Assembly (NCBI GenBank): GCA_018434245.1
Contig: JAHDPQ010000098.1
Span: 29,777-93,776 of the forward strand
Source of the DNA: Oscillospiraceae bacterium
Lineage (GTDB): Bacteria > Bacillota > Clostridia > Oscillospirales > Ruminococcaceae
Length of the DNA stretch: 64,000 nt
Direction of reading: 5' to 3'
Positions 1 to 64,000 of this stretch are shown in pieces. Numbering within the stretch: position 1 is the stretch's first letter; every line of letters begins with the position of its first letter. Made by a program: the position numbers and the translations under genes. The notes beneath the pieces were generated by a model. It did not search any database and was not told the DNA's origin. It was given only the letters and a program-made list of their open reading frames with translations.

Positions 1-1735
1 TGAGGATGGGGCCGCAGTCTGCACCATCGGGGGAAAAGACGTTGCCCCGGCGGGCAAACACCCGGTAGTAAAACTCCTTGAGGGCAGGGGCGGTCCGGTC
101 TACAAAGGAATTGGCAGGTCCTTCGTACAGGACATCTCCGTCAAAGGCGGTATAGGGAGCGCTGCCCTGCTTGCGCACCAGCACATAGTCGGATTTGCCG
201 GGACAGTCGCTGGTGGTCCAGCCCAGACGCACCTGCCGTCCCTGTACCGAGGCTTCCAGATGACCGGGAGCCAGAGGAGGAAAGCGGCTGAGCAGGCGGG
301 TCAGCTCCAAGCTGTCCGCCACCGTGCCAGAAAGCTCCATCAGCTGCTCCACATCGGGGGTGGGCTGGGCGGAAAGCACCGCCAGCTGGCGTTCCAGATT
401 TTCGATCACCTTGCCCACCTGCCGCACCATGGCGCCGGGCAGGCGAATACTCTCTCCTCTGGCCCGACCCATCAGGTCCAAAGCGGCGTAGTACTGGCCC
501 TGTTTGATGCAGTCGCTCACCTGATCCACATACCAGACGTACCGTTCCTCCAGCGCCTTGGCCCGGGTTTTGAGAGGGGCGATTTCCGGGTGTCCCGGCC
601 AGTATTTTTCCACATAGGCAAGACCCCGCAAAGCGGCGCTCCAGCTCCGGTCGATGATGGCGCCCTGGGCCGCATCCAGATAGGGCAGAGCCTTGACCAT
701 ATCCCCCAGCAGGAAGCCGCAGGCAGCACAGACGGCCGCGCCATCCTCAAAGGGGGTGCCGCAGGTGGGACAGCTCCCCTTGAGGGGGGCAGCGCAGTAC
801 TGGCAGACCACACTGTTCCGGCTTACTTCCTGCTGGCAGGCGGGGCAGGAAATCAAAGGCTGTTCCATATCCACGGGGATTTGATAGGCGGTACAGTACC
901 GGCGGATGTAATCCTCTGCCTCCAGTACCCGGCAGCCACAGGCCTCCACGGCAAAGTTGACCAGCCGCATCATGGCCACCGGGCTGATGTACCGGGCCCG
1001 GACAAACTCATCGTCGATCATATCCCCCAGAGGGGGGCAGGCGGAAATCCGCAGGTACCGATCGTAAATCTGCTTGGAATCAAAGCTTTCGAACAGGCGC
1101 AGGCAGATGCCCGCCAGCTCCTGCGCCGCTACCGAAGCAGCGGTTTTTCCCTCGGAAGCGGCGGCGCGGCGGCGCTGCTCAGCGGCAGCCCGCAGCTTTT
1201 TGATGGAGGAGTAGGGCGGTTCTCCCAAAAAGGCGTAAAGATCGGAAAGCCCCAGAATATTTAAATTGCGGGTGATGGCTTTGGCGCTGAGGCGATCCAG
1301 CACCTCGCCGGAGGCTTCCGGCTCCTTGGGGGTGGGCGGCTCCTCGGAAACAGGCACCTGAGCCATTTCGTGCACTGTTTTTTGGGTAATGCCGTACACT
1401 CGGTACTTGGCGGCCAGAGCCGATACTTCCCGGGGAAGGAGATGCCCCTTCCCTTCCAGAATCCGCAGTTCCGCCTCAAAGCGCAGCATCATATCCTCCC
1501 GCAGCTTTAAGGCCTTGCGGGCCTCCCGCTTGCGGGCGATGGGCTCAAACATCACCTGCTCCATGTCGGGCAGAGCCGCCAGATTGGCAAGGCCCTGTGC
1601 CCGTTTGCCGGGATGGTCCTGCCAGCGGGTCCACTCCTGCTTTTTTCGGTTGATGGCAGAGCGGATTTCCCCCGGGTCCACCGTCGGCGGATCGATGGGC
1701 AGCTCCAGCACCAGATAATAGTTTTCCCGTTCCAT
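1..1735 (-). CDS. Zinc-ribbon protein with fibronectin III-like C-terminus, partial
   Basis: An uninterrupted minus-strand frame of at least 578 codons runs off the left edge, so the C-terminus is missing. ATG at 1735 is chosen because GAGGGG lies 6-7 nt upstream; the in-frame-shifted ATG at 1740 sits against that site. The N-terminus (MERENYYLVLELPIDPPTVD) and the following charged helices resemble a degenerate J-domain. Around residue 290-330 are paired Cys-x2-Cys ribbons (CPAC, CQYC, CPTC, CAAC), a double zinc ribbon. The tail shows a fibronectin III-like pattern ending VFARRGNVF. Such proteins are often placed near chaperone or surface-envelope genes, but the partner lies outside the window. 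Exact function unknown. Confidence 0.8.
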   Translation of the reverse strand, partial: MERENYYLVLELPIDPPTVDPGEIRSAINRKKQEWTRWQDHPGKRAQGLANLAALPDMEQVMFEPIARKREARKALKLREDMMLRFEAELRILEGKGHLLPREVSALAAKYRVYGITQKTVHEMAQVPVSEEPPTPKEPEASGEVLDRLSAKAITRNLNILGLSDLYAFLGEPPYSSIKKLRAAAEQRRRAAASEGKTAASVAAQELAGICLRLFESFDSKQIYDRYLRISACPPLGDMIDDEFVRARYISPVAMMRLVNFAVEACGCRVLEAEDYIRRYCTAYQIPVDMEQPLISCPACQQEVSRNSVVCQYCAAPLKGSCPTCGTPFEDGAAVCAACGFLLGDMVKALPYLDAAQGAIIDRSWSAALRGLAYVEKYWPGHPEIAPLKTRAKALEERYVWYVDQVSDCIKQGQYYAALDLMGRARGESIRLPGAMVRQVGKVIENLERQLAVLSAQPTPDVEQLMELSGTVADSLELTRLLSRFPPLAPGHLEASVQGRQVRLGWTTSDCPGKSDYVLVRKQGSAPYTAFDGDVLYEGPANSFVDRTAPALKEFYYRVFARRGNVFSPDGADCGPIL

Positions 1736-1837
1736 TCCATACCCCTCGCTGCAAATTCACCAAACTAAAGTTGACGCAATTTCCCGTTGTATCCACCATA
1801 TGGGTGCGTTTTTTGGGGCAAATTGCTGCATAAACAA

Positions 1838-1864
1838 AAGACGCACGGGGAAACCGTGCGTCTT
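1838..1864 (-). terminator. Rho-independent terminator of the methylaspartate operon
   Basis: An 11-bp perfect stem (AAGACGCACGG / CCGTGCGTCTT) with a 5-nt loop. On the minus strand it is followed by TTGTTT. It lies about 95 bp after the DUF4387 gene, the last gene of the operon. Confidence 0.75.
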
Positions 1865-1958
1865 AGCTTGCGTTCTCTGCTTCCCACAACAGGCGTTTGG
1901 CTAATCATACCATATTCTTGGAGGGAAGACAAGTTTTTGCTGTCAGATTATTCCAGAA

Positions 1959-2276
1959 CTATAGGTCAAATTCCAGACCAAGCAGAGGGGCGTGCTGCTG
2001 GGCACCGTACACATCAGTTTCCCCCAGATCTCCGGAGCAAAGGGGCCGGCGGATGGTGATTTTGATGGCCTTAGCCGGTTCAAACTCCACAATGCCCACA
2101 ATTTGGTCGGGGGTGATGTTGTAGAGCTTGCTCACCAGCTCCTCGTTGATTACCTTGGCCCCCCGGACCTGCTCAAAGCCCTCGTAGTCGTTGAAGATGA
2201 TGTCCATGGTCAGCTCGTAAGGCCCGGAGTTCTTGGAACGGATGATGCCCGCTAGGTCGGTCAGTTTGGTTTTCAT
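1959..2276 (-). CDS. DUF4387 family protein
   Basis: 105 residues. ATG at 2276 is preceded by GGAGGAG at good spacing, so the longer reading from 2315 is rejected. The sequence MKTKLTDLAGIIRSKNSGPYELTMD... matches the DUF4387 family, which regularly follows AtuA-like (DUF1446) proteins either as a separate gene or as a C-terminal domain. Here it is the last gene of the methylaspartate operon, 13 bp after the AtuA-like gene. It probably forms a two-subunit enzyme with its neighbour. In this operon a hydratase role in glutamate breakdown is plausible but unproven. Confidence 0.85.
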   Translation of the reverse strand: MKTKLTDLAGIIRSKNSGPYELTMDIIFNDYEGFEQVRGAKVINEELVSKLYNITPDQIVGIVEFEPAKAIKITIRRPLCSGDLGETDVYGAQQHAPLLGLEFDL

Positions 2277-2289
2277 GGTAACTCCTCCT

Positions 2290-3660
2290 TTAAAGCTGAA
2301 CGTAGTCGATGGCAAAGGGCGCAGCAGGGTCTGTTACATCCATCAGATGGTAGACGGAAAAGACGTAGACCTCTCCGGCATGGAAGTCGCTGGGGCTGTA
2401 GGGGAAGGCAAGGTTCCCGGCGGTGGCCCGGCGTCCCTCGTAGCCGTAGTGGAGCATGGTGGAGCGGGCAAAGGCGCAGATGGTGTCGGCCTGAGCCTGC
2501 GTATCCGCCACCGCTTCGATGACGATGCCGAACTCGTGAGCCTGAGGCTCATTTCTCAGCGGCTCCAAGGCGGCCATGACGCCGTCTCGGCCGTAAACGG
2601 TAAAGTTTAGGTAGTACTTGAGGTTCTTGCTAGAAAAGTTGTCGGCTACCCGATCCTTCACCGCTTGAATAATGTGGTCAATCTGGCTCATCATTACAGG
2701 GTCCCGGGTACCGGCGATGGAGACGGTGCGGAATCCGATCCGCTTGGCTCCCTCCAACTTGATGGCGTACTGGTCACCGGGAACAAATTTACTGCCCCGA
2801 ACCTTCACGGTGGTCTCGGTATCCTGCTCGAAGCTGGTGTTCGTCAGGTCCAGATGGCCGCCGGGGCCGGGCAGAATATAGGGGTTGGTTTTTTCGTACA
2901 GAGTGTGGGCCGCCACCGAGACGGTGGTGCACTTGCGGGCGGCGCTCAGGGGCTCTACCCGGAAGTAGTCCTCCCCAATATAGCCGAACATGCAGTCGGA
3001 GCCGCTACCGGGGGTGGCGCAGATGGCGGCGCACTCCAAAATCTTGCCCAGATGGGTGGCAAGGCCCATGTCGTAGCCCTGCTCCACCGCCAAGGCGGAA
3101 AAGACGGCGGGGTCGTAGGCTCTGCCCGCCAAAATCACCTGAGCTCCGCCCTTGTGAGCGGCGATGAAGGGGTCGATCCCCATTTGAGCCACAATGCGGC
3201 TGGTGGCGTCGATGTCCTCTTCAGTGAGGCCTGCGCCTTCCACCCCCGGCTCCAGAGCGTGGATGCGGCCTTCCTTCAGGGCCTTCTTCACATCCTCGTG
3301 GGGGATTTCCGCGTGGATGAGAGCCAGCTTAAAGTGAAGATTCTGCTCTTTGGCGATTTCTTCGATGATCTGCTTATTCCATTCCAGATGAGGCTGGCCG
3401 CCGCTGCCGCCGGCAGTGCCGATGACAACGGGAATCCCCCGCTCCACACCGGCTTTGATCATCAGCTCCAAGTCCCGCTTAACGGCGTCCCGGTCGGTGA
3501 AGGAGACACCTGCACCCAGATAGTAGGGTCCGGGGTCGGTGGAGCCTGCGTCCACAGCGATCAGGTGGGGATCCCTCTTCATCCCCTCTTCAAAGGAGGC
3601 TACCGGAAAGCCATATCCCAGAATGGCAGTGGTGGAAAGAATCCGAAACTCCTCTTTCAT
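2290..3660 (-). CDS. AtuA-like (DUF1446) acyclic terpene utilization family protein
   Basis: 456 residues, near full length for the family. Conserved glycine-rich segments are visible at residues 36-45 (VDAGSTDPGP) and 81-88 (GTAGGSGG), with further family blocks such as ATPGSGSDCMFGYIG and PGPGGHLDL. The founding member belongs to acyclic terpene degradation in Pseudomonas, but the family is wider. Here the gene lies between methylaspartate ammonia-lyase and DUF4387, in one direction with glmSLE. Mesaconate made by the lyase must next be hydrated to citramalate, and no fumarase- or aconitase-type hydratase is present, so this pair is a candidate for that step. That assignment is inference. 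Confidence 0.85.
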   Translation of the reverse strand: MKEEFRILSTTAILGYGFPVASFEEGMKRDPHLIAVDAGSTDPGPYYLGAGVSFTDRDAVKRDLELMIKAGVERGIPVVIGTAGGSGGQPHLEWNKQIIEEIAKEQNLHFKLALIHAEIPHEDVKKALKEGRIHALEPGVEGAGLTEEDIDATSRIVAQMGIDPFIAAHKGGAQVILAGRAYDPAVFSALAVEQGYDMGLATHLGKILECAAICATPGSGSDCMFGYIGEDYFRVEPLSAARKCTTVSVAAHTLYEKTNPYILPGPGGHLDLTNTSFEQDTETTVKVRGSKFVPGDQYAIKLEGAKRIGFRTVSIAGTRDPVMMSQIDHIIQAVKDRVADNFSSKNLKYYLNFTVYGRDGVMAALEPLRNEPQAHEFGIVIEAVADTQAQADTICAFARSTMLHYGYEGRRATAGNLAFPYSPSDFHAGEVYVFSVYHLMDVTDPAAPFAIDYVQL

Positions 3661-3723
3661 CCATTCATCATTCCTTTCGTTGATGGCGGTACAATCCGCC
3701 GCAGGTATTACAGTTTTCAGAAG

Positions 3724-3765
3724 ACAAGAGGGCCGGCCGGGGAATACTGTCCCCGGCTCCCTTGT
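3724..3765 (-). other. Intercistronic hairpin between mal and the AtuA-like gene
   Basis: Stem CCGGGGA / TCCCCGG with a 6-nt loop and outer pairing ACAAG / CTTGT, directly after the mal stop. No clean T-run follows on the minus strand, so it is more likely a message-stabilising or attenuating hairpin than a full terminator. Confidence 0.45.
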
Positions 3766-3766
3766 G

Positions 3767-5017
3767 TTAGATTAGTTTTTTGGCCTTTGCAGTGGCCAGA
3801 ATTCTCTGCATCTCGTTGTAGACGATCATATAGCCTTCGTCTACGCCCATGCCGGGCTTTGCCAGAATCTGAGTGGGCTGGGTAGCCATAGCCAGATTGA
3901 CACAGACCTGAGCCGAGCGGTCTGTCTCGTTGCAGGTACCGCCCTGATAAGCTCCGATGCCTTTTTCCTTGCAGTAGAGGACAGCCTCCACCGTGTTGCT
4001 GACGCTGCCAAGGTCGGGGGTTTTTACCTGAACCATGTGGCCTGCCTTGTTATCGGCAAAGTACTTGATGTCCTCCAGAGTGTTGCACCACTCGTCGGCT
4101 ACAATCTCCACCCCGATGCCCCGCACATCCACTAAAGCGGTGAGGGCCTTGAGGGCTTCCATCTGAGCTTCCCGGCCTTCGGCGTCCATGGGGCCTTCGA
4201 TCCGCAGCTGAAAGGGAGCGGCGGCCTGTTCCAGCCGGGCCAGATAGTCGGCCATGGCGGTGTAGTTATCGTTGCCAAGCAGAAGACCGATGGTTCCGTA
4301 AACGTCGATGTGGAGAACGGGAGCATAGCTTTCGTCGGTGCGCAGGGCAAGGATCCGGTCCCGCAGCCAGCGGATGTACTCTTCCAGCAGCTCACCCTTC
4401 TGTCCCAGCTTGGTGGCCACGTGGTTGATGAGGGCGTGAGGCAGCACCTGCGCCTGTTTGACAATCATCTTGTCGGCGTTGTCGTAGCGGGCGTCACCGC
4501 TTTGGGTGAAGATGGGAATCATCTGATCGGAAAGCTTGCAGCCGTATTCCTGGGCCACTACTTCGCACATCATCTTGTGCTGGGATTTTGCCACGGCATC
4601 CAGGAGCGCCTGACTGACGCCGTAGCGGATGGCGGTGTGGAGCCGCTTGCCTTCTACCTGCATGTGCTCAAGTTCATCGGACATTTCCCGGAAGGTGGTG
4701 ATTTCCTTGCCCACGTACAGGGGCCTTAGGTGCTTTTCGATAAAGGGGATAAAGTTCTGAGCCAAGAAGAGAGGGTCCCGGCCCCCTGCACCGGAATACT
4801 GTACGGCGGCGCAGTCTCCCCAAGCGGTTTGGCCATCTTCCAGCAGGAACAGCAGGGAGATGGACTCCCCTGCCTGCCGCACGGCGGTAAAGCCGGGGGT
4901 GACAGGCTCGCCCTGATAGGTGGCACCGTCGGGAGTGGCTCCCTCTTTGATGGCCCGCTGATCGTCAAAGTAAAATCCGGTGCGTCCCGGAGCACAGATG
5001 AGATCGATAATTTTCAT
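3767..5017 (-). CDS. mal: Methylaspartate ammonia-lyase
   Basis: 416 residues, enolase superfamily. It removes ammonia from (2S,3S)-3-methylaspartate to give mesaconate, the second step of the clostridial methylaspartate route. Against the known Clostridium tetanomorphum enzyme the key residues are in place with a +1 offset: magnesium ligands D238, E274 and D308, catalytic base K332 (VQVKTPDLG), H194, and the T361-C362 pair in GGTCNETD. The gene follows glmE after 41 bp and precedes the AtuA-like gene. A weak AGGTG site precedes the ATG. Cytoplasmic, probably a homodimer. Confidence 0.97.
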   Translation of the reverse strand: MKIIDLICAPGRTGFYFDDQRAIKEGATPDGATYQGEPVTPGFTAVRQAGESISLLFLLEDGQTAWGDCAAVQYSGAGGRDPLFLAQNFIPFIEKHLRPLYVGKEITTFREMSDELEHMQVEGKRLHTAIRYGVSQALLDAVAKSQHKMMCEVVAQEYGCKLSDQMIPIFTQSGDARYDNADKMIVKQAQVLPHALINHVATKLGQKGELLEEYIRWLRDRILALRTDESYAPVLHIDVYGTIGLLLGNDNYTAMADYLARLEQAAAPFQLRIEGPMDAEGREAQMEALKALTALVDVRGIGVEIVADEWCNTLEDIKYFADNKAGHMVQVKTPDLGSVSNTVEAVLYCKEKGIGAYQGGTCNETDRSAQVCVNLAMATQPTQILAKPGMGVDEGYMIVYNEMQRILATAKAKKLI

Positions 5018-5058
5018 AATGACACCTTCCCTGTATGATTTGTGTTGGAAACAGCAAT

Positions 5059-6504
5059 CTAGGGTCTGCCTACCAGACGGCCCTTGCCGATGGCGTACAC
5101 GTCGTCAATCACCATCTGGAAGGAGGCGGCCCGCTTTTCGCTCTTGGCCCGCTCCTCAATTTTGGCGGCGTTAAAGTCCAGCAGCTCCTTGGAGAAAGGC
5201 ACTGCCCCGGGGGTCAGGATGCGGATGGCGCCGTCGTTGTCCCGGGCGGGCAGCAGCTTGCCTGCGTTAAAGCGGCTGGGGGCAAAGGGAATATCCAGCA
5301 CCCCGGTCTGGAAGGCGGCCACAGCGCCCACAGCGATGTCGCCCTCCCCCAGCTCGAAGCATTTGTCCAGAATGCATTTGGTTTCGGCCTTGATGATCTC
5401 CTTCTCGGCGGTTACCTGTGCGTTGTTCAGGGGCTGGTCCGCCAGCATAGAGATGACCTGCTTGGTGCAGCGCAGGCCCTGAGCATTGGCCTCCATGGTG
5501 GGAACTCCCATGGCTTCGTGAGGGGTCTTGACGATGATTTTGGTGGCCCCCGCAAGGGCTCCCACCACGCTGCCCCAGCTGATGACGCCAAAGGCTTTGG
5601 CCTCGTCCTGAGGGAAGCCGCCCATCCACTGGTGCAGCACCGTGGTGACCACTACATCGTCGTAGCCGTATACCTTAAGGTACTCTTCCGTCATCTCTTC
5701 CAGAGAGCGGATGGCGGCCACGTCCTGAATTAAGTTGCCGCACTGTCCGTAGCCCACGGTGATGTTCCGCACGCCCTGCTCGGCAGCCAGCAGGCTCTCA
5801 ATGATGGCAACGGCGTGGGAGATGCTGGGGGGAACCAATGTGCCGGTGAGAGGGCCAAAGGGCTCTCGGTTGATGGAGATGCCCATCTCCTCATAAAGTC
5901 CGGTGAGGCGGTCTACGTACTGCCAATCCCGAATGGTGGATTCCAGGCTGACGCTTTTGGCGTAGGGGATGTTGTAGGAGATGCCGCCGCCCTCGTAGCT
6001 GGTATAGCCGCCGGCGTAGGTGATTTCGGTAAGCAGGCGGGCGTCGGGAGTGCCGTGACGCACCTGAACCGGAACATCCAGACTCTGGATGATGGAGCGG
6101 CAGCCGTCTACCCCATGATTGACGGCGGGAAAGCCGTTGAGCATGGATTTGGACTGGCGCACGCTTTCTTCGATGCCGTTTTCCGCTTCCTTGTAGCGGT
6201 TCTGACGGGTGTAGCTGTCGATGGTGGTAGGCAGCAGGTCGGCTTCACCATGGTCCTGCAGGAAGGTGAGGAGTTTGATGTGGTCCTGCAGCAGAGCCAC
6301 ACCGGCCCGGGGCTGAATCAGGGTTTTTCTGTGCTTTTTGGCGTCGGCCAGCTTGCGGGAAAAGATTTTGCTTTCCGGCAGGCTTTTGTGGAAGTCAACG
6401 GCCTCCTGCAGGTCTACCCGGCTGCCGGTGGGCCATTGAGCAAGCACCTCCCCGCGGGAGGCCATAAAGACACCTTCGTCAATTTTTTTGTTGCGCAAAT
6501 CCAT
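5059..6504 (-). CDS. glmE: Methylaspartate mutase (glutamate mutase) epsilon subunit
   Basis: 481 residues, the normal length for GlmE/MutE. This is the large TIM-barrel subunit of adenosylcobalamin-dependent glutamate mutase, which rearranges L-glutamate to (2S,3S)-3-methylaspartate together with GlmS. Family segments visible include [11 protein letters not shown] near residue 148 and [22 protein letters not shown] lies 10 nt upstream of the ATG. The start overlaps the end of glmL by 26 bp, which suggests translational coupling. The gene order glmS-glmL-glmE-mal matches glutamate-fermenting clostridia. Confidence 0.97.
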
Positions 6505-7879
6505 GACTCACTAACTCCTTTTTCATGACGTTGAGGGCGGATGCCGGGTGATGGCCTGCCAAAAGTCCCATGGCCGCCAGAATATACTCTTTGTCAACCA
6601 GAATTTCCGCCTTGAGGGGGCGCAGGGATTCCGGTTGTTTGGTGCTGTACAACGCATGGGCGGCAATGTCCGCCACCCGCTTGGCATGGATGACGGCGCC
6701 GCCGGTCATCACCAGCCGCTCCACTTCCGTCAAATCCTTACCGGTTTGCGCCAGAGCCGTGCCGGTAAGGGTAAAGACCTGCTCCATGGTGCCGCAGTGA
6801 CGGGCCACGGCGGTTTCTACCGCTAGAGCCGCCAGAGCAAAGTCAATCCGCTCTAGCTCCCCGGTAGTGGGCAGAGCATCGGTGTGGGCGGCCAGATAGG
6901 CGGTGAGCTCCCGGGCTTTTTCCTCGGGCATCTCCGCCAGCTCCGCTACCCGGCGATAGCCTCCGGCGGCTTCGGGAATGCCCAGCACCGAGTAGCGCAT
7001 GCCGATATCCCCTTCCACCGTCCGCTTGGCGTAGGGTTCAGGCAGCCCCTTGTAAACGGTGGTGTCCTTGCGGGGGTCTCCCGAGGCGATGGAGTAGATG
7101 TCGGTGGTGGCTCCCCCCAAGTCGGCGGCAATCAGCTCGCCAATGCCGGAATGCCCCGGGCAGCCCCCTGCCAGCAACTCCATGGCGGCCATAACGGCGG
7201 CGGGGGTGGGCATTAGGATGCCGTCCACCAGCTCTGCCTCCCGGGAAAGTCCCTTGGCCCGGACAATCCGCTCCAAAAACAGCTCGCGGATTTTTTGCTG
7301 GGCCGGCAGAACATTGAGCCGGTTCAGCTCGGGCATGACATTTTCTACCAAATAGGAGGTTTTGTTCCCCAGCAGCTTGGCTGCCTGACGGGCGCAGCTG
7401 CGGTTGCCCGCCACTACCACCGGGAAGTCGGCGGAGCAGCCGGAAAGCATCTTGGCGTTGTGCAGGATGCTCTCGGAGTTGCCTCCGTCGATGCCTCCGG
7501 TGAGCAGTACAATGTCCGGCTTCAGAGCATCTATTTCCTCCACATCATCTTCGTTGAGCTGATAAGAGTAATTGCCGATGACCTTGGCTCCCGCTCCCAG
7601 ACTGGCCAGCTTGGCCGCCTTGGCGGTCAGCTCGGGCACAAGGCCAATGGCCACCATCCGCAAGCCCCCGGCAGCGCTGGAACAGGCCAGACGTTTTTGG
7701 TATTCTATTTTCCCTGTCTGCCGCTTCAGCTCTGCCAAAGCGGTGGACAAGCCATCTCCCACATCGGTTTCCACTGTGGTGTAGGCGGCTGCGGTTCCCA
7801 ATAGCTGGGAGGAGCTTTGGTCCACGGCGGTTACCTTGGTGTAGGTACTACCGAAATCAATGAGCAATACGGCTTCCAC
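6479..7879 (-). CDS. glmL: Glutamate mutase accessory protein GlmL (MutL family)
   Basis: 466 residues, ASKHA-fold ATPase of the MutL family (not the mismatch-repair protein of that name). Phosphate-binding loops are seen at residues 6-16 ([11 protein letters not shown]) and 251-262 ([12 protein letters not shown]). Proteins of this family are thought to protect or reactivate the B12-dependent mutase by exchanging damaged cofactor. Translation starts at GTG 7879, with GGGAGG 9-10 nt upstream. It lies 20 bp downstream of glmS and overlaps glmE. Confidence 0.93.
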
Positions 7880-7899
7880 TCCGGGCCACCTCCCTATTT

Positions 7900-8316
7900 T
7901 TATTCGGCGACACCCAGATCTTCTTTCAGAGCATCAATGGTGGTTTCGGGCGGGGTGCCGGGCCCGAACACCCGGTCAAAGCCCATGGCTTTAAAGCGTT
8001 TTTCCACATCCTCAAAGGGTTGCTTGCCCACCACGATGTTGCCGCCCACATAGAGAAGAATGCCCTTGAGGCCGCTTTCATCGCATTTTTCCCGCATGCC
8101 GCGGCAGTCTAGCTCCCCGTGGCCGTACAGGGAGGAAACCACAATGGCGTCGGCGTCCGCTTCGATGGCTGCGCTGATATACTCCTCCTGGGAAACCATC
8201 ACACCCAGGTTGATCACATGGAATCCCGCTTGGGTAAAGGCGTGGTACAAAATTTTGTTCCCTACCGCGTGAACGTCTGCCCCGATCACGCCGATGACAA
8301 TCTTTTTTTGATCCAT
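7900..8316 (-). CDS. glmS: Methylaspartate mutase sigma (cobalamin-binding) subunit
   Basis: 138 residues, matching known GlmS/MutS proteins. The cobalamin-binding motif DxHxxG is present as D14-V-H16-A-V-G19, with H16 as the lower axial ligand to cobalt, and SSLYGHGE follows at residue 61. It binds adenosylcobalamin and assembles with GlmE into active glutamate mutase. This is the first gene of the operon, behind a good sigma-A-type promoter. The symbol should not be confused with glucosamine-6-phosphate synthase. Confidence 0.97.
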
Positions 8317-8363
8317 GACAGTGCACCCTCTTTTCCGCGTTTTGAGTAATGTTCTATATCAAT

Positions 8364-8392
8364 AGAATATATTGAATTATAACATTTGTCAA
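8364..8392 (-). promoter_or_regulatory. Promoter of the glmS-L-E-mal operon
   Basis: On the minus strand TTGACA (8392-8387), 17 bp, then TATTCT (8369-8364), about 50 bp upstream of the glmS start. Confidence 0.7.
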
Positions 8393-8520
8393 GAAGAAAT
8401 CATACAAAATCCAAGGGAGAAATAAGAGAAATATTCACAAGGTTGTCCGGGGGGCTACGGTTTGCCCAACGTCTGCTTTGCCCCCGAGCAAGTACATGTT
8501 ATAATATCCGCATAAGCAAA

Positions 8521-8590
8521 CAGCAAACCCTGCGAGGATGCGGGTGCTACACCATAGCCCAAAGCCGGTTACCACTATAAAACAAAGCCG
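8521..8590 (+). other. Non-coding segment with weak similarity to two other leaders
   Basis: Part of the 454-bp gap between the divergent glmS and secA genes. Read on the plus strand it carries a 7-bp hairpin (ACCCTGC / GCGGGT with loop GAGGAT), then CATAG, CCGGTTAC and GCCGC in the same order as in the leader at 11581-11712. The likeness is partial and may be chance. The rest of the gap holds only the two divergent promoters. Confidence 0.25.
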
Positions 8591-8670
8591 CTTGATGATA
8601 GCATGGCTCATGCCGATGAAAAAAACCATCAAATGTTACAAAAACTTCCCAAATGGGACAAACAACAGGT

Positions 8671-8699
8671 TTGACATCCGAAGGGCATAGGGTTAAAAT
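8671..8699 (+). promoter_or_regulatory. secA promoter
   Basis: TTGACA at 8671-8676, a 17-bp spacer, then TAAAAT at 8694-8699. A GC-rich hairpin (GGCCG / CGGCC) lies in the short leader, and GAGGT precedes the secA ATG. Confidence 0.75.
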
Positions 8700-8770
8700 A
8701 AGAGGATAACAATGAGCCTTAAAAAGGCCGGGGCGCCCACGGCCCCTTACTGTAAATGAGGTAGCAATCT

Positions 8771-11518
8771 ATGGGACTGATGGATAAAATATTCGGCACC
8801 TACTCACAGCGGGAACTTAAGCGAATTCGGCCCATTGCCGAACAGGTGGAGGCTTTGGCAGAAACCTATCAGGCTATGAGCGACGCCGACCTCAAAGCCC
8901 AGACCGGCCTGCTCAAGGAGCGGCTGGCGGGTGGGGAAACCACCGACGATATTCTGCCCGATGCCTTTGCCGCCTGCCGGGAGGCTGCATGGCGGGTGCT
9001 GGGCATGCGCCACTTCCCGGTGCAGATCATCGGCGGCATTGTGCTGCATCAGGGTCGCATCGCCGAGATGAAAACCGGCGAGGGCAAAACACTGGTGGCC
9101 ACTCTGCCTGCCTATCTGAACGGGCTGACAGGGCGGGGGGTTCACATCGTCACCGTCAACGACTATCTGGCCAAGCGGGACTCGGAGTGGATGGGAAAGG
9201 TCTACCGCTTTCTGGGTCTGAGCGTAGGCCTGATTGTCCACGGCATGAGTGGAGAGGAACGCCGGGCCGCCTACCACTGCGACATCACCTACGGCACCAA
9301 CAACGAGCTGGGCTTTGACTACCTGCGGGACAACATGGTGATTTACAAGCAGGATAAAGTCCAGCGGGAGTTTGCCTACGCCATTGTGGACGAGGTGGAC
9401 TCTATTTTGGTGGACGAAGCCAGAACCCCTCTCATCATTTCGGGGCAGGGGGATAAATCCACCGAGCTGTACGAGCAGGTGGACCGGTTTGCCGCCACCC
9501 TGCGGTACACCAAGGTACGGGCCGATGACATGGACTCCCGCACCGACGTGGACGAGCAAACCGAGGGGGACGTGATTTTAGATGAAAAAGCCCGCACCGC
9601 AACCCTTACCCGGGAGGGAGTCAAAAGGGCGGAGCGGTACTTTGAGCTGGACAACCTCACCGATGCCGACAATATGACTCTTTCCCACCACATCAATCAG
9701 GCCATCCGGGCCCGGGGGCTGATGCACCGGGATGTGGACTATGTGGTCAAGGATGGTCAGGTCATCATCGTGGACGAGTTTACCGGACGCCTGATGCTGG
9801 GGCGGCGGTACAACGAGGGACTTCATCAAGCCATCGAGGCCAAGGAAAAAGTCAAGGTGGAGCGGGAAAGCAAAACCCTTGCCACCATCACCTTCCAGAA
9901 CTATTTTAGAATGTACAAAAAGCTTTCCGGCATGACGGGAACTGCCCTGACCGAGGAAGCGGAGTTTCAGGAAATCTACAAGCTGGACGTGGTGGAAATC
10001 CCCACCAACAAGCCCTGCATCCGAGACGACAGATCCGATGTGGTGTACAAGACAGAACAGGCCAAGTTCCACGCCGTCATCGACGAGATTGTAGAGGCTC
10101 ATGAAAAGGGGCAGCCGGTGCTGGTGGGAACCATCTCCATTGAAAAATCGGAGCTCCTCTCCAAAATGCTCAAGAAGCGTGGGGTGGCTCACGAGGTCCT
10201 CAACGCCAAGTACCACGAGAAGGAAGCGGAGATCGTGGCCCAGGCGGGCAAGTTTGGCGCGGTAACCATCGCCACCAACATGGCGGGCCGGGGTACCGAC
10301 ATTGTGCTGGGAGGCAACGCCGAATTCATGGCCAAGGCTGCCCTGCGCCGGGAGGGCTATCCCGAGGAGGTCATTGGCGAAGCCACCGGCTTTGCCGACA
10401 CCGATGACGAGGAGATTGTAAGCGCCCGCAAAAGCTTTGCCAAGCATCTGGAAGATTACAAGCAGGAAATTGATGTCGAAGCGGAGCAGGTTCGGAAGGC
10501 GGGAGGGCTCTTTATCATCGGCACAGAGCGCCACGAAAGCCGCCGCATCGACAACCAGCTTAGGGGCCGGGCCGGACGGCAAGGAGACCCGGGTGCCACC
10601 CGCTTCTTCCTCTCTCTGGAAGACGACCTCATGCGGCTCTTTGGTGGGGAGCGTATTCAGCAGATGATGGACACCCTCAAGCTGGAAGAGGACATCCCCA
10701 TCGAAAACAAAATCCTCACCGGCACCATCGAAAGTGCCCAGCGCAAGGTAGAATCCCGGAACTTTGGCATCCGCAAAAGCGTGCTGCAATTTGACGACGT
10801 GATGAACCGCCAGCGGGAGATCATCTACGGCCAGCGCTCTCAGGTGCTGGATGGCGAGGACATGAGCGCCTTCATCCAAAAGATGATGGACGAGGTGATC
10901 GAACACACGGTGAACCTCTATATTTCCGATGAGGAAAGTCGGGACGACTGGAACATCGATGGCCTGCGGGATCATTTTCTGGGCTGGATCACTGCCGACA
11001 GTGACCTGAAATACGACTACAACGCTCTCAACGAGCTGGAAAAAGCCGACCTGGTGGAAGCGCTCAAGAAATTGGCCCACGAAAAATATGAGAAGCGGGA
11101 GGCTCAAATCACCCCGGAAATTATGCGGGAGCTGGAACGGGTGGTGCTTCTGCGCAATGTGGATCAAAAGTGGATGGACCACATCGACGCCATGAGCGAG
11201 CTCAAACAGGGCATCTACCTGCGCTCCTACGGTCAAAGAGATCCTGTGGTAGAATACCGGCTGGAAGGCTTTGAGATGTTTGACGAGATGATCGAAAGCA
11301 TCCGGCAGGACACCCTCAAGATGCTGTACCTGGTGCAGGTGCGTACTGGGGAAGGTCCCAAGCGGGAGCAGGTGGCAAAGCCCATAGAGACCGGCCACGG
11401 CGGAGACGATTCTGTCAAGAAGCAGCCGGTGCGGAAAACCGCCGCCCAAAAGGTGGGGCGCAACGATCCCTGTCCCTGCGGCAGCGGCAAAAAGTACAAA
11501 AAATGCTGCGGGGCCTAG
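8771..11518 (+). CDS. secA: Preprotein translocase ATPase SecA
   Basis: 915 residues, full length. SecA drives secretory proteins through SecYEG using ATP at the cytoplasmic membrane. Walker A is MKTGEGKT at residues 100-107, Walker B lies in [13 protein letters not shown], and helicase-type motifs such as GTDIVLGGN and [12 protein letters not shown] follow. The C-terminus keeps the zinc-binding CxCx8CC tail ([13 protein letters not shown]), which binds zinc and contacts lipids or SecB-like partners. ATG is preceded by GAGGT. It is a single transcription unit between a dedicated promoter and the glutamine synthetase leader. Confidence 0.98.
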
Positions 11519-11580
11519 GGAACATCCGCCAAAACAGCAGCGTATAGAAAGGTGGATTTCCCCGCTCACACCCCTTGGAT

Positions 11581-11712
11581 GATATGGTCAATCAAAACGG
11601 AAACATCTTAAAACAGCGAGCAACGCGGGCATGCCATAGGCATGGATTACTATGAATCCGGTTACTGCCCGTAGCAAATGCCGCGACTAAAAACATTAAG
11701 TGTTTTAGCAAA
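11581..11712 (+). other. Structured leader upstream of glutamine synthetase, candidate RNA element
   Basis: Within the 346-bp gap before glnA. Predicted pairing gives an outer CGGGC / GCCCG helix enclosing CATGCC / GGCATG (3-nt loop) and GGATT / AATCC (6-nt loop, ACTATG), followed by GGTTACT. Shared words with 19528-19632 are GATAT[G/C]GTCAATCAA, CAGCGAG, CATGG(G)ATTA and AATCCGGTT, in the same order. It does not match a riboswitch class I recognise. It could be a regulatory RNA or a dispersed repeat. Positions 11519-11580 show nothing else. Confidence 0.4.
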
Positions 11713-11864
11713 TCGTTTAAAGGTTCTAGAGGTTGATGGAGTGTGGGGTAAAACAGGCTGCCCCCATGTTGACCGGCCATGATATAACGTGGAAACGGTG
11801 GAATCCTTCCCCCCACCGATGGGGAAAGTGTTCCATTCTGGCCACGATCAGTTGGAGGCAATGG

Positions 11865-13943
11865 ATGGATATTATAAAAATGTATGGTACCAAGACTTTT
11901 TCCGACGAGGTGATGCGGGAGCATCTGCCCGAGACGGTTTACCGCAGCCTAAAGGACACCAGCCGGCTGGGCAAGCCTTTGGACCCTGCCATTGCCGATG
12001 TGGTGGCGGCCGTGATGAAGGACTGGGCGGTGCAAAACGGCGCCACCCACTTTTCCCACTGGTTTCATCCCCTCAGCAATGTGACTGCCGGCAAACACGA
12101 CGCCTTTCTCTCCATCACCCGGGACGGCAAGGTGATCGGCGAATTTTCCTCCTCCGCTCTGGTGCGGGGAGAGCCCGATGCATCCTCCTTCCCCAGCGGA
12201 GGACTGCGGGCCACCTTTGAGGCCCGGGGCTACACTGCCTGGGACCCCTCCTCCCCTGCTTTTATCCGGGAGGGAACCCTGTATATTCCCACCGCCTTCT
12301 GCTCCTACAGCGGAGAGGCTCTGGACTCCAAAACCCCCTTACTTCGGGCCATGCAGGCCCTCAACCCTCAGGCTTTGCGGGTGCTGCGGGCTTTGGGGAA
12401 CACCACTTCCCAGCTGGTTATCCCCACGGTGGGAGCCGAGCAGGAGTATTTCCTCATCGACCGGGAAAAGTACGAGTCCCGTCTGGATCTCAAGCTTTGC
12501 GGCTGCACCCTGATGGGTGCCCGTCCCCCCAAGGGGCAGGAGCTGGAGGATCACTACTGTGGTCGCATTCGGCTGCGGGTGGCCGACTATATGAAGGATT
12601 TGGATGAGCAGCTCTGGGCCTTGGGCATCCCCTCCAAAACCAAGCACAACGAGACAGCTCCCGCCCAGCACGAGCTGGCTCCCATCTTCGAAACCGCCAA
12701 CATCGCCTGCGACCACAACCTGAACATGATGGAAGTGATGCGGATCACCGCCAAGCGTCACGGGCTTACCTGCCTTCTCCATGAAAAACCCTTTGCCGGC
12801 ATCAACGGTTCCGGCAAGCACAACAACTTTTCCTTGACCACCGACGACGGTATCAACTTCCTTTCCCCCGGAAAATCCCCGGCGGAAAACAAGCTTTTTC
12901 TGGTAACCTTGTGCGCCCTTATCGAATGCGTGGACAACTACGCCGACCTGCTGCGGATGGCGGCCGCTGTCCCCGGAAACGATCACCGTCTGGGGGGCGG
13001 AGAAGCTCCTCCCGCCATCATCTCCATCTTTTTGGGAGCGGAGTACACCGACATGCTCACCAGCATTGCCAAGGGTATCCGCCCCAGCCTGCGGGACCCA
13101 GCGGCTCTCAACACTGATGTGGCCATCCTGCCCCGGTTGGAAAAGGACAACTCCGACCGGAACCGCACCTCCCCTTTTGCCTACACCGGCAATAAGTTCG
13201 AGTTCCGGATGCTGGGATCCTCTCAGTCCATCGCCTTTGTCAACACCATTCTTTCCGCTGCCCTGACCGATGTGTTTGCCCGCTTTGCCCAGCGGCTAGA
13301 GGGCTGCGACGATCTGGAAACAGAGGTGGCCCACATTGTAGCCGACACCATCCAGAACCACGGGCGGATTCTCTTTAACGGCAACAACTACAGCCGGGAA
13401 TGGGCAGAGGAAGCCGCCCGCCGGGGATTGCCTATCCTTAACACCACGGTAGAAGCTTTGGATGCTCTGCAAAATCCTAAAAATGTAGACCTTTTCTGCC
13501 GCACCGGGGTTCTGAGCGAGACGGAATGCCATGCCCGCCACGAAATTTTTATGGAAAACTACGTGAAGGTGGTGCGGGTGGAGGCCGAAACCATGCTCTA
13601 CATGGCCCAGCGGCAGATTCTGCCTGCCTGTGTCAAGTACATGGGGCTTTTGTCTGACAGCCTCAATGCTCTGGAAAAAGCCGGCGTGGAAAACCAAACT
13701 CTTCGGCAGCGGCTGGTGGCTCTGTCCCGGCAGGTGGAGCTACTGGTGCAGCGCTGCGACCATCTGTTGGAATCCTGCCACGGCAGCCGGAACAAAGATT
13801 TGCGGCAGCGGGCTGGCTTTATGCAGGAGGAGGTCCGCTCCCGGATGGCTCTGCTTCGGGAAAGCTGCGATACTCTGGAATCCATGGTGGGGGCCGAATA
13901 CTGGCCCATGCCCACCTACACCGACCTGTTACACCGCATTTAA
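11865..13943 (+). CDS. glnA: Glutamine synthetase type III
   Basis: 692 residues from ATG 11865, which has GGAGG 7 nt upstream. A longer open frame from 11733 would add 44 residues of unlikely composition. The start MDIIKMYGTKTFSDEVMREHLPE fits the GSIII (GlnN) family, which is longer than types I and II. Family blocks seen include GAEQEYFLID, KTKHNETAPAQHELAP (substrate site) and GINGSGKHNNFS (ATP and glutamate binding). The reaction makes glutamine from glutamate and ammonia with ATP. Next to the glutamate-fermenting operon it would reassimilate ammonia. It ends at a strong terminator. A structured leader suggests RNA-level control. Confidence 0.95.
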   Translation: MDIIKMYGTKTFSDEVMREHLPETVYRSLKDTSRLGKPLDPAIADVVAAVMKDWAVQNGATHFSHWFHPLSNVTAGKHDAFLSITRDGKVIGEFSSSALVRGEPDASSFPSGGLRATFEARGYTAWDPSSPAFIREGTLYIPTAFCSYSGEALDSKTPLLRAMQALNPQALRVLRALGNTTSQLVIPTVGAEQEYFLIDREKYESRLDLKLCGCTLMGARPPKGQELEDHYCGRIRLRVADYMKDLDEQLWALGIPSKTKHNETAPAQHELAPIFETANIACDHNLNMMEVMRITAKRHGLTCLLHEKPFAGINGSGKHNNFSLTTDDGINFLSPGKSPAENKLFLVTLCALIECVDNYADLLRMAAAVPGNDHRLGGGEAPPAIISIFLGAEYTDMLTSIAKGIRPSLRDPAALNTDVAILPRLEKDNSDRNRTSPFAYTGNKFEFRMLGSSQSIAFVNTILSAALTDVFARFAQRLEGCDDLETEVAHIVADTIQNHGRILFNGNNYSREWAEEAARRGLPILNTTVEALDALQNPKNVDLFCRTGVLSETECHARHEIFMENYVKVVRVEAETMLYMAQRQILPACVKYMGLLSDSLNALEKAGVENQTLRQRLVALSRQVELLVQRCDHLLESCHGSRNKDLRQRAGFMQEEVRSRMALLRESCDTLESMVGAEYWPMPTYTDLLHRI

Positions 13944-13953
13944 CTGGGGCCAA

Positions 13954-13988
13954 CAGCGGCCGGACCTTGTGTCCGGCCGCTGTTTTTT
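13954..13988 (+). terminator. glnA terminator
   Basis: 12-bp stem (CAGCGGCCGGAC / GTCCGGCCGCTG), 5-nt loop, then six T residues, 10 bp after the glnA stop. Confidence 0.9.
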
Positions 13989-14067
13989 GCGTCCACTCCT
14001 TTCAGGGTGGGCTTCGTCGTTTCAAAAGATAATCTGCGTTATCGGGGCGGGCGGTATAGACAAAATT

Positions 14068-14095
14068 TTGAGGAAACATTATAATTTGTTATAAT
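14068..14095 (+). promoter_or_regulatory. Promoter of the sugar-sensing signalling operon
   Basis: TTGAGG at 14068-14073, a 16-bp spacer, then TATAAT at 14090-14095, 36 bp upstream of the binding-protein gene. Confidence 0.65.
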
Positions 14096-14130
14096 AAAAG
14101 ACAAGCAACAGGATAAGGGAGTGGGGGACG

Positions 14131-15099
14131 ATGAAACGAATCGCCGTGGGAGCCGGTCTGGTTCTCTGTCTGGCCGTGGTGGCCCTTCTACTGCGCCCCG
14201 CCCCACCCCCGCAGGAGCCTAAGGCTGCTCCAGTGGTGGGATATGTGGATATCCTCAGCGAAAGCAGTTGGCGGGACCGAATGAGCGATTCTATTCGGGA
14301 AGCTGCCCGGGACCGGGGCATCCAACTGCTGACTCTGGAGTGTGGCCGCACTCAGGATGCCCAGATTCAGGCCCTGCGCTCCCTCATCACTTATCAGGTG
14401 GACGCCATTGTCTTTACCCCGGTGGTAATCTCCGGCTGGGACAACGTGCTGGAAGAAGCCAGAGCTGCCGGAATTCCGGTGATTCTGGTGGAGCGGACCG
14501 TCAAAGCCGCCGGGGAGACTGGGGTGGCGGCCTACATAGGATCCGACTGCAAGCTTCAGGGGGAGCGGGCGGCGCTGCAGCTGATGACCGCCTTTCGCAG
14601 CCGGGAGGACTCAGTGTATGTGGTGGAGCTGCTGGGCACCGTGGGAGCCTCCAACACGGTGGAGCGCAGCGGGGGAATCCGCTCAATGCTGAGTCTGGAC
14701 GATAAATACAACCTCACCTACAGTGTCAACTGCGATTTTATGTTTTCCAAGGCCAAGGAAACTTTTCGCATTTATCTGCGCAACGACCGCAGGCCTGACG
14801 CCCTCATCGCCCACAGCGACGCCATGGCGCTGGGGGCCATGGAGGCCATGAGGGAGCTGGGAATCCAGCCGGGCAAGGACATCCTCGTCATCAGCTTTGG
14901 GGGTGAACCGCAGGCCATAGAGGCTCTGGAACAGGGGGAAATTTTCTCCATTGTGGAGGTGGACCCCAATGTGGGTCCCGCGGTGATGGAGACGGTGGAG
15001 GCTCTGCTCCGGGGGGAAAGCCCCCCCGACATCATCCTGGAGGAGCAGGTCTTGACCCAAGAAAGCATTCGGGAAAACCTTCCGGTAAGGGGTTACTGA
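14131..15099 (+). CDS. Periplasmic binding protein (LacI/RbsB-like), sensor partner
   Basis: 322 residues. A hydrophobic N-terminal segment (residues 4-21) with no lipobox cysteine suggests a membrane-anchored or secreted protein. After a proline-rich linker, the sequence from residue 35 (VVGYVDILSESSWRDRMSDSI) fits the type I periplasmic sugar-binding fold, with DAIVFTP, AHSDAMALGAMEAM and VDPNVGPAVMETV as typical blocks. It lies 1 bp before a YesM-like kinase whose gene overlaps a response regulator. It therefore probably presents a ligand to the kinase rather than serving the transporter downstream. Ligand unknown. Confidence 0.85.
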   Translation: MKRIAVGAGLVLCLAVVALLLRPAPPPQEPKAAPVVGYVDILSESSWRDRMSDSIREAARDRGIQLLTLECGRTQDAQIQALRSLITYQVDAIVFTPVVISGWDNVLEEARAAGIPVILVERTVKAAGETGVAAYIGSDCKLQGERAALQLMTAFRSREDSVYVVELLGTVGASNTVERSGGIRSMLSLDDKYNLTYSVNCDFMFSKAKETFRIYLRNDRRPDALIAHSDAMALGAMEAMRELGIQPGKDILVISFGGEPQAIEALEQGEIFSIVEVDPNVGPAVMETVEALLRGESPPDIILEEQVLTQESIRENLPVRGY

Positions 15100-15100
15100 T

Positions 15101-16540
15101 ATGAAGCGGCCAAACTTTTTGCTCACCCGCAGCATCCGGGATCTGCTCAAGGTGGTGTTTGCCGTCATCATCTTCTGCTTTTTGTTCACCTCGGTCTTCA
15201 ACCTCATCTACCTGCGCCGGGTAACCAGTGAGTATGGGCGGCAGATCGGCAACATCCAGCGGGCCAACAGCCTTTCCCGGGTGGTCAAGGAGGAGGTTGC
15301 CCGGGAAAGCTGGTACATTGTAGCGGGCCGCCTCAGCTTTGAGGAAAGCGAGCTCAGCCGGATTCTCGGCAACATCCAATCCGATCTTACGGCTCTTTAC
15401 GGCAACGCCTCCCCTACCGGCGGCCGGGAGCGGGTGGAGGCGGCCATGCGGGCTACCAATACCCTCACCGTCTATGTAGAGCGCTTGCGGGAGCAGTGCG
15501 ACACAGGAGTTCCTGTTTCCTACCGACAGATGACCTTGGACGAGATCAATAAAGTGGCCGACAACATCTATGAGGTGTTGCAGGACTTTACCTATGCCCA
15601 GATCAGCGGTATTGCGCTGGCCAACGCCCAGATGCAACAGACCGCCCTGCGCAGAATGGGGTTGATGGCCATTCTGTCACTGGTGGTCATCACCATTGCC
15701 ATGGGGGCCTACCGCATCCTCAAGTGGGCGGTGGACCGCCCCAATATTGAACTGGAGGCCATGGCGGAGCGGATTTTGCGGGGGGACTTAACCACCCGGG
15801 TGCTGCCCTCTGGCCTGCAGGAGCTCAATAAGCTCAGCGAGAGCATCAACCTGATGAACGAGCGGATACAGGCCCTGTTGGAACGGAGTCTGGACGAACA
15901 GAAGGAACTGCAAAAATCCGAACTCAGGGCCTTGCAGGCTCAGATTACCCCTCACTTCCTCTACAACACCTTCGACACCATTGTGTGGCTGGCGGAAAGC
16001 GGCTACAACGAGGAAGTGATTCAGATCACCATTGCCTTTTCTAACTACTGCCGCATTGGCCTGAGCCGGGGGCAGGACTTTATCACCGTGGGGCAGGAAG
16101 TGGAGCATGTTCGGGAGTATCTGGTGATTCAGGAAATCCGCTACGGGGATATTCTGCGCTACACCATTGATGTGGATGAAGCCATGCACCAGCGTAGAAT
16201 GCTTAAGCTACTGCTGCAGCCCCTGGTGGAAAACGCCCTCTACCACGGCATCAAAAGCCGGCGGCAGGGTGGGGAGATCACCGTAAAGGGCAGGCTGCTT
16301 CCTGGCGGGGGCCTGCGCTTTGAAGTGAGGGACAACGGCATGGGGATGACTGCCGAAACGCTGGAGCAGCTGCGGGCCGGGCTTTCGGCCAGAAAGCCCC
16401 CCGAAACTTCCGGCTATGGGCTGTACAATGTCAGCCGACGACTGCAGCTGTTTTATTCCAACACCCGGCTGGAAATTTCCAGCCGGTACGATGAGGGCAC
16501 GGTGGTGGCCTTTACCCTGCCCCCCAAGGAGGAACCATGA
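15101..16540 (+). CDS. Sensor histidine kinase, YesM/LytS-like
   Basis: 479 residues. Two membrane segments at about residues 14-37 and 186-206 enclose an extracellular domain of roughly 150 residues. A HAMP-like linker follows, then the His_kinase domain with H285 in ITPHFLYNTFD, typical of the YesM family, and an ATPase domain with ENALYHGIK and DNGMGMT. It autophosphorylates and passes phosphate to the response regulator, whose start overlaps its end by 4 bp. The upstream binding protein probably supplies the signal. It lacks a cytoplasmic PAS domain. Confidence 0.93.
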   Translation: MKRPNFLLTRSIRDLLKVVFAVIIFCFLFTSVFNLIYLRRVTSEYGRQIGNIQRANSLSRVVKEEVARESWYIVAGRLSFEESELSRILGNIQSDLTALYGNASPTGGRERVEAAMRATNTLTVYVERLREQCDTGVPVSYRQMTLDEINKVADNIYEVLQDFTYAQISGIALANAQMQQTALRRMGLMAILSLVVITIAMGAYRILKWAVDRPNIELEAMAERILRGDLTTRVLPSGLQELNKLSESINLMNERIQALLERSLDEQKELQKSELRALQAQITPHFLYNTFDTIVWLAESGYNEEVIQITIAFSNYCRIGLSRGQDFITVGQEVEHVREYLVIQEIRYGDILRYTIDVDEAMHQRRMLKLLLQPLVENALYHGIKSRRQGGEITVKGRLLPGGGLRFEVRDNGMGMTAETLEQLRAGLSARKPPETSGYGLYNVSRRLQLFYSNTRLEISSRYDEGTVVAFTLPPKEEP

Positions 16541-18108
16541 TCTATCAAGTATTTGTAGCAGAGGACGAAACCCGGGTGCGGGAGGGAATCCGCAACAATC
16601 TGGATCAGAGTGGCCGCTACCAGCTCTGTGGGGAAGCCGCCGACGGGGAGATGGCGTTGCCCGCCATTTTGGAGCTGAAGCCGGATATTCTCATCACCGA
16701 CATCCGGATGCCCTTTATGGATGGCCTTGCTTTGGCGGGAGCGGTCAAACGGGCCAGCCCCCGGACCAAAATCCTCATCATCAGCGGCCACGACGAGTTT
16801 GCCTACGCAAAGCAGGCCATTTCCATCGGGGTGGACGAGTATCTCCTCAAGCCCATCCGGGCCACCACCCTGCTGGAGGCTCTGGACAAAGCCGCCGACC
16901 AGCTGGAGCAGGAGCGGACAGTTCTGGCCGCCAGGGACCCGGATCGGGAGCGGCAGAAGGAGCTGATCTTGCGGGATGCTTTTTTAGATGAGGTGCTGAC
17001 AGGGGCACTTTCCGCCGCACAGGTATTGGAGCGGGCGGAAGCCTTTGGCATCTCCTTTCCCGCCAAGCAGTATCTGGCGGCGGAGATGGAGCTAAGCTAC
17101 GAGCAAGCCCTGCCCGAGGCCGCCCTGAGTCTGCGGGGAGTGGTGGATTCCCTGCTGCAAAGCCGGGAGGATGTCCTTTGGTGTCTGCGGGGCCGGGACC
17201 GCATTGTGGTGGTGACCAAGGGAGATGGGCGGGAGAATCTGGACCAAGGGGTATATGAGGTCCTCCTCCTCCTCCGGGATGAGCTGAGCAGGCTACTGGG
17301 GATCGGTTCGGTCAGCGGCATCGGCACGGTAGCCGAGCGAATCGGGGAGATTTCCACCTCCTATCTGGATGCCCACACCCTGCTGCGGCGTTTTCCCGCC
17401 CTGCCCAAGGGCACCATTGTCAACACCGACGATCTGGATCACAGCAGCCTGTTTCAGCTGGCGGTGGGAGAGGAGCCCATGGGCCGCAAGCTGCTCCATG
17501 CCACCTCTCAGGACATCGAGGGCCTGCTGGACCAGATTTGCGGCAGTCAGGACGATGTGGGCAGCCTGCTGTATGTCTACTACCGCATCACCGACCTGGT
17601 GGTCACCGCCACTCGGATTGTGGGGGAATCGGGGAAGGATGCGGCGGAGGTGTTCCCCGGGCTTTCCGGTGCCAGCGCCATCCTGCGCAAGTCGGACATG
17701 GAGGAAATCCGCTCCTTTGCCGGGGATATCATCCGCAGGTTCATCGACTTCAAGGAAAAGGCGGCGGGCAGCCTGCGCTACGGACAGGTGATTGCCCGGG
17801 CAAAAAATCACATCTACGAAAACTACCACGATTCCGGCATCTCCCTCAACACCGTGGCGGCCCATATTGGGTTTTCCCCTAACCACTTCTCCACCATTTT
17901 TTCCCAAAACACGGGGGAAACCTTTATCGGCTTCCTCACCCGGGTGCGAATGGAGCAGGCCCGCAAGCTGCTGCTCACCACAGATTGTTCCACGGCGGAG
18001 GTGGCTTTCCGCACCGGGTACAACGACAGCAACTACTTTCGGTACCTGTTTAAAAAGCACTACGGCCACTCCCCCCGGGAGCTGCGCAGCCTCCATGAAG
18101 AGGTATAA
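16537..18108 (+). CDS. Response regulator, YesN-like with AraC-type DNA-binding domain
   Basis: 523 residues. The receiver domain occupies residues 1-120, with acidic pocket E9-D10-E11, phosphoacceptor D55 (LITDIRMPFMDG) and K near residue 105 (LLKPI). A middle region of unknown fold is followed by a two-helix-turn-helix AraC domain at about residues 420-520 (GFSPNHFSTIFSQNTGETF and TGYNDSNYFRYLFKKHYG). It is probably the activator of the ABC transporter operon that begins 162 bp downstream, judged from position and the lack of another target nearby. Confidence 0.94.
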   Translation: MIYQVFVAEDETRVREGIRNNLDQSGRYQLCGEAADGEMALPAILELKPDILITDIRMPFMDGLALAGAVKRASPRTKILIISGHDEFAYAKQAISIGVDEYLLKPIRATTLLEALDKAADQLEQERTVLAARDPDRERQKELILRDAFLDEVLTGALSAAQVLERAEAFGISFPAKQYLAAEMELSYEQALPEAALSLRGVVDSLLQSREDVLWCLRGRDRIVVVTKGDGRENLDQGVYEVLLLLRDELSRLLGIGSVSGIGTVAERIGEISTSYLDAHTLLRRFPALPKGTIVNTDDLDHSSLFQLAVGEEPMGRKLLHATSQDIEGLLDQICGSQDDVGSLLYVYYRITDLVVTATRIVGESGKDAAEVFPGLSGASAILRKSDMEEIRSFAGDIIRRFIDFKEKAAGSLRYGQVIARAKNHIYENYHDSGISLNTVAAHIGFSPNHFSTIFSQNTGETFIGFLTRVRMEQARKLLLTTDCSTAEVAFRTGYNDSNYFRYLFKKHYGHSPRELRSLHEEV

Positions 18109-18269
18109 TTTTTTACGATAGATTTTTCGTTACACGATATCAAATTAAATCAATAACAAATAAATCTAGCGGTTTCTCTTTCTTTTCTTTCGATTCTATA
18201 GATGTTAGACTAAAATATAGACGGTTATTATGAAACATATCCAAATTAATTAGAAAAGAGGGACTGCAT

Positions 18270-19412
18270 ATGAAACGCCAATCCATTTCACTCTTGATGA
18301 TTCTGGTTTTGCTGGCAACCCTGTTTGCCGGATGCGCAAGCTCCGGAAAACCGGCCCCTGCGTCTTCTGCGGCACCCGCATCCTCTCAAGCTCCTGCCCC
18401 GGCCTCCCCTGCGGAACCGGCTGCTCAACCGGCGTCTTCCGCTCCGGCAGAGCCTACCCACAAAGAGTTGACCGTCTACTCCGCCATGCCGGATGGCGAG
18501 ATACCCACCTACTTTAACGCCTTTCAGGAAGATACCGGCATTAAAATCAACTACGTCCGCCTTTCCGCGGGAGAGATGATGGCCCGGATCGCCGCCGAAA
18601 AGGATAACCCACAGGCTTCCATCATGCATGGTGGCTCCAGCGACACCTACATCGCCGCCATGAAGGAAGGGCTTCTGGAGCCCTACCAGTCCTCCGAGCT
18701 TGCCAATGTCCCCGAGCAGTACAAGGATGCCGAAGGCGTCTGGAACCCCATCTACGTGGGAGCTATTTCCTTTGCCTGCAACAGCGAGTGGTTTAAAGAG
18801 CACAATCTGGAATACCCCAAGAGCTGGGAGGATTTGACCAAGCCTGAGCTGAAGGGCCAGATCTCCATGGCTCACCCCTCCACCTCCGGCACCTCCTACA
18901 CCGTGCTGGCCACCATCATTCAGCTCCACGGCGAGGAAAAAGCGTGGGAATACCTGTCCCGCCTCAACGCCAATGTCCGCCAGTACACCAAGGCGGGAGC
19001 CGCTCCCCCCATGGAGGTTGGACTAGGAGAAGCCGCCGTTGCCATTACCTTCTCCCACGACGCTCTTAAACCTGCCATGGAAGGCTATCCCGTAGAGCTT
19101 TCCTTCCCCGAAGAGGGTACCGGCTTTGAAGTCGGCGCTGTGGCTCTGATTAAAAACGGCTTCCCCGAGGAGCAGGAAAACGCCAAGCTGTTTATCGACT
19201 GGTGCATGAGCGTGCGGGGTCAGGAACTGTACATCGATTCCGCCAGCAACCGCCTGCCGGTCAACATCAACGCAAACTACGCCGATGGTCTGGTCAGCCT
19301 GGACCAGCTGCCTATCATCGACTACGACGCAGTTTGGGCCGGCAGCAACAAATCCCGCCTGGTAGAGGAGTTTGGCCAGAAGATCGATAACGCCGCAAAC
19401 CTCAAGCAGTAA
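18270..19412 (+). CDS. ABC transporter substrate-binding lipoprotein, FbpA/AfuA-like
   Basis: 380 residues. Lipoprotein signal with lipobox LFAGC, lipidated C22, followed by a long Ala/Ser/Pro/Glu-rich linker to about residue 65. The mature part (TVYSAMPDGEIPTYFNAFQEDTG) belongs to the type 2 binding proteins first known from ferric iron uptake (FbpA); the relative AfuA binds hexose phosphates, and others bind phosphonates or thiamine. The ligand cannot be read from the sequence. Control by a YesM/YesN system with a sugar-binding partner favours a sugar or sugar phosphate over iron. Permease and ATPase genes follow. Confidence 0.88.
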   Translation: MKRQSISLLMILVLLATLFAGCASSGKPAPASSAAPASSQAPAPASPAEPAAQPASSAPAEPTHKELTVYSAMPDGEIPTYFNAFQEDTGIKINYVRLSAGEMMARIAAEKDNPQASIMHGGSSDTYIAAMKEGLLEPYQSSELANVPEQYKDAEGVWNPIYVGAISFACNSEWFKEHNLEYPKSWEDLTKPELKGQISMAHPSTSGTSYTVLATIIQLHGEEKAWEYLSRLNANVRQYTKAGAAPPMEVGLGEAAVAITFSHDALKPAMEGYPVELSFPEEGTGFEVGAVALIKNGFPEEQENAKLFIDWCMSVRGQELYIDSASNRLPVNINANYADGLVSLDQLPIIDYDAVWAGSNKSRLVEEFGQKIDNAANLKQ

Positions 19413-19457
19413 CACCCGACTTTTTCCGGAGCCGTCCGGACAAAACGATGAAACATG

Positions 19458-19488
19458 CTGAGGGAGAGGCCAAGGGCCCCTCCCTCAG
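19458..19488 (+). other. Intercistronic hairpin after the binding-protein gene
   Basis: 8-bp outer stem (CTGAGGGA / TCCCTCAG) with more GC pairing inside and a 3-nt loop, without a T-run. Such hairpins commonly stabilise the upstream message, so the binding protein is made in excess of the permease. Confidence 0.6.
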
Positions 19489-19527
19489 TCAATCGCAACC
19501 CAGAGGCCTGTACCCCGTTGCGGCTTT

Positions 19528-19632
19528 GATATCGTCAATCAATTTACGGCAGCGAGTTTTGCCCTCCGGCACACCGCAGGCATGGGATTAACGATGCAAT
19601 CCGGTTCAGGCCGCCCGGCGGGTACCGCAATT
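19528..19632 (+). other. Second copy of the leader-like element seen before glnA
   Basis: Intergenic, between the binding protein and permease genes. It contains GATATCGTCAATCAA, CAGCGAG, CATGGGATTA and AATCCGGTT in the same order as at 11581-11712, with the hairpin GGATT / AATCC preserved while the loop differs (8 nt rather than 6). Conservation of pairing with loop change points to structure. Confidence 0.4.
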
Positions 19633-19681
19633 TTAATAAAAGTGAACCGATGATATTCCAATAGAAATGGAGGGGACTTTC

Positions 19682-21445
19682 TTGGCCGTCGACCTGAAAA
19701 AGCAAAAGAGCGGCAAGCCCCTGACCCACAACTCGGGGCGGAACGATTTCGCCCTGCTGTTGCAGCAACCTCTGCTGCTTTTTACCATTATTGCCATCTT
19801 TATTTTGCTATTCCTCTTTGTGATGCTGCCCATTTTCAACGTGTTTAAGATGGGGGTCACTAATAAAGAGAATGCCATTTCCCTCCAACCCTTTTTTGAT
19901 ATTATTTCCAACCCCGGTTACCGCCGGACCTTTTACAACAGCATGAAGCTGGGGCTGATTGTGGCCCTAGCGGCCACGGCTTTGGGGTATCTCTTTGCTT
20001 TTTCCATCGCCCGCACCGAAATGCCCGGTAAGCGGTTTTTTCGCACCATTGCCACCCTGCCCATCATCTCGCCCCCCTTCATCCTCTCCCTGTCCATCAT
20101 CTTTTTGTTTGGACGGCAGGGGCTCATTACCCGGTCGCTGCTGGGCATCCGGGATTTTGACGTGTACGGGCTCCACAGTCTGGTGGTGGTGCAGGCCATC
20201 AGCTTTTTCCCGGTAGCTTTCCTCACCCTCAGCGGTATTTTGGAATCCATCGACGATTCGGTGGAGGACGCCGCCCGCAGCATGGGAGCCTCCCGCTGGC
20301 ACATCTTCCGCACGGTGACCCTGCCCTTGTCGGCGCCGGGAATCATTTCCGCCATGCTGCTGGTCTTTATCCAGTCCTTGGAGGATTTTTCCAACCCGGC
20401 TGTCATTGCTGGCGGTTTTTCCACCCTGAGCGTGGAGGCCTACCGGATCATCACCGGTATGTACGACCTCCACGCAGGCTCTATGATGGCGGTGATTTTG
20501 CTTCTGCCCACGGTGGCGGCCTACCTGCTTCAAAAATACTGGCTGCGGAAGAAAAGCTTTGTCACCGTTTCGGGAAAGCCTACCCAAAAGCGGCGCAAAA
20601 TCCACGAGAAGCACATCGTCTTGCCCCTGTTTGTCGGCTGTCTGCTGGTCAGCGGCATCATCCTGCTGTTCTATGGAACCGTGCTGGTAGGAGCCTTTGT
20701 CAAGACCTGGGGCATCAACTACGCTTTTACCTTGGATCACTTTAAATTTGTCTACTCCATGGGCTGGGACGCTATGAAAAACTCCATCACCCTTGCCTTC
20801 TGGGCAGCGCCCATTGGTGGGCTGCTGGGGATGGTCATTGCCTTCCTGACGGTGCGCAAGCGGTTTATCGGCCGCCGGGTGATGGAGGTGGCTTCCATGC
20901 TCACCTTTGCCATTCCCGGTACGGTGCTGGGCATCGGATATGTCAGTACCTTTAACCAAAAGCCCCTACTCCTCACCGGAACCGCCCTGATTTTAATTGC
21001 TGCCTTTACCTTCCGCAACATGCCGGTGGCTATCGAGTCGGGCAGCACCACCCTGCTGCAGATCGACAAATCCATTGAGGAAGCCTCCACTATTTCGGGG
21101 GCGGGCAGCGGACACACCTTTCGGCGGATCACCCTGCCCCTGCTGCGGGGAGCCTTCTTTTCCGGGCTGGTCTACGCCTTTGTCCGGGCCATGACGGCTG
21201 TGAGCGCCATTATCTTTCTGGTATCCCCCCGCTGGCCCCTTGCCACCTCCAAGATATTCTCCCTGTTTGAGGCCAGCAAGTACAGCGACGCCGCCGCCTA
21301 CGTCATGATTATGATTGTGGTGATACTGGTGGCCATCGGCATTATAAACGCTTTGGTTAAATTCTTCCTCAGTCCCCGGGCCAAGGCTCCCGGACGGGAA
21401 GAAGTAGAACGAGCGATCCTTGCACAAGGAGGGGACTGCCCATGA
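19682..21445 (+). CDS. ABC transporter permease, fused double-domain (FbpB/AfuB-like)
   Basis: 587 residues if translation starts at TTG 19682, which has GGAGGGG 6 nt upstream; the in-frame ATG at 19667 has no ribosome site. Two homologous halves each carry about six membrane segments and an EAA loop (first half VEDAARSMGASRWHIFRTVTLP; second half SIEEASTISGAGSGHTFRRITLP). This two-in-one layout is usual for FbpB-type permeases. It forms the channel with the ATPase, whose start overlaps its end by 4 bp. Confidence 0.93.
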   Translation: MAVDLKKQKSGKPLTHNSGRNDFALLLQQPLLLFTIIAIFILLFLFVMLPIFNVFKMGVTNKENAISLQPFFDIISNPGYRRTFYNSMKLGLIVALAATALGYLFAFSIARTEMPGKRFFRTIATLPIISPPFILSLSIIFLFGRQGLITRSLLGIRDFDVYGLHSLVVVQAISFFPVAFLTLSGILESIDDSVEDAARSMGASRWHIFRTVTLPLSAPGIISAMLLVFIQSLEDFSNPAVIAGGFSTLSVEAYRIITGMYDLHAGSMMAVILLLPTVAAYLLQKYWLRKKSFVTVSGKPTQKRRKIHEKHIVLPLFVGCLLVSGIILLFYGTVLVGAFVKTWGINYAFTLDHFKFVYSMGWDAMKNSITLAFWAAPIGGLLGMVIAFLTVRKRFIGRRVMEVASMLTFAIPGTVLGIGYVSTFNQKPLLLTGTALILIAAFTFRNMPVAIESGSTTLLQIDKSIEEASTISGAGSGHTFRRITLPLLRGAFFSGLVYAFVRAMTAVSAIIFLVSPRWPLATSKIFSLFEASKYSDAAAYVMIMIVVILVAIGIINALVKFFLSPRAKAPGREEVERAILAQGGDCP

Positions 21446-22611
21446 GCACCCAGGTACAGAGGATTCCGACCGAAACAGCCGGTGACCTGCGCCGGTTCAG
21501 TGGCAAGAGCAGCGGAGTGGAAATGCGGGACATCACCAAGATTTTCCCCACTCCCGAGGGCACCGGAGAGACCATTGCCGTCAACCACATCAATCTGGAG
21601 GTAGCCGACGGGGAGCTGGTCACTCTGCTGGGACCTTCCGGCTGCGGAAAAACCACCACCCTGCGGATGATTTCCGGCTTTGAGTACCCCTCTGCCGGGC
21701 AAATCTTTATCGCAGGCCGTGATGTGGCCAACGTTCCGCCCGACAAGCGGGGCATTTCCATGGTGTTCCAGAGCTACGCCCTCTTTCCCCATCTCAGCAT
21801 TTGGGAGAACATCGCCTACGGCCTCAAGGTGCAGAAGCTGCCCCGGGACGAGGTGATGGTGCGGACCGACGCCGTCATCAAGCTAATGCAGCTGGAAGGC
21901 TTTGAGCGCCGCTTCCCCAATCAGCTTTCCGGCGGGCAGCAGCAGCGGGTGGCCCTAGCCCGGGCAGTGGTCATCGAGCCCAGCGTTCTGCTCTTTGATG
22001 AACCACTTTCCAATCTGGACGCCAAGCTGCGGGAGCACATGCGGGATGAACTGCGCTCCATCCAAAAGCGATTGGGCATCACCAGTGTCTACGTCACCCA
22101 CGACCAGAGCGAGGCCATGGCCATCTCCGACCGGGTTGTCATCATGAAGGACGGCAACCTGATGCAGATTGGCACCCCCCAGGAAATTTATGAGTACCCG
22201 GGCTGCAAGTTTGTAGCCAACTTTATCGGCAAGGCCAACTTTATATCCGGACGCTTTCAGGGACTGGAGGGAGAGGGCGCCATCGTTCAGTTTGGAGACG
22301 GTATGCGCTACCGGATTCCCAACCCCGGCGCCATGGAGGGCCTGCGCTTTGGAAACCCCTGTGCCTTGGCCTTCCGCCCCGAATCCGTCAAGCTCTCCAC
22401 CGGGGAGGAGGGAATCCCCGGCACCGTAACCCGGGCCACCTATTTTGGTTCTAAGATCGAGTATGAGGTAGATATTGGCTCCACGGTGCTGACGGTGGAA
22501 ATCTACAATCCCCAGCTCTCCCACCGCTATCAGGAGGGGGACGCCGTCAAGGCCGTGCTGGATCTAGACTGTGTCCGTGTGCTGGCCGACGATGAGCTGG
22601 TGATGGAGTAG
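21442..22611 (+). CDS. ABC transporter ATP-binding protein, FbpC/PotA-like
   Basis: 389 residues. Walker A GPSGCGKTT at residues 64-72, Q-loop in VFQSYALFPH, signature LSGGQQQRVALARA near residue 156, Walker B LLFDEPLSNLD, switch histidine in YVTHDQ. A TOBE-type regulatory region fills the C-terminal third. It powers the permease encoded upstream and completes the three-gene transporter. The gene ends at a bidirectional terminator. Confidence 0.95.
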   Translation: MSTQVQRIPTETAGDLRRFSGKSSGVEMRDITKIFPTPEGTGETIAVNHINLEVADGELVTLLGPSGCGKTTTLRMISGFEYPSAGQIFIAGRDVANVPPDKRGISMVFQSYALFPHLSIWENIAYGLKVQKLPRDEVMVRTDAVIKLMQLEGFERRFPNQLSGGQQQRVALARAVVIEPSVLLFDEPLSNLDAKLREHMRDELRSIQKRLGITSVYVTHDQSEAMAISDRVVIMKDGNLMQIGTPQEIYEYPGCKFVANFIGKANFISGRFQGLEGEGAIVQFGDGMRYRIPNPGAMEGLRFGNPCALAFRPESVKLSTGEEGIPGTVTRATYFGSKIEYEVDIGSTVLTVEIYNPQLSHRYQEGDAVKAVLDLDCVRVLADDELVME

Positions 22612-22630
22612 CACAGTATCCCAAAAAACA

Positions 22631-22660
22631 AAGCCGATACCTTAAGGTATCGGCTTTTCT
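22631..22660. terminator. Bidirectional terminator between convergent genes
   Basis: 11-bp perfect stem AAGCCGATACC / GGTATCGGCTT with loop TTAA. A T-rich tail on the plus strand (TTCTT) and an A-run on the left (AAAAAACA) serve both strands. Confidence 0.85.
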
Positions 22661-22671
22661 TGCTGTTTGAC

Positions 22672-24090
22672 TCAAAGGTCCATTGGTTCCATATCCGGGA
22701 TGTCCAGCTCCTGAGGGTAGGGCGGATCGCCACTCAGGGTGTGGAGGGCTTCATCCTCCCGCAGCTCCCGCAGCACCGAAACGCCCAGAGGAACTGACAT
22801 CAAAAAGGTGACCACATCGGCGGCGGGCTGGGCCACTTGCATCCCCAGAATCCCCAGCCGGGGAACCAGTGCCCATAGGAACACTATGAGGAATATCCCT
22901 TGGCGGCTGACGGCTAAAATACTGGCCTTAAACGCCTTGCCCATGGTTTGCAGCATCATGTTGTTGATGATGATCCAACCCAACAGGGGAAAGACCACGC
23001 AGACCATCCGCAGGGCAAAAGCACCGATGCGGATGACTTCCGGGTCGTCCCGGCGGAATAGGGCTATCACCTGTGGGGCCAAAACAAAGCCGCAGATGGA
23101 GATGCCCAGCATAAACACCGTGGCGACCTGCACGCAGAACCAAAAGGCCCGGCGCACCCGGCTGTAGAGCTTGGCTCCGTAATTGAAGCCGCAAACCGGC
23201 TGAAAGCCCTGGCCGAATCCGATGATGGCGGAGCTTGCAAACATGGCCACCCGGTTGACCACCGACATGGCGGCAATGGCGGCGTCCCCAAAGCCTCCCG
23301 CCGTTTGGTTGAGGACTACAATGGCCACGCTGCCCAACCCCTGCCGGAAGAGAGAGGGCAGGCCTCCCCGCAAAATCTCCTTATAGTTTTGCAGCCTGGG
23401 GGAAAAATTTTGCAGGCGAACGGGAACATTTCCCCCCCGCAGGCAGCCCACCAGCAGCAGAATACAGCTGACGGTCTGACTAATCATGGTGGCAAGGGCA
23501 GCCCCCCCCACTCCCAGATCAAAGACAAAGATAAACAAAGGATCCAGCCCCACATTGAGAATGGCTCCGCTGGTCATGCCAATCATGCCGTAAAAGGCGC
23601 TGCCCTGCAATCGCAGCAGGTTGTTCAGGGTCAGGGAGCAGCACATCCAAGGGGCCCCCATCAGGATAAAGCGTATGTAGGAGACGGCGTGGGGCAGGAT
23701 GGTATCGGTGGCTCCCAGCAGAAGGGCCAGCGGCTCCAGCATCAGGGAGCCTGTCAGGAAGAGCAAAGCACCAGCCAGCCAGGAGGACACCGCTCCGGTG
23801 GCGGCCATTTTGGCGGCTTCGTCCACGTTTTGGGCCCCCAGCTGGCGAGAGATGTAGTTCCCCGAGCCATGGCCGAAAAAGAAGCCCACCGCCTGAATCA
23901 TGGCCATCAGGGAAAAGGCAACCCCTACACCCGCCGTGGCGCTGGTACCGATTTGCCCCACAAAATAAGTATCCGCCATGTTGTACATGGCAGAAATCAG
24001 CATGGATGTAATGGTGGGTACCGCCATTCTGCAAACCAGACGCTCCACCGGCGTCTGGGTCATCATCCGATATTTCTCTTCTCTGGTCAT
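22672..24090 (-). CDS. MATE family efflux transporter
   Basis: 472 residues from ATG 24090, which follows GGAGG by 6 nt; the open frame to 24369 is read-through into the leader. It has about twelve membrane segments in two related halves, with the family's opening pattern (PTITSMLISAMYNMADTYFVGQIG) and the mid-protein INVV-like block GLPSLFRQGLGSVAIVVLN. It would export drugs or metabolites by sodium or proton antiport at the cytoplasmic membrane. Own promoter; divergent from the aldo/keto reductase. Substrate not predictable. Confidence 0.93.
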   Translation of the reverse strand: MTREEKYRMMTQTPVERLVCRMAVPTITSMLISAMYNMADTYFVGQIGTSATAGVGVAFSLMAMIQAVGFFFGHGSGNYISRQLGAQNVDEAAKMAATGAVSSWLAGALLFLTGSLMLEPLALLLGATDTILPHAVSYIRFILMGAPWMCCSLTLNNLLRLQGSAFYGMIGMTSGAILNVGLDPLFIFVFDLGVGGAALATMISQTVSCILLLVGCLRGGNVPVRLQNFSPRLQNYKEILRGGLPSLFRQGLGSVAIVVLNQTAGGFGDAAIAAMSVVNRVAMFASSAIIGFGQGFQPVCGFNYGAKLYSRVRRAFWFCVQVATVFMLGISICGFVLAPQVIALFRRDDPEVIRIGAFALRMVCVVFPLLGWIIINNMMLQTMGKAFKASILAVSRQGIFLIVFLWALVPRLGILGMQVAQPAADVVTFLMSVPLGVSVLRELREDEALHTLSGDPPYPQELDIPDMEPMDL

Positions 24091-24115
24091 CCTACGCCTC
24101 CTTCCGGGTGCTTTT

Positions 24116-24144
24116 ATTATACCGTTGCCCACCGCCGTTTGCAA
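24116..24144 (-). promoter_or_regulatory. MATE gene promoter
   Basis: Minus strand TTGCAA (24144-24139), 17 bp, TATAAT (24121-24116). Confidence 0.75.
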
Positions 24145-24258
24145 GGAGAAAGCCATGATACCCAAGAGCAAAGTGCAGGATGGGGGAAGCTGACTTGTTT
24201 CCGGAGCAAAATCCTGCCGCCAGAGTCTTCTCATCTGCCGCCCCTTCCCTCCCAACGA

Positions 24259-24287
24259 TTGACGGAACTTTCTTCTCTGCTTATAAT
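24259..24287 (+). promoter_or_regulatory. Aldo/keto reductase promoter
   Basis: TTGACG at 24259-24264, 17-bp spacer, TATAAT at 24282-24287; GGAGG and the GTG start follow 30-40 bp downstream. Confidence 0.8.
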
Positions 24288-24326
24288 GGAACTGGAATCT
24301 ATAGAATGACCCGAAGGAGGATGCTT

Positions 24327-25463
24327 GTGGAAAAAAGAGTCTTCGCAAAAACCGGGGAAGAAATTTCACTGCTGGGGCTTGGCAACATGCGGCTGCCTGT
24401 TTTGGAGGGGGATGCCTCCAAGATCGATTACCCGGCTGCTCAGGCCCTGATTGACAGAGCCTTGGAAGCGGGCCTCAACTACTTTGATACAGCGTTTGTC
24501 TATCACGGAGGGAAGTCGGAGGCTTTTGTGGGACAGGCTCTGGTCCGCCGCCATCCCCGGGAAAGCTTTTACTTGGCCACCAAGATGCCCCCGTGGAATC
24601 TAAAGTCGGCCCAGGATCTCCACACCATCTTCGAAAAGCAGCTGGAGCGCCTGCAGGTGGATTACATTGACTTTTACCTGCTCCACAACATTTCGGTGGA
24701 GCACCTTGCTATCTTCGAGCGGGTTCAGGCCTATGAATTCCTGCGGGAAAAGCAGGCTCAGGGCAAGCTGCGGCATCTGGGGTTTTCCTTCCACGACCGT
24801 CCGGGGCTGCTGCGTAAGCTGGTGGAACAGTACCCTTGGGACTTTGTGCAGATTCAGCTGAACTATATGGACTGGGAGGATCAAAACGCCAAGGAGCAGT
24901 ACGCAATTTTGGAGGAAAAGGGAATTCCCGTTATCATCATGGAGCCGGTGCGGGGCGGAGCCCTGGCCAACCTGCCGGCAGAAAGCGAGCGGGTTCTAAA
25001 GCAGGTAAACCCCAGGGCCTCCACCGCATCCTGGGCCATTCGCTTTGCCGCCCAGCTGCCGGGGGTTCTGACGGTGCTCAGCGGCATGAGCAACCGGGAG
25101 CAGCTGGAGGATAACCTTGCCACTCTCTCCCCTCTCACTCCCCTGTCCAATGAGGAGGAGGAGGCCATCCGGCGGGCGGTGGACATCTACCGGAAAAACG
25201 GCACCGTGCCTTGTACCGCCTGCGGCTACTGTATGCCCTGCCCCTTTGGGGTGGATATCCCCAAGGTGTTTGCCATGTACAACCACTACCAAAGTACCCA
25301 TAGCGAAGGCTCCTTGGGCGACTCCTCCCAAGTGCTGGCAGAAGCCGGTCCCCAAAGCTGCACCGCCTGCCAAGCCTGTGTGGAAAAGTGCCCCCAGAAC
25401 ATCGCCATTCCGGATCAGATGGAGATCATTGCCCAAAAGGTTGAGGAAGTTTTGGCGCCGTAA
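24327..25463 (+). CDS. Aldo/keto reductase with C-terminal 4Fe-4S clusters
   Basis: 378 residues from GTG 24327, with GGAGG 6 nt upstream. In-frame ATGs at 24306 and 24321 lie before or against that site. The TIM-barrel AKR domain has its catalytic tetrad at D54, Y59, K86 and H120. A C-terminal ferredoxin-like region adds C296-C299-C302-C305 and C345-C348-C351-C355, each followed by Pro or near it, so two clusters are expected. Such enzymes are common in anaerobes and may use ferredoxin or NAD(P)H. Monocistronic. Substrate unknown. Confidence 0.93.
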   Translation: MEKRVFAKTGEEISLLGLGNMRLPVLEGDASKIDYPAAQALIDRALEAGLNYFDTAFVYHGGKSEAFVGQALVRRHPRESFYLATKMPPWNLKSAQDLHTIFEKQLERLQVDYIDFYLLHNISVEHLAIFERVQAYEFLREKQAQGKLRHLGFSFHDRPGLLRKLVEQYPWDFVQIQLNYMDWEDQNAKEQYAILEEKGIPVIIMEPVRGGALANLPAESERVLKQVNPRASTASWAIRFAAQLPGVLTVLSGMSNREQLEDNLATLSPLTPLSNEEEEAIRRAVDIYRKNGTVPCTACGYCMPCPFGVDIPKVFAMYNHYQSTHSEGSLGDSSQVLAEAGPQSCTACQACVEKCPQNIAIPDQMEIIAQKVEEVLAP

Positions 25464-25510
25464 GCCGAGGGAAAGGCTTTGGAGCATCCGACATTCATTC
25501 ATAAACGCAA

Positions 25511-25543
25511 AAAAGCGGAAAGCAATATGCTTTCCGCTTTTTG
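25511..25543. terminator. Bidirectional terminator between AKR gene and pnp
   Basis: 13-bp perfect stem AAAAGCGGAAAGC / GCTTTCCGCTTTT, loop AATAT, with A and T runs on either side. Confidence 0.9.
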
Positions 25544-25557
25544 TATGCCGGTTGGCG

Positions 25558-27681
25558 TTACTGATTCTGCTGCTCTCTTTCCGCCTTCTTCTCCATGGCG
25601 ATGAGGGCATCCTTGCGGGAGAGGTTGATCCGGCCCTGAGAGTCGATTTCGGTAACCTTGACCAGCACCTCGCTGCCCACGGAAACCACATCCTCCACCT
25701 TTTCCACCCGCTTTGTGTCCAGCTTGGAAATGTGAACCAAGCCTTCCTTGCCCGGGGCAATCTCCACAAAGGCGCCAAAGTTCATTAGCCGGGTGACCTT
25801 GCCCTTGTAGAAGGCTCCCACCTCGGGGTCCAGGGCAATGGTCTTGATGACGGACAGGGCACGCTCGACATTTTTCACGTCGCTGCCCAGCACAAACACC
25901 TTGCCGTCGTCCTCAATGTCGATTTTCACATCGCACTCGGCGCAGATTTTCTGGATCACCTTGCCGCCGGAGCCGATCACTTCCCGAATCTTGTCGGGAT
26001 GGATGGTAATGGTCATCATCTTGGGGGCAAACTCGGAAAGCTCCTCCCGGGGGGCGGGAATTTCCTTGAGGATGATGTTGTCCAAGATGTGGAGCCTTGC
26101 CTTGCGGCATTTTTCCAGAGCAGTTTCGATGATCTCAAAGGTAAGACCCTCGATTTTAATGTCCATCTGAATGGCGGTGACACCCTTGTGGGTTCCGCCC
26201 ACCTTAAAGTCCATGTCACCGAAGAAGTCCTCTACCCCTTGGATGTCCACCATGGTGTCCCAGCGGTCCCCTTCGGTGATGAGGCCGCAGGAGATACCGG
26301 CCACCGGAGCCTTGATGGGGACGCCGGCGTCCATCAGCGCCAGAGTGGAGCCACAGATCGCTGCCTGGCTGGTGGAGCCGTTGGAGGAGAGAATCTCGGA
26401 TACCAGACGGATGGCGTAAGGGAAATCCTCCTCATTGGGCAGGACAGGCTCCAAAGCCTTGGAGGCCAAAGCACCGTGGCCCACTTCCCGACGGCCGGGG
26501 CCCCGGGAGGGTCTGGTCTCTCCCACCGAGTAGGAGGGGAAGTTGTACTGGTGCATATAGCGGCGGAACTCCTCGTGGTCCAGACCGTCCAGCTTTTGGC
26601 GGTCGCTCATGGGGCCAAGGGTGGCAATGGTCAGGCACTGGGTCTGGCCACGGGTAAACATACCGGAACCGTGAACACGGGGGATCAGCCCCACCTGAGC
26701 ATCCAGAGGACGCATCTCATTCATGCCACGGCCATCCACCCGCTTGCCCTGCAGTAGCCACTGGCGCACCACATGCTTTTGCAGCAGGTAGATGCCCTCG
26801 TCAATGAGGTAGAGCTGCTCGGGGTACTCGCTGTCGAACCGCTGATGGATTTCCTCCTTGAGAGGCTGCAGCCGGGCTTCCCGAACGTTTTTGTCGTCGG
26901 TATCCATGGCCTGCTGCATCTGGGCGGTAAATTCATCCTTCAGAGCACTGAGCAGCTCCTCGGGAACATTTTTAGGCTCAAAGGGAATCTTGGTTTTGCC
27001 GATCTGGGCCTGCACATCCTTGATAAACTCTACCAGACGTTTGATTTCCGGGGCGGCGGCCTTGATGCCTCCCATAATCAGCTCTTCAGCAACCTCATGG
27101 GCGGCGGCTTCGATCATACAGATGGTGTCGCCGTTACCCACAATGGTGAGGAACATTTCGGAAACTTCCCGCTGGGCTTCATCGGGGTTGAGGATATACT
27201 CGCCGTCTACATAGCCGACATTGACTCCGGCGATGGGGCCGTTCCAGGGAATATCGGAAATGGAAAGGGCAAAGGAAACCCCCAGCATACCGGCAATTTC
27301 CGGCTGGTAGTCCTGATTGGCCGACATAACGGTCATCACAACGCCTACATCGTTGCGCATGTCCTTGGGGAAGAGGGGGCGGATGGGGCGGTCCACCAGA
27401 CGGCTGGCCAAAATGGCCTTGTCGCTGGGGCGGCCTTCCCGCTTGAGGAAGGAGCCGGGGATTTTGCCCACGGCATAGAGTTTTTCTTCGAAGTCCACGG
27501 AAAGGGGGAAGAAATCGATGCCTTCCCGGGGCTTGTCGCTCATGGTGACGTTGCAGAGCACGGTGGTGTCGCCGTAGCGGACCAGAGTGCTACCACCGGC
27601 CAGAGCGCACATTTTTCCCACCTCAAATTGGATAGGCTTGCCGGCAAAGGTGGTTTCGAACACTTTAAAATTTTCGAACAA
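25558..27681 (-). CDS. pnp: Polyribonucleotide nucleotidyltransferase (PNPase)
   Basis: 707 residues from TTG 27681. The in-frame ATG at 27696 is part of the ribosome site: ATGGAGG gives GGAGG 8 nt before the TTG, and the resulting N-terminus MFENFKVFETTFAG matches the family. Two RNase PH-like domains, then a KH domain (IREVIGSGGKVIQKI) and an S1 domain (GKVTRLMNFGAFVEIAPGKEGLVHIS). The enzyme degrades RNA 3' to 5' with phosphate and is a degradosome component. It sits downstream of rpsO, the classic order, although a terminator lies between them. Confidence 0.97.
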   Translation of the reverse strand: MFENFKVFETTFAGKPIQFEVGKMCALAGGSTLVRYGDTTVLCNVTMSDKPREGIDFFPLSVDFEEKLYAVGKIPGSFLKREGRPSDKAILASRLVDRPIRPLFPKDMRNDVGVVMTVMSANQDYQPEIAGMLGVSFALSISDIPWNGPIAGVNVGYVDGEYILNPDEAQREVSEMFLTIVGNGDTICMIEAAAHEVAEELIMGGIKAAAPEIKRLVEFIKDVQAQIGKTKIPFEPKNVPEELLSALKDEFTAQMQQAMDTDDKNVREARLQPLKEEIHQRFDSEYPEQLYLIDEGIYLLQKHVVRQWLLQGKRVDGRGMNEMRPLDAQVGLIPRVHGSGMFTRGQTQCLTIATLGPMSDRQKLDGLDHEEFRRYMHQYNFPSYSVGETRPSRGPGRREVGHGALASKALEPVLPNEEDFPYAIRLVSEILSSNGSTSQAAICGSTLALMDAGVPIKAPVAGISCGLITEGDRWDTMVDIQGVEDFFGDMDFKVGGTHKGVTAIQMDIKIEGLTFEIIETALEKCRKARLHILDNIILKEIPAPREELSEFAPKMMTITIHPDKIREVIGSGGKVIQKICAECDVKIDIEDDGKVFVLGSDVKNVERALSVIKTIALDPEVGAFYKGKVTRLMNFGAFVEIAPGKEGLVHISKLDTKRVEKVEDVVSVGSEVLVKVTEIDSQGRINLSRKDALIAMEKKAEREQQNQ

Positions 27682-27819
27682 AATAAAGTCCTCCATTTTG
27701 GTTGCCGGCCGGACCTTAGGTGAACTTTAGCAATAAATCCAGTGGATAAGGGTGGGGTTTATCCCCTCGATTCACTGCTAAAAATACACGCCAAGGCCGT
27801 CCGGAAGGGTGAATAGACG

Positions 27820-27868
27820 AAAAAAGAAAAAACAGGCACAAGACGTCCGGAATGCGGGCGCCTTGTGC
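27820..27868 (-). terminator. rpsO terminator or attenuator before pnp
   Basis: On the minus strand a 10-bp stem GCACAAGGCG / CGTCTTGTGC (one G-T pair) with a 13-nt loop, followed by TGTTTTTTCTTTTTT. The leader between this and pnp also contains GGATAA / TTATCC, a hairpin of the sort used in PNPase autocontrol. Confidence 0.85.
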
Positions 27869-27919
27869 GTCATTGTTATCTTTTTAAGCCTGTTTCCTGC
27901 ATGATCCTGTGTTCCGGCC

Positions 27920-28186
27920 TTACTTGCGCAAGCCCAGCTTGGCAATCACAGAACGGTACAGCTCGATGTCGGTCTTTTGCAGGTAGTTGAGCAGACCTCT
28001 GCGCTGTCCTACCATTTTCAGCAGGCCGCGGCGGCTGTGGTGGTCCTTCTTGTGGATTTTGAGATGCTCGGTCAGATCGTTGATGCGGCGGGTCAGAATG
28101 GCGATCTGAACCTCGGGGGAACCGGTGTCTTTTTCGTGACGGCGGTTATCCGCGATCACCTCGAACTTTTGCTCCTTGAGCAGCAT
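27920..28186 (-). CDS. rpsO: 30S ribosomal protein S15
   Basis: 88 residues from ATG 28186, preceded by AGAGGTG; nine further codons upstream are rejected. [29 protein letters not shown] is the standard S15 start, and [25 protein letters not shown] is its conserved 16S rRNA-binding part. Primary binding protein of the small subunit. Own promoter. Confidence 0.98.
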
Positions 28187-28285
28187 ACTATCACCTCTAA
28201 AAAATATTCCCATGTCCTAGAAAAGGGCGGGTGAAAAGCTTTGCAAAAAGCCTTTGTCCCTTATCCAAGAGCAGGGTACCCGTAG

Positions 28286-28314
28286 AGTATAACATAACCC
28301 GCCCGGGTTGTAAA
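28286..28314 (-). promoter_or_regulatory. rpsO promoter
   Basis: Minus strand TTTACA (28314-28309), 17 bp, TATACT (28291-28286). Confidence 0.75.
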
Positions 28315-28326
28315 GCAATCCTCTAC

Positions 28327-28404
28327 AAAAACGGCCGGACGGTTGCCCGTCCAGCCGCTGGTTTTCTCCGCGATGCAAACGCAAGGCACGGCTTTGGACC
28401 GTGC
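28327..28404 (-). terminator. Tandem minus-strand hairpins in the rpsO-DUF378 gap
   Basis: Hairpin GCACGG / CCGTGC at 28386-28404, then GGCTGGACGG / CCGTCCGGCC (one wobble, minus strand) with loop GCAA and GTTTTTG after it (28356-28327). This is a good minus-strand terminator, but no minus-strand gene ends just before it. The closest is the TPR gene, 590 bp away on the far side of a plus-strand gene. Confidence 0.6.
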
Positions 28405-28568
28405 ATCTGTTAATCACGGACGCTCAAAGGCCCACGCGTAACGTGTAAAACCGATGTTAGTGTGAGCCGGTGCCGGTACTTTTATACCACGCCTGCCGGA
28501 CTTTACAGTTTGTTCACGTTTTTGCATAAACCAGGCCCGCCGGGCAACAATACCTTTGCACGGGCATT

Positions 28569-28614
28569 GGGATGCCATTTGCATCCCCACTCTACCGAGC
28601 GCCGTTTTCGGCGC
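28569..28614 (+). other. Leader hairpins before the DUF378 gene
   Basis: Two perfect hairpins: GGGATGC / GCATCCC (5-nt loop) and GCGCCG / CGGCGC (TTTT loop). They lie 25-70 nt before the start codon. With 28405-28568, which shows nothing clear, they fill the gap between rpsO and DUF378. Confidence 0.45.
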
Positions 28615-28639
28615 AATCTTAAGGATAAGGAGTATTTTT

Positions 28640-28849
28640 ATGCTGGATAAAATCGCGTTGATTCTGGTCATCATCGGCGCCGTCAACTGGGGATTGGTGG
28701 GACTGTTCCGCTTTGACTTGGTCGCCTGGATGTTCGGAGGTCCCACTGCCATTATCAGCCGCTTGGTCTACACACTGGTGGCCCTGGCGGGTATCTGGGC
28801 TATTTCCCTGCTCTTCCGAGACAGCGACCGGGAACATGTCAGAGATTGA
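28640..28849 (+). CDS. DUF378 small membrane protein
   Basis: 69 residues from ATG 28640, with AAGGAG 7 nt upstream. Two hydrophobic helices: residues 4-24 (KIALILVIIGAVNWGLVGLF) and 37-60, linked by the signature FDLVAWMFGG. This matches DUF378 (YuzA-like) inner-membrane proteins of unknown role, widespread in Firmicutes. It has its own terminator and stands alone. Confidence 0.9.
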   Translation: MLDKIALILVIIGAVNWGLVGLFRFDLVAWMFGGPTAIISRLVYTLVALAGIWAISLLFRDSDREHVRD

Positions 28850-28865
28850 CAGGCTGCTTCACCAG

Positions 28866-28897
28866 GGTCCGGGGCACATGCTCCGGATCTTTTTTTT
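28866..28897 (+). terminator. DUF378 gene terminator
   Basis: GTCCGG / CCGGAT stem (with wobble) extended by GC pairs, then eight T residues. Confidence 0.8.
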
Positions 28898-28989
28898 GCA
28901 CCGCTGGAACGTGCAATTAGTTTGCCCCCTGCAGCCGGGACCATGCGGCAGTACAGGGCGCACTTCTGTCCGTTCGCATTTCAATCTCT

Positions 28990-29499
28990 CTACTCCTGCT
29001 CCTGCAGCAGCTTGAGGGCGATCTGGACATTAGCGTATTCCAAATCGGGGAGCTGCTCCGCCAGCGCCTGAATCTGCTCCCACATGGCGCAGGCGGCGCA
29101 GGCGTCCACCATCAGGCGTAAAATACACTCTCGAGTATATTCTGGGGCCAGCGTGGGAGCGGACTCCGGCAGAGGAAAGAGATAGCTCCGGCCGGCGGCC
29201 TGCCGCTTGGCCAGCGCTTGGTAGGTATCGTCCCGAGGGGTGGTCACAGAGCTTTTGCGCAGATGGGAAAGAGCCCGCTCCAACAGCCGCAGGCTGGGTT
29301 CCCACTGACCGGCGGCCACATGACACAGGGCCAGATTGTAAAGAGCTGCTACATGGTATTCTTTTTCCCGGTACAGGCCGGAAAACAGCAGATAAGCATC
29401 TGCGTGAGCTCCCCGCTCCAGAAGTTGACACCCCAGCTCGAAGCGGCTGGAAAAGTTCCCCAAGCCATCCATTTTGGGAATGCTTCCCAACAGAGCCAT
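28990..29499 (-). CDS. Tetratricopeptide-like hypothetical protein
   Basis: 169 residues, ATG preceded by AAAGGAGG. Residues 13-75 read as two helical TPR-like units (ERGAHADAYLLFSGLYREKEYHV, ALCHVAAGQWEPSLRLLERAL). The C-terminal half is helical with no recognisable motif. No signal peptide. No enzyme motif seen. TPR proteins mediate protein contacts; nothing in the neighbourhood suggests the partner. Solitary minus-strand gene. Confidence 0.75.
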   Translation of the reverse strand: MALLGSIPKMDGLGNFSSRFELGCQLLERGAHADAYLLFSGLYREKEYHVAALYNLALCHVAAGQWEPSLRLLERALSHLRKSSVTTPRDDTYQALAKRQAAGRSYLFPLPESAPTLAPEYTRECILRLMVDACAACAMWEQIQALAEQLPDLEYANVQIALKLLQEQE

Positions 29500-29817
29500 G
29501 CCAACCTTCCTCCTTTGTTCAGATAGTTACCAGTCCCTGCTCCTGCCCATTTCCGAAACCGGTTCCGGCTAGGAAGAAAGGGCTTGCTTGTGCTACTTTA
29601 GGGTTATTGTACCACAGATTGGCCCTCTTCGCCACTGGGGGATCAAAAAACACCCGAGTTCAAGCAAATTCTTGTCAAAAAGATGCCAAAAGCGGCATTC
29701 CGCTGGAACGCCGCCTGCTCTCTTGAAATGCTGCATAGGGGGAAAAACGGGCTGCTGCCAACATGGGCCTCGGCTTCCCCCAAAGGCCCCGGAAAGGGGC
29801 CCTTTCATGCAGGTGGT
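29500..29817. other. 318-bp gap with helicase-end hairpin
   Basis: Holds the TPR gene leader and, at 29782-29805, a GGCCCC / GGGGCC hairpin just after the helicase stop, which may end the helicase transcript although its T-run is short. No gene seen. Confidence 0.4.
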
Positions 29818-30957
29818 TTACTCTTCCCGGATAAAGTTGCGGTTTTCATCAAAATGGGCGGAAATAGCCGTGTTCCCGGTCAGGCGGAGCATCTCCTCCA
29901 TCCTGCGCTCCTCTTCCTCCATATAGAGAAGGTAGGCTTCCCCGGTTTTTTTGGCCCGTCCGGTGCGGCCGATACGATGAGTGTAGTATTCGTTGGAGGT
30001 GGGGACATCGTAGTTGATAACGGCGTCCACATCATCCACATCGATGCCTCTGGCGGCGACATCGGTGCTGACCAAAATCCGCAGCTTGCCCTCTTTAAAA
30101 TCGGACATAATCTTGTTCCGCTCTTTTTGAGCAAGATCGCCGTGGAGGCACTCCGCATCCAGCCCCCGGTGCTCGATAAGCTGGCCCGCCAGCATTTGGG
30201 TGGTGTACTTGGTGTTGCAGAAGATCATGACTCGGTCGTAGTCGTGCTGGGTGATGATGTCCGCCACGTTGGCCAGCTTGTCCCAGCCGGTGGTAAGCAG
30301 AGCGTACTGGGTGATGTTGGGGGCAGATGCCTTGACCGGTTCCACCACAATCTCCACAGGGTCCCGCTGATACAGCCAGCTGATGTCCATCACCGGGCGG
30401 CTCATGGTGGCGCTGAACATCCCCATCTGCTGTTTGTTTTTCAGGCTGTCCAAAATTTTGGTGACATCCTTGTAAAAGCCCATGTCCAGCATCTCGTCCG
30501 CTTCGTCTAGAACAATCCGGGTCACGTCCCCAAGACGGATGCTTTTGCGCTGAACGTGGTCCAGCAGGCGGCCCGGTGTTGCCACTACAATCTGGGGCTT
30601 TTTGTTTAGCTGGCTAAACTGCCGGCGAATGGGCTCCCCGCCGTAGACACAGGCAATCCGCACCCAAGGTGTAAACCGGGCCAAATCCCCCAAGTCGTCG
30701 GTAATCTGCTGGGCCAGCTCCCGGGTGGGTGCCAGAACCAGAGCCTGTAGCTTATCGCTTTCCGGCTCCAGCCCCATCAGCAGGGGGATGCCAAAGGCAC
30801 AGGTTTTGCCGGTGCCGGTGGGGGCCTTTGCCACCAGATCATGCCCCTCCACCATGGGAGGGATTGCTTTTGCCTGCACTTCGGTGGGCTCCACAAAGCC
30901 CATTGCCTCCACCGCCTTTAAAATTTCCGGGGGGAGATTCATCTCACTGTAACGCAT
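29818..30957 (-). CDS. DEAD-box ATP-dependent RNA helicase
   Basis: 379 residues. Q motif near residue 28 (EPTEVQAKAIP), motif I APTGTGKT at 45-52, PTRELA, DEAD at 151-154, SAT at 182-184, and motif VI HRIGRTGRAKK. It is a short core helicase without the RNA-binding tail of DbpA or CshA, so it may need a partner protein. Probably acts in ribosome assembly or RNA turnover in the cytoplasm. Single gene; starts ATG 30957 after GAAAGGAAAG. Confidence 0.95.
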   Translation of the reverse strand: MRYSEMNLPPEILKAVEAMGFVEPTEVQAKAIPPMVEGHDLVAKAPTGTGKTCAFGIPLLMGLEPESDKLQALVLAPTRELAQQITDDLGDLARFTPWVRIACVYGGEPIRRQFSQLNKKPQIVVATPGRLLDHVQRKSIRLGDVTRIVLDEADEMLDMGFYKDVTKILDSLKNKQQMGMFSATMSRPVMDISWLYQRDPVEIVVEPVKASAPNITQYALLTTGWDKLANVADIITQHDYDRVMIFCNTKYTTQMLAGQLIEHRGLDAECLHGDLAQKERNKIMSDFKEGKLRILVSTDVAARGIDVDDVDAVINYDVPTSNEYYTHRIGRTGRAKKTGEAYLLYMEEEERRMEEMLRLTGNTAISAHFDENRNFIREE

Positions 30958-31071
30958 ACTTTCCTTTCTCTTGCTTGTAGTTGGCCTATGGGCCTTGTCT
31001 TTCTGATCCTATTGTAACAAAAGGCGGGCAAAGTCACAAGAGCAAGGGGCAAATTTGTCCGCCTACGCAAA

Positions 31072-31106
31072 GCACCGGACCTTCCCCCGTGGAGAAAATC
31101 CGGTGC
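31072..31106 (-). terminator. Hairpin at the end of the hydroxyacid operon
   Basis: 8-bp perfect stem GCACCGGA / TCCGGTGC with a 19-nt loop, then TTTGCG on the minus strand. The T-run is weak. Confidence 0.55.
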
Positions 31107-31120
31107 GGTTGTAATAATTT

Positions 31121-32086
31121 TTAGCCTCTGGGAACAAAGCCGTCCCGGTTGACCCAGTGGATCGGCTCCTTGCCTTCTAGCATGACCCGGACAATCTCCC
31201 GGACGCAGTTGCGGCCGCTCCGCTCCAGGGAAGCGTTGGAAAAAGCCGTGGCGTGAGGGGTGTTGATAAAGTTTTCCAACTCCAGCAGCTTTTGACCCTC
31301 TGGATGTTCGGTATAGTCCACGTCGGCGGCGGCTCCCGCCAGCTGACCGCTCTTGAGAGCATCGTAGAGATCGTCGTTGTTGATCAGAATATCCCGGGCG
31401 GTGTTGATAAAGTAAGAGCCGGGCTTCATCAGATCAAAATACTTTTTGTTGATCATTCCCTTGTAGTGGAGCTCGCCGGGAATATGCAGGGAAACAATGT
31501 CGGAGACTTTAAAGACATCCTCCATGGAATCCAGCATCTTGATGTAGTGGGGAATGGTGTCGTCGGGGGTGCGCTTGTAGCCGACGATGTTGCAGCCCAT
31601 GCCGTAGTACATCTTGTGGGCGTAGCTGCGGGCGATGTTCCCAAGGCCCAGAAGGCCGATGGTGGCGCCCTCCAGCTCAATGGCCATCTTGGCCCGGATG
31701 CCTTCGGGAGTGCGGACCTTGTTGTTGTACTCGCAGATGTGCTTCACCATGGACATGGTAAGAGCCACGCAGCCCTCGGCCACGGTGTTAAAGTTGCCAT
31801 GGGGGGAATAAGCCACGTAGATGCCCCGCTTGGCAGCGTCCTCGGGGACGATGTGGTCCTGATAGCCCACACCGTGCACCTCAAACAGCTTGAGGTTTTT
31901 GGCGGTGGCCAGCAGCGCGTCGGAAAGATAGTGGGTGCGGCAGATGATGACGTCGGCCTGAGGGGTAAACTCCTTGAGATCCTCCTCGGAGCCACGGCCC
32001 ACGCCGATCAGCTCAAAGCCTTTGTCCTTGAGGGCCTGCATCCCCTCGTCATAAATGGGTTTGGGAACATAAACCTTATAAGCCAT
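31121..32086 (-). CDS. D-isomer-specific 2-hydroxyacid dehydrogenase
   Basis: 321 residues. The Rossmann loop is GLGNIA at 147-152, and the catalytic triad fits R231 (NTARD), E260 and H278 (TPHATA). It interconverts a 2-keto acid and a D-2-hydroxyacid with NAD(H). It is the last gene of a six-gene minus-strand run that starts with a LarA racemase. A likely role is to oxidise or reduce the product of the racemase, or the 2-keto acid released by the lyases. Close relatives include phosphoglycerate and hydroxypyruvate dehydrogenases, so the exact substrate is open. Confidence 0.93.
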   Translation of the reverse strand: MAYKVYVPKPIYDEGMQALKDKGFELIGVGRGSEEDLKEFTPQADVIICRTHYLSDALLATAKNLKLFEVHGVGYQDHIVPEDAAKRGIYVAYSPHGNFNTVAEGCVALTMSMVKHICEYNNKVRTPEGIRAKMAIELEGATIGLLGLGNIARSYAHKMYYGMGCNIVGYKRTPDDTIPHYIKMLDSMEDVFKVSDIVSLHIPGELHYKGMINKKYFDLMKPGSYFINTARDILINNDDLYDALKSGQLAGAAADVDYTEHPEGQKLLELENFINTPHATAFSNASLERSGRNCVREIVRVMLEGKEPIHWVNRDGFVPRG

Positions 32087-32107
32087 AGTGCTAATATCCT
32101 CCTTATT

Positions 32108-32497
32108 CTACTGATCCACCACAACGCCCAGGGCATCCACTTCCACGTCAAAGGGCCCAAGAGCTACGACGCGGGTGGTGCGGGGCGGATAGGGCTGGGG
32201 CACGATTTCGGCATACACCTTGTTGACCAGAGCAAACTGGCTTTCGTCGGAAAGGTAGACGTTGACCCGCACCACGTGGGCAAAGTCGCTTCCACCTGCT
32301 TCCAGAACCGCCTTGACGTTGAGCAGGGCCTGACGCAGGTGCTGCTCAAAACCGCCGGGGACAATTTCTCCCGTTGCCGGGTCCAAAGGCAGCTGCCCCG
32401 CTACATAAACCATGCCGTTGTGAACCATGCCCTGACTGTAGGCCCCCTTGGGAGCCGGTGCGTTGGGGGTATTGATGACCTTAATTTCCGTTGACAT
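32108..32497 (-). CDS. RidA family enamine/imine deaminase
   Basis: 129 residues from ATG 32497, with GGAGG 8 nt upstream; the ATG at 32512 forms part of that site. Family blocks PKGAYSQGMVHNGMVYVAGQLPLDP and RVNVYLSD are visible, and the conserved arginine lies in YPPRTTR. RidA hydrolyses reactive 2-aminoacrylate-type intermediates that PLP enzymes release. Its place directly after a PatB-like PLP lyase supports that job here. Confidence 0.95.
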   Translation of the reverse strand: MSTEIKVINTPNAPAPKGAYSQGMVHNGMVYVAGQLPLDPATGEIVPGGFEQHLRQALLNVKAVLEAGGSDFAHVVRVNVYLSDESQFALVNKVYAEIVPQPYPPRTTRVVALGPFDVEVDALGVVVDQ

Positions 32498-32523
32498 GCC
32501 ATTTTCCTCCATTCAATCGGTGC

Positions 32524-33693
32524 TCAGCGGCTTTTTATCGCCTTGCTCAGCCGCTCCATAGCCTCGTGAAGCTGAGGGCGGGGGAATCCGTACGCAATGC
32601 GGACAAAGCCCTCTCCCAGCTTTTGGTCGTACTCTCTGCCGTCACCCATCAGCAGGCCGCACTCATTGGCAAAGAAGCTCAGCAGCTCCTCCTGCGTGGC
32701 AAAGCCAAGGCCTCGGCAGTCCAGCCAAGCTACAAAGGTGCCCTCGGGCTTTATCATCCGGATAGGGGTGTTCTCAAAGAAGTCCAGAAGCTCACCCCGC
32801 AGGCTTTCCACATACTGCTTGGACTGGTCGGCGTAGTCGTCGCAGCGGCCATCGTAGCAGGCCTCAAAGGCGGCGACACCTGTGATGTTCCGGGAGATTC
32901 CCTTGACAGCAGCGTTTTTCACCCGCATTTTCTGCCGAATCTCTTCGTTGGGGATGATGGTGGCCCCGGTGCGAAATCCTGCCACGTTAAAGGTTTTGCT
33001 GGGGTTGACGGTGACGCAGGAGAACCCGGCGGCAAAAGCACTCACATCAGAATAGCAGATGTGCTTCCCACCGTCAAAGACAAAGTCGGCGTGGACCTCG
33101 TCGGACACCACAAAGACGTCGTATTTCTTACTGAGCTGGGCAATCCGCTCCAGCTCCTTCCGGGTACAGCACTTTCCGGTAGGATTGTGAGGATCACACA
33201 AAATAAAGGCGGTGGTTTTGGGGTCGGCAAACTGGCGCTCCATATCCTCCCAGTCGAAGAAGACCCCTTCCTCGCTGATTTTAAGAGGTGATGTGGCCAG
33301 CACCCGGTTGTTGTCCTGCACCACGCCACGGAAGGGGGAGTAGGCAGGGGTGTTGATCAGAATCTGATCCCCTTCCTTGGTCATGGCCTGTAAGGCAAAG
33401 GCCATACCGGGGATGATGCCTCCGGCAAAATCCACCCAGGCAGGGTCTACCTTCCAGCCGTGGCGGCGGTGCAGCCACCCTGCAATGGAATTTTCAAAAT
33501 CATCGGTGAAGTAGGGGTAGCCGTACACCTGCCAGGATGCTACCTCCCGCACGGCGTCCAGTACCGGGTAAGGGCAGGTGAAGTGAGTTTCAGCCCCGTG
33601 CATGGGCAGTTGCCCCGGCTTGAGGCCTCTGGGGTCCCAGGTTTTGGAACGCTCTCGGCTTCGGTCCAGAATTTCATCAAAATTGTATGTCAT
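32524..33693 (-). CDS. PLP-dependent aminotransferase / C-S lyase, MalY-PatB family
   Basis: 389 residues, fold type I. The PLP lysine is K233 (NPSKTFNVAG), with DPHNPTG at 167-173 and D198 below the ring. The family includes cystathionine beta-lyases and MalY. It would cleave a beta-substituted amino acid to pyruvate, ammonia and a thiol, or transaminate. Paired with RidA and a two-subunit lyase, it suggests handling of a sulfur- or hydroxyl-bearing three-carbon amino acid, which is inference. Start ATG 33693 follows AAGGGGG. Confidence 0.92.
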   Translation of the reverse strand: MTYNFDEILDRSRERSKTWDPRGLKPGQLPMHGAETHFTCPYPVLDAVREVASWQVYGYPYFTDDFENSIAGWLHRRHGWKVDPAWVDFAGGIIPGMAFALQAMTKEGDQILINTPAYSPFRGVVQDNNRVLATSPLKISEEGVFFDWEDMERQFADPKTTAFILCDPHNPTGKCCTRKELERIAQLSKKYDVFVVSDEVHADFVFDGGKHICYSDVSAFAAGFSCVTVNPSKTFNVAGFRTGATIIPNEEIRQKMRVKNAAVKGISRNITGVAAFEACYDGRCDDYADQSKQYVESLRGELLDFFENTPIRMIKPEGTFVAWLDCRGLGFATQEELLSFFANECGLLMGDGREYDQKLGEGFVRIAYGFPRPQLHEAMERLSKAIKSR

Positions 33694-33708
33694 TACGGTA
33701 CCCCCTTA

Positions 33709-34872
33709 TTAAATAACCGGTCCCAGAGTGTGAATATCGATAGACTTATGATACCCGATGGCCTCGTTTTTTGTCATCTCTCCGCTGAGCACCCGCAGAA
33801 GTTGGGCAAAGGCGTCCTCCCCTACCTCCTGAATGCTCCGCTGGCCGGTGATAATGGTGCCGGCATTGAGGTCCATGTCGTTTTCCATGTGTTGGTAGGT
33901 AATGGGGTTGCCGCAGATTTTGATCACCGGCATGGTGGGGAATCCCTGAGGAGCACCCCGCCCGGTGGAGAACATCATCACCTGAGCGCCGGTGCAGGCC
34001 ATTCCGGTGAGGATTTCCGGCTCCCGGCCGGGGGTATCCTTGATCCACAGGCCCTTTTGGGTGGTGATCTGCTGGGTGTAGTCCAGCACCCCCTGAATGG
34101 GGCGGGTCCCAGATTTGACGATAGCTCCCAAAGACTTTTCCTCAATGGAGGAAAGTCCCCCCTCGATGTTGCCGGGGGTGGGCTGACCCTTACGCATGTC
34201 TACTCCCACCGCTTTGGCCCGGTTTTCCATGGCCTCCACAATTTCGTAGATGCGGCCTGCTACCGTCTGGTTGACAGCCCGGCGGGCCAGAATATGCTCT
34301 GCCCCCAAAAACTCGGTGGTCTCTCCAAATACCACGGTGGCGCCCAGATCCACCAGCTTGTCGGCCACGTAGCCGATGACGCAGTTGGAGGCCATGCCGG
34401 AGGTGGTGTCGGAGGCTCCGCATTTAATGGACATGGTAATGTGCTCCACCCCCACTGGCTGCCGCTGGAGGCCGGAAATGGCGATGGCAAGCTTTTGAGC
34501 AGCCTTGATGCCGGCGCTCACCGCGTTGCTGAACCCTCCCAGCTGCTGAATGCGGATGATCTCCACCGGCTTACCGGTGGCGGCAATTTCCCGCACCAGC
34601 CTTTCGTGGTCGGTGCCCTCGCAGCCAAGGCTGATGACCAGAGCGGCTCCCACGTTGGGGCTGCATCCCAGACCGATGAGGGTTTCGGTCACCCGGTCCA
34701 GATCGGGGCTGAGCTGGCAGCATCCCTGATGGTGGAAGTACCCCACCGTTCCCTGCACCTGCCCCACAATGGCCTGAGCTACGTCGTTGGCGCAGATGAC
34801 GCTGGGAATAATGGCAACGTGGTTGCGCGCCCCCACCCGGCCATCCGGCCGCAAATATCCCATAAATTCCAT
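33709..34872 (-). CDS. UxaA/SuyB-family lyase, large subunit
   Basis: 387 residues, the C-terminal family of altronate dehydratase and of (2R)-sulfolactate sulfo-lyase SuyB. Visible blocks: GYLRPDGRVGARNHVAIIPSV at the start, SLGCEGTD, KCGASDTTSG, and TGRGAPQG near residue 312. The partner domain lies in the next gene upstream as a separate SAF subunit overlapping by 1 bp. That split arrangement is shared by SuyAB and by some altronate or galactarate dehydratases. Substrate not decided: sulfolactate and sugar acids are both possible. Confidence 0.9.
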   Translation of the reverse strand: MEFMGYLRPDGRVGARNHVAIIPSVICANDVAQAIVGQVQGTVGYFHHQGCCQLSPDLDRVTETLIGLGCSPNVGAALVISLGCEGTDHERLVREIAATGKPVEIIRIQQLGGFSNAVSAGIKAAQKLAIAISGLQRQPVGVEHITMSIKCGASDTTSGMASNCVIGYVADKLVDLGATVVFGETTEFLGAEHILARRAVNQTVAGRIYEIVEAMENRAKAVGVDMRKGQPTPGNIEGGLSSIEEKSLGAIVKSGTRPIQGVLDYTQQITTQKGLWIKDTPGREPEILTGMACTGAQVMMFSTGRGAPQGFPTMPVIKICGNPITYQHMENDMDLNAGTIITGQRSIQEVGEDAFAQLLRVLSGEMTKNEAIGYHKSIDIHTLGPVI

Positions 34873-35186
34873 TAGGCTTCCTCCTCCTGCCGGGCCAGAT
34901 CGCCCCGGCCCCGGGTGCTGTCCAGATTGTGTACGTGTACATAATCCCCCGGCGCAATGGTGGCGGAGGCAGTGCCGATCACCTCGCCGTATTTGCGAAT
35001 ACTCTCCCCCGGGGCAATGGGGGAGACGGCGATTTTATGGCCGTAGGGAATGGCTGCCGCCGCTGACAGAGTCTGACGGTTGCCCGCCTGATCCAGCACG
35101 GTGATCTCATCCCCGGCGGTGACCCCCTCGCAACATACGGTGGCCACGTTGTCTTGGTCGTGAACTTTCAGGCCAATTGAGTTCAT
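34872..35186 (-). CDS. SAF-domain small subunit (UxaA N-terminal / SuyA-like)
   Basis: 104 residues, a whole SAF domain (NVATVCCEGVTAGDEITV...IPYGHKIAVSPIAPGESIRKYGEVIG), with conserved HK in GHKIA and KYG. It is the partner of the large subunit encoded next and completes the active site. The last base of its stop codon is shared with the start of the large-subunit gene. Length and split design match SuyA, but also stand-alone UxaA N-terminal proteins. Confidence 0.92.
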   Translation of the reverse strand: MNSIGLKVHDQDNVATVCCEGVTAGDEITVLDQAGNRQTLSAAAAIPYGHKIAVSPIAPGESIRKYGEVIGTASATIAPGDYVHVHNLDSTRGRGDLARQEEEA

Positions 35187-35206
35187 GAGGCATTCTCCCT
35201 CTCTTT

Positions 35207-36475
35207 CTATTGGATGGCGATGACGCTGACTCCATCGGGGATCGCCACCACCGAGGAATCGGGGCCGACCATGGCGTCGGCCAGTTTGAGAGCTTCGTCA
35301 GGGGTTTTGGCGGGAATCATGTTGACGCTCCGCACTACCTCCGGCTCCAGCTCGGACACTACAATAATAGGGTTGCGCTGCAGAATCTGGGCAAAGACCT
35401 GAGCGCACCACTGTTCGGGAATGGTTTCCTTAGGGGGAATGGACAACAGGTACTCGTAAATTTCCTTCGGAGTCCCTCGGGTCATCAGTTTACCAAAGTG
35501 CTCGCCCCCCAGCCCGTCGCAGCAGGAGGCCACCACAATGATGACGCCCCCTTCCCGGACGCATTCCAAAGCCGTGGAAATGGCCTTGGGGCACTGGTAA
35601 AGGTTCTGGTCCAGAGGCAGCCCCCCCATGGAGGTGATGGCAATATCCCCCTGCACCGCCTCTGCCCGGGAAAGGCTGTCCACAAAGTTCCAAGCCTTGG
35701 TGTGGGACTCATCAATATGCCCGGCAAAGGCGCCGATGATCTTCTTCTGCCCGTTGAGGGCCACATTGAGGGTAAAGGCCACCCCTACCTTCTCGGCGGC
35801 GTAGACCATATCCTCGTTGATGACGTTGCCCCCCATGACCCCTGCCTTGGACAGAGGATGGGCAATGGCCTTGGCGCTGTGGTTTTCCACCACCGTCACG
35901 TAGGAGCAGATGCCGGGGAGAATGCTTTTGCGCCCGCCGGAATATCCGGCAAAAAAGTGGGGCTCCACAAAGCCCTCGGTGATGAGGAAGTCGGTTTCCA
36001 GAGCCAGCTTGTTCACCTCGAAGCTGGCACCGGAGGGCAGAGTACAGACACTTTGGCAGCTGTCGGCGTCAAAGGCGTTGTGGTTGACAATCTTAAAGTT
36101 CTCCACCATGTAGGAGCCGAACTTCTCCACCATCTCCTCCCGGGTAGTGGCCCGGTGAAGCCCGGTGGCAATCAGAATAGTGATGTCGGCATCGGGGTTC
36201 CCTGCCAAAATCTCCTGGGTCAGCAGGGGCAGAGTGATGGCGCTGGGCACCGGGCGGGTGTGGTCGCTGGTCACAATGAGGATGTTCTTTTTCCCCATCA
36301 CCAGTTCCCGCAGAGGAGCGGAACCGATGGGGTGATCCAAAGCCTCTTGCACCAGCTCCGCCTCCCCTTTGGGAGAAACGTAGTCGGCGATCTGTGAGGT
36401 GAGCACCGCCTTGACCCGTTCCCGGGGGAGATGGAGGTCCAAATGGCAGTTATGATAAGGAAACGATATGGTCAT
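35207..36475 (-). CDS. larA: LarA-type nickel-dependent hydroxyacid racemase
   Basis: 422 residues. The nickel-pincer site of LarA is intact with a -1 offset to Lactobacillus plantarum: H107 (GLHR), H173, K183 (EPHFFAGYSGGRKS) and H199 (ENHSA), with the DHTRP loop at 71-75. The family racemises or epimerises 2-hydroxyacids, lactate being the founding substrate. LarB, LarC and LarE, which make the nickel cofactor, are not in the window. First gene of the operon 36475-31121. ATG start; a weak ribosome site. Confidence 0.92.
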   Translation of the reverse strand: MTISFPYHNCHLDLHLPRERVKAVLTSQIADYVSPKGEAELVQEALDHPIGSAPLRELVMGKKNILIVTSDHTRPVPSAITLPLLTQEILAGNPDADITILIATGLHRATTREEMVEKFGSYMVENFKIVNHNAFDADSCQSVCTLPSGASFEVNKLALETDFLITEGFVEPHFFAGYSGGRKSILPGICSYVTVVENHSAKAIAHPLSKAGVMGGNVINEDMVYAAEKVGVAFTLNVALNGQKKIIGAFAGHIDESHTKAWNFVDSLSRAEAVQGDIAITSMGGLPLDQNLYQCPKAISTALECVREGGVIIVVASCCDGLGGEHFGKLMTRGTPKEIYEYLLSIPPKETIPEQWCAQVFAQILQRNPIIVVSELEPEVVRSVNMIPAKTPDEALKLADAMVGPDSSVVAIPDGVSVIAIQ

Positions 36476-36560
36476 GAATGCATCTCCAGTTCGAGGTTTA
36501 GAGTGTTTCTAGGCAAGATGCAGCAAAAAAAGGAAGCTCCGTCTTGCAAGGTAAACAAAG

Positions 36561-36568
36561 TGTATACA
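36561..36568. promoter_or_regulatory. Putative operator TGTATACA between larA and the FadR-type regulator
   Basis: Palindrome TGTATACA in the 191-bp divergent region, flanked by a reverse half-site (GTACAA). It resembles the operators at 37845-37860 and 38064-38080. Confidence 0.5.
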
Positions 36569-36666
36569 TGGTACAAAGTTAAGGATGATTTTTCTTATGA
36601 ATTATACTATAATGGGTTATATAGAATAATGATTGCCAAGCAGTCTGTAGCGAATGGAGCAATACG

Positions 36667-37335
36667 ATGAAGAAAATGCAGGTAGGCATAAAAACCATAA
36701 AGGATCAGGTGTACAACGTCCTGAAAACAGAGATACTCAATGGGGAATTTGCCCCCAACGAGCGGCTGAACGAACAGCTTTTGGCTGATCGCCTCAACGT
36801 GAGCCGCTCTCCGGTGCGGGAAGCCATCAAGCAGCTGGCGGGGGACGGTCTGGTGGTCAACGTGCCCAACAAGGGGGCTTTTATCAAAACCCTCAACGAC
36901 AAAGAGCTGGGGGACGTTTACGATGTCCGCCTGATGTTCGAGCTGTATGCGGCCGAGCGTGCTCTGGAAAACCTGCGCCCCGTCGATGTACAAGCCCTGC
37001 AAAATCTGCGCAAGGGTTTTGTCAAATCCCATAAGGAAGCCAACATGCGGCGGTATATCGAGCTGGACATGAAGCTCCACACTCTGCTGATCCGCCTGGG
37101 TGACAACGAGCTGATCACCTCTACTTACGACAACATCTTCACCATGGTCAACAACTTCCGGGTAGCCTCCCTTTCCAACCCCGAGCGGTTTGCCGAATCT
37201 CTGGACGAACATCTGGGAATCGTGGACGCTCTGCTGGCCGGGGATGGAGAAAAGCTGGTTTGGCTGATCACCCGCCACCTGACACTGGCCAAGGGAAGCG
37301 TTCAGAAAACCATTTTGCACGAGGATGATGCCTGA
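36667..37335 (+). CDS. GntR-family regulator, FadR/FCD subfamily
   Basis: 222 residues. Winged helix-turn-helix at about residues 10-70 (LLADRLNVSRSPVREAIKQLAGDG), then the all-helical FCD domain at 80-215, whose Asp/His residues bind a metal and small organic acids. FCD regulators commonly sense hydroxy- or keto acids. It lies divergent from larA, and three similar palindromes occur in the promoters around it, so it probably represses the larA operon, the PPC gene and the alcohol dehydrogenase. Confidence 0.93.
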   Translation: MKKMQVGIKTIKDQVYNVLKTEILNGEFAPNERLNEQLLADRLNVSRSPVREAIKQLAGDGLVVNVPNKGAFIKTLNDKELGDVYDVRLMFELYAAERALENLRPVDVQALQNLRKGFVKSHKEANMRRYIELDMKLHTLLIRLGDNELITSTYDNIFTMVNNFRVASLSNPERFAESLDEHLGIVDALLAGDGEKLVWLITRHLTLAKGSVQKTILHEDDA

Positions 37336-37344
37336 CCGGCTTTC

Positions 37345-37758
37345 TTATTCCAGCTCCATCATGTAGATGTTGGCCGCCCGCAGCACCTTTGCCTTGTGAA
37401 TGCCGCCTCCCAGCACCACGCCTTCGTCGTGGGAGCAGGAAAGGTGGATGTGCACCAGATACCCGGAAGGGGTGCTTTTTAGGTGGTCGGGTAGCCCCAT
37501 GGAAATATCCTCCAACCGGTTGATTTCCCCGGTGAGGCTGATGATCTCGCAGGGCCGGTTGACTGTGGTGGCAATGATCTGAGGAGGCTGGTTCCTGTCC
37601 TGACTGAGAGTGCCGGGATTGCCCACCGTCACATCGTAAATTGAACCTACCGCGCCCACAATCAAAGCGCCCTTCCACGTTTTATCCATAAGATACTGGT
37701 GAATGCCCTCCAGAATATCCTGGTCGGGAGTCAAGGTGCAGATGTGCAGCTTTCCCAT
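37345..37758 (-). CDS. PPC/DUF296-domain protein
   Basis: 137 residues from ATG 37758, preceded by AAGGAG; the extra 33 codons of the open frame lack support. The PPC fold is visible from GALIVGAVGSIYDVTVGNP to YLVHIHLSCSHDEGVVLGGG, with the conserved histidines of the metal or ligand site. Bacterial PPC proteins are trimeric and of uncertain role; some are named DNA-binding because of plant relatives. It shares a palindromic operator with neighbours and is convergent with the FadR-type gene. Confidence 0.88.
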   Translation of the reverse strand: MGKLHICTLTPDQDILEGIHQYLMDKTWKGALIVGAVGSIYDVTVGNPGTLSQDRNQPPQIIATTVNRPCEIISLTGEINRLEDISMGLPDHLKSTPSGYLVHIHLSCSHDEGVVLGGGIHKAKVLRAANIYMMELE

Positions 37759-37844
37759 AACGATAGCTCCTTCTATTCCATTTTCATCACACTGACGGGC
37801 CCCCCCTTTCCCAAGGGATGATAGCGGAAAACCCTCCAGCGTGA

Positions 37845-37904
37845 ATATTGTATACAATATACTATATTTGAGTATAGTTTACCAGTAGTATTCCTGCCTG
37901 TCAA
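37845..37904 (-). promoter_or_regulatory. Promoter and operators of the PPC gene
   Basis: Minus strand TTGACA (37904-37899), 17 bp, TAAACT (37881-37876). Just downstream, a TATACT / AGTATA inverted repeat and the perfect 16-bp palindrome ATATTGTATACAATAT (37845-37860), placed to block transcription. Confidence 0.75.
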
Positions 37905-38035
37905 GAGAAATCCCCCAGCTTTTACAGCAATGGCCAAAGGGGGCAAAGAATTCCCCTATTTTTCTCTATCAGGGGCAGCTTTTTGGCAAAAAATCCACCC
38001 GGAAAAATTACCGGGAAAACCCTATCAAACAATGC

Positions 38036-38080
38036 TTGCCCAAGGGTATCTTTTGTGATATAATTGTATGCAACATACAA
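38036..38080 (+). promoter_or_regulatory. Promoter and operator of the alcohol dehydrogenase gene
   Basis: TTGCCC at 38036-38041, 17-bp spacer, TATAAT at 38059-38064, then TTGTATGCAACATACAA (38064-38080), a palindrome covering the transcription start. Confidence 0.75.
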
Positions 38081-38101
38081 AGTTCAGGAGGTAGCTGCTT
38101 C

Positions 38102-39145
38102 ATGAAGGCCCTGTATAAATCCGCTCCCGGACCCCATACTTCGTCTCTTGTCGACCGGCCCGTTCCCCAGCTTAACGAGCGGGACAACGTCCGGGTTAAG
38201 GTGCAAGCCTGCACAGTTTGCGGCATGGATGTGCACATTCACCACGGCAAATTTCCCTGTGATCCCCCCTTTATCATGGGCCATGAAATGGTGGGTACTG
38301 TGGAATCCCTGGGTTCCAATACCACCGGCCGCCTCAAGGTGGGAGACCGGGTGGTTTCCCAGCCCCATCTGTACGCCTGCGGTATCTGTGATCAGTGCAA
38401 AAATGGTCTGCCCCAGTTTTGCGCCGACAAGCGCTCTCTGGGCATCAGCCGGGACGGCGCCATGGCAGAGTTTGTGGTGATTCCCGAAGAGTATCTCCAC
38501 AAAATTCCTGCCTGTATCCCCGATGAGCTTGCCTGCCTGCTGGAACCTTTTACCATTCTGGTCAGCGACGTTCTGGTTTACGGCGCCCTTGAGCGGGGCG
38601 AGACGGTGGCTGTCATCGGCGCGGGCCAGATCGGTCAGTTGGCCGTTGTGGCTGCCCGGGCTGGCGGAGCCTCCAAGGTATTTGTCACCGGTGCCGCCAA
38701 CGATGCCGAGATGCGCCTGCCTGCTGCTCTGCGGCTGGGAGCTGATCTGGCCATCAACAGCCAGACAGAGGATACGGTAGGTATCATCATGGAGCAGACC
38801 GGCGGCAAAGGCGTCGATTTGGTGGTGGAGTGCAGCGGCAACGTCCACGGCATTAACAACGGTCTGGCAGTTCTTCGTGCCGGCGGCCGGATGACGGTGC
38901 TGGGCGGCTCCAAACAGGAGAGCATTGCCGTCAACTGGGATGTGGCTCTCAAAAAGGCGCTGGACCTGCGCTTCCACATGATGAGCGACTACCAGCACAT
39001 GAATCGGGCCATTGATATTTTTGCCGGTTACACCCACGGGGATTTGAGCGCCCTGATCTCCCATCAGGCTAATCTGGAGGACTGGGAAGAAATTTTCGAG
39101 CTGCTCACTGCCGGAAAAGGCATCAAAGCCTGCCTTAAAATCTAA
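38102..39145 (+). CDS. Zinc-dependent alcohol dehydrogenase (MDR family)
   Basis: 347 residues from ATG 38102, with AGGAGGT 9 nt upstream. Catalytic zinc ligands C40, H61 and E62; structural zinc site C93, C96, C99, C107; NAD loop GAGQIGQLA near residue 181. Related to threonine, sorbitol and galactitol dehydrogenases. The operator over its start suggests joint control with the larA operon, so it may oxidise a polyol or hydroxyacid precursor of that pathway. Substrate unknown. Confidence 0.93.
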   Translation: MKALYKSAPGPHTSSLVDRPVPQLNERDNVRVKVQACTVCGMDVHIHHGKFPCDPPFIMGHEMVGTVESLGSNTTGRLKVGDRVVSQPHLYACGICDQCKNGLPQFCADKRSLGISRDGAMAEFVVIPEEYLHKIPACIPDELACLLEPFTILVSDVLVYGALERGETVAVIGAGQIGQLAVVAARAGGASKVFVTGAANDAEMRLPAALRLGADLAINSQTEDTVGIIMEQTGGKGVDLVVECSGNVHGINNGLAVLRAGGRMTVLGGSKQESIAVNWDVALKKALDLRFHMMSDYQHMNRAIDIFAGYTHGDLSALISHQANLEDWEEIFELLTAGKGIKACLKI

Positions 39146-39161
39146 CAGCTGTCTATTAAGA

Positions 39162-39193
39162 AAGCTCCCCCGAAGATTTTCGGGGGAGCTTCT
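39162..39193. terminator. Terminator after the alcohol dehydrogenase
   Basis: 13-bp perfect stem AAGCTCCCCCGAA / TTCGGGGGAGCTT with loop GATT. It lies between convergent genes. Confidence 0.85.
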
Positions 39194-39246
39194 TGCCGTC
39201 TCACGCAAAAAAGGAACCGCGCCGTTACCGGTATGGTTCCTTTTCT

Positions 39247-40470
39247 TTAGGGGTGATGGACTTGGGGCTTTACCTGGGCCTTGCGATAGATGAGATACAC
39301 CAGTGCAATCAGAGCCAGGGTGGTGATGAGAGCGGCCTGAAAGCAGAGGCGGTAGCTTCCGGTGGCGTCGTAGACCAGTCCGGCAAAGGCAATGCCCATT
39401 CCTCCGGTGGCCGAAGACACCATGGAGGCGATGGAAAGCGCCATGGAGTACTGATGGGCTGGGAACAAATCCTGCACCATCAACGGTACCGCGACCGGGA
39501 CCATGGCAAGGCAGATGCCGTAGAGTGCGGAGGCGATATACAGCAAAAACTCCTGATTGGGAAAGAGCAAAAACAAAGCGAATCCTGCCACCATCAGAGC
39601 TGCGCCCCAAATAGAGACCCATTTGGCAGAACACTTTCTGCTCAGCCAGCCGATGGCCACCTTGCCCCCTACATTGCTAACCATGGACATCGATGCCATA
39701 GTTGCCCCCACAAAGGAGCTCAGCCCCACAGAGACGGCATAGGTGGAAAAATGAAACACATAGGAGCTGGGATAGGCAATCATCAGCACGGCGGCCAAAA
39801 ACATCCACAAAATGGGCTGCCTCAGCAGGTTGCCGCCTTGAACTGTGGGCTGTGCTTCTGACCGGGATACCACGGCAGCGTCTTGGGGAGGCATCCGCAA
39901 CACCAGCAGGGTGCAGGGAAGAATGGTTACCGCTCCCACTCCCGCAAAGAGAAGATAGGCACAGCGCCATCCCCACTGCTCGGACCACCAGGTGCCTAGG
40001 GGGCTCATTACCGCTCCCCCCAGTCCGGTAAAGGCCATGGCAATGCCGATGGCCATGCCGCTCCTTTGGGGGAACCAATGGGTGAGAAGAATGGGGGTAG
40101 CCGTCAGAAAGAGGAAGGCTCCCGCCACTCCGGCAAAGGCCGAGGCGATGTACCACTGGTATAGATGGTGGAAGAAGGCCATGCTGAAGGTGGAGCCGCA
40201 AAGCATTACTCCGGCGGCGGTGAGCAGGGTTTTGGGGCTTACCCGGGAAAACAACCAGCCGGAAAGAGGTAAAAACAGCGTGGTGACAAGGCCGCGAATG
40301 GTGGTATGCAGAGAGAGCTGGGCGGTAGAAAAGCCCAGCTCTTTGCAGACGTAGGGGTAAAAAATCCCCATGGAGTTGGATTGTACCCCCATCCCCCCAA
40401 ACTGAAGGAGACAGCAACCTGCCAGAATTAGATAAGGGGAGATGGGAGGACGAGACCTTGTGTTCTTCAT
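39247..40470 (-). CDS. MFS transporter
   Basis: 407 residues, about twelve membrane segments. An arrangement such as GWLFSRVSPKTLLTAAG between helices 2 and 3, and GWLSRKCSAKWVSIWG between helices 8 and 9, fits the MFS. The N-terminal half recalls oxalate/formate and monocarboxylate carriers. It ends the long minus-strand sugar cluster, overlapping the epimerase gene by 4 bp, so it may export an acid product or import a second substrate. Confidence 0.9.
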   Translation of the reverse strand: MKNTRSRPPISPYLILAGCCLLQFGGMGVQSNSMGIFYPYVCKELGFSTAQLSLHTTIRGLVTTLFLPLSGWLFSRVSPKTLLTAAGVMLCGSTFSMAFFHHLYQWYIASAFAGVAGAFLFLTATPILLTHWFPQRSGMAIGIAMAFTGLGGAVMSPLGTWWSEQWGWRCAYLLFAGVGAVTILPCTLLVLRMPPQDAAVVSRSEAQPTVQGGNLLRQPILWMFLAAVLMIAYPSSYVFHFSTYAVSVGLSSFVGATMASMSMVSNVGGKVAIGWLSRKCSAKWVSIWGAALMVAGFALFLLFPNQEFLLYIASALYGICLAMVPVAVPLMVQDLFPAHQYSMALSIASMVSSATGGMGIAFAGLVYDATGSYRLCFQAALITTLALIALVYLIYRKAQVKPQVHHP

Positions 40471-41750
40471 GCGTCGTGAGCGTGGAGCAGCTCCAGAATC
40501 AGCAGCAGATTCCGAATGATGTGGTAGGGGTCCTTGACCGGCAGGGCCACCACTTTATCTTGAGGAGAGCCGTCCTGCTTGAGGATCTGTACCCACTCCC
40601 GCACTTCCCGGTCGGGGTTGGGAAAATGCTGAAAGGTGTACTCAAAAATCTTCTGATGCCACTGCCAGAAGTAGTCGTCTCCGGTTTCCAGATAGCAGCG
40701 CAGGGTGGTGTAAAGAGCCTCCGAATGAACCCACCAAAGCTTGTCGGCCCACCCGTGCTTCATCTGAATCAGCATGGGCTCTTCCTCTACGCCGCCTTCC
40801 TCCCCTTCCGGCTTGCCGCCATGGATGCCGCAAAAGTGCAGCAGGCCGCCATATTCCGAATCCCAGCCGATTTCCAGCGTCTTGCGTACAATGCTGCGCG
40901 CCTGCTGGATCCACTGGGGCTTTTGGAGGTACTCCGCGCTGTTGAGGAGGAACCAAACATCCTCCAGAGTATGGCCGGGGTTGACGTGCTGCCCCAGAAT
41001 TTGGGGGATCTGCTGGTTGTCGCTGCCAATGACCTCCCGCACAATGTGGTTCTCGTCCGCAAAGTTTAAGAGGACGTCGGCGCTAAAGTGCTCCAGTCGG
41101 GCTTTAAGCTGGGGCAGAGCCTCTGTGTCGAACACCTCTGCCGCCAGAACCACTTCCCGGGTAGTGTCGTTTAGGATCATGGGGATGCCGTGGGCCCGGA
41201 ATTGGGGGGATAAGGGGTAGGGCAGGGTGTAGAAGTTGCCGCTATCGATCCTTGCAAGACAGGAATCAAACAGCTTCTTCGCGAAATTGTAAGCGCTTTC
41301 ATCTTTGGCAGCAATGGAGTAGCGGGCCATCCCCAACACCACAAAAGCGTCGGCGTAGATGCTCAGGTCCAAAGGCTGGCCGGGAGCTACCTCCTTGTGG
41401 TTCCCCATCTGATCCATCAGGAAGGAGCAGCGCCAGTCGTTGGGACCCATGAGGCAGTGTGCCTCCAAAAAGTCCCGCCCGCTTTTGGCAAGCTCCAGGA
41501 ACTCTTTGCGCTGGGCCTTGGTAAAGATAGGGGCTTCCATGGTGGCCAACCGGGAGAAAAGCCAGACAAAGCGGCCCTGGCTCCAGGTGTATTTGTCCTT
41601 GCTCACCATCTTGCTGCCATCGTTGGTGAAGCAGTTAAAATACCCTCCGTACTCCTGATCCAAGCATCGGGGCAGCCAAAAGGAAAGAATGTTGTTTACC
41701 AGCTCATTTTCATAAAAACCTGTTAAAAGTTGCCGAGATGCCAGTTCCAT
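40467..41750 (-). CDS. AGE-family (N-acylglucosamine 2-epimerase-like) isomerase
   Basis: 427 residues with the alpha/alpha-barrel pattern of the family: GYFNCFTNDGS, YTWSQGRFVWLFSRL, AYADAFVVLGMARY-like (IYADAFVVLGMARYS), NPGHTLEDVWFLLN and the closing WVHSEALYTTL. The conserved arginine and histidines of the AGE and cellobiose 2-epimerase site are present in these blocks. It would interconvert C2 epimers, for example ManNAc and GlcNAc, before NagA. The family also acts on mannose and cellobiose. It is 15 bp after nagA. Confidence 0.92.
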   Translation of the reverse strand: MELASRQLLTGFYENELVNNILSFWLPRCLDQEYGGYFNCFTNDGSKMVSKDKYTWSQGRFVWLFSRLATMEAPIFTKAQRKEFLELAKSGRDFLEAHCLMGPNDWRCSFLMDQMGNHKEVAPGQPLDLSIYADAFVVLGMARYSIAAKDESAYNFAKKLFDSCLARIDSGNFYTLPYPLSPQFRAHGIPMILNDTTREVVLAAEVFDTEALPQLKARLEHFSADVLLNFADENHIVREVIGSDNQQIPQILGQHVNPGHTLEDVWFLLNSAEYLQKPQWIQQARSIVRKTLEIGWDSEYGGLLHFCGIHGGKPEGEEGGVEEEPMLIQMKHGWADKLWWVHSEALYTTLRCYLETGDDYFWQWHQKIFEYTFQHFPNPDREVREWVQILKQDGSPQDKVVALPVKDPYHIIRNLLLILELLHAHDA

Positions 41751-41765
41751 GACCTGTATCGCTCC

Positions 41766-42950
41766 TTAATTTAAAAAGATTCCGCTGACGGGGCGGCCGC
41801 CAAACAAAGTGCCCTGGATATTAATGTTTTGGTCAAAGCAGATGAGGTCGGCGTCCTTGCCCACTGCGATGGAACCCTTTTTGTGACCCAGACCGATGAT
41901 GTTGGCCGGCGTGAGGGTTAGCATCCGCACACTGTCCTGCAGGGAAATATCGGCCTGCTGCATCATCACCCGCACCAGACGGTCGGTGGTGGCAATGCTT
42001 CCGGCAAAGGCGCTGCGGTCGGGGAGCTTAGCTACATCGTCCTCGATGATGACCCGTTGCCCTTTTTCCAGACTGCCCAGAATGGATTCCTTCACATCCT
42101 GCCCGGCGCACCGCATGGAGTCGCAGGTCAGGCAGACCTTTTCCACTCCCTTAAACCGGTAGACCATCTCCAGCAGCTCGGCGGGGAGATGACAGCCGTC
42201 GGCAATAAGCTCCACCGTCATATCCGGCAGAATAAAGGCGCTTTCCAACACGCCGGGATAGCGGAACCCGCTTTTCCGCACAATGGTGGACATGGCGGAG
42301 TACAGGTGGGTGACATGGGTGTACCCGTGGTGGAAGGCCTCCTGCACCTGCTGGAACTCTGCGTTGGAATGACCGATGGAGGGCAGAATTCCCTCTCGTG
42401 CCAAACGGTCACCAAAGGCCAGAGCGCCCTTGAGCTCCGGGGCCACGGTCCAGCGGGAAATAGCACCCTTGCCGTACTCCAGAAACTCCTCGTACTCCAT
42501 CGGGTCGGGCTCGCGGATATACTTTTCGTCGATGGCTCCCTTTTGCTCCACGTTGAGGTAGGGGCCCTCCATGTGGAGGCCGGGCAGGTAAGGCCCATTG
42601 GTGAGAGCCTTGCGGGCTTCCCGGAAGCCGTCGATGCTCCGCAGGATTTCTTCCCGGGTGGCAGCCAGAGCAGTAGGCAAAAGGGTGGTGACGCCGTGTT
42701 CAAAGTGGGTGAGAGCGGCGGTGGTGTAGGCTTCCAGAGTGCCGTCCATAAAGTCGCAGCCCCCTGCCCCGTGGGTGTGTATCTCCACAAATCCGGGGGC
42801 CAGATACAGCCCTTTTAGGTCGATCTTCTGCCCTTCCAGCTCCACATTGCCCTGCTCGATGGCAAAGATTTTGCCGTCCTCTACCACCACCGTGCCGTCC
42901 ATCACCCGGTGAGGCAGAACTACTTTTGCATTTGTAAGAAGGTATTTCAT
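41766..42950 (-). CDS. nagA: N-acetylglucosamine-6-phosphate deacetylase
   Basis: 394 residues from ATG 42950 (an in-frame GTG 42959 is the alternative). Amidohydrolase fold with metal motif EIHTHGAGGCDFMDG near residue 59, the substrate and metal residues in SIGHSNAEF and HVTHLYSAM, and catalytic aspartate in CDSMRCAG. It removes acetate from GlcNAc-6-phosphate, giving glucosamine-6-phosphate for NagB. The gene follows nagB after 15 bp. Confidence 0.93.
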   Translation of the reverse strand: MKYLLTNAKVVLPHRVMDGTVVVEDGKIFAIEQGNVELEGQKIDLKGLYLAPGFVEIHTHGAGGCDFMDGTLEAYTTAALTHFEHGVTTLLPTALAATREEILRSIDGFREARKALTNGPYLPGLHMEGPYLNVEQKGAIDEKYIREPDPMEYEEFLEYGKGAISRWTVAPELKGALAFGDRLAREGILPSIGHSNAEFQQVQEAFHHGYTHVTHLYSAMSTIVRKSGFRYPGVLESAFILPDMTVELIADGCHLPAELLEMVYRFKGVEKVCLTCDSMRCAGQDVKESILGSLEKGQRVIIEDDVAKLPDRSAFAGSIATTDRLVRVMMQQADISLQDSVRMLTLTPANIIGLGHKKGSIAVGKDADLICFDQNINIQGTLFGGRPVSGIFLN

Positions 42951-42965
42951 TGCCTTCACCCCGCC

Positions 42966-43736
42966 TTACTGAATTTCGGCAGCGGCGGCCGCATCCAAAA
43001 ACAGAGTGGCGTTCTTGTGGTTTCTGAGAACGGAAGCCGGGCAGGCAGTGGTGATGTCCCCTTCCAGCATGTTTTTGATGGCCTGAGCCTTGGTGGCTCC
43101 GGGTACACTGCACACCAAAAGTCCTGCTTTAAGGATGGCGGGAATGGTGACGGTGACCGCGTGGGTAGGCACATCGGAAAGTGCGGGGAAGCAGCCGTCG
43201 TTTACCTGCTGGCGTCGGCAGGCTTCTTCCAGCTCCACCGTCTTGACAGCCAGAGGATCGTTAAAGTCGGCAACGGGGGGATCATTAAAGGCAATGTGAC
43301 CGTTTTCCCCCACGCCCATCAGAGTCATGTCCAGAGGATGGGTGCGTAGCAGCTCGGCATAGCGCTTGGTCTCCTCCTCGATATCGGCGGCGTTGCCGTT
43401 GATCAGGTTGACGCTGCGGAACGGCAGGGCGTCAAAGATGTTCCGGCGCAAAAAGTTGCCGAATCCTGCGGGATGATCAGCTTGCAAGCCGATGTACTCG
43501 TCCATGTGGAAGGCATTGACCCGAGTCCAGTCAATCTCCTTGCAGTTTTTCAGGTAGGCCAAAGTTTCATTCTGGGAGGGTGCGGCGGCAAACAGAACGT
43601 TAGCCTCCTGCTTTTCCCGTAAAAGAGCCACCAAGTACTCGGCGGCTACCTGACCCGCACAATCTCCCATTGCCTTCCGGTCCGAAAAAATACGCACCCG
43701 AAGGTTATCTTTGGTAAACTCTTTTCTTGTCATCAT
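42966..43736 (-). CDS. nagB: Glucosamine-6-phosphate deaminase
   Basis: 256 residues. It converts glucosamine-6-phosphate to fructose-6-phosphate and ammonia, feeding glycolysis. Visible motifs: NAFHMDEYIGL (catalytic Asp), GVGENGHIAFNDPP (ring-opening His and Glu) and VTVTIPAILKA. The N-terminal substrate loop reads FAAAPSQNETL, close to but not identical with the usual SGSTP-type phosphate loop, so relatives acting on other amino sugar phosphates should be considered. Start ATGATG after GAGGGG. Confidence 0.9.
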   Translation of the reverse strand: MMTRKEFTKDNLRVRIFSDRKAMGDCAGQVAAEYLVALLREKQEANVLFAAAPSQNETLAYLKNCKEIDWTRVNAFHMDEYIGLQADHPAGFGNFLRRNIFDALPFRSVNLINGNAADIEEETKRYAELLRTHPLDMTLMGVGENGHIAFNDPPVADFNDPLAVKTVELEEACRRQQVNDGCFPALSDVPTHAVTVTIPAILKAGLLVCSVPGATKAQAIKNMLEGDITTACPASVLRNHKNATLFLDAAAAAEIQ

Positions 43737-43750
43737 GGTTGTGCACCCCT

Positions 43751-45025
43751 CTATTCATATAAAAAAGTATCTGCTCCGTTGCTAATGGCAGCCAGCCGGC
43801 CGCCGGGATACTGGGCCATGGCATCGTCGATGGCTTGTTGCAGCTGGGCCAGCGGGTAGTGAATACAGCCGCACAGGGCCATTTCCTCCCGGGTGACTCC
43901 GTCGCCCACCACCACCAGCCTGCGCCGGCGGCGCATTTTGGACATGCTGTTCCCCACGGCGATGGCCAGAGGATCGCCCAGACCCTTCTCCCCCCGAATG
44001 CAGGCCCGCACCAGATCGTCGCCGTCGTCCCGTCCCATCACATCGGGATACTCGGGATGAGGGCCGATTCCCTCGTAATTGGGGCTGACCAGAATCATGG
44101 TTCCGCCCTGCTCACCTTTGAGAGCGGGCTCGGCTGCATACATGGCCTTGGGGGACTGCCAGAAGTCCTGATCGGCAGGATGGCTGCCGGCCACCACCAC
44201 ATCCACCTGTTCCGTTACCCGGTAGCCCAAAAGCTGTTGAGCCAGACGGACACCTTCCCGGTGTGCATGGATGTAATGACCTGCCACCACCCTGCAAATA
44301 TCGAACTGATCGTTGAGTACCGTATTGATGATAAAGTGGAGCCCAATGGAATCCACCCAATTTTCCATCATCTCCCGAACGGGAGTGGTGCTGTGCCCAA
44401 ACAGGTTTTCCTCTACCAGCCCCCCTTTTAAATGGAAGTAAGCGACGGTGTGTTCGCCGGTCACTCCGGGATAGAGAATTTTGCCGCCTCCACCCCAGCC
44501 CATGACGGGATGAGGGGCAAGGTTTCCCACTCCAATGCGGATGTCGCTTTCCATCACGCATTTGGAGACCAGAATCTCCACGCCTTCGGGGGTATGACCT
44601 ACACTGATCAATCCCTCCGGCCTGCGGAATTCCGAGTTCATCACCTCGCAGCGAGCAAAGATGTCCTCCCCTACCCGCTGGCGCAGCTCCTCCTGGGTCA
44701 TGTAACGATGACTGCCCAAAGCCACCACAATCCGCACATCCCGGTCGGCAATGCCACAGGCGTTAAGCCGGGCCACCAGACAGGGCAAAATAGTGCTGAT
44801 GGGGGTGGGTCGGGAGATATCGTCTACAATGATGCAGATTTTTTGACCGGGCTTTACCATTTCCTCCAGCGGCTGGGCGCCAATGGGATGATCCAGGGCA
44901 TACTCCAGTTCCGCCAGAGGATTTTGAGCAGCTTGGGCCGGCTGGGGGTCGTACATTCCGGCAAAGGAGGCATCCCCTACCGCAAAGCTAACCTGCTCCT
45001 TGCCATAAGGAAGGGTTACCTTCAT
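43751..45025 (-). CDS. Second LarA-family protein (nickel-dependent hydroxyacid epimerase-like)
   Basis: 424 residues. The nickel-pincer residues are kept with a -2 offset: H106 (GSHRY), H172 and K182 (APHPVMGWGGGGK), H198 (AYFHLK), while the loop is DDISRPTP rather than DHTRP. Gly-rich GWGGGGKILYPG differs from the first LarA at 35207-36475. It belongs to a different subgroup and so probably a different 2-hydroxyacid. In this cluster the substrate may be a sugar acid or lactyl group. Its start overlaps the HIT gene stop by 4 bp. Confidence 0.88.
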   Translation of the reverse strand: MKVTLPYGKEQVSFAVGDASFAGMYDPQPAQAAQNPLAELEYALDHPIGAQPLEEMVKPGQKICIIVDDISRPTPISTILPCLVARLNACGIADRDVRIVVALGSHRYMTQEELRQRVGEDIFARCEVMNSEFRRPEGLISVGHTPEGVEILVSKCVMESDIRIGVGNLAPHPVMGWGGGGKILYPGVTGEHTVAYFHLKGGLVEENLFGHSTTPVREMMENWVDSIGLHFIINTVLNDQFDICRVVAGHYIHAHREGVRLAQQLLGYRVTEQVDVVVAGSHPADQDFWQSPKAMYAAEPALKGEQGGTMILVSPNYEGIGPHPEYPDVMGRDDGDDLVRACIRGEKGLGDPLAIAVGNSMSKMRRRRRLVVVGDGVTREEMALCGCIHYPLAQLQQAIDDAMAQYPGGRLAAISNGADTFLYE

Positions 45026-45477
45026 ACAGACAGCCCCCTCTTTTGACGCGCGGCCCGGGCAATCTGCTCCATGCGTTCATTGTACTCTTTCTGGCTGAGA
45101 ATGACAAGGTCCTTTTCCTCGGGAAAGAGAACAAAGGGCTTGCCCCAGCCCAGCTTATCCTTGTATTTGGGGCAGAGGGTTAAGTGAACATGACGCACTT
45201 CGTCCCCATAAATAGCATAGTTGATCTTGTCGGCGCCAAACACCTCGGTGATGGTTTGAGCCAAGGCGCAGACGTCATCCATAAAGTCATCCCGCAAATC
45301 TTTAGGAATATCGTACAGTTCCTCATAGTGTTCCCGGAACATGATGGTGCAGCGGCCGGGCAAGGTTTGGTCCCGGCAGAGGAACACGGTGGATACTTTT
45401 AGATCACACAGGCGGAATAGCACGCTCTGGAACTGTTCATCCTGTTCACAGTAAAAACAACCTGGTTTGCGCTCCAT
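45022..45477 (-). CDS. HIT-family protein
   Basis: 151 residues from ATG 45477, with AGGAG 9 nt upstream. The histidine-triad-like motif is HVHLTLCPKY near residue 103, with an N-terminal CFYC pair that may bind zinc. HIT proteins hydrolyse or transfer nucleotide groups (Fhit, HinT, GalT-like). Third histidine is replaced, so catalysis may follow the GalT-like HxHxQ variants or be lost. It is fixed inside the sugar operon, 18 bp from the permease gene. Confidence 0.75.
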   Translation of the reverse strand: MERKPGCFYCEQDEQFQSVLFRLCDLKVSTVFLCRDQTLPGRCTIMFREHYEELYDIPKDLRDDFMDDVCALAQTITEVFGADKINYAIYGDEVRHVHLTLCPKYKDKLGWGKPFVLFPEEKDLVILSQKEYNERMEQIARAARQKRGLSV

Positions 45478-45495
45478 AATAGGCATCTCCTAATT

Positions 45496-46344
45496 CTATT
45501 TTACCGCACCGGCTGTTGCGTTTCCGGTGATGTAATTGCGGATGAGGATAAACAACACCACCAGCGGCACTGTGGCACAGACCGCTCCCGCCATGACCAG
45601 ATGCCATGGAATTCCCACCGCGGGGTTGTTTTTTAGGACCTCGTAAAGACTGACGATAATGGTTTTCTTTTCGGTGCTGGACATAAAGGTAAAGGCAAAC
45701 AAGAACTCGTTCCAGCTGCGGGTAAAGGCGTAGATGACGGCGACGGCAATCCCGGTGCGGGAAATGGGCACAAAGATCCACACCAGAGTCATAAAGGAGT
45801 TGCAGCCGTCTATTTTGGCGGCTTCCACCGTCTCTTTGGGCACGCTGTCAAAGGTGGCCTTCAGCATCAGCACAATAAAGGCCAGATTAAAGGTGATGTT
45901 CATAATCACAAGGCTAAGGCGATTGTCAATCAGCCCCATGCGGTTCATCAGGTTATACAGGGGGATGATGACGATGACCGGAGCGAACATCTGGCTGACC
46001 AGTACCATGTAGTAGACCGGCTTCTTCATCACAAATCGGAGCTTGGAAAGAGCAAAGGCTGCGGGGATTCCCAGCAGCATGATGCCGCCGATGGAGGCTG
46101 CCGTAATCAAAATGCTGTTGAGAAACCCGGTGGTCATCTTCATCTTGCCAAAGACGGCAGGGTAGTTTTCCCAAGCTGTGTGTTTGGGAATCCAGGTCAC
46201 CGGAACGGTGAAGACATCGTTGGCCTGCTTGAGGGAAACCGAGATCATGGCCACAATGGGAAAGAGCATGATAAAGAGAATCAGCAGCACCAGCAGGCCA
46301 AAGAAAATCCGCTTGACGGTTTTAATGGCGGAAGGCTTATTCAT
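45496..46344 (-). CDS. Carbohydrate ABC transporter permease, MalG-like
   Basis: 282 residues from ATG 46344 with AAGGAG upstream. Six membrane segments and an EAA loop (KETVEAAKIDGCNSFMTLVWIFVPISRTG). CUT1 family sugar permease, paired with the MalF-like gene that it overlaps by 8 bp. Confidence 0.94.
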   Translation of the reverse strand: MNKPSAIKTVKRIFFGLLVLLILFIMLFPIVAMISVSLKQANDVFTVPVTWIPKHTAWENYPAVFGKMKMTTGFLNSILITAASIGGIMLLGIPAAFALSKLRFVMKKPVYYMVLVSQMFAPVIVIIPLYNLMNRMGLIDNRLSLVIMNITFNLAFIVLMLKATFDSVPKETVEAAKIDGCNSFMTLVWIFVPISRTGIAVAVIYAFTRSWNEFLFAFTFMSSTEKKTIIVSLYEVLKNNPAVGIPWHLVMAGAVCATVPLVVLFILIRNYITGNATAGAVK

Positions 46345-47221
46345 AGGATACATCTCCTTCCTTGGAGCGGACATAGAGCAGAGCAAAGATCGAAAGGATC
46401 ACAAAGCAGACCACGCTCACCGCCGCCGAGTAGGGCCGGTTGTTAAACTGGAAGGCATTCTGATAGATGTTACTTACCAGAATGGAGGAGGAGTTGGCGG
46501 GGCCGCCCTGAGTCATCATAAAAATAACGTCAAAGGAGTTAAAGGCCCAGATGCCCACCAACAGTCCCAGCGTGCGCATGGAAGACGCAATCAGGGGCAG
46601 GGTGATCTTAAAAAAAGACTGGATGCTGCCTGCACCGTCAATTTTGGCAGCTTCGTAGATATAGGTGGGGATGGAATACAACGTGGAAAGAATGTTAAGA
46701 GCACAAAAAGGCGCTACCGCCCACACGTTGACAATCATCACCGCCAGCAGGGAGGTTTTGGTGTTCCCCAAAAAGTTTAAGGGTTCACTGATCAGCCCCA
46801 GCCGGGTGAGAATATCCCCAATATGCCCAAACACGGGGTTGTACATCAGCCGCCAGATCATGCAGGAAACCGCCGCCGGCATGGCGTAGGGAATGAGGAT
46901 GATGCCGGTCATCACCTTTTTGCCGGGAAAGGCCTGATACAGTACCAGTGCCATGCCCAAACCAAACAGCAGCTTGAAAAACGTGCCCACAAACACCCAG
47001 ATGCCGGTGTTGAGCAGCAGCCGGGATGTTTCCCGGTGGCGGATGAATTTAATAAAGTTGTTCAGCCCCACATAAAAATACTGACCGGTAGAAGTACGGT
47101 CATAAACGGAGAGATTAAAAACCTCTGTAATGGGATAGATAATAAATGCTGCGAAAACAGCCAGCATAGGTAAAATGTAAAGCAGGTTCAGCAGATTTTC
47201 CCGCCGGTTGGCCTGTTTCAT
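46337..47221 (-). CDS. Carbohydrate ABC transporter permease, MalF/UgpA-like
   Basis: 294 residues, six membrane segments, with EAA loop YEAAKIDGAGSIQSFFKITLPLI. Partner of the MalG-like permease. With the binding protein it makes a CUT1-type importer; no ATPase gene is present, so the system probably shares a housekeeping MsmX-like ATPase from elsewhere. Confidence 0.94.
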   Translation of the reverse strand: MKQANRRENLLNLLYILPMLAVFAAFIIYPITEVFNLSVYDRTSTGQYFYVGLNNFIKFIRHRETSRLLLNTGIWVFVGTFFKLLFGLGMALVLYQAFPGKKVMTGIILIPYAMPAAVSCMIWRLMYNPVFGHIGDILTRLGLISEPLNFLGNTKTSLLAVMIVNVWAVAPFCALNILSTLYSIPTYIYEAAKIDGAGSIQSFFKITLPLIASSMRTLGLLVGIWAFNSFDVIFMMTQGGPANSSSILVSNIYQNAFQFNNRPYSAAVSVVCFVILSIFALLYVRSKEGDVSYE

Positions 47222-47415
47222 GGCTTCTCCTCCAATTCTTATGACCGCCTTAGGAGATCACTGGAATCATACTATTCTGCTTCTGCGATGGAAGGCGGAA
47301 TGCTCTCATCCGGCAATCCGATTGCCGCTGGGCCAAAGCCTCAGGCGGATAGTATGGCAGAACATCAGTGCGCTGGTACAAAGAATGTCCCCTTCCCTTT
47401 TGGATGGGGATAAGC

Positions 47416-47451
47416 GGTGTGGGCAAAAAACCGCAGTCCTTCGCCCACACC
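47416..47451 (-). other. Intercistronic hairpin between binding protein and permease genes
   Basis: 9-bp perfect stem GGTGTGGGC / GCCCACACC with an 18-nt loop just after the binding-protein stop. No tail T-run, so probably an mRNA-stabilising element that favours excess binding protein. The rest of 47222-47415 shows nothing clear. Confidence 0.6.
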
Positions 47452-47461
47452 AACCTATTCC

Positions 47462-48775
47462 TTACTTCTGGAGCAGTTCGTCTACCATGGGGCCGGCTTC
47501 GGCAAAGGCCTCGGCGGGCGTCATCTCGCCCATCACCGCTTTGGTGATATAGTCGGCCATTACTTTTTGTACTTCCTCCCAGCTGGAGATGGTAGGCTTA
47601 AACTTGGCCAGAGGCTCCAGCTCGGCAAAGGGAGCTACCATCACGTTGGCGGGATCGGTAAAGGCGGGACGCTCAAAGAAGCTCTTCTGGTTGGGAACCC
47701 AACCGGCCTGCTCGATCACGTCGCCCATGCGGTCCTTGGTGTGCCAGAATTCCAGCCACTTTCCGGCGGCTTCCTCATTGCCGGTCTTGAACACCAGGTC
47801 CACGTCCATGATACCCAGAGAGTACTGGGAACCGCCGGCTCCCTTGAGAGGTGCGCCAATCACAGCCCAGCTGTAGTCCTCGCCGGCATCGGCCAGAGCA
47901 GCCAGCCCCTGAGCGTTGTGGATGTAGGCAGCAGCAGTCTGGGTGGTGAAGTTGTTCTGAGTGAAGTTAATATCGGCTTCGCCGTAATCGGGCACGGCAT
48001 ACTTGGCCAGATCGCAGTAAACTTGCAGGGCGGCCACGCCGTTTTCGTTGTTAAATCCGTTGGTTTTGCCGTCGGCAGAGGCTACGTCGCCGTCATAGGC
48101 CCACAGAATGGGCAGGAAGCAGTCCAGAGTGTTCTTGGGATGTCCCGCTACCATGGAGTAAGCGTACTTGCCGCCACCCACCAGCTTAGGGGCAACTTCC
48201 AAAAACTCCTGCCAGGTGGTGGGCAGCTCGGTGATGCCCGCGGCATCCAGCAGGTTCTTGTTGTACAGGATGGAGCGGATGGACATGTAGGAGGGCAGTA
48301 CCCACAGCTGACCATCTACGGTGCAGACGTCCAGAGCAGCTTTGGAGAAGTCATCTTTCAGCTCTTGGCTGATCAGGTCGTCCAGAGGCACGGTGTAGCC
48401 CAGATTTTTAAACTGCTGGGTCCAGCCGGAAAAGCCGTACATGGCGTCTGGGGGAGTGCCGGCTTCACACAGAGTGATGATCTTCTGGTAGGCATCGGAA
48501 TATGCCCAGGATTCCAGCTTGACCTTGATGCCGGTTTCTGCCTCAAATTCTTCGGCAGCTTTTTGCAGCTGATTCATGCCGGTGTCACCCAAAGTGACAT
48601 AAGTAATGGTGGTACCCTCTGCAGGAGCGCTGTCACCGGAAGGAGCGGCTTCGCTTCCGCTGGAAGGTGTGCTTGCCGCAGGGGAAGCGGGAGGCGTAGG
48701 GTCAGAAGGGGCCGAACAGGCGGCCAGAGCCACTGCCAGCAATAGAGACAGTGCCAATGCGATTGCTTTTTTCAT
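47462..48775 (-). CDS. Sugar ABC transporter substrate-binding lipoprotein
   Basis: 437 residues from ATG 48775, after AAGGAGAAG. Signal peptide with lipobox LAACS; the mature protein begins at C20 with a Ser/Pro/Ala linker to about residue 50. The family 1 extracellular binding fold starts TITYVTLGDTGMNQLQKAAEEFE. It captures a carbohydrate outside the cell. The substrate is unknown, but the NagAB genes point to an amino sugar or a glycan fragment. The opening 23 codons of the longer frame are rejected. Confidence 0.93.
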   Translation of the reverse strand: MKKAIALALSLLLAVALAACSAPSDPTPPASPAASTPSSGSEAAPSGDSAPAEGTTITYVTLGDTGMNQLQKAAEEFEAETGIKVKLESWAYSDAYQKIITLCEAGTPPDAMYGFSGWTQQFKNLGYTVPLDDLISQELKDDFSKAALDVCTVDGQLWVLPSYMSIRSILYNKNLLDAAGITELPTTWQEFLEVAPKLVGGGKYAYSMVAGHPKNTLDCFLPILWAYDGDVASADGKTNGFNNENGVAALQVYCDLAKYAVPDYGEADINFTQNNFTTQTAAAYIHNAQGLAALADAGEDYSWAVIGAPLKGAGGSQYSLGIMDVDLVFKTGNEEAAGKWLEFWHTKDRMGDVIEQAGWVPNQKSFFERPAFTDPANVMVAPFAELEPLAKFKPTISSWEEVQKVMADYITKAVMGEMTPAEAFAEAGPMVDELLQK

Positions 48776-48898
48776 GTTTCTTCTCCTTTGAATTTTTATA
48801 GAGTGAGTGCAAAACGTTCCGAACCCTCGGAACGAGAAAAACAAATGAAAGCCCCCAATCGGGAATCTATCAGCGCAATACCTTAACCAGCTTAGGCT

Positions 48899-49852
48899 TT
48901 AATCCAAAAACCGGCCTTCCATAACAGCTCGGTTGTCCACGGGAGCCACAATTTCGCCATAAAGCTCCGGGCGTCGAAAACACAGCATATCCTCTCGCAG
49001 ATAATCGATTCCGCCCCGGCGGGCCATTGCAACGTCTTTTCCGATCTTGGGGATGTCCAGGTCGATTTCCGCCATGGCAATTCCCGGATAGTGGCCGGTC
49101 TCCGCTATGATCAAACCCTCGTGATTGATGATCATGGCCCGGCCGGTCATGGCGTGGCCCGGGCTGTAGGGGGCGTAGTAGTCGGGGCTGGCAAAGTTGG
49201 AAGTCACCAACACGCAGTGGTAGTCGATAGCCTTGGAGCGGGCCATGATCTGCAGGGTTTCCTCCGAAGGGCCATAGGTCTGATGAGGCCAGAGAATCAT
49301 CTCGGCGCCCTTGAGGGTCAGAACACGGAACACTTCGGGAAAGTAAATATCCATACAGATGGCGATACCCACGACACCAAAATCCAGATGGAACACCGGG
49401 AGCTCGTCTCCGGCACTAATGCCAAAGCAGCGCTTTTCGTTGGCGCAGAGATGGGTTTTGCGGTACTTGCCGGCCACCTGTCCCTGCCGGTCTATCACAA
49501 CGGCGGTGTTGTACATCTTGCTGCCGTCCAGCTCGGTGTAGTTGGCCACCACATACATGCGGTACCGGGCGGCCAATGCCCCCAGACTTTTGGTGAGGGG
49601 CCCGGGAATGGGCTCTGCAATCCGGTGGCGCACCTGGGAATAGTCGGTGCCTTCCAGATACAGGTTTTGCTGTGTACCTTCCAGCTCGGCAGCTCCAAAG
49701 CTGTCGAAATGTTCCGGCAGCAGCACCAGGTCACAGCCTGCCTTTCCCGCCTGCTCCAGCATATTTTCGCAGAGCTCAACATACTCCCGACGGGGAATGG
49801 GCTGCAGATGCAGGATTCTGGAAATGGTGCCTATTTTTACCATACGTCCCAT
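48899..49852 (-). CDS. Carbon-nitrogen hydrolase (nitrilase superfamily)
   Basis: 317 residues from ATG 49852 (GAGGGA upstream). Catalytic triad E47 (LLPEHFD), K132 (KYRKTHL) and C166 (GIAICMDIYFPE). Members hydrolyse amides, N-carbamoyl compounds or nitriles, or transfer acyl groups. Within an amino sugar cluster an amidase step on an N-acyl or carbamoyl group is plausible. It precedes the transporter genes and follows the SIS gene by 19 bp, so it belongs to the same transcript. Substrate unknown. Confidence 0.92.
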   Translation of the reverse strand: MGRMVKIGTISRILHLQPIPRREYVELCENMLEQAGKAGCDLVLLPEHFDSFGAAELEGTQQNLYLEGTDYSQVRHRIAEPIPGPLTKSLGALAARYRMYVVANYTELDGSKMYNTAVVIDRQGQVAGKYRKTHLCANEKRCFGISAGDELPVFHLDFGVVGIAICMDIYFPEVFRVLTLKGAEMILWPHQTYGPSEETLQIMARSKAIDYHCVLVTSNFASPDYYAPYSPGHAMTGRAMIINHEGLIIAETGHYPGIAMAEIDLDIPKIGKDVAMARRGGIDYLREDMLCFRRPELYGEIVAPVDNRAVMEGRFLD

Positions 49853-49871
49853 ATTGCTTCCCTCTTTTGGC

Positions 49872-50516
49872 CTATAAATGCCGGATACGTTCCAGATACG
49901 CATCCAGTGTTTTTTCATTGCTGCTGCTTTTGGGAAAGCCTCTTCCCTGCCACAGGGGCGGAACTTTGCAGCCCTCTGCGGCCTTTTGCAGCAAAACGTC
50001 CAGCACAATGGAAAAAGCAGCGGCCATCATACCGTCTGCGAGGTTTTCAGCAGGTCCCAGGTCAATGAAGATGCAGCCCTCCGCAGTTTTTTGGAAAAGC
50101 GGGGCGATGACAATCACCCGGAGCTCTTTACCAAGGGCGTGTTCCACGGCTTCCCGGAACATCCGGCTGGAAGGGTCCTCGCTTAGCAGCAAGATAGCAT
50201 CCCCCGGTTGGATGTTCTCATAGTAATCCAGCACACAGGGAGCAAGGCCTTCCAAATCCCGGCACAGACTGCTGCGCCAGGCACCGTGGGCAATATCCAG
50301 AGAAGGGTCCAGAATGGGATTGAGATTGGCCAGCCCGCCTCCCCGGAAAAAGACAGTGCCGATGAGGGAGCTGGTAAAGGGCTGTGCTCCAAAGATATGT
50401 ATCAGGCGGTTTTGATTCGTAGTTTCCGCCAGGAGGGCGGCCGCCTGCCGGATTTCTTTCTGGTTTTGCCCCAAGGAGGGCAGATAGGCTGCAGCCTGAC
50501 TCAAATAGCGTTCCAT
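49872..50516 (-). CDS. SIS-like domain protein, divergent paralogue
   Basis: 214 residues. It aligns by eye with the two other SIS proteins here: IFGAQPFTSS, FRGGGLANLNPILDP, then IAHGAW. The usual GPGGHS loop is changed to GAQPFTSS and the following RxxxxxRxxG part is altered, so sugar-phosphate binding may be lost or different. It may be a regulatory partner of the SIS protein encoded 20 bp upstream. Length is short. Function unknown. Confidence 0.7.
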   Translation of the reverse strand: MERYLSQAAAYLPSLGQNQKEIRQAAALLAETTNQNRLIHIFGAQPFTSSLIGTVFFRGGGLANLNPILDPSLDIAHGAWRSSLCRDLEGLAPCVLDYYENIQPGDAILLLSEDPSSRMFREAVEHALGKELRVIVIAPLFQKTAEGCIFIDLGPAENLADGMMAAAFSIVLDVLLQKAAEGCKVPPLWQGRGFPKSSSNEKTLDAYLERIRHL

Positions 50517-50536
50517 CTCGTTTTCCTCCCCAAAGG

Positions 50537-51289
50537 CTACATACTTTTCACTTTTCCCCAGATACGTCCGATGTACTCCTGATTGGCCTCGATACCCCCT
50601 GCCTGCAGGGAGTTGGTCCAGGTAAAGGGATTTCCACCTTTTTTTCCAATGGCCACCATGGTTTGGGCCAGCAGGGCCTTGAGGACAATAGCCTGCATAA
50701 TGGTTGCTACCGGCGATATTTTATGTTCCAGCATATCATATTCCAAGACGGCGTCACCATAGGGAACCTTGCTGTCTAGATAATAATCCGCTACCTGATA
50801 CAGGCTTTTGCCGCTGCTGTGGCGGGCTCCCCCATAGGTGGAGGCATCGGAAAAGGTGGGAGAGGTTATGGCAATGACGGTAGCGCCTTTGGCTTTGCAC
50901 TCCAAAGCGCCCTGAATGGCCACCGGATTGATGCCATACGCGCTGCCAAACAGCACCACATCCCCCGGCCCAATCCGGTGGTATTCCACCACCACCCGGG
51001 CAAAGCCCTCTACCCGTTCCATGCCGTTGATTTCCCGGGCGGCCCCATGAGAAAGGGAGATGTTGGGGTCGTAAATGGGACACAGGGCAGCCAGCTCCCC
51101 CTTGCGGTACATGGCATCCTCCGAAAAAATAGAGGAATGTCCTCCCGGTCCCCAAAGGTATATCAGCTTGCCCGACAATACCTGTTCCGCCAGAAGGTCT
51201 GCGATTTCCGCCACCTTGGGGGACTCATCGTCCCGCACCCGGTCAATCAGCTCTTTTAAGGTCTCCAGATAGTCCAAAAAGGGCTCCAT
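50537..51289 (-). CDS. SIS (sugar isomerase) domain protein
   Basis: 250 residues from ATG 51289, with GGGAGGG 8 nt upstream. SIS fold with LWGPGGHSS near residue 40 and the shared pattern YRKGELAALCPIYDPNISLSHGAAR. SIS proteins bind phosphosugars; examples are GlmS, GmhA, KdsD and MurQ. This one belongs to the sugar-isomerase-domain group of uncharacterised proteins. First gene of the minus-strand cluster, divergent from a FadR-type regulator. Confidence 0.85.
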   Translation of the reverse strand: MEPFLDYLETLKELIDRVRDDESPKVAEIADLLAEQVLSGKLIYLWGPGGHSSIFSEDAMYRKGELAALCPIYDPNISLSHGAAREINGMERVEGFARVVVEYHRIGPGDVVLFGSAYGINPVAIQGALECKAKGATVIAITSPTFSDASTYGGARHSSGKSLYQVADYYLDSKVPYGDAVLEYDMLEHKISPVATIMQAIVLKALLAQTMVAIGKKGGNPFTWTNSLQAGGIEANQEYIGRIWGKVKSM

Positions 51290-51463
51290 GGCACAATCCC
51301 TCCCCATCAAATGGTCATATCAACAGATGATTCTGCTTTTATTATAATCAAATTGAAACTGTTCGTCTTTGCACAAAACGGTAGTTTTTGTTGCACATTT
51401 TAAAAAAACACCATATTTTTTATAGTTTACTACTATATTTTAACAAGTTATTACAAAAAATTA

Positions 51464-51496
51464 TTTACAACTTTCTCAAAATATGATATTATCATA
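51464..51496 (+). promoter_or_regulatory. Promoter and operator of the second FadR-type regulator
   Basis: TTTACA at 51464-51469, 17 bp, TATTAT at 51487-51492, overlapped by the palindrome TATGATA-T-TATCATA (51482-51496), which suggests autorepression. The AT-rich gap 51290-51597 also contains a minus-strand TATAAT near 51341 for the SIS gene. Confidence 0.65.
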
Positions 51497-51597
51497 ATAC
51501 CAATTGCAGAAAAGTGCAGAATAAGCGGATATAAAATGCCTTATCCCAAGTTCTGTTAGGGTGATGCGAACAGACCCAAAGGGTTAGGAGTGGTTTT

Positions 51598-52287
51598 TTG
51601 AAGGTAACGAGAGTGAAGTTGAGCGATCAGGTAGCCAACGAGATTCAAAACATGATTTTAAACAACGACTTTCAGGCTGGAGACAAGCTGCCGGTGGAAA
51701 ACGAACTGGCTAAAATGTTTTCCGTCAGCCGGATCACGGTGCGGGAAGCCATTAGTAAGCTGAGTCTCACCGGCATTATCGACGTGCGTCAGGGCGAGGG
51801 CACCTTTGTCAAGAAGCTGGGGCCGGAATCCTTTATGAAGCCGCTTCTTCCCATGCTGATGATGGGCAAAAAGGATATGCAGGATGTGCTGGAGGTGCGG
51901 CTGCTGATCGAATGCAAGAACGCCCAGCTAGCGGCCAAAAACGCCACCCCCGCCGAGCTTGCCAAGGTCAAGGCCTGCCTGGAAAAAATGGAACAGTGCG
52001 CCATGGAAGGGGACCTGGCTCAGTATAACCGGTATGATGCCAAATTCCACTACTTAGTGGCTAAATGCAGCCACAACCAGGTACTGGTCACCATTCAAGA
52101 ACTGCTGATGGATATGGTAACCAGCTCTATCGAAGTGACCATTCAGCCGCCCAACGCCCTTGCCACTTCCATTTTGCTCCACCGCAAAATTTACGAGGCC
52201 TTGCGCAACCACGATCAACAGGCCGCCTTTGAGTTCATGCAGCAGCATATCGGAGGCGCCGCCGGTTATGTGGACAGTAGCCTGTAG
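51598..52287 (+). CDS. GntR-family regulator, FadR/FCD subfamily
   Basis: 229 residues. Translation begins at TTG 51598, with AGGAG 7 nt upstream. Winged helix-turn-helix at residues 5-70 (ELAKMFSVSRITVREAISKLSLTG), FCD domain at about 80-220. Divergent from the SIS-nitrilase-transporter operon and upstream of an AraC gene, it probably controls that cluster in response to a small acid. It differs from the regulator at 36667 in its operator. Confidence 0.93.
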   Translation: MKVTRVKLSDQVANEIQNMILNNDFQAGDKLPVENELAKMFSVSRITVREAISKLSLTGIIDVRQGEGTFVKKLGPESFMKPLLPMLMMGKKDMQDVLEVRLLIECKNAQLAAKNATPAELAKVKACLEKMEQCAMEGDLAQYNRYDAKFHYLVAKCSHNQVLVTIQELLMDMVTSSIEVTIQPPNALATSILLHRKIYEALRNHDQQAAFEFMQQHIGGAAGYVDSSL

Positions 52288-52305
52288 TATTTGGGGAGAC
52301 ATGTC

Positions 52306-53094
52306 ATGCTGATTACAGATGTGCAGGTGCACAGCATCCGGAGAATCGAATCTCCCTCTGTTTTGGAAGCATCCCACCATGCCAGACTCCTGTTTGTGTC
52401 GGGAGAGGGCAGCTTAACCGGAGATGGGGGCACACTGGCCGTGTCCGAGGGGCAGTGCGCCTATCTACCCGGCAAAAGCAGCAGTTCCGCCAGAGGCAAG
52501 ATGACCCTGATTCAGATTACCTTTTCCACCGGCAACCAAAAGCTAGCCCAATGTCTGGGGCAGGTGCCCTGCATTTTACCGATCCGCAACCTTTCCGCCC
52601 GGGAAATCATCTTAAACATGATCTGGGAATGCAAACGCAAGACCCCTCACTGCCGGGATGCAGCCGGTCTGGGGTTGATGCGTCTGTTGTTCGAAGCCAT
52701 TGCCCAGCAAAACGAACAACAGGAGGATACGCCGGAACAATTCCAATGGGAAGCCTTTACGGACCCCATTATGCGACTGAGCGTCAATTATATCGACCAG
52801 CATCTGGCCGACGACGATGTGCTGGATCAAATCTGCACCATGGTCAACCGCAATCAGGCCCAACTCAACTACCTGTTTAAAAAATACGCTGGAATCACTG
52901 CTATGCAGTGGCTGGGACAGCGCAGGCTGCTCCGCTCCAAGGAGCTTCTCTGCTTTTCCAACTACACTATTACGGAAATAGCGGAAATGACAGGGTTTAA
53001 ATCCATTCATTACTTCAGCCGCTATTTTAAGAAAAAAGAGCTTATCAATCCGCAAAAATTCAAAGAGACATTATTGCCGGCCAATTTATTTTAG
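52306..53094 (+). CDS. AraC-family transcriptional regulator
   Basis: 262 residues from ATG 52306, with GGGGAG 7 nt upstream. N-terminal cupin-like sensing domain at about residues 15-110 and a C-terminal double helix-turn-helix (RNQAQLNYLFKKYAGITAMQWL and TITEIAEMTGFKSIHYFSRYFKKKE). It is 18 bp after the FadR-type gene, so the cluster has two local regulators. Effector unknown; a sugar is likely. Confidence 0.9.
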   Translation: MLITDVQVHSIRRIESPSVLEASHHARLLFVSGEGSLTGDGGTLAVSEGQCAYLPGKSSSSARGKMTLIQITFSTGNQKLAQCLGQVPCILPIRNLSAREIILNMIWECKRKTPHCRDAAGLGLMRLLFEAIAQQNEQQEDTPEQFQWEAFTDPIMRLSVNYIDQHLADDDVLDQICTMVNRNQAQLNYLFKKYAGITAMQWLGQRRLLRSKELLCFSNYTITEIAEMTGFKSIHYFSRYFKKKELINPQKFKETLLPANLF

Positions 53095-53163
53095 GGTTGG
53101 TTCCCATCCACGGGGTGTGAACGGTTTCAGGAGTTTGTACAGTTCAAGGTGTGGAGGGGGGAC

Positions 53164-53274
53164 ATGCCATATGTCAACGGGCAACAAGACGAAATGTTGA
53201 AAATGCCAAAGATGCGCTGGCAACCAGCCCTGAATGAGGTGGCGGCAAATTTGGAAAGGTTGGATTGGATATGA
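53164..53274 (+). CDS. Small ORF coupled to the third SIS gene
   Basis: 36 codons, starting MPYVNGQQDEMLKMPKMRWQ, with the strong site GGAGGGGGG just before its ATG. Its TGA overlaps the next gene's ATG in an ATGA arrangement, which is a hallmark of translational coupling. The C-terminus is helical and leucine-rich. No homologue recognised. It may be a real small protein or a coupling leader peptide. Confidence 0.5.
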   Translation: MPYVNGQQDEMLKMPKMRWQPALNEVAANLERLDWI

Positions 53275-54029
53275 GCAAAGAAATTGCAGGCTACAGGCAA
53301 CAACTGGGTGAAATACTCCAACAGATTGAGGGGGAAAGCCCCAGCATCCAAAAGGGAGCGGCCATCATTACCGATGCCATTATGGCGGATCGCACCGTTC
53401 ACGTCATCGGCCCGGGAGGACATTCCAACATCGGCGTGGAGGAGGTGCTGTGGCGGGCAGGGGGCCTTGCGGTCTGGAATGCCATTCTAGACCCAGGCAC
53501 CAATCTGATTCACGGGGCCAAGCGCTCCAATTTTATTGAGAGAACCCCCGGATACGCCAAAAGCGTGCTGGACGCCTACGGCGTGGGAAAGCAGCCGGGA
53601 GAGGTGATGGTGATTATCAACGCCTATGGCCTCAATGCCATGACCATTGACACAGTGGAAGAGTGTAAGCGCAGAGGGGTCACCACCATTGGCGTCACCT
53701 CCTCCTCTTTTGCCACGCTGGTTCCGGCAGGGCATAAGGCTCGTCACCCCAGTAACAAGAACCTCTTTGAAGAAGTGGACATTTTTATCGACAACCATCT
53801 GCCCCCAGGGGACGCTGTGGTTGCCATCGAAGGCTTTGGAGAAAAGGTGGGTTCCACCTCCACCTTCTGCAACTGCTTTGTGATGAACTGCCTGGTGATC
53901 GAAGCCGTCAAGCTTTTAATTGCCAGAGGCGTCACCCCTCCGGTTTTTATGAGTGCCAACATGCCGGGGGGCGACGAGCACAACAAAGCCATGGAAGAAA
54001 AATACGCCGGCATCATCAAACATTTATAA
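53271..54029 (+). CDS. SIS (sugar isomerase) domain protein
   Basis: 252 residues from ATG 53271, chosen by the ATGA overlap with the small ORF; an in-frame TTG at 53265 is the alternative. VHVIGPGGHSN near residue 43, then WRAGGLAVWNAILDPGTNLIHGAKR, as in the paralogue at 50537. A C-terminal arm VGSTSTFCNCFVMNCLVIEAVKLL adds to the fold. Plus-strand arm of the divergent sugar cluster, ending near a strong hairpin. Role unknown. Confidence 0.85.
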   Translation: MSKEIAGYRQQLGEILQQIEGESPSIQKGAAIITDAIMADRTVHVIGPGGHSNIGVEEVLWRAGGLAVWNAILDPGTNLIHGAKRSNFIERTPGYAKSVLDAYGVGKQPGEVMVIINAYGLNAMTIDTVEECKRRGVTTIGVTSSSFATLVPAGHKARHPSNKNLFEEVDIFIDNHLPPGDAVVAIEGFGEKVGSTSTFCNCFVMNCLVIEAVKLLIARGVTPPVFMSANMPGGDEHNKAMEEKYAGIIKHL

Positions 54030-54161
54030 TCAGCTTGTAACCTGCCCAAACAAAACCACGGCTCTTTGGCGAAGAACAGACACAAACATAGAGTCTGCTC
54101 TCCCATCCAGAGAAACACAGGTTTTAAACCAAGGTATCTCCATATTTTTTTCCCATACATA

Positions 54162-54199
54162 CAAAGGCGCTTCCGGCCCAGTGACCGGAGGCGCCTTTG
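54162..54199. terminator. Hairpin between convergent SIS and dehydrogenase genes
   Basis: 15-bp stem CAAAGGCGC(T/C)TCCGG / CCGGAGGCGCCTTTG with one G-T pair. Neither side has a long T-run, but its length and position suggest a bidirectional terminator. Confidence 0.65.
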
Positions 54200-54243
54200 T
54201 GTTAGAAAGAAAGGACGAACAATAAGATAGAGGCGGAACTGGA

Positions 54244-55278
54244 TTAATCCAGATATAGGTGGATGGGATAGGAGAGGTATTCCACAGGCTCTAGCTTTTC
54301 TACGGTGATGTAGCCTGCCGGGGCCCGCAGAACGCTGGGGATGCGGTTGACGATGGTTGCGCAGGTGTGCTCCACGGTGGCAGGCTTTTGCACAAAGAAG
54401 GTGGTGTCCGGCTCGCCGGTAATCTTCCAGTCGCACATGTCGCCGTCGTCGGGGCCGTACACCTTGCCGATGCACTGGGTTTCAATCACCGGCCCTTGGA
54501 AGGTCTCGGTGGTGACTACAGCGCTCATGCCGATGCAATCCCCCTTGGGAATAGTGCGTCCCAAGGTTTCGGAATACAGGTCGGTTTCATAGAAGTAGGG
54601 CACGCACTTCTGGGTCTGGGACTTGATGGTCCAACCCATCTTGTTGCAGAGAGCCTCGTTGGAGTTCCAGACATAGGCGGGTTCCAGAGTGGTGGGGTGA
54701 GCGATCTTCTCCTCAAACTCCTGGGGAGTCATGCCGGCGCCGTGGGCCTCGGCCAGGGCCAGACCGTAATCTTCCACGTTATAGCTGACAGCGCCTTCTA
54801 TTTTTTCGATGTGGTGGACTCCCCCGGCCACACAGCCGATCATGTTGATCCAGAAGATGTCCTGCATACCGGAACCCACAATGGTGCAGCCGGTTTCTTT
54901 GGCCAGCTTATCCAGCTTGTTGGTGATGGCAGAAGCGGTGGTCCAGGGGTAGATGGCCTCTTCGCAGGTGGTGAGGATATGAATGCCCCGGCGAGCGCAG
55001 CGCTCGAAATGAGGATAGACGTCATCCATAAAGCTAAACAGGGTGAGGATGGCGATGTCGGCGTCGCAGCTGTCCAGCACGGCGTCGGCATCGCTGCTGA
55101 TCTTGACCCCCAGCTGAGTGCCCAGTCCGGCAAAGTCTCCTACGTCCATTCCGATCACTTCGGGATTGACGTCGATGGCCCCCACAATTTCTGCGCCGTT
55201 TTCATACAGATAACGCAGAGTGTATTTGGACATCTTCCCACAGCCATACTGTACGACACGGATTTTTTCTCGATTCAT
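54244..55278 (-). CDS. DapB-like dehydrogenase, 2,4-diaminopentanoate dehydrogenase family
   Basis: 344 residues from ATG 55278, preceded by AGAGGG. N-terminal Rossmann fold with [13 protein letters not shown] near residue 12 and [16 protein letters not shown]. The layout, without the catalytic Lys-Arg motif of true dihydrodipicolinate reductase, fits amine dehydrogenases such as 2,4-diaminopentanoate dehydrogenase of ornithine fermentation. The other genes of that pathway (ora, ort) are absent, so it may be a different amine or amino-acid dehydrogenase. Followed by the MerR gene divergent arrangement; the two face the same way on the minus strand. Confidence 0.8.
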
Positions 55279-55402
55279 GGAAGCAACCCTCTTTCTATAT
55301 AATATGTATTTGCAGAACGGACATCCTGCCTTTATCCTTATAATAAGGGTTGCTGTTGCTATAAGGTCAACCGGGATATTTGGCAAAATAATAACAAAAT
55401 CT

Positions 55403-56236
55403 TTAGTGGAATTTAACGGGGATTTGCAGCCTTAAGAACATTCCCCGCTCTCCGCTGCCAATGACCGGAAGCTCTGCAATGGTTTCGCAAAGGTAATCGC
55501 CGCAGATAATGTACCCCTCCTGTTTAGATTGTTCCAAAAGACGCAGGGCATATTCCTTTTCCTTATAAAAATTATCACAGTAGATGCAAAGGTAGTTACC
55601 GGGGGGGATAACGGTGATGAGATCGGGTGGTGCAAACTCCCGGTCCACAAAGACAAACACCTCGGTGGAATAAAAGTGTCCGGCCAAGAGGTTTTTTTGG
55701 CGCAGGATGGTTCCCGCGTTGCAGAAGTAGATTTGCGGCAGCTTGTCCTGGGAAAGGCGGTTGCGCAGCTCCCGCAGGATTTCCTCGTACACCTCGATAC
55801 CCTGATCGTAAAAGTTGTTGTGAGTGTCGATGCAGTACATCTGTCGCCCCCCGATGTATTCCAGCACAATGGTGCCGTCCCGGGGGGCTGCCCGGTACCG
55901 CTCAAAGCTTTCCAGAGTGCGCTCCACTGCCCGGCGCTGCATCTTGAGGTCCCCAATTTGCTCCTGAATCTGCCGCTGTTTTTGATGGAGCACATTCCCA
56001 AGATAATCCAAATCCTTGTTATCCAGCTGGGTTTTAATATCCCGCAGGTTCATCCCCAGAGATTTCATGTACTGGATCATATCCAGTACGGCGCTTTGTT
56101 TGATGTCGTAATAGCGGTAGCGGTTGCCGTCTCCCCTTTTGCTGGGGGAAAGCAGTCCCTTTTTGTCGTATAGCCGCAGGGTCTGCTCGGAAATCTGATT
56201 CAGCTTGGCCATCTGGCCGATGGTCAGCCACTGCAT
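55403..56236 (-). CDS. MerR-family regulator with effector domain
   Basis: 277 residues. N-terminal MerR helix-turn-helix ([25 protein letters not shown]), coiled-coil at about residues 75-115, and a C-terminal GyrI-like ligand domain as in BmrR-type regulators. It probably controls the dehydrogenase 124 bp downstream or the oxidoreductase upstream. Ligand unknown. Start ATG 56236 after GGAGGTGATGAC. Confidence 0.92.
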
Positions 56237-56255
56237 GTCATCACCTCCTGCCCTT

Positions 56256-56283
56256 ATTGTACCAAACCTTGCTCCTACGTCAA
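56256..56283 (-). promoter_or_regulatory. MerR gene promoter
   Basis: Minus strand TTGACG (56283-56278), 16 bp, TACAAT (56261-56256). A divergent TTGACA at 56341 with TAGACT 17 bp on could serve the oxidoreductase. Confidence 0.6.
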
Positions 56284-56435
56284 TGTTTTAACAATAATTT
56301 TTAAAAAATGGAGAAACTTTTATCTCTACTGACGGATTGATTGACAAATATAGCAGCCTTGTATAGACTTTATATCAGGATGAACTTGGTGTACAATAAG
56401 AGAACCGTGTTTGGTCAAACAACGAGGTGATACGT

Positions 56436-57920
56436 TTGAAGCAGTACGATCTGGTGATTGTGGGAAGTGGAGCAGGCCTGATGGTTTTGGAGGAAGCCCT
56501 CAGTCAAGGGCTTCGCTGCGCTCTGGTGGAGGAATCCAAGTTTGGCGGAACCTGCCTGACCAAGGGCTGCATCCCCTCTAAAATGCTGGTATATCCGGCG
56601 GATTTTATCCGGGAGGCCCAAAGGTCCCGGCGGTTTGGGGTGGAGGTGGCCTCCCCTTCCATCGACTGGGAAAAGATTTCCGCAAGAATGTGGGAGCAAA
56701 TCGACTTCCATCAAACCATTGAAGAAAGCCTGCAAAAGATTCCCAACCTGACCATTTATAAAGGCAGAGGCTCCTTTGCCGGGCCGGACCGGATGGTGGT
56801 CCGCTACCGGGACGGCAGACCGGAAGAAGTGATCGGCAGCGAAAAGTTTGTCATCGCCGCCGGAGCCCGCAGCTTTGTTCCCTTCATTCCGGGGCTGGAG
56901 GAGACGGGATACCTCACCTCCGAGGGCTTTTTTGGAGAGGGCTTCCCCCAAAAGCCATGGGAAAGCCTTGTCATTGTAGGGGGTGGAGCCATCAGCGCGG
57001 AGTTTGCCCACATCTTCTCCGCCTTTGGCACCAAGGTCACTGTTGTGGTCCGCTCTGGGGGGATTCTCTCCAAGGAGGAAGCGGAGGTTTCTCGGTTTGT
57101 CACAAGACAGTTCGAGAAGAACGGCATCCGGGTGGTGACCGAAAGCGTTGCGGTAGAGGCTTCCAAAGAGGGGGAAACTAAATACCTCACCGTGGAAAAC
57201 CGGGTGACGGGGGAGCAGACTACCCTGCCCTGTCAGGAGATTTTCATTGCCGCCGGGGTGCGGTCCAACGGGGACACTCTGGATCTGGATAAGGCGGGTG
57301 TAAAGGTGGATGAACAGGGTTGGATTCCCACCAACCTCTATCTGGAAACCTCCCGGAAAAACATCTGGGCCTTGGGGGATATCAACGGCAAATACCAGTT
57401 CCGCCACAAGGCCAACCACGAGGCTCAGATTCTCATGGCAAACCTCTTTTCCGGGGAGAAGAAGGAGGTCAACTACCACAGCGTACCGTGGACCATCTTT
57501 ACCCATCCTCAGATAGCCCGGGTGGGCCGGACGGAAGCCGAACTCAAGGCGCAGGGAATTCCCTATAAAGCCGCTAAAAACTACTATTCCGAGGTGGTGG
57601 GTGGCAGGGCCATGGGCTACCGGGAGGAGGACGACGACAACGGCTTTGTCAAGATACTGGTGGGGCAGAACAAAAATATCCTGGGGGTACACATTGCGGG
57701 GCCTCAAGCTTCGGTGCTGCTGCAGCCCTTTGTCTACCTGATGAACGCCGGGTACCGCTGCCGGAAAAAGCTGGAGCAAACCGCCGCCAAGGAAATTGAA
57801 GGCCTGCGGATTCTCTGTCCCCATCTGGGAAGCTATGCCCCCATCAACGACTCCATGATCATCCACCCCTCCCTCAACGAGCTGACGGCCTGGGTGTTTG
57901 AAAAGCTGGGGGAAAGCTGA
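56436..57920 (+). CDS. FAD-dependent pyridine nucleotide-disulfide oxidoreductase
   Basis: 494 residues from TTG 56436, with GAGGTG 6 nt upstream. FAD loop VGSGAGLMVLEEAL near residue 9, redox disulfide C40-C45 (GGTCLTKGCIPSK), NAD loop VGGGAISAEFAHIF, and the C-terminal HxxxxE active-site pair (HPSLNE). This is the dihydrolipoyl-dehydrogenase/mercuric reductase family; no 2-oxoacid dehydrogenase or lipoyl gene is near, so the real substrate (mycothiol-, CoA- or metal-linked disulfide) is open. Confidence 0.92.
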   Translation: MKQYDLVIVGSGAGLMVLEEALSQGLRCALVEESKFGGTCLTKGCIPSKMLVYPADFIREAQRSRRFGVEVASPSIDWEKISARMWEQIDFHQTIEESLQKIPNLTIYKGRGSFAGPDRMVVRYRDGRPEEVIGSEKFVIAAGARSFVPFIPGLEETGYLTSEGFFGEGFPQKPWESLVIVGGGAISAEFAHIFSAFGTKVTVVVRSGGILSKEEAEVSRFVTRQFEKNGIRVVTESVAVEASKEGETKYLTVENRVTGEQTTLPCQEIFIAAGVRSNGDTLDLDKAGVKVDEQGWIPTNLYLETSRKNIWALGDINGKYQFRHKANHEAQILMANLFSGEKKEVNYHSVPWTIFTHPQIARVGRTEAELKAQGIPYKAAKNYYSEVVGGRAMGYREEDDDNGFVKILVGQNKNILGVHIAGPQASVLLQPFVYLMNAGYRCRKKLEQTAAKEIEGLRILCPHLGSYAPINDSMIIHPSLNELTAWVFEKLGES

Positions 57921-58049
57921 TTCAACAGCTGCCCCTTATGCCTTTTTGGCCAATGTGACCCCATCACGGTTCCTTTGCGTGGCTTTTGGTATAGTAGAAG
58001 CAGAGCCTACAGCTTTGACAACCAACCACACAAAGGAGCGGTGAAGCAT

Positions 58050-58217
58050 ATGACCAGATACATCATTGGCGGCTTAATTGGCTTGGCGGCGGGATACCTC
58101 TACTATCGGCTGGTGGGATGCGCCACCGGCACCTGCCCTATTACCGCCAACCCCCTGAGCTCCTCGATTTACGGATTGATCATGGGGCTGTTGGTGGCGG
58201 GGATTGTGAGCAAATAA
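58050..58217 (+). CDS. Small membrane protein (DUF6132-like)
   Basis: 55 residues from ATG 58050, with AGGAG 11 nt upstream. Two hydrophobic segments flank a short GCATGTCP loop, like the small YtxH/DUF6132 family of membrane proteins found near thioredoxin and rhodanese-type genes. Two cysteines in the loop may be redox-active. It follows the oxidoreductase gene and may be co-transcribed. Function unknown. Confidence 0.7.
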   Translation: MTRYIIGGLIGLAAGYLYYRLVGCATGTCPITANPLSSSIYGLIMGLLVAGIVSK

Positions 58218-58243
58218 AGCCCCTTTTCCTTTGCCCCAACAAA

Positions 58244-58271
58244 AAAACGCCGGGAGCTTCCCGGCGTTTTT
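58244..58271. terminator. Bidirectional terminator before fba
   Basis: Stem ACGCCGGGA / TCCCGGCGT, 3-nt loop, with A-run on the left and T-run on the right. Confidence 0.88.
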
Positions 58272-58307
58272 GGCGTTCTTTTGTCAAAATGGGATGGGGT
58301 TGGTCTG

Positions 58308-59246
58308 TTATCTTGCCTTACCGTCGCAGCCCAACACATTTTTGATTTTGTGAGCAACCATTCCCTTGATCGCTTCCCGAGCGGGAGCCAGATACTGACG
58401 GGGGTCGAAGTGGGAGGGGTTCTCGGCAAAATGCTTGCGGATGGTCCCGGTCATGGCCAGACGCAGGTCGGAGTCGATGTTGATTTTGCAAACTGCCATG
58501 GAGGCTGCCTTGCGCAGCATATCCTCGGGGATGCCGATGGCATCGTCCATTTTGCCTCCGTTCTCGTTAATCATCTTAACATACTCGGGAATGACGGAGG
58601 AAGCCCCGTGAAGTACAATGGGGAATCCGGGCAGGCGACGCTCTACTTCTTCCAGAATGTCAAAGCGCAGCTGAGGCTTTTGGCCGGGCTTAAACTTAAA
58701 GGCTCCGTGGCTGGTGCCGATGGCAATGGCAAGGCTGTCCACTCCGGTGCGCTCTACAAATTCCTGCACCTCTTCGGGGCGGGTGTAGGAGGCATCCTCG
58801 GCAGAGACATTGACGGCGTCCTCGATGCCGGCCAGACGGCCCAGCTCGCCTTCTACACAGACGCCTTTGGCGTGGGCGTACTCCACCACCTGCTTGGTCA
58901 GCTTGATGTTGTCCTCAAAGGAATGGTGGGAGCCGTCGATCATAACGGAGGTAAAGCCGCCATCGATGCAGCTTTTGCAAAGCTCGAAGGTGTCGCCGTG
59001 ATCCAGATGAACGGCGATGGGAAGTCCAGTCTCGGCTACAGCGGCCTCGATCAGCTTCATCAGATAGGTATGGTTGGCGTACTTCCGGGCACCGGCGCTG
59101 ACCTGAAGAATCAGGGGGGCGTTGAGCTCTTTGGCTGCCTCGGTAATCCCCTGAATGATCTCCATATTGTTAACGTTAAAGGCTCCGATGGCGTAGCCGC
59201 CTGCATAGGCGTCCTTAAACATCTGAGTGGTGGTTACCATTGCCAT
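58308..59246 (-). CDS. fba: Class II fructose-1,6-bisphosphate aldolase
   Basis: 312 residues from ATG 59246, with AAGGAG 8 nt upstream. Zinc enzyme with AVHLDHGD (D82 catalytic, H83 zinc ligand), VEGELGRLAG, GTSHGAFKF and VLHGASS. It splits fructose-1,6-bisphosphate, the sugar made from NagB's product after phosphorylation, so it connects the sugar cluster to central metabolism, though it is a housekeeping gene with its own promoter. Confidence 0.96.
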   Translation of the reverse strand: MAMVTTTQMFKDAYAGGYAIGAFNVNNMEIIQGITEAAKELNAPLILQVSAGARKYANHTYLMKLIEAAVAETGLPIAVHLDHGDTFELCKSCIDGGFTSVMIDGSHHSFEDNIKLTKQVVEYAHAKGVCVEGELGRLAGIEDAVNVSAEDASYTRPEEVQEFVERTGVDSLAIAIGTSHGAFKFKPGQKPQLRFDILEEVERRLPGFPIVLHGASSVIPEYVKMINENGGKMDDAIGIPEDMLRKAASMAVCKINIDSDLRLAMTGTIRKHFAENPSHFDPRQYLAPAREAIKGMVAHKIKNVLGCDGKAR

Positions 59247-59283
59247 GTTACCAGCTCCTTTGTTTTTATTGTCTTCTAAAATC

Positions 59284-59312
59284 ATCTTACCAAGAATTTC
59301 TACCAAATGCAA
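59284..59312 (-). promoter_or_regulatory. fba promoter
   Basis: Minus strand TTGCAT (59312-59307), 17 bp, extended TGG-TAAGAT (59289-59284). Confidence 0.72.
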
Positions 59313-59319
59313 GGACAAA

Positions 59320-59640
59320 CTCCCGCTGGGAAAGCCTTGGTTTTTGTATAGTCTCCCCGTTTTTCAGAGAGATAATCCTTGCTTTTTTCGGAGCTTGGGC
59401 ATCTAAAATGCAAAGAGCCTACCGGGCGCAGACAATAAAAAGAGGCGGGGCACTGGTACATCTCCTCTTCATTACGGCTCAAATGATTGTAAATTAATCG
59501 AGCTTTTTTGACAGTAAGGCTGGCGTTAATGCCGTCGGACAGTTCAGCAGGCCGATTGTTAAAAGGATACGGGCCATTTTTGTACGGAGTGACCACAACA
59601 GTGATTGCTTACTGTTGCGGTTGGCTCCATAGTGCATGCG
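59320..59640. other. Gap with no supported gene
   Basis: Between the fba promoter and the collagen-like remnant. A 98-codon minus-strand frame (GTG 59596) lacks a ribosome site and a recognisable family, so nothing is annotated. Base composition begins to drop here. Confidence 0.3.
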
Positions 59641-60225
59641 TTAAACGGTTGTTTCAATTAAAATAGTAGCTGCGGCACCCTCTGCTAATGCTCCTTGGTT
59701 TCCGGTACGAGTGATTCTGATGGAAAGGAGGTCACAGCTTAAAACGTCATAGTCTGCTGTAACAAAGGCACAGCAGTTGCGGGCACCTACGTCACTTGGT
59801 CCGGCGATAGTTGCTATAATGCCCGTGTCAATCAACTCGTCGCCACACGTCGTGCTCCGGATAATTTCTGCTGATATGGTATCGTTGACACCTAGCGGCT
59901 CCAGCCTTACACTAAAAGCTAAGCCTACAATTTTTGAATTTTGTGCGATTACTACGGTATTCCTTGCAAAATCAGCAGAGGCATTTCCCAAGCCTAAATA
60001 CTGATTGTTGGAAATTGATTGGTCTGTAGCTAGGTAAAAAGTGTTTCCTCCCGGACCGGTAGGGCCAGCAGGACCGGTAGGGCCAGCAGGACCGGTAGGG
60101 CCAGCAGGACCATCAGCACCAGCGGGGCCGGCAGGGCCGGTAGGGCCAGCAGGACCGGTTGCTACGCTAATATATGCACAACCGCTAGAAACCGCATGAA
60201 TACTGGGTTTTCCTAGATTAAAATA
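59641..60225 (-). pseudogene. Collagen-like exosporium-type gene, 5' end missing
   Basis: 194 codons in one frame without an ATG, GTG or TTG near the start; an in-frame TAG lies just upstream (60226-60228). The N-terminal part holds GPAGPTGPAG triplet repeats (about 60060-60160), followed by a globular tail starting GGNTFYLATDQSISNNQ, similar in layout to BclA-type spore-surface proteins. Probably an N-terminally truncated collagen-like glycoprotein of the exosporium; it could be a silent remnant or start at an unusual codon. It marks the edge of the low-GC region. Confidence 0.7.
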
Positions 60226-60256
60226 CTATTTGAAACCCCAATAATCACGCAAAGGA

Positions 60257-60297
60257 GCCGCTTAGAAGCTGGACAAGCTTCCGAGCGGCCCTTTTTT
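60257..60297 (+). terminator. Plus-strand terminator without an obvious gene
   Basis: GCCGCT / AGCGGC and GAAGCT / AGCTTC stacked stems with a small internal loop, 5-nt top loop, and six T residues. No plus-strand gene lies upstream, so it is probably left over from the segment lost at this junction. Confidence 0.65.
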
Positions 60298-60595
60298 AAG
60301 ACCTTCTGGAAATTAACTTTTAAATCCAGTATCCAATCAAAGACGTTCACCTATCAATCCCACCCTACAAGCTCAACCAGTACACACCGAGCAAATTACT
60401 AATCGCTTGGCTATCAATTAATTTGAATATAATCTGACCTATTGCAATACGAAAAGGCATTGCGCTGCCATTTACCTTTTTACGGGCAAACCGAACCATC
60501 CAAAGGGACTTATCCGAGACGGAAAAACGGTCGGTCGGTGCGTTCTGGGGGTTTGTTTTCAAGTTTGTTTTTGGTTATCAGGGTCAAAAGAGTGC
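60298..60595. other. Low-GC gap, no supported gene
   Basis: A 65-codon minus-strand frame (60365-60562) has no ribosome site or recognisable family. Confidence 0.3.
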
Positions 60596-60910
60596 GACCG
60601 CGCGGGTAAACACAGTCAAGACAGCATCGTATTTTTTTGATGCCCTGGAGGAAATCCAAATCATGACAGACCAAAAGGAGTGCTGAAATATGAGCTAGCA
60701 GAGGCCCTGATCACCAGTAAGATTTGCAGCAGAAAATCGCGCGAATCGGAACAGAACGCAAAGATTCAGGAGGGTGACCGGTCCGCCAAAGATGTCGAAA
60801 AGGGCAGCAACCATCTCCCAGGAGCAATACAGCAGTAAGGAAATTCGCTTTGTCCGCTGCGTCGATTCGAAAAAGCTGCAGTGAAGGTGGATCTCTCCAA
60901 GTTATACCGC
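60596..60910 (+). pseudogene. Degraded mobile-element ORFs
   Basis: Short coding-like stretches: a frame ending FFDALEEIQIMTDQKEC at about 60610-60688, and MSKRAATISQEQYSSKEIRF at about 60796-60880, followed by VDLSKLYRKLGAKTQEG in another frame. They look like pieces of conjugative-element genes broken by frameshift. No family identified. Confidence 0.4.
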
Positions 60911-61025
60911 AAACTAGGCGCGAAAACTCAGGAGGGGAACGGACGGCAGGCCTTATGGCCTAGAAGGCAGGTTGGAGCACCGGCGCCGATTTCAGCCTTG
61001 GAGAGCGGGTTTGGGAGATTTCTTC

Positions 61026-61169
61026 ATGGTACAACTGATCGTTCATTGCGGCGGACAGGAAATTGGCGGCAGTACGGCCGAGCTTTGTTCACCCTGTGGA
61101 GGGATTTTGCTCGACCTAGGTGCCCCGCTGAATTATGACACACGCGCCATGTTGGAGACGATTTTTTGA
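61026..61169 (+). pseudogene. N-terminal fragment of an MBL-fold hydrolase-like protein
   Basis: MVQLIVHCGGQEIGGSTAEL followed by GILLDLGAPLNYD, the opening beta strands of metallo-beta-lactamase-fold proteins. It ends after 47 codons, before the HxHxDH metal motif, so it is truncated. Often linked with conjugative elements. Confidence 0.5.
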
Positions 61170-61282
61170 ATTCAATGATAACACTTGGGATTTAACGATC
61201 TCCTACTCCGTGATCTTCAGCGTGAGCGGGAGCAGAAACCCAGCCGCCGCAAGGCGGTATTTTCATTATAAGGCGGTTCGCC

Positions 61283-61525
61283 ATGAACAATCAGTTGTAA
61301 ATTTTTGAGAATGAGGAGTTTGGAAAAGTCAGGGTTTTGGACATCGACGGCCATCCCTGGTTTGTGGGCAAAGATGTGACCGATATCTTAGGCTATAGGA
61401 ACGGCAGCCGGGATATCAACCGCCATGTAGATTCGGAGGATCGCCAAAACTACCGAAACGGTACTTTAGAAAAAAGCAATCGCGGAATCACCATTATCAA
61501 TACCGCTCTATTCAAGATCGGATAG
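61283..61525 (+). pseudogene. BRO-N phage antirepressor-like gene, broken
   Basis: Reads MNNQL, a TAA stop at codon 6, then IFENEEFGKVRVLDIDG and VGKDVTDILGYRNGSRDINRHV, a typical BRO-N domain. The TAA replaces the CAA (Gln) expected at this place. The frame ends after about 80 codons with no C-terminal KilA/ANT domain. Inactive by premature stop and truncation. Confidence 0.75.
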
Positions 61526-61645
61526 TGCCTGCGAAAGCAACAACGTTTGGCTGAAAATAGTTTGAAATAACGTGTTTTCGCCCTCTTGCAAAGCTCGCCC
61601 AACCAAGGTAACGTCAACCAACACTAAGAGCGGGAGGGGTTTTTT

Positions 61646-61819
61646 ATGCCGGATTACGTCGCGATGTATAAGCTGCTATTCAACGCACAGACCGATGCCA
61701 TTGCCATTTTACAAAAGGCGCAGCAGGATACCGAGGAGATGTTCATTTCTTCACCGGAACCGGATATTCGGGCTCTGGAATCGAAAAGTCCAGAGGGTGA
61801 TAAGCTCTCTGACGAATAG
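61646..61819 (+). CDS. Small mobile-element protein
   Basis: 57 residues, GGGAGGGG then ATG 61646. MPDYVAMYKLLFNAQTDAIA then ILQKAQQDTEEMF: a helical small protein commonly found in prophages and conjugative elements. Its reading frame and ribosome site look intact. Role unknown. Confidence 0.7.
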   Translation: MPDYVAMYKLLFNAQTDAIAILQKAQQDTEEMFISSPEPDIRALESKSPEGDKLSDE

Positions 61820-61831
61820 GGGGAGAATCTC

Positions 61832-62116
61832 ATGCGGCTGTTGTTTCGGATTCTGCTGTTTCCCGTCACGTTGGCGCTGTCCGTCGTGGTTGGCGTCTGC
61901 CGATTCGTTAGCGACTGCTCCGGGGCGTTGCTGGGGGTAATCGCCACCCTGCTTTTCACGGTGGCATTGCTGACGCTGATTCTCTTCAAGGAACCCGGCG
62001 GAGCCTTGGCCACAACTGCTATCACTTTCCTTATCAGCCCCTATGGGATTCCCAGGCTGGCAGGGTGGTTCATTGATCGGTTAGATGATCTAAACGGAGT
62101 AATGAAGTCTATCTGA
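61832..62116 (+). CDS. CD1845-like membrane protein of conjugative elements
   Basis: 94 residues, 12 bp after the previous gene, with GGGGGAG upstream. Two hydrophobic helices (residues 1-25 and 33-52), then ITFLISPYGIPRLAGWFIDRLDDLN, which is the conserved end of CD1845-family proteins of Tn1549/Tn916-like elements. Probably intact although the surrounding element is decayed. Confidence 0.7.
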   Translation: MRLLFRILLFPVTLALSVVVGVCRFVSDCSGALLGVIATLLFTVALLTLILFKEPGGALATTAITFLISPYGIPRLAGWFIDRLDDLNGVMKSI

Positions 62117-62175
62117 CGAAACACAGAGGCGCGGCGAGAAAAAACTTCGCCGCGCTTTGCTGTCTGGGGAAGGAG

Positions 62176-63106
62176 GTGCAGGTTATCGCTACCACCCGAC
62201 TGATGCCGATTCACCTGGGCGGTGGCAGAAGGATGGAGGATGCCATCGACTACGTTTCGAATCCGGAAAAGACTCGGAGCAGCGAGTTGGTTTCATCCTA
62301 CGAATGTGACTTCAAGACTGCTGGCGCGGAGTTCGCCCTCTCCAAGCGGCAGCATTTTTGCAAGTGGCTGGCTATGAAATCAAGCACGGACAGCATCTCT
62401 CTTTCCGCGCATCGGATCAGAAGAAGTTCACCCGCTGCCGCGAGAAAACCCTCGGTGCAGATTACACCGAGGAAGCCATTCGCGAGCGAATGGCCGGGTG
62501 CAGACAAGCACTTGTTCAACCTAATGTTCCCAAGGCACCGATGCAATCGGTTAATCTGCTCATTGATATTCAGTCAAAGATCCAGTCCGGCAAGGGGCCG
62601 GGATTCGAACGCTGGGCAAAGGTGCACAACCTCAAAGCGATGGCGCGGACGCTCATTTATCTGCAGGAGCAGGACCTTGATCGCTACGATGTTCTGGCCG
62701 AGAAAGCGTCGGCAGTCACTGTGCGATTTAATGTTCTCTCGAATCAGATGAAGAGTTTGGAAACAAAACTGACTGCCAACGCTTCCCTGCAAAAGCATAT
62801 CATCAACTATATCAAGACCAGGCAAACCTACATCGACTATCGCAAGGCCGGGTACAGCAAAAGGTTTCGAGGCGAGCATGAGTCAGATATTTTCTTGACG
62901 AGCTGGGGCTTTCCAAGATTCCCACCATCAAAAGTCTGCGTGCGGAGTATGCTTTGCTCCTAGAGGAAAAGAAAAAAGCCCGCCATGAGTACCATCAGGC
63001 GCGCTTGGATAGGAAGGCATTACTTGTTGCGAAATCCAACGTAGACAGATTCTTGGGAACGAATTCCCGCTCTCAGGAACGGGAACCCGATGCTCAGCAG
63101 AGGTGA
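62176..63106 (+). pseudogene. Relaxase (MobA/VirD2-type) pseudogene
   Basis: The N-terminus VIATTRLMPIHLGGGRRMEDA and DYVSNPEKTRSSELVSSYECD matches Tn1549-type relaxases up to FALSKRQ. It then jumps, via a frameshift near 62370, directly to the C-terminal part (GYEIKHGQHLSFRASDQKKF...). The central catalytic HUH-type region with its histidine triad is missing, so a large in-frame deletion removed the nicking domain. A second frameshift near 62893 restores DELGLSKIPTIKSLRAEYALLLEEKKKA to a stop at 63104-63106. Cannot support transfer. Confidence 0.85.
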
Positions 63107-63190
63107 CAGTCACTCATTTAGCGGCCGATTTTCGGCTGCGCAGCCGTCCCGCAACGCGGGGCGATCAACACGGGGTCTGGGGTTTCCCCA

Positions 63191-63356
63191 GCAAGCAGAG
63201 CAGGCCAAGTGCGCAAGTGTGCACTGGTCTGCCTTGCTTGCCAAGATAATCAGCACGTGCTGATTATACCAGTAATCATCATAAATAAGTAATCATCACC
63301 TTGAGTAATAAAGTCCGAGATCACTGGGTTTTAAGTAAAAATAGTGATGATTACTT
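63191..63356. repeat. Inverted repeats after the relaxase, candidate oriT
   Basis: An imperfect inverted repeat of about 16 bp per arm (GCAAGCAGAGCAGGCC ... GGTCTGCCTTGCTTGC) at 63191-63241 with inner GTGCGCA / TGTGCAC; a perfect 22-bp palindrome at 63246-63267 (half ATAATCAGCAC); and the 13-bp pair AAGTAATCATCAC (63287-63299) / GTGATGATTACTT (63344-63356). Gap 63107-63420 contains nothing else. Such nested repeats next to a relaxase are typical of oriT. Confidence 0.5.
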
Positions 63357-63426
63357 TTGACCTTAAGGGGGTGCGGACGAAAAGCTGGACTTAAATCGGG
63401 AGGGAGTCGCAAGTGACAGTACCGCT

Positions 63427-63725
63427 GTGTCAGTCTCAAAGCATCATGGTGTTAGTAGAAACAGCCTTTATAAATGGAAAAAGGAACTGCTTTGCGAAGA
63501 GAGGACGGCTGCAATGAAAAAGGGCTCACGCGCACCACTGCCTGACGACAGGGACGCTCTTCTTGCACAGCTGGAAGCTCTGAAAAAGGAAATATACCAT
63601 CGCCAGATGGAGATTGACATACTCGAAAAACGGCTGAAATCCTAAAAAAAGGCCAGAGTGATTGATGCCCTGAGAAATACATATTCCCTGAATGAATTTC
63701 TGAAAAAGCTGGAGATCCCTAGATA
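63427..63725 (+). pseudogene. IS3-family transposase remnant
   Basis: GTG 63427 begins VSVSKHHGVSRNSLYKWKKEL, the helix-turn-helix start of an IS3/IS150-type OrfA, through LEALKKEIYHRQMEIDILEK. Frameshifts follow: AEILKKGQS appears in another frame, then VIDALRNTYSLNEFLKKLEIPR, the start of the OrfB side, before the sequence is cut at about 63725 by the next element. Confidence 0.75.
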
Positions 63726-63739
63726 GTGTTGACAAGAGA

Positions 63740-64000
63740 TCAAACCAGAATGTTTGCCCAGAGGGCGATGCAGCGAATTTGGACAGCAGCGAGAAAGGAC
63801 GAGGTATTCTTGGCATAACGAGTGGCGATGCCTCGCCATCTTTTCAGGTGAAGGAATGCGTTTTCGACCAGATGGCGCAGTTTATACAGTTCTTTGTCAT
63901 AGTCACGCTGTAGCTTTCGATTTTTCTTTGGCGGGATAACTGCTTGCATCCCGGCGGATAATGCGGCATCAATGATTTCGTTGGAGTCATATCCCCTGTC
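63740..64000 (-). mobile_element. IS5-family transposase, C-terminal part, runs off the window
   Basis: 87 codons on the minus strand, open to the right edge: DRGYDSNEIIDAALSAGMQA, then IPPKKNRK and the end LRHLVENAFLHLKRWRGIATRYAKN. The DRGYD block and RWRGIATR tail are typical of IS5/IS1182-type DDE transposases. The element end lies near 63725, inside the IS3 remnant, so this insertion is the younger event. Confidence 0.85.

Follow-up and report, generated by a model that had tools for sequence, protein, structure and literature searches.

RESULTS

A fifteen-gene locus combining LarA with amino-sugar enzymes

Within the window, i.e. the whole stretch of 64,000 nucleotides of Oscillospiraceae DNA that was analysed, fifteen genes occupy positions 39247 to 54029, twelve on the minus strand (39247-51310) and three beyond them on the plus strand (51598-54029). 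This verified the original prediction of twelve same-strand genes with two regulators and a third SIS gene divergent, in which a HIT-family gene had gone unnamed. In the order of their coordinates, the minus-strand genes encode an MFS transporter (39247-40470), whose best NCBIfam matches, each far under cut-off, are the SfMCT lactate, bile-salt and D-galactonate models; an AGE-family 2-epimerase (40467-41750); a NagA-family deacetylase (41766-42959); a NagB-like isomerase/deaminase of a variant subfamily (42966-43736); LarA2, an NPN-type 2-hydroxyacid epimerase (43751-45025); the HIT-family protein, with an HVHxT motif (45022-45486); the ABC permeases PermB (45496-46386) and PermA (46337-47221), both assigned by sequence and conserved place; and a sugar ABC solute-binding protein (47462-48844), which is 60-94% identical to its copies in eight other clusters and has mostly general sugar binders as PDB relatives. 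A CN-hydrolase of the nitrilase superfamily (48899-50008; profile scan from an inner start, 48899-49852) and the SIS proteins SIS1 (49872-50516) and SIS2 (50537-51310) complete this strand. Adjacent genes overlap by a few bases at MFS/AGE and LarA/HIT, and the permease genes by as many as 50, according to which start is taken, an arrangement as in an operon.

On the plus strand, profile matches identified a GntR regulator of the FCD subfamily (51598-52287) and an AraC-family regulator (52291-53094), which are followed by SIS3 (53265-54029). The divergent promoter region holds a palindrome, ATGAT-N3-ATCAT (51483-51495), as a candidate GntR operator. FCD-type GntR regulators mostly sense organic acids. 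As originally predicted, no kinase or PTS gene was present among the fifteen genes.

LarA2 stays with NagB in distantly related bacteria

A LarA2 pattern scan over a collection of 84,980 species yielded 13 close relatives (60-95% identity). NagB adjoins LarA2 in nine of them, eight of which also have the same importer and AGE epimerase, and the hosts of these NagB-type clusters are Clostridia plus one spirochaete bin. Four relatives show a second layout, GH109-HIT-LarA, accompanied by GH109 and GH20 genes, and HIT is present in 10 of the 13. SIS1-3 and the CN-hydrolase behave as an accessory module found in 4 of 10 clusters; the SIS1/SIS2 pair is absent from six of the nine NagB-type clusters, where LarA, NagB and the importer are still there. 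Individual loci vary further: L035 (LarA2 95% identical) keeps LarA and lacks NagA, the L038 operon includes an APH-family kinase, L047 has a glycerate kinase in the vicinity of its cluster, and the neighbours of L036, L037, L041 and L047 gave nothing coherent beyond the shared block.

As a control, 100 of the listed NagB matches from the same order were surveyed: 40 with AAPSQ (group A), 20 with STG.SQ (group B) and 40 of the canonical type. None of these 100 neighbourhoods had a LarA or SIS gene (E 1e-8; up to 7 kb per side, some shortened by contig ends), and so the LarA-NagB linkage is not a matter of chance. One classification pass covered 70 of the 100 control NagBs, 30 being lost to an overlap filter, and the motif recount took in all 100. 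Among the proteins encoded next to these NagBs, the Pfam scan covered 121 out of 139 for group A and 80 out of 98 for the canonical type, with the 62 group-B neighbours outside it; those left out of the first two sets were cut by hand and were mostly short or near-duplicate, a few (e.g. in L119 and L136) without a fixed rule. The conserved neighbourhood on which the prediction had been staked beforehand was thus found, and the LarA-amino-sugar gene cluster is real and conserved in distantly related bacteria. It also occurs in the cultured species C. citroniae and C. asparagiforme, which makes it testable.

No description of this gene set was found in the open-licence literature, agreeing with the earlier statement that no published pathway with it was known. 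Among the matches listed, none was relevant to hexosaminuronate catabolism, and the one listed for lactate racemase together with both Nag enzymes concerned iron regulation. Within the open-licence literature searched, the cluster looks undescribed.

LarA2 has the catalytic residues of the superfamily and a pocket of its own

LarA2 keeps the NPN-binding residues Arg75, Lys184 and His200, the catalytic residues Asp72, His108, His174 and Lys298, and Gln295 as well (LpLarA numbering). Its predicted structure (mean pLDDT 84.3) has the LarA fold, with a TM score of 0.84 to 5huq_A; that of the HIT protein, with a mean pLDDT of 49, was too poor for use. LarB- and LarE-like genes sit beside LarC elsewhere in the window's genome.

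LarA2 falls under every NCBIfam LarA cut-off. The best match, malate racemase, was rejected on its score (NF052593, 292 bits versus a cut-off of 500) and on the missing lysine of the malate signature (H/Q and K at 358 and 359) in the excerpted text of PMC11770544. At positions 175/176/358/359 LarA2 has P, V, L and A, forming a small and hydrophobic pocket, which departs from the lactate racemase signature (F, F, W, E/Q) and shares with that of D-gluconate 2-epimerase (E, V, A, H) the V alone, both as given in the same excerpts. Leu and Ala take the places of Trp356 and Gln357 of LarAIp, and this replacement should give room to other 2-hydroxy acids.

NagB, NagA and AGE show mixed signs of phosphate and N-acetyl recognition

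On the original claim that NagB needs a 6-phosphate, the site gives a mixed answer: the phosphate lysine (SmuNagB Lys194) is kept, but the phosphate loop reads AAAPSQ in place of the canonical [AS]TG[SAGK][TS]P, which was found in all 40 canonical control NagBs and in none of the 60 variants. The lid reads NDGCF and lacks the arginine equivalent to SmuNagB Arg159, as do the lids of the cluster NagBs, of 60 of 60 other variants and also of 9 of 40 canonical ones. Thr38 is replaced by Ser, a mild change, and the Arg127 position varies freely among canonical NagBs. The protein scores below the NagB equivalog cut-offs. In the control loci, variant NagBs frequently occur where LarA is missing, in many cases next to Gfo/Idh-type genes, so that the altered site need not imply a uronate.

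NagA lies above the cut-off of the GlcNAc6P deacetylase model (TIGR00221, 282.9 versus 225.65 bits). At the site of the conserved arginine, both alignments give it basic residues, and a Ser replaces the Asn through which MsNagA contacts the phosphate. A characterised mycobacterial NagA does not accept MurNAc6P and has little activity even on an N-glycolyl substrate. The AGE protein matches PF07221 (121.8 versus 23.4 bits) and stays under the NF052547 equivalog cut-off. At the N-acetyl pocket of nAGE10, given as Phe116, Ala173 and Ile177 in excerpts of PMC6333288, it has Tyr, Gly and Ile (mapped by eye via a 2gz6 alignment), of which Gly and Ile fit; the Tyr recurs in 10 of 10 cluster copies and is, by the same excerpts, the residue of epimerases for unsubstituted sugars. 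Judged by these residues, the pocket appears to be only partly of the N-acetyl type.

The SIS proteins belong to the UPF0309/PRK02947 family

All three SIS proteins have an SIS_2 domain. The view that the SIS genes are not clear MurQ orthologues was borne out, with SIS2 and SIS3 lying above the UPF0309/PRK02947 cut-off and SIS1, a degenerate protein, below it. SIS2 matches the structure of NagS (PDB 9eol, E 5e-28), the GlcNAc-6P dehydratase of Streptomyces (SCO4393), for which the published tree shows kinship with MurQ (excerpts of PMC12680351). Both SIS2 and SIS3 keep the NagS catalytic residues His53, Arg64, Glu94 and Asp179, of which SIS1 retains Arg64 alone. Among the NagS phosphate serines 54, 119 and 121, SIS2 keeps 54 and 119 (SLS to SAY) and SIS3 keeps 54 (SLS to NAY). 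These changes prove little, since the S54A, S119A and S121A variants of NagS are still active according to the same excerpts. Three NagS homologues of 26-36% identity are described there as without NagS activity, and NagS function is not claimed here for the SIS genes by family.

Kinases and uronate enzymes elsewhere in the genome

The window's genome (91% complete) gave no match over cut-off for MurQ (TIGR00274) and no match for glycerate kinase or for the UxuB/UxaB-type family, while UxaC occurs twice and UxuA stays under cut-off. A second NagB (35% identical) has NagA and a transporter of the TRAP type as neighbours; a NagB remnant adjoins the uronate isomerase UxaC and a transporter of the TTT type. 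Carboxylates are the usual cargo of TRAP and TTT transporters alike. Elsewhere in the genome, four ROK proteins exceed the cut-off. By blastp with these ROK proteins, none was detected next to the nagB genes of the canonical type (40) or of group A (40) and one next to the 20 of group B, and an APH-type kinase was present at 2 of 40 canonical loci. The missing kinase is therefore weak evidence.

DISCUSSION

A candidate pathway for an acidic N-acetylhexosamine

At a rough probability of 35%, we read the operon as one for the dedicated catabolism of an acidic, probably unphosphorylated N-acetylhexosamine, most specifically an N-acetylhexosaminuronic acid, of which LarA would invert C5. The ABC importer would take up the acidic N-acetylhexosamine, LarA would act at the carbon adjoining the carboxylate and AGE at sugar C2, NagA would deacylate the sugar, and isomerisation and deamination would fall to the NagB-like enzyme. 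In an N-acetylhexosaminuronic acid the C6 carboxylate would substitute for the C6 phosphate. In the open-chain form of such a uronate the C5 hydroxyl adjoins the carboxylate, making it a 2-hydroxy acid, i.e. the substrate type of LarA. As an example, L-GulNAcA could be converted into D-ManNAcA (LarA), D-GlcNAcA (AGE), D-GlcNA (NagA) and finally fructuronate plus ammonia (NagB), and the accessory module of SIS1-SIS2, SIS3 and CN-hydrolase may handle a substituted form, e.g. through 2,3-elimination and hydrolysis of an amide (uronamide).

This scheme draws on the conserved set of LarA2, NagB, importer and AGE, on the LarA2 catalytic residues together with the LarB/C/E-like genes, on the altered NagB phosphate loop and lid and the serine changes of SIS2 and SIS3, and on the FCD-type GntR, the NagB paralogue by TRAP and the NagB remnant by UxaC/TTT. 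Several observations speak against it. HIT has no role in the scheme despite its wide occurrence among the relatives, and the genome shows neither UxuA over cut-off nor a UxuB/UxaB-type match, although UxaC is encoded twice. NagB keeps its phosphate lysine, with a mild Thr38 change and a variable Arg127 position, NagA exceeds the GlcNAc6P-deacetylase cut-off and is basic where the conserved arginine belongs, and the Tyr of epimerases for unsubstituted sugars occurs in the AGE pocket. The LarA2 pocket is unlike that of gluconate epimerases, an APH-family kinase is part of the L038 operon and NagA is missing from L035, GH109 and GH20 of the second layout speak for glycans of neutral N-acetylhexosamines, and the relatives of the binding protein are general sugar binders for the most part. 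In its most far-reaching form, which we regard as unlikely, the proposal is of a kinase-free catabolic route for N-acetylhexosaminuronic acids (and uronamides) from microbial polysaccharides: a nickel-pincer enzyme would invert C5 of the open-chain uronate, turning L- into D-sugars, and re-tooled NagA, NagB, AGE and SIS proteins would use the C6 carboxylate for the C6 phosphate.

The operon could instead serve ordinary ManNAc or GlcNAc use with a kinase encoded elsewhere, LarA riding along for a separate hydroxy acid. We hold this possible yet somewhat doubtful: the four ROK proteins could supply the kinase, blastp detected no ROK gene beside 40 of 40 canonical nagB genes either, L038 includes an APH-family kinase, and the NagA score and the NagB lysine fit phosphorylated substrates, but the NagB phosphate loop and the SIS serines are altered, NagB misses the equivalog cut-offs, and LarA2, whose gene overlaps HIT in this operon, keeps its place with NagB in distant taxa.

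The original prediction had suggested a lactyl- or glyceryl-linked amino sugar of the muramic acid type. On such a reading an SIS etherase would free a 2-hydroxy acid for racemisation by LarA and export by the MFS protein, with NagA, NagB and AGE processing the sugar. SIS2 and SIS3, with the NagS catalytic residues and (by the PMC12680351 excerpts) in a family related to MurQ, would suit it, as would the lactate transporter model as best match of MFS, far under cut-off as it is, the FCD GntR for an organic acid and the glycerate kinase near L047. The results nevertheless weakened this suggestion, which now seems improbable, because MurQ over cut-off and glycerate kinase are missing from the window's genome, six of nine clusters have LarA, NagB and importer without SIS1/SIS2, LarA2 has P/V/L/A in place of the F/F/W/E-Q of lactate racemases (excerpts of PMC11770544), and the mycobacterial NagA refuses MurNAc6P. 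An N-hydroxyacyl amino sugar (e.g. N-lactoyl or N-glyceroyl), whose acyl group NagA would free as a 2-hydroxy acid for LarA to invert, would unite NagA, LarA and AGE without SIS and exploit the room left by Leu/Ala, but is very improbable given the lack of NagA in L035 and the low activity of mycobacterial NagA even on N-glycolyl.

Comparison with known systems

As in the Nag/Nan pathways, the NagA, NagB and AGE families share one operon here; LarA, HIT and UPF0309 SIS proteins are added, the NagB phosphate loop is altered, and the fifteen genes include no kinase or PTS. MurNAc catabolism through MurQ has in common with the locus the SIS fold and a possible lactate link, and differs in the MurQ missing over cut-off from this genome and in the LarA2 signature. 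Compared with NagS, SIS2 and SIS3 share the catalytic residues with one (SIS2) or two (SIS3) phosphate serines changed, and SIS1 is degenerate.

For the LarA proteins of Blautia wexlerae and Streptococcus plurextorum, a role in carbohydrate metabolism has been proposed in the excerpted text of PMC12611868, and the sugar genes reported there near LarA, which in Blautia include a glucosamine-6-phosphate isomerase, resemble the LarA2 context. By the same text, both proteins have an asparagine for the second catalytic histidine, which LarA2 keeps, and LarA2 is distant from them (16-18% identity). Against the LarAH groups of the LarA superfamily, LarA2 fits no pocket signature in the excerpts of PMC11770544. 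It has the same fold and the NPN-binding and catalytic residues, LarC occurs with LarB- and LarE-like genes in its genome, and LarA2 with its 13 relatives stands as a group of its own. A physiological role is known for few LarA groups. Since LarA2 belongs to a conserved pathway, its substrate, once found, could add a new substrate class to LarA and could explain how amino-sugar enzymes may function on substrates lacking the phosphate that they usually grip.

Gene organization and conservation of the cluster

The gene set listed in the original prediction was recovered in the window: twelve genes occupy 39247-51310 on the minus strand, while an FCD-type GntR regulator, an AraC regulator and the third SIS gene run in the opposite direction (plus strand) to 54029. 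A short HIT-family gene (45022-45486), overlapping the LarA gene (LarA2, 43751-45025, minus strand), was missing from that list. SIS3 (53265-54029, plus) is adjoined by a 2,4-diaminopentanoate-dehydrogenase-like gene (54244-55386), which is kept in the relative L035 (99% identical). The window has a second LarA cluster (31121-36475 and 36667-37335) that resembles a hydroxy-acid pathway of its own; it encodes LarA1 and a GntR-like regulator together with a galactarate/altronate-dehydratase-type protein, an aminotransferase and a D-2-hydroxyacid dehydrogenase. In the 3.11 Mb assembly of the genome (185 contigs, 91% complete), LarC was found over the cut-off, and the two genes directly upstream matched the AIR carboxylase family, as LarB does, and an ATP-pyrophosphatase family, consistent with LarE; therefore, the LarA cofactor can probably be made by this organism.

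When genome contigs were pattern-scanned with LarA2 as query, 15 loci emerged, 13 at 60-95% identity and 2 at 34-37%. NagB lies beside a LarA2 copy in 9 of the 13, and 8 of these 9 carry the importer (binding protein plus two permeases) and AGE, bearing out the expectation that the gene set recurs as a neighbourhood in other genomes; NagA adjoining NagB, HIT and GntR were each found in 6/9. The relatives come from, among others, C. citroniae, C. asparagiforme, bins of Oscillospiraceae, Clostridia and Christensenellaceae, and one Spirochaetaceae bin. In eight clusters the binding protein has 60-94% identity to that of the window, and HIT reaches 57-95% in ten loci, so a common type of ligand is probable. 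In locus L038, a group II intron reverse transcriptase (388-1806) lies close to the cluster, and an APH-family kinase-like gene (16172-17320), the sole kinase seen in these operons, starts 8 bases past the cluster's MFS gene.

The remaining 4 of the 13 loci (L039, L040, L042 and L043, with L040 and L043 being short contigs) showed a second layout, in which GH109 (88-91% identity to that of L042) and HIT stand directly upstream of LarA2, accompanied by GH20 in two loci and AGE in one. A GDSL esterase, a CitMHS transporter or a heparinase II/III-like SLH protein occurs in the vicinity of one or two of them.

The LarA-NagB pairing is specific to this cluster type, since neither a LarA nor a SIS gene was detected (E 1e-8) in any of 100 control NagB neighbourhoods, some shortened by contig ends, that were taken from 396 searched genomes of the same order; AGE occurred in 4/40 canonical versus 0/60 variant NagB loci. 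Some LarA match was present in 43 of 148 genomes from the same family, and apart from the window's own none exceeded 35% identity to LarA2.

Core genes and a shared promoter motif

SIS1 (49872-50516), SIS2 (50537-51310), SIS3 and the CN-hydrolase (48899-50008) occur together in 4 of 10 NagB-type clusters, the window counted (with L038, L044 and L047), the L044 hydrolase being only 24% identical. Of these genes, L045 and L046 carry only one resembling SIS3 (40-42%), located within or close to a second operon. L035, at 82-92% DNA identity to the window, lacks three blocks near gene boundaries (SIS3; SIS2-SIS1-CN-hydrolase; most of NagA), for which an assembly fault is possible in this metagenome bin, and retains LarA, NagB, AGE, HIT and the importer. 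LarA is thus a core member rather than part of the SIS module. The lactyl-linked sugar originally proposed, with the etherase MurQ as a SIS protein in mind, appears less likely.

The window contains a single copy of the motif ATGAT-N3-ATCAT (0.07 expected), which lies within the divergent promoter region; L035, L036 and L037 each have one copy in the corresponding intergenic region. It was further found in L045 and L046 (within LarA2) and in L177, and was absent from the other loci searched, save two copies overlapping the window site; by eye, L041 and L044 hold partial matches and L047 none.

Altered phosphate sites

For S. mutans NagB, an excerpt of PMC8369159 gives simulated contacts at Ser37, Thr38, Lys194 and Arg127 and a gate residue, Arg159; motif and offset were used to locate these residues in B. 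subtilis NagB. The loop reads AAAPSQ (Ser37 to Pro, Thr38 to Ser), with Lys194 kept, in the window, nine cluster NagBs and 40/40 loci of the same variant (group A), while 40/40 canonical controls have the usual phosphate loop. The lid arginine position is Gly in the window, 40/40 group-A and 20/20 group-B (STG.SQ type) loci and Lys in the first NagB of L045 and L046, whose second copies are of group-B type; the arginine is missing in 9/40 canonical controls, too. The Arg127 position, Glu in all variants, was left out of the argument because canonical NagBs vary there (R in 5/40).

SIS2 and SIS3 keep the four catalytic residues of NagS, the Streptomyces GlcNAc-6P dehydratase, with Ser121 changed to Tyr in both and Ser119 to Asn in SIS3; since NagS mutants S54A, S119A and S121A were still active (PMC12680351), these changes alone prove nothing. 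A SIS3-like protein, also with NAYG, is encoded on another contig (C14; 2410-10556 of L200 for the whole row) in a row with an ABC transporter, a HAD phosphatase, an Amidohydro_2 protein and a NagA-like amidohydrolase. NagA has Ser in place of the phosphate-contacting Asn of mycobacterial NagA, an enzyme that requires a C6 anion and accepts sulfate as well; the position of the conserved arginine is occupied by basic residues in either alignment.

Substrate of the cluster

Variant NagB is common without LarA; loci L099-L138 (AAAPSQ loop, no lid arginine) often hold NagA, Gfo/Idh oxidoreductases and xylose-isomerase-like proteins alongside. By our reading of three homology clusters, a Gfo/Idh-type gene is in the operon in 13/40 group-A versus 1/40 canonical loci (Fisher p 0.0007); 25 of 121 group-A neighbours scanned had a Gfo/Idh Pfam match. 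TRAP and TTT transporters usually carry carboxylates, so two further NagB loci of the genome hint at acidic substrates: on C54 (4993-11979 of L069), a 35%-identical variant NagB (STGASQ type) with NagA, a TRAP transporter and an aldose 1-epimerase-like gene, no kinase being seen among the genes scanned; and on C36 (201-6617 of L068), TctA-TctB-UxaC-TctC, a TTT transporter beside UxaC, followed by a NagB broken by in-frame stops and a LacI regulator.

We favour an acidic, unphosphorylated N-acetylhexosamine, in its most specific version a hexosaminuronate (probability roughly 0.35), which would offer LarA a 2-hydroxy acid within the imported molecule and is consistent with the FCD-type GntR and with the changes in the loop of NagB. 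It leaves HIT unexplained, NagA and AGE give it no clear support, and neither UxuA over the cut-off nor UxuB/UxaB-type reductases were found in the 91%-complete genome, which has two UxaC. Ordinary utilisation of HexNAc, relying on a kinase encoded elsewhere, is a somewhat less likely alternative; the missing kinase is uninformative here, because blastp with the genome's ROK proteins found no ROK in group-A or canonical NagB loci either, the Pfam tallies of both groups covering their top 25 families.

Comparison with known systems

No description of the cluster was found among the open-licence papers searched on LarA/nickel-pincer genomic context, or on lactate racemase with muramic acid/etherase or both Nag enzymes. 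According to excerpts of PMC6333288, Phe116, Ala173 and Ile177 of the reference epimerase nAGE10 give the N-acetyl group room, and epimerases of unsubstituted sugars carry Tyr at the Phe116 position. Placed through the 2gz6 alignment, ten cluster AGEs have Tyr, Gly and Ile, respectively, so the predicted pocket fits the N-acetyl type only in part.

LarA2 has every LarA catalytic and cofactor residue. Four side-chain positions sort known LarA activities (one section of PMC11770544). LarA2 of the window and of the 13 loci has P at the first, V at the second (T in two paralogues), L at the third and A or S at the fourth, a P/V/L/A signature absent from the LarA groups in that section. At the last two positions our alignment matches the placement of Trp356 and Gln357, named for LarAIp in an excerpt of PMC11851776, and the predicted LarA2 structure (mean pLDDT 84) resembles LarA structures.
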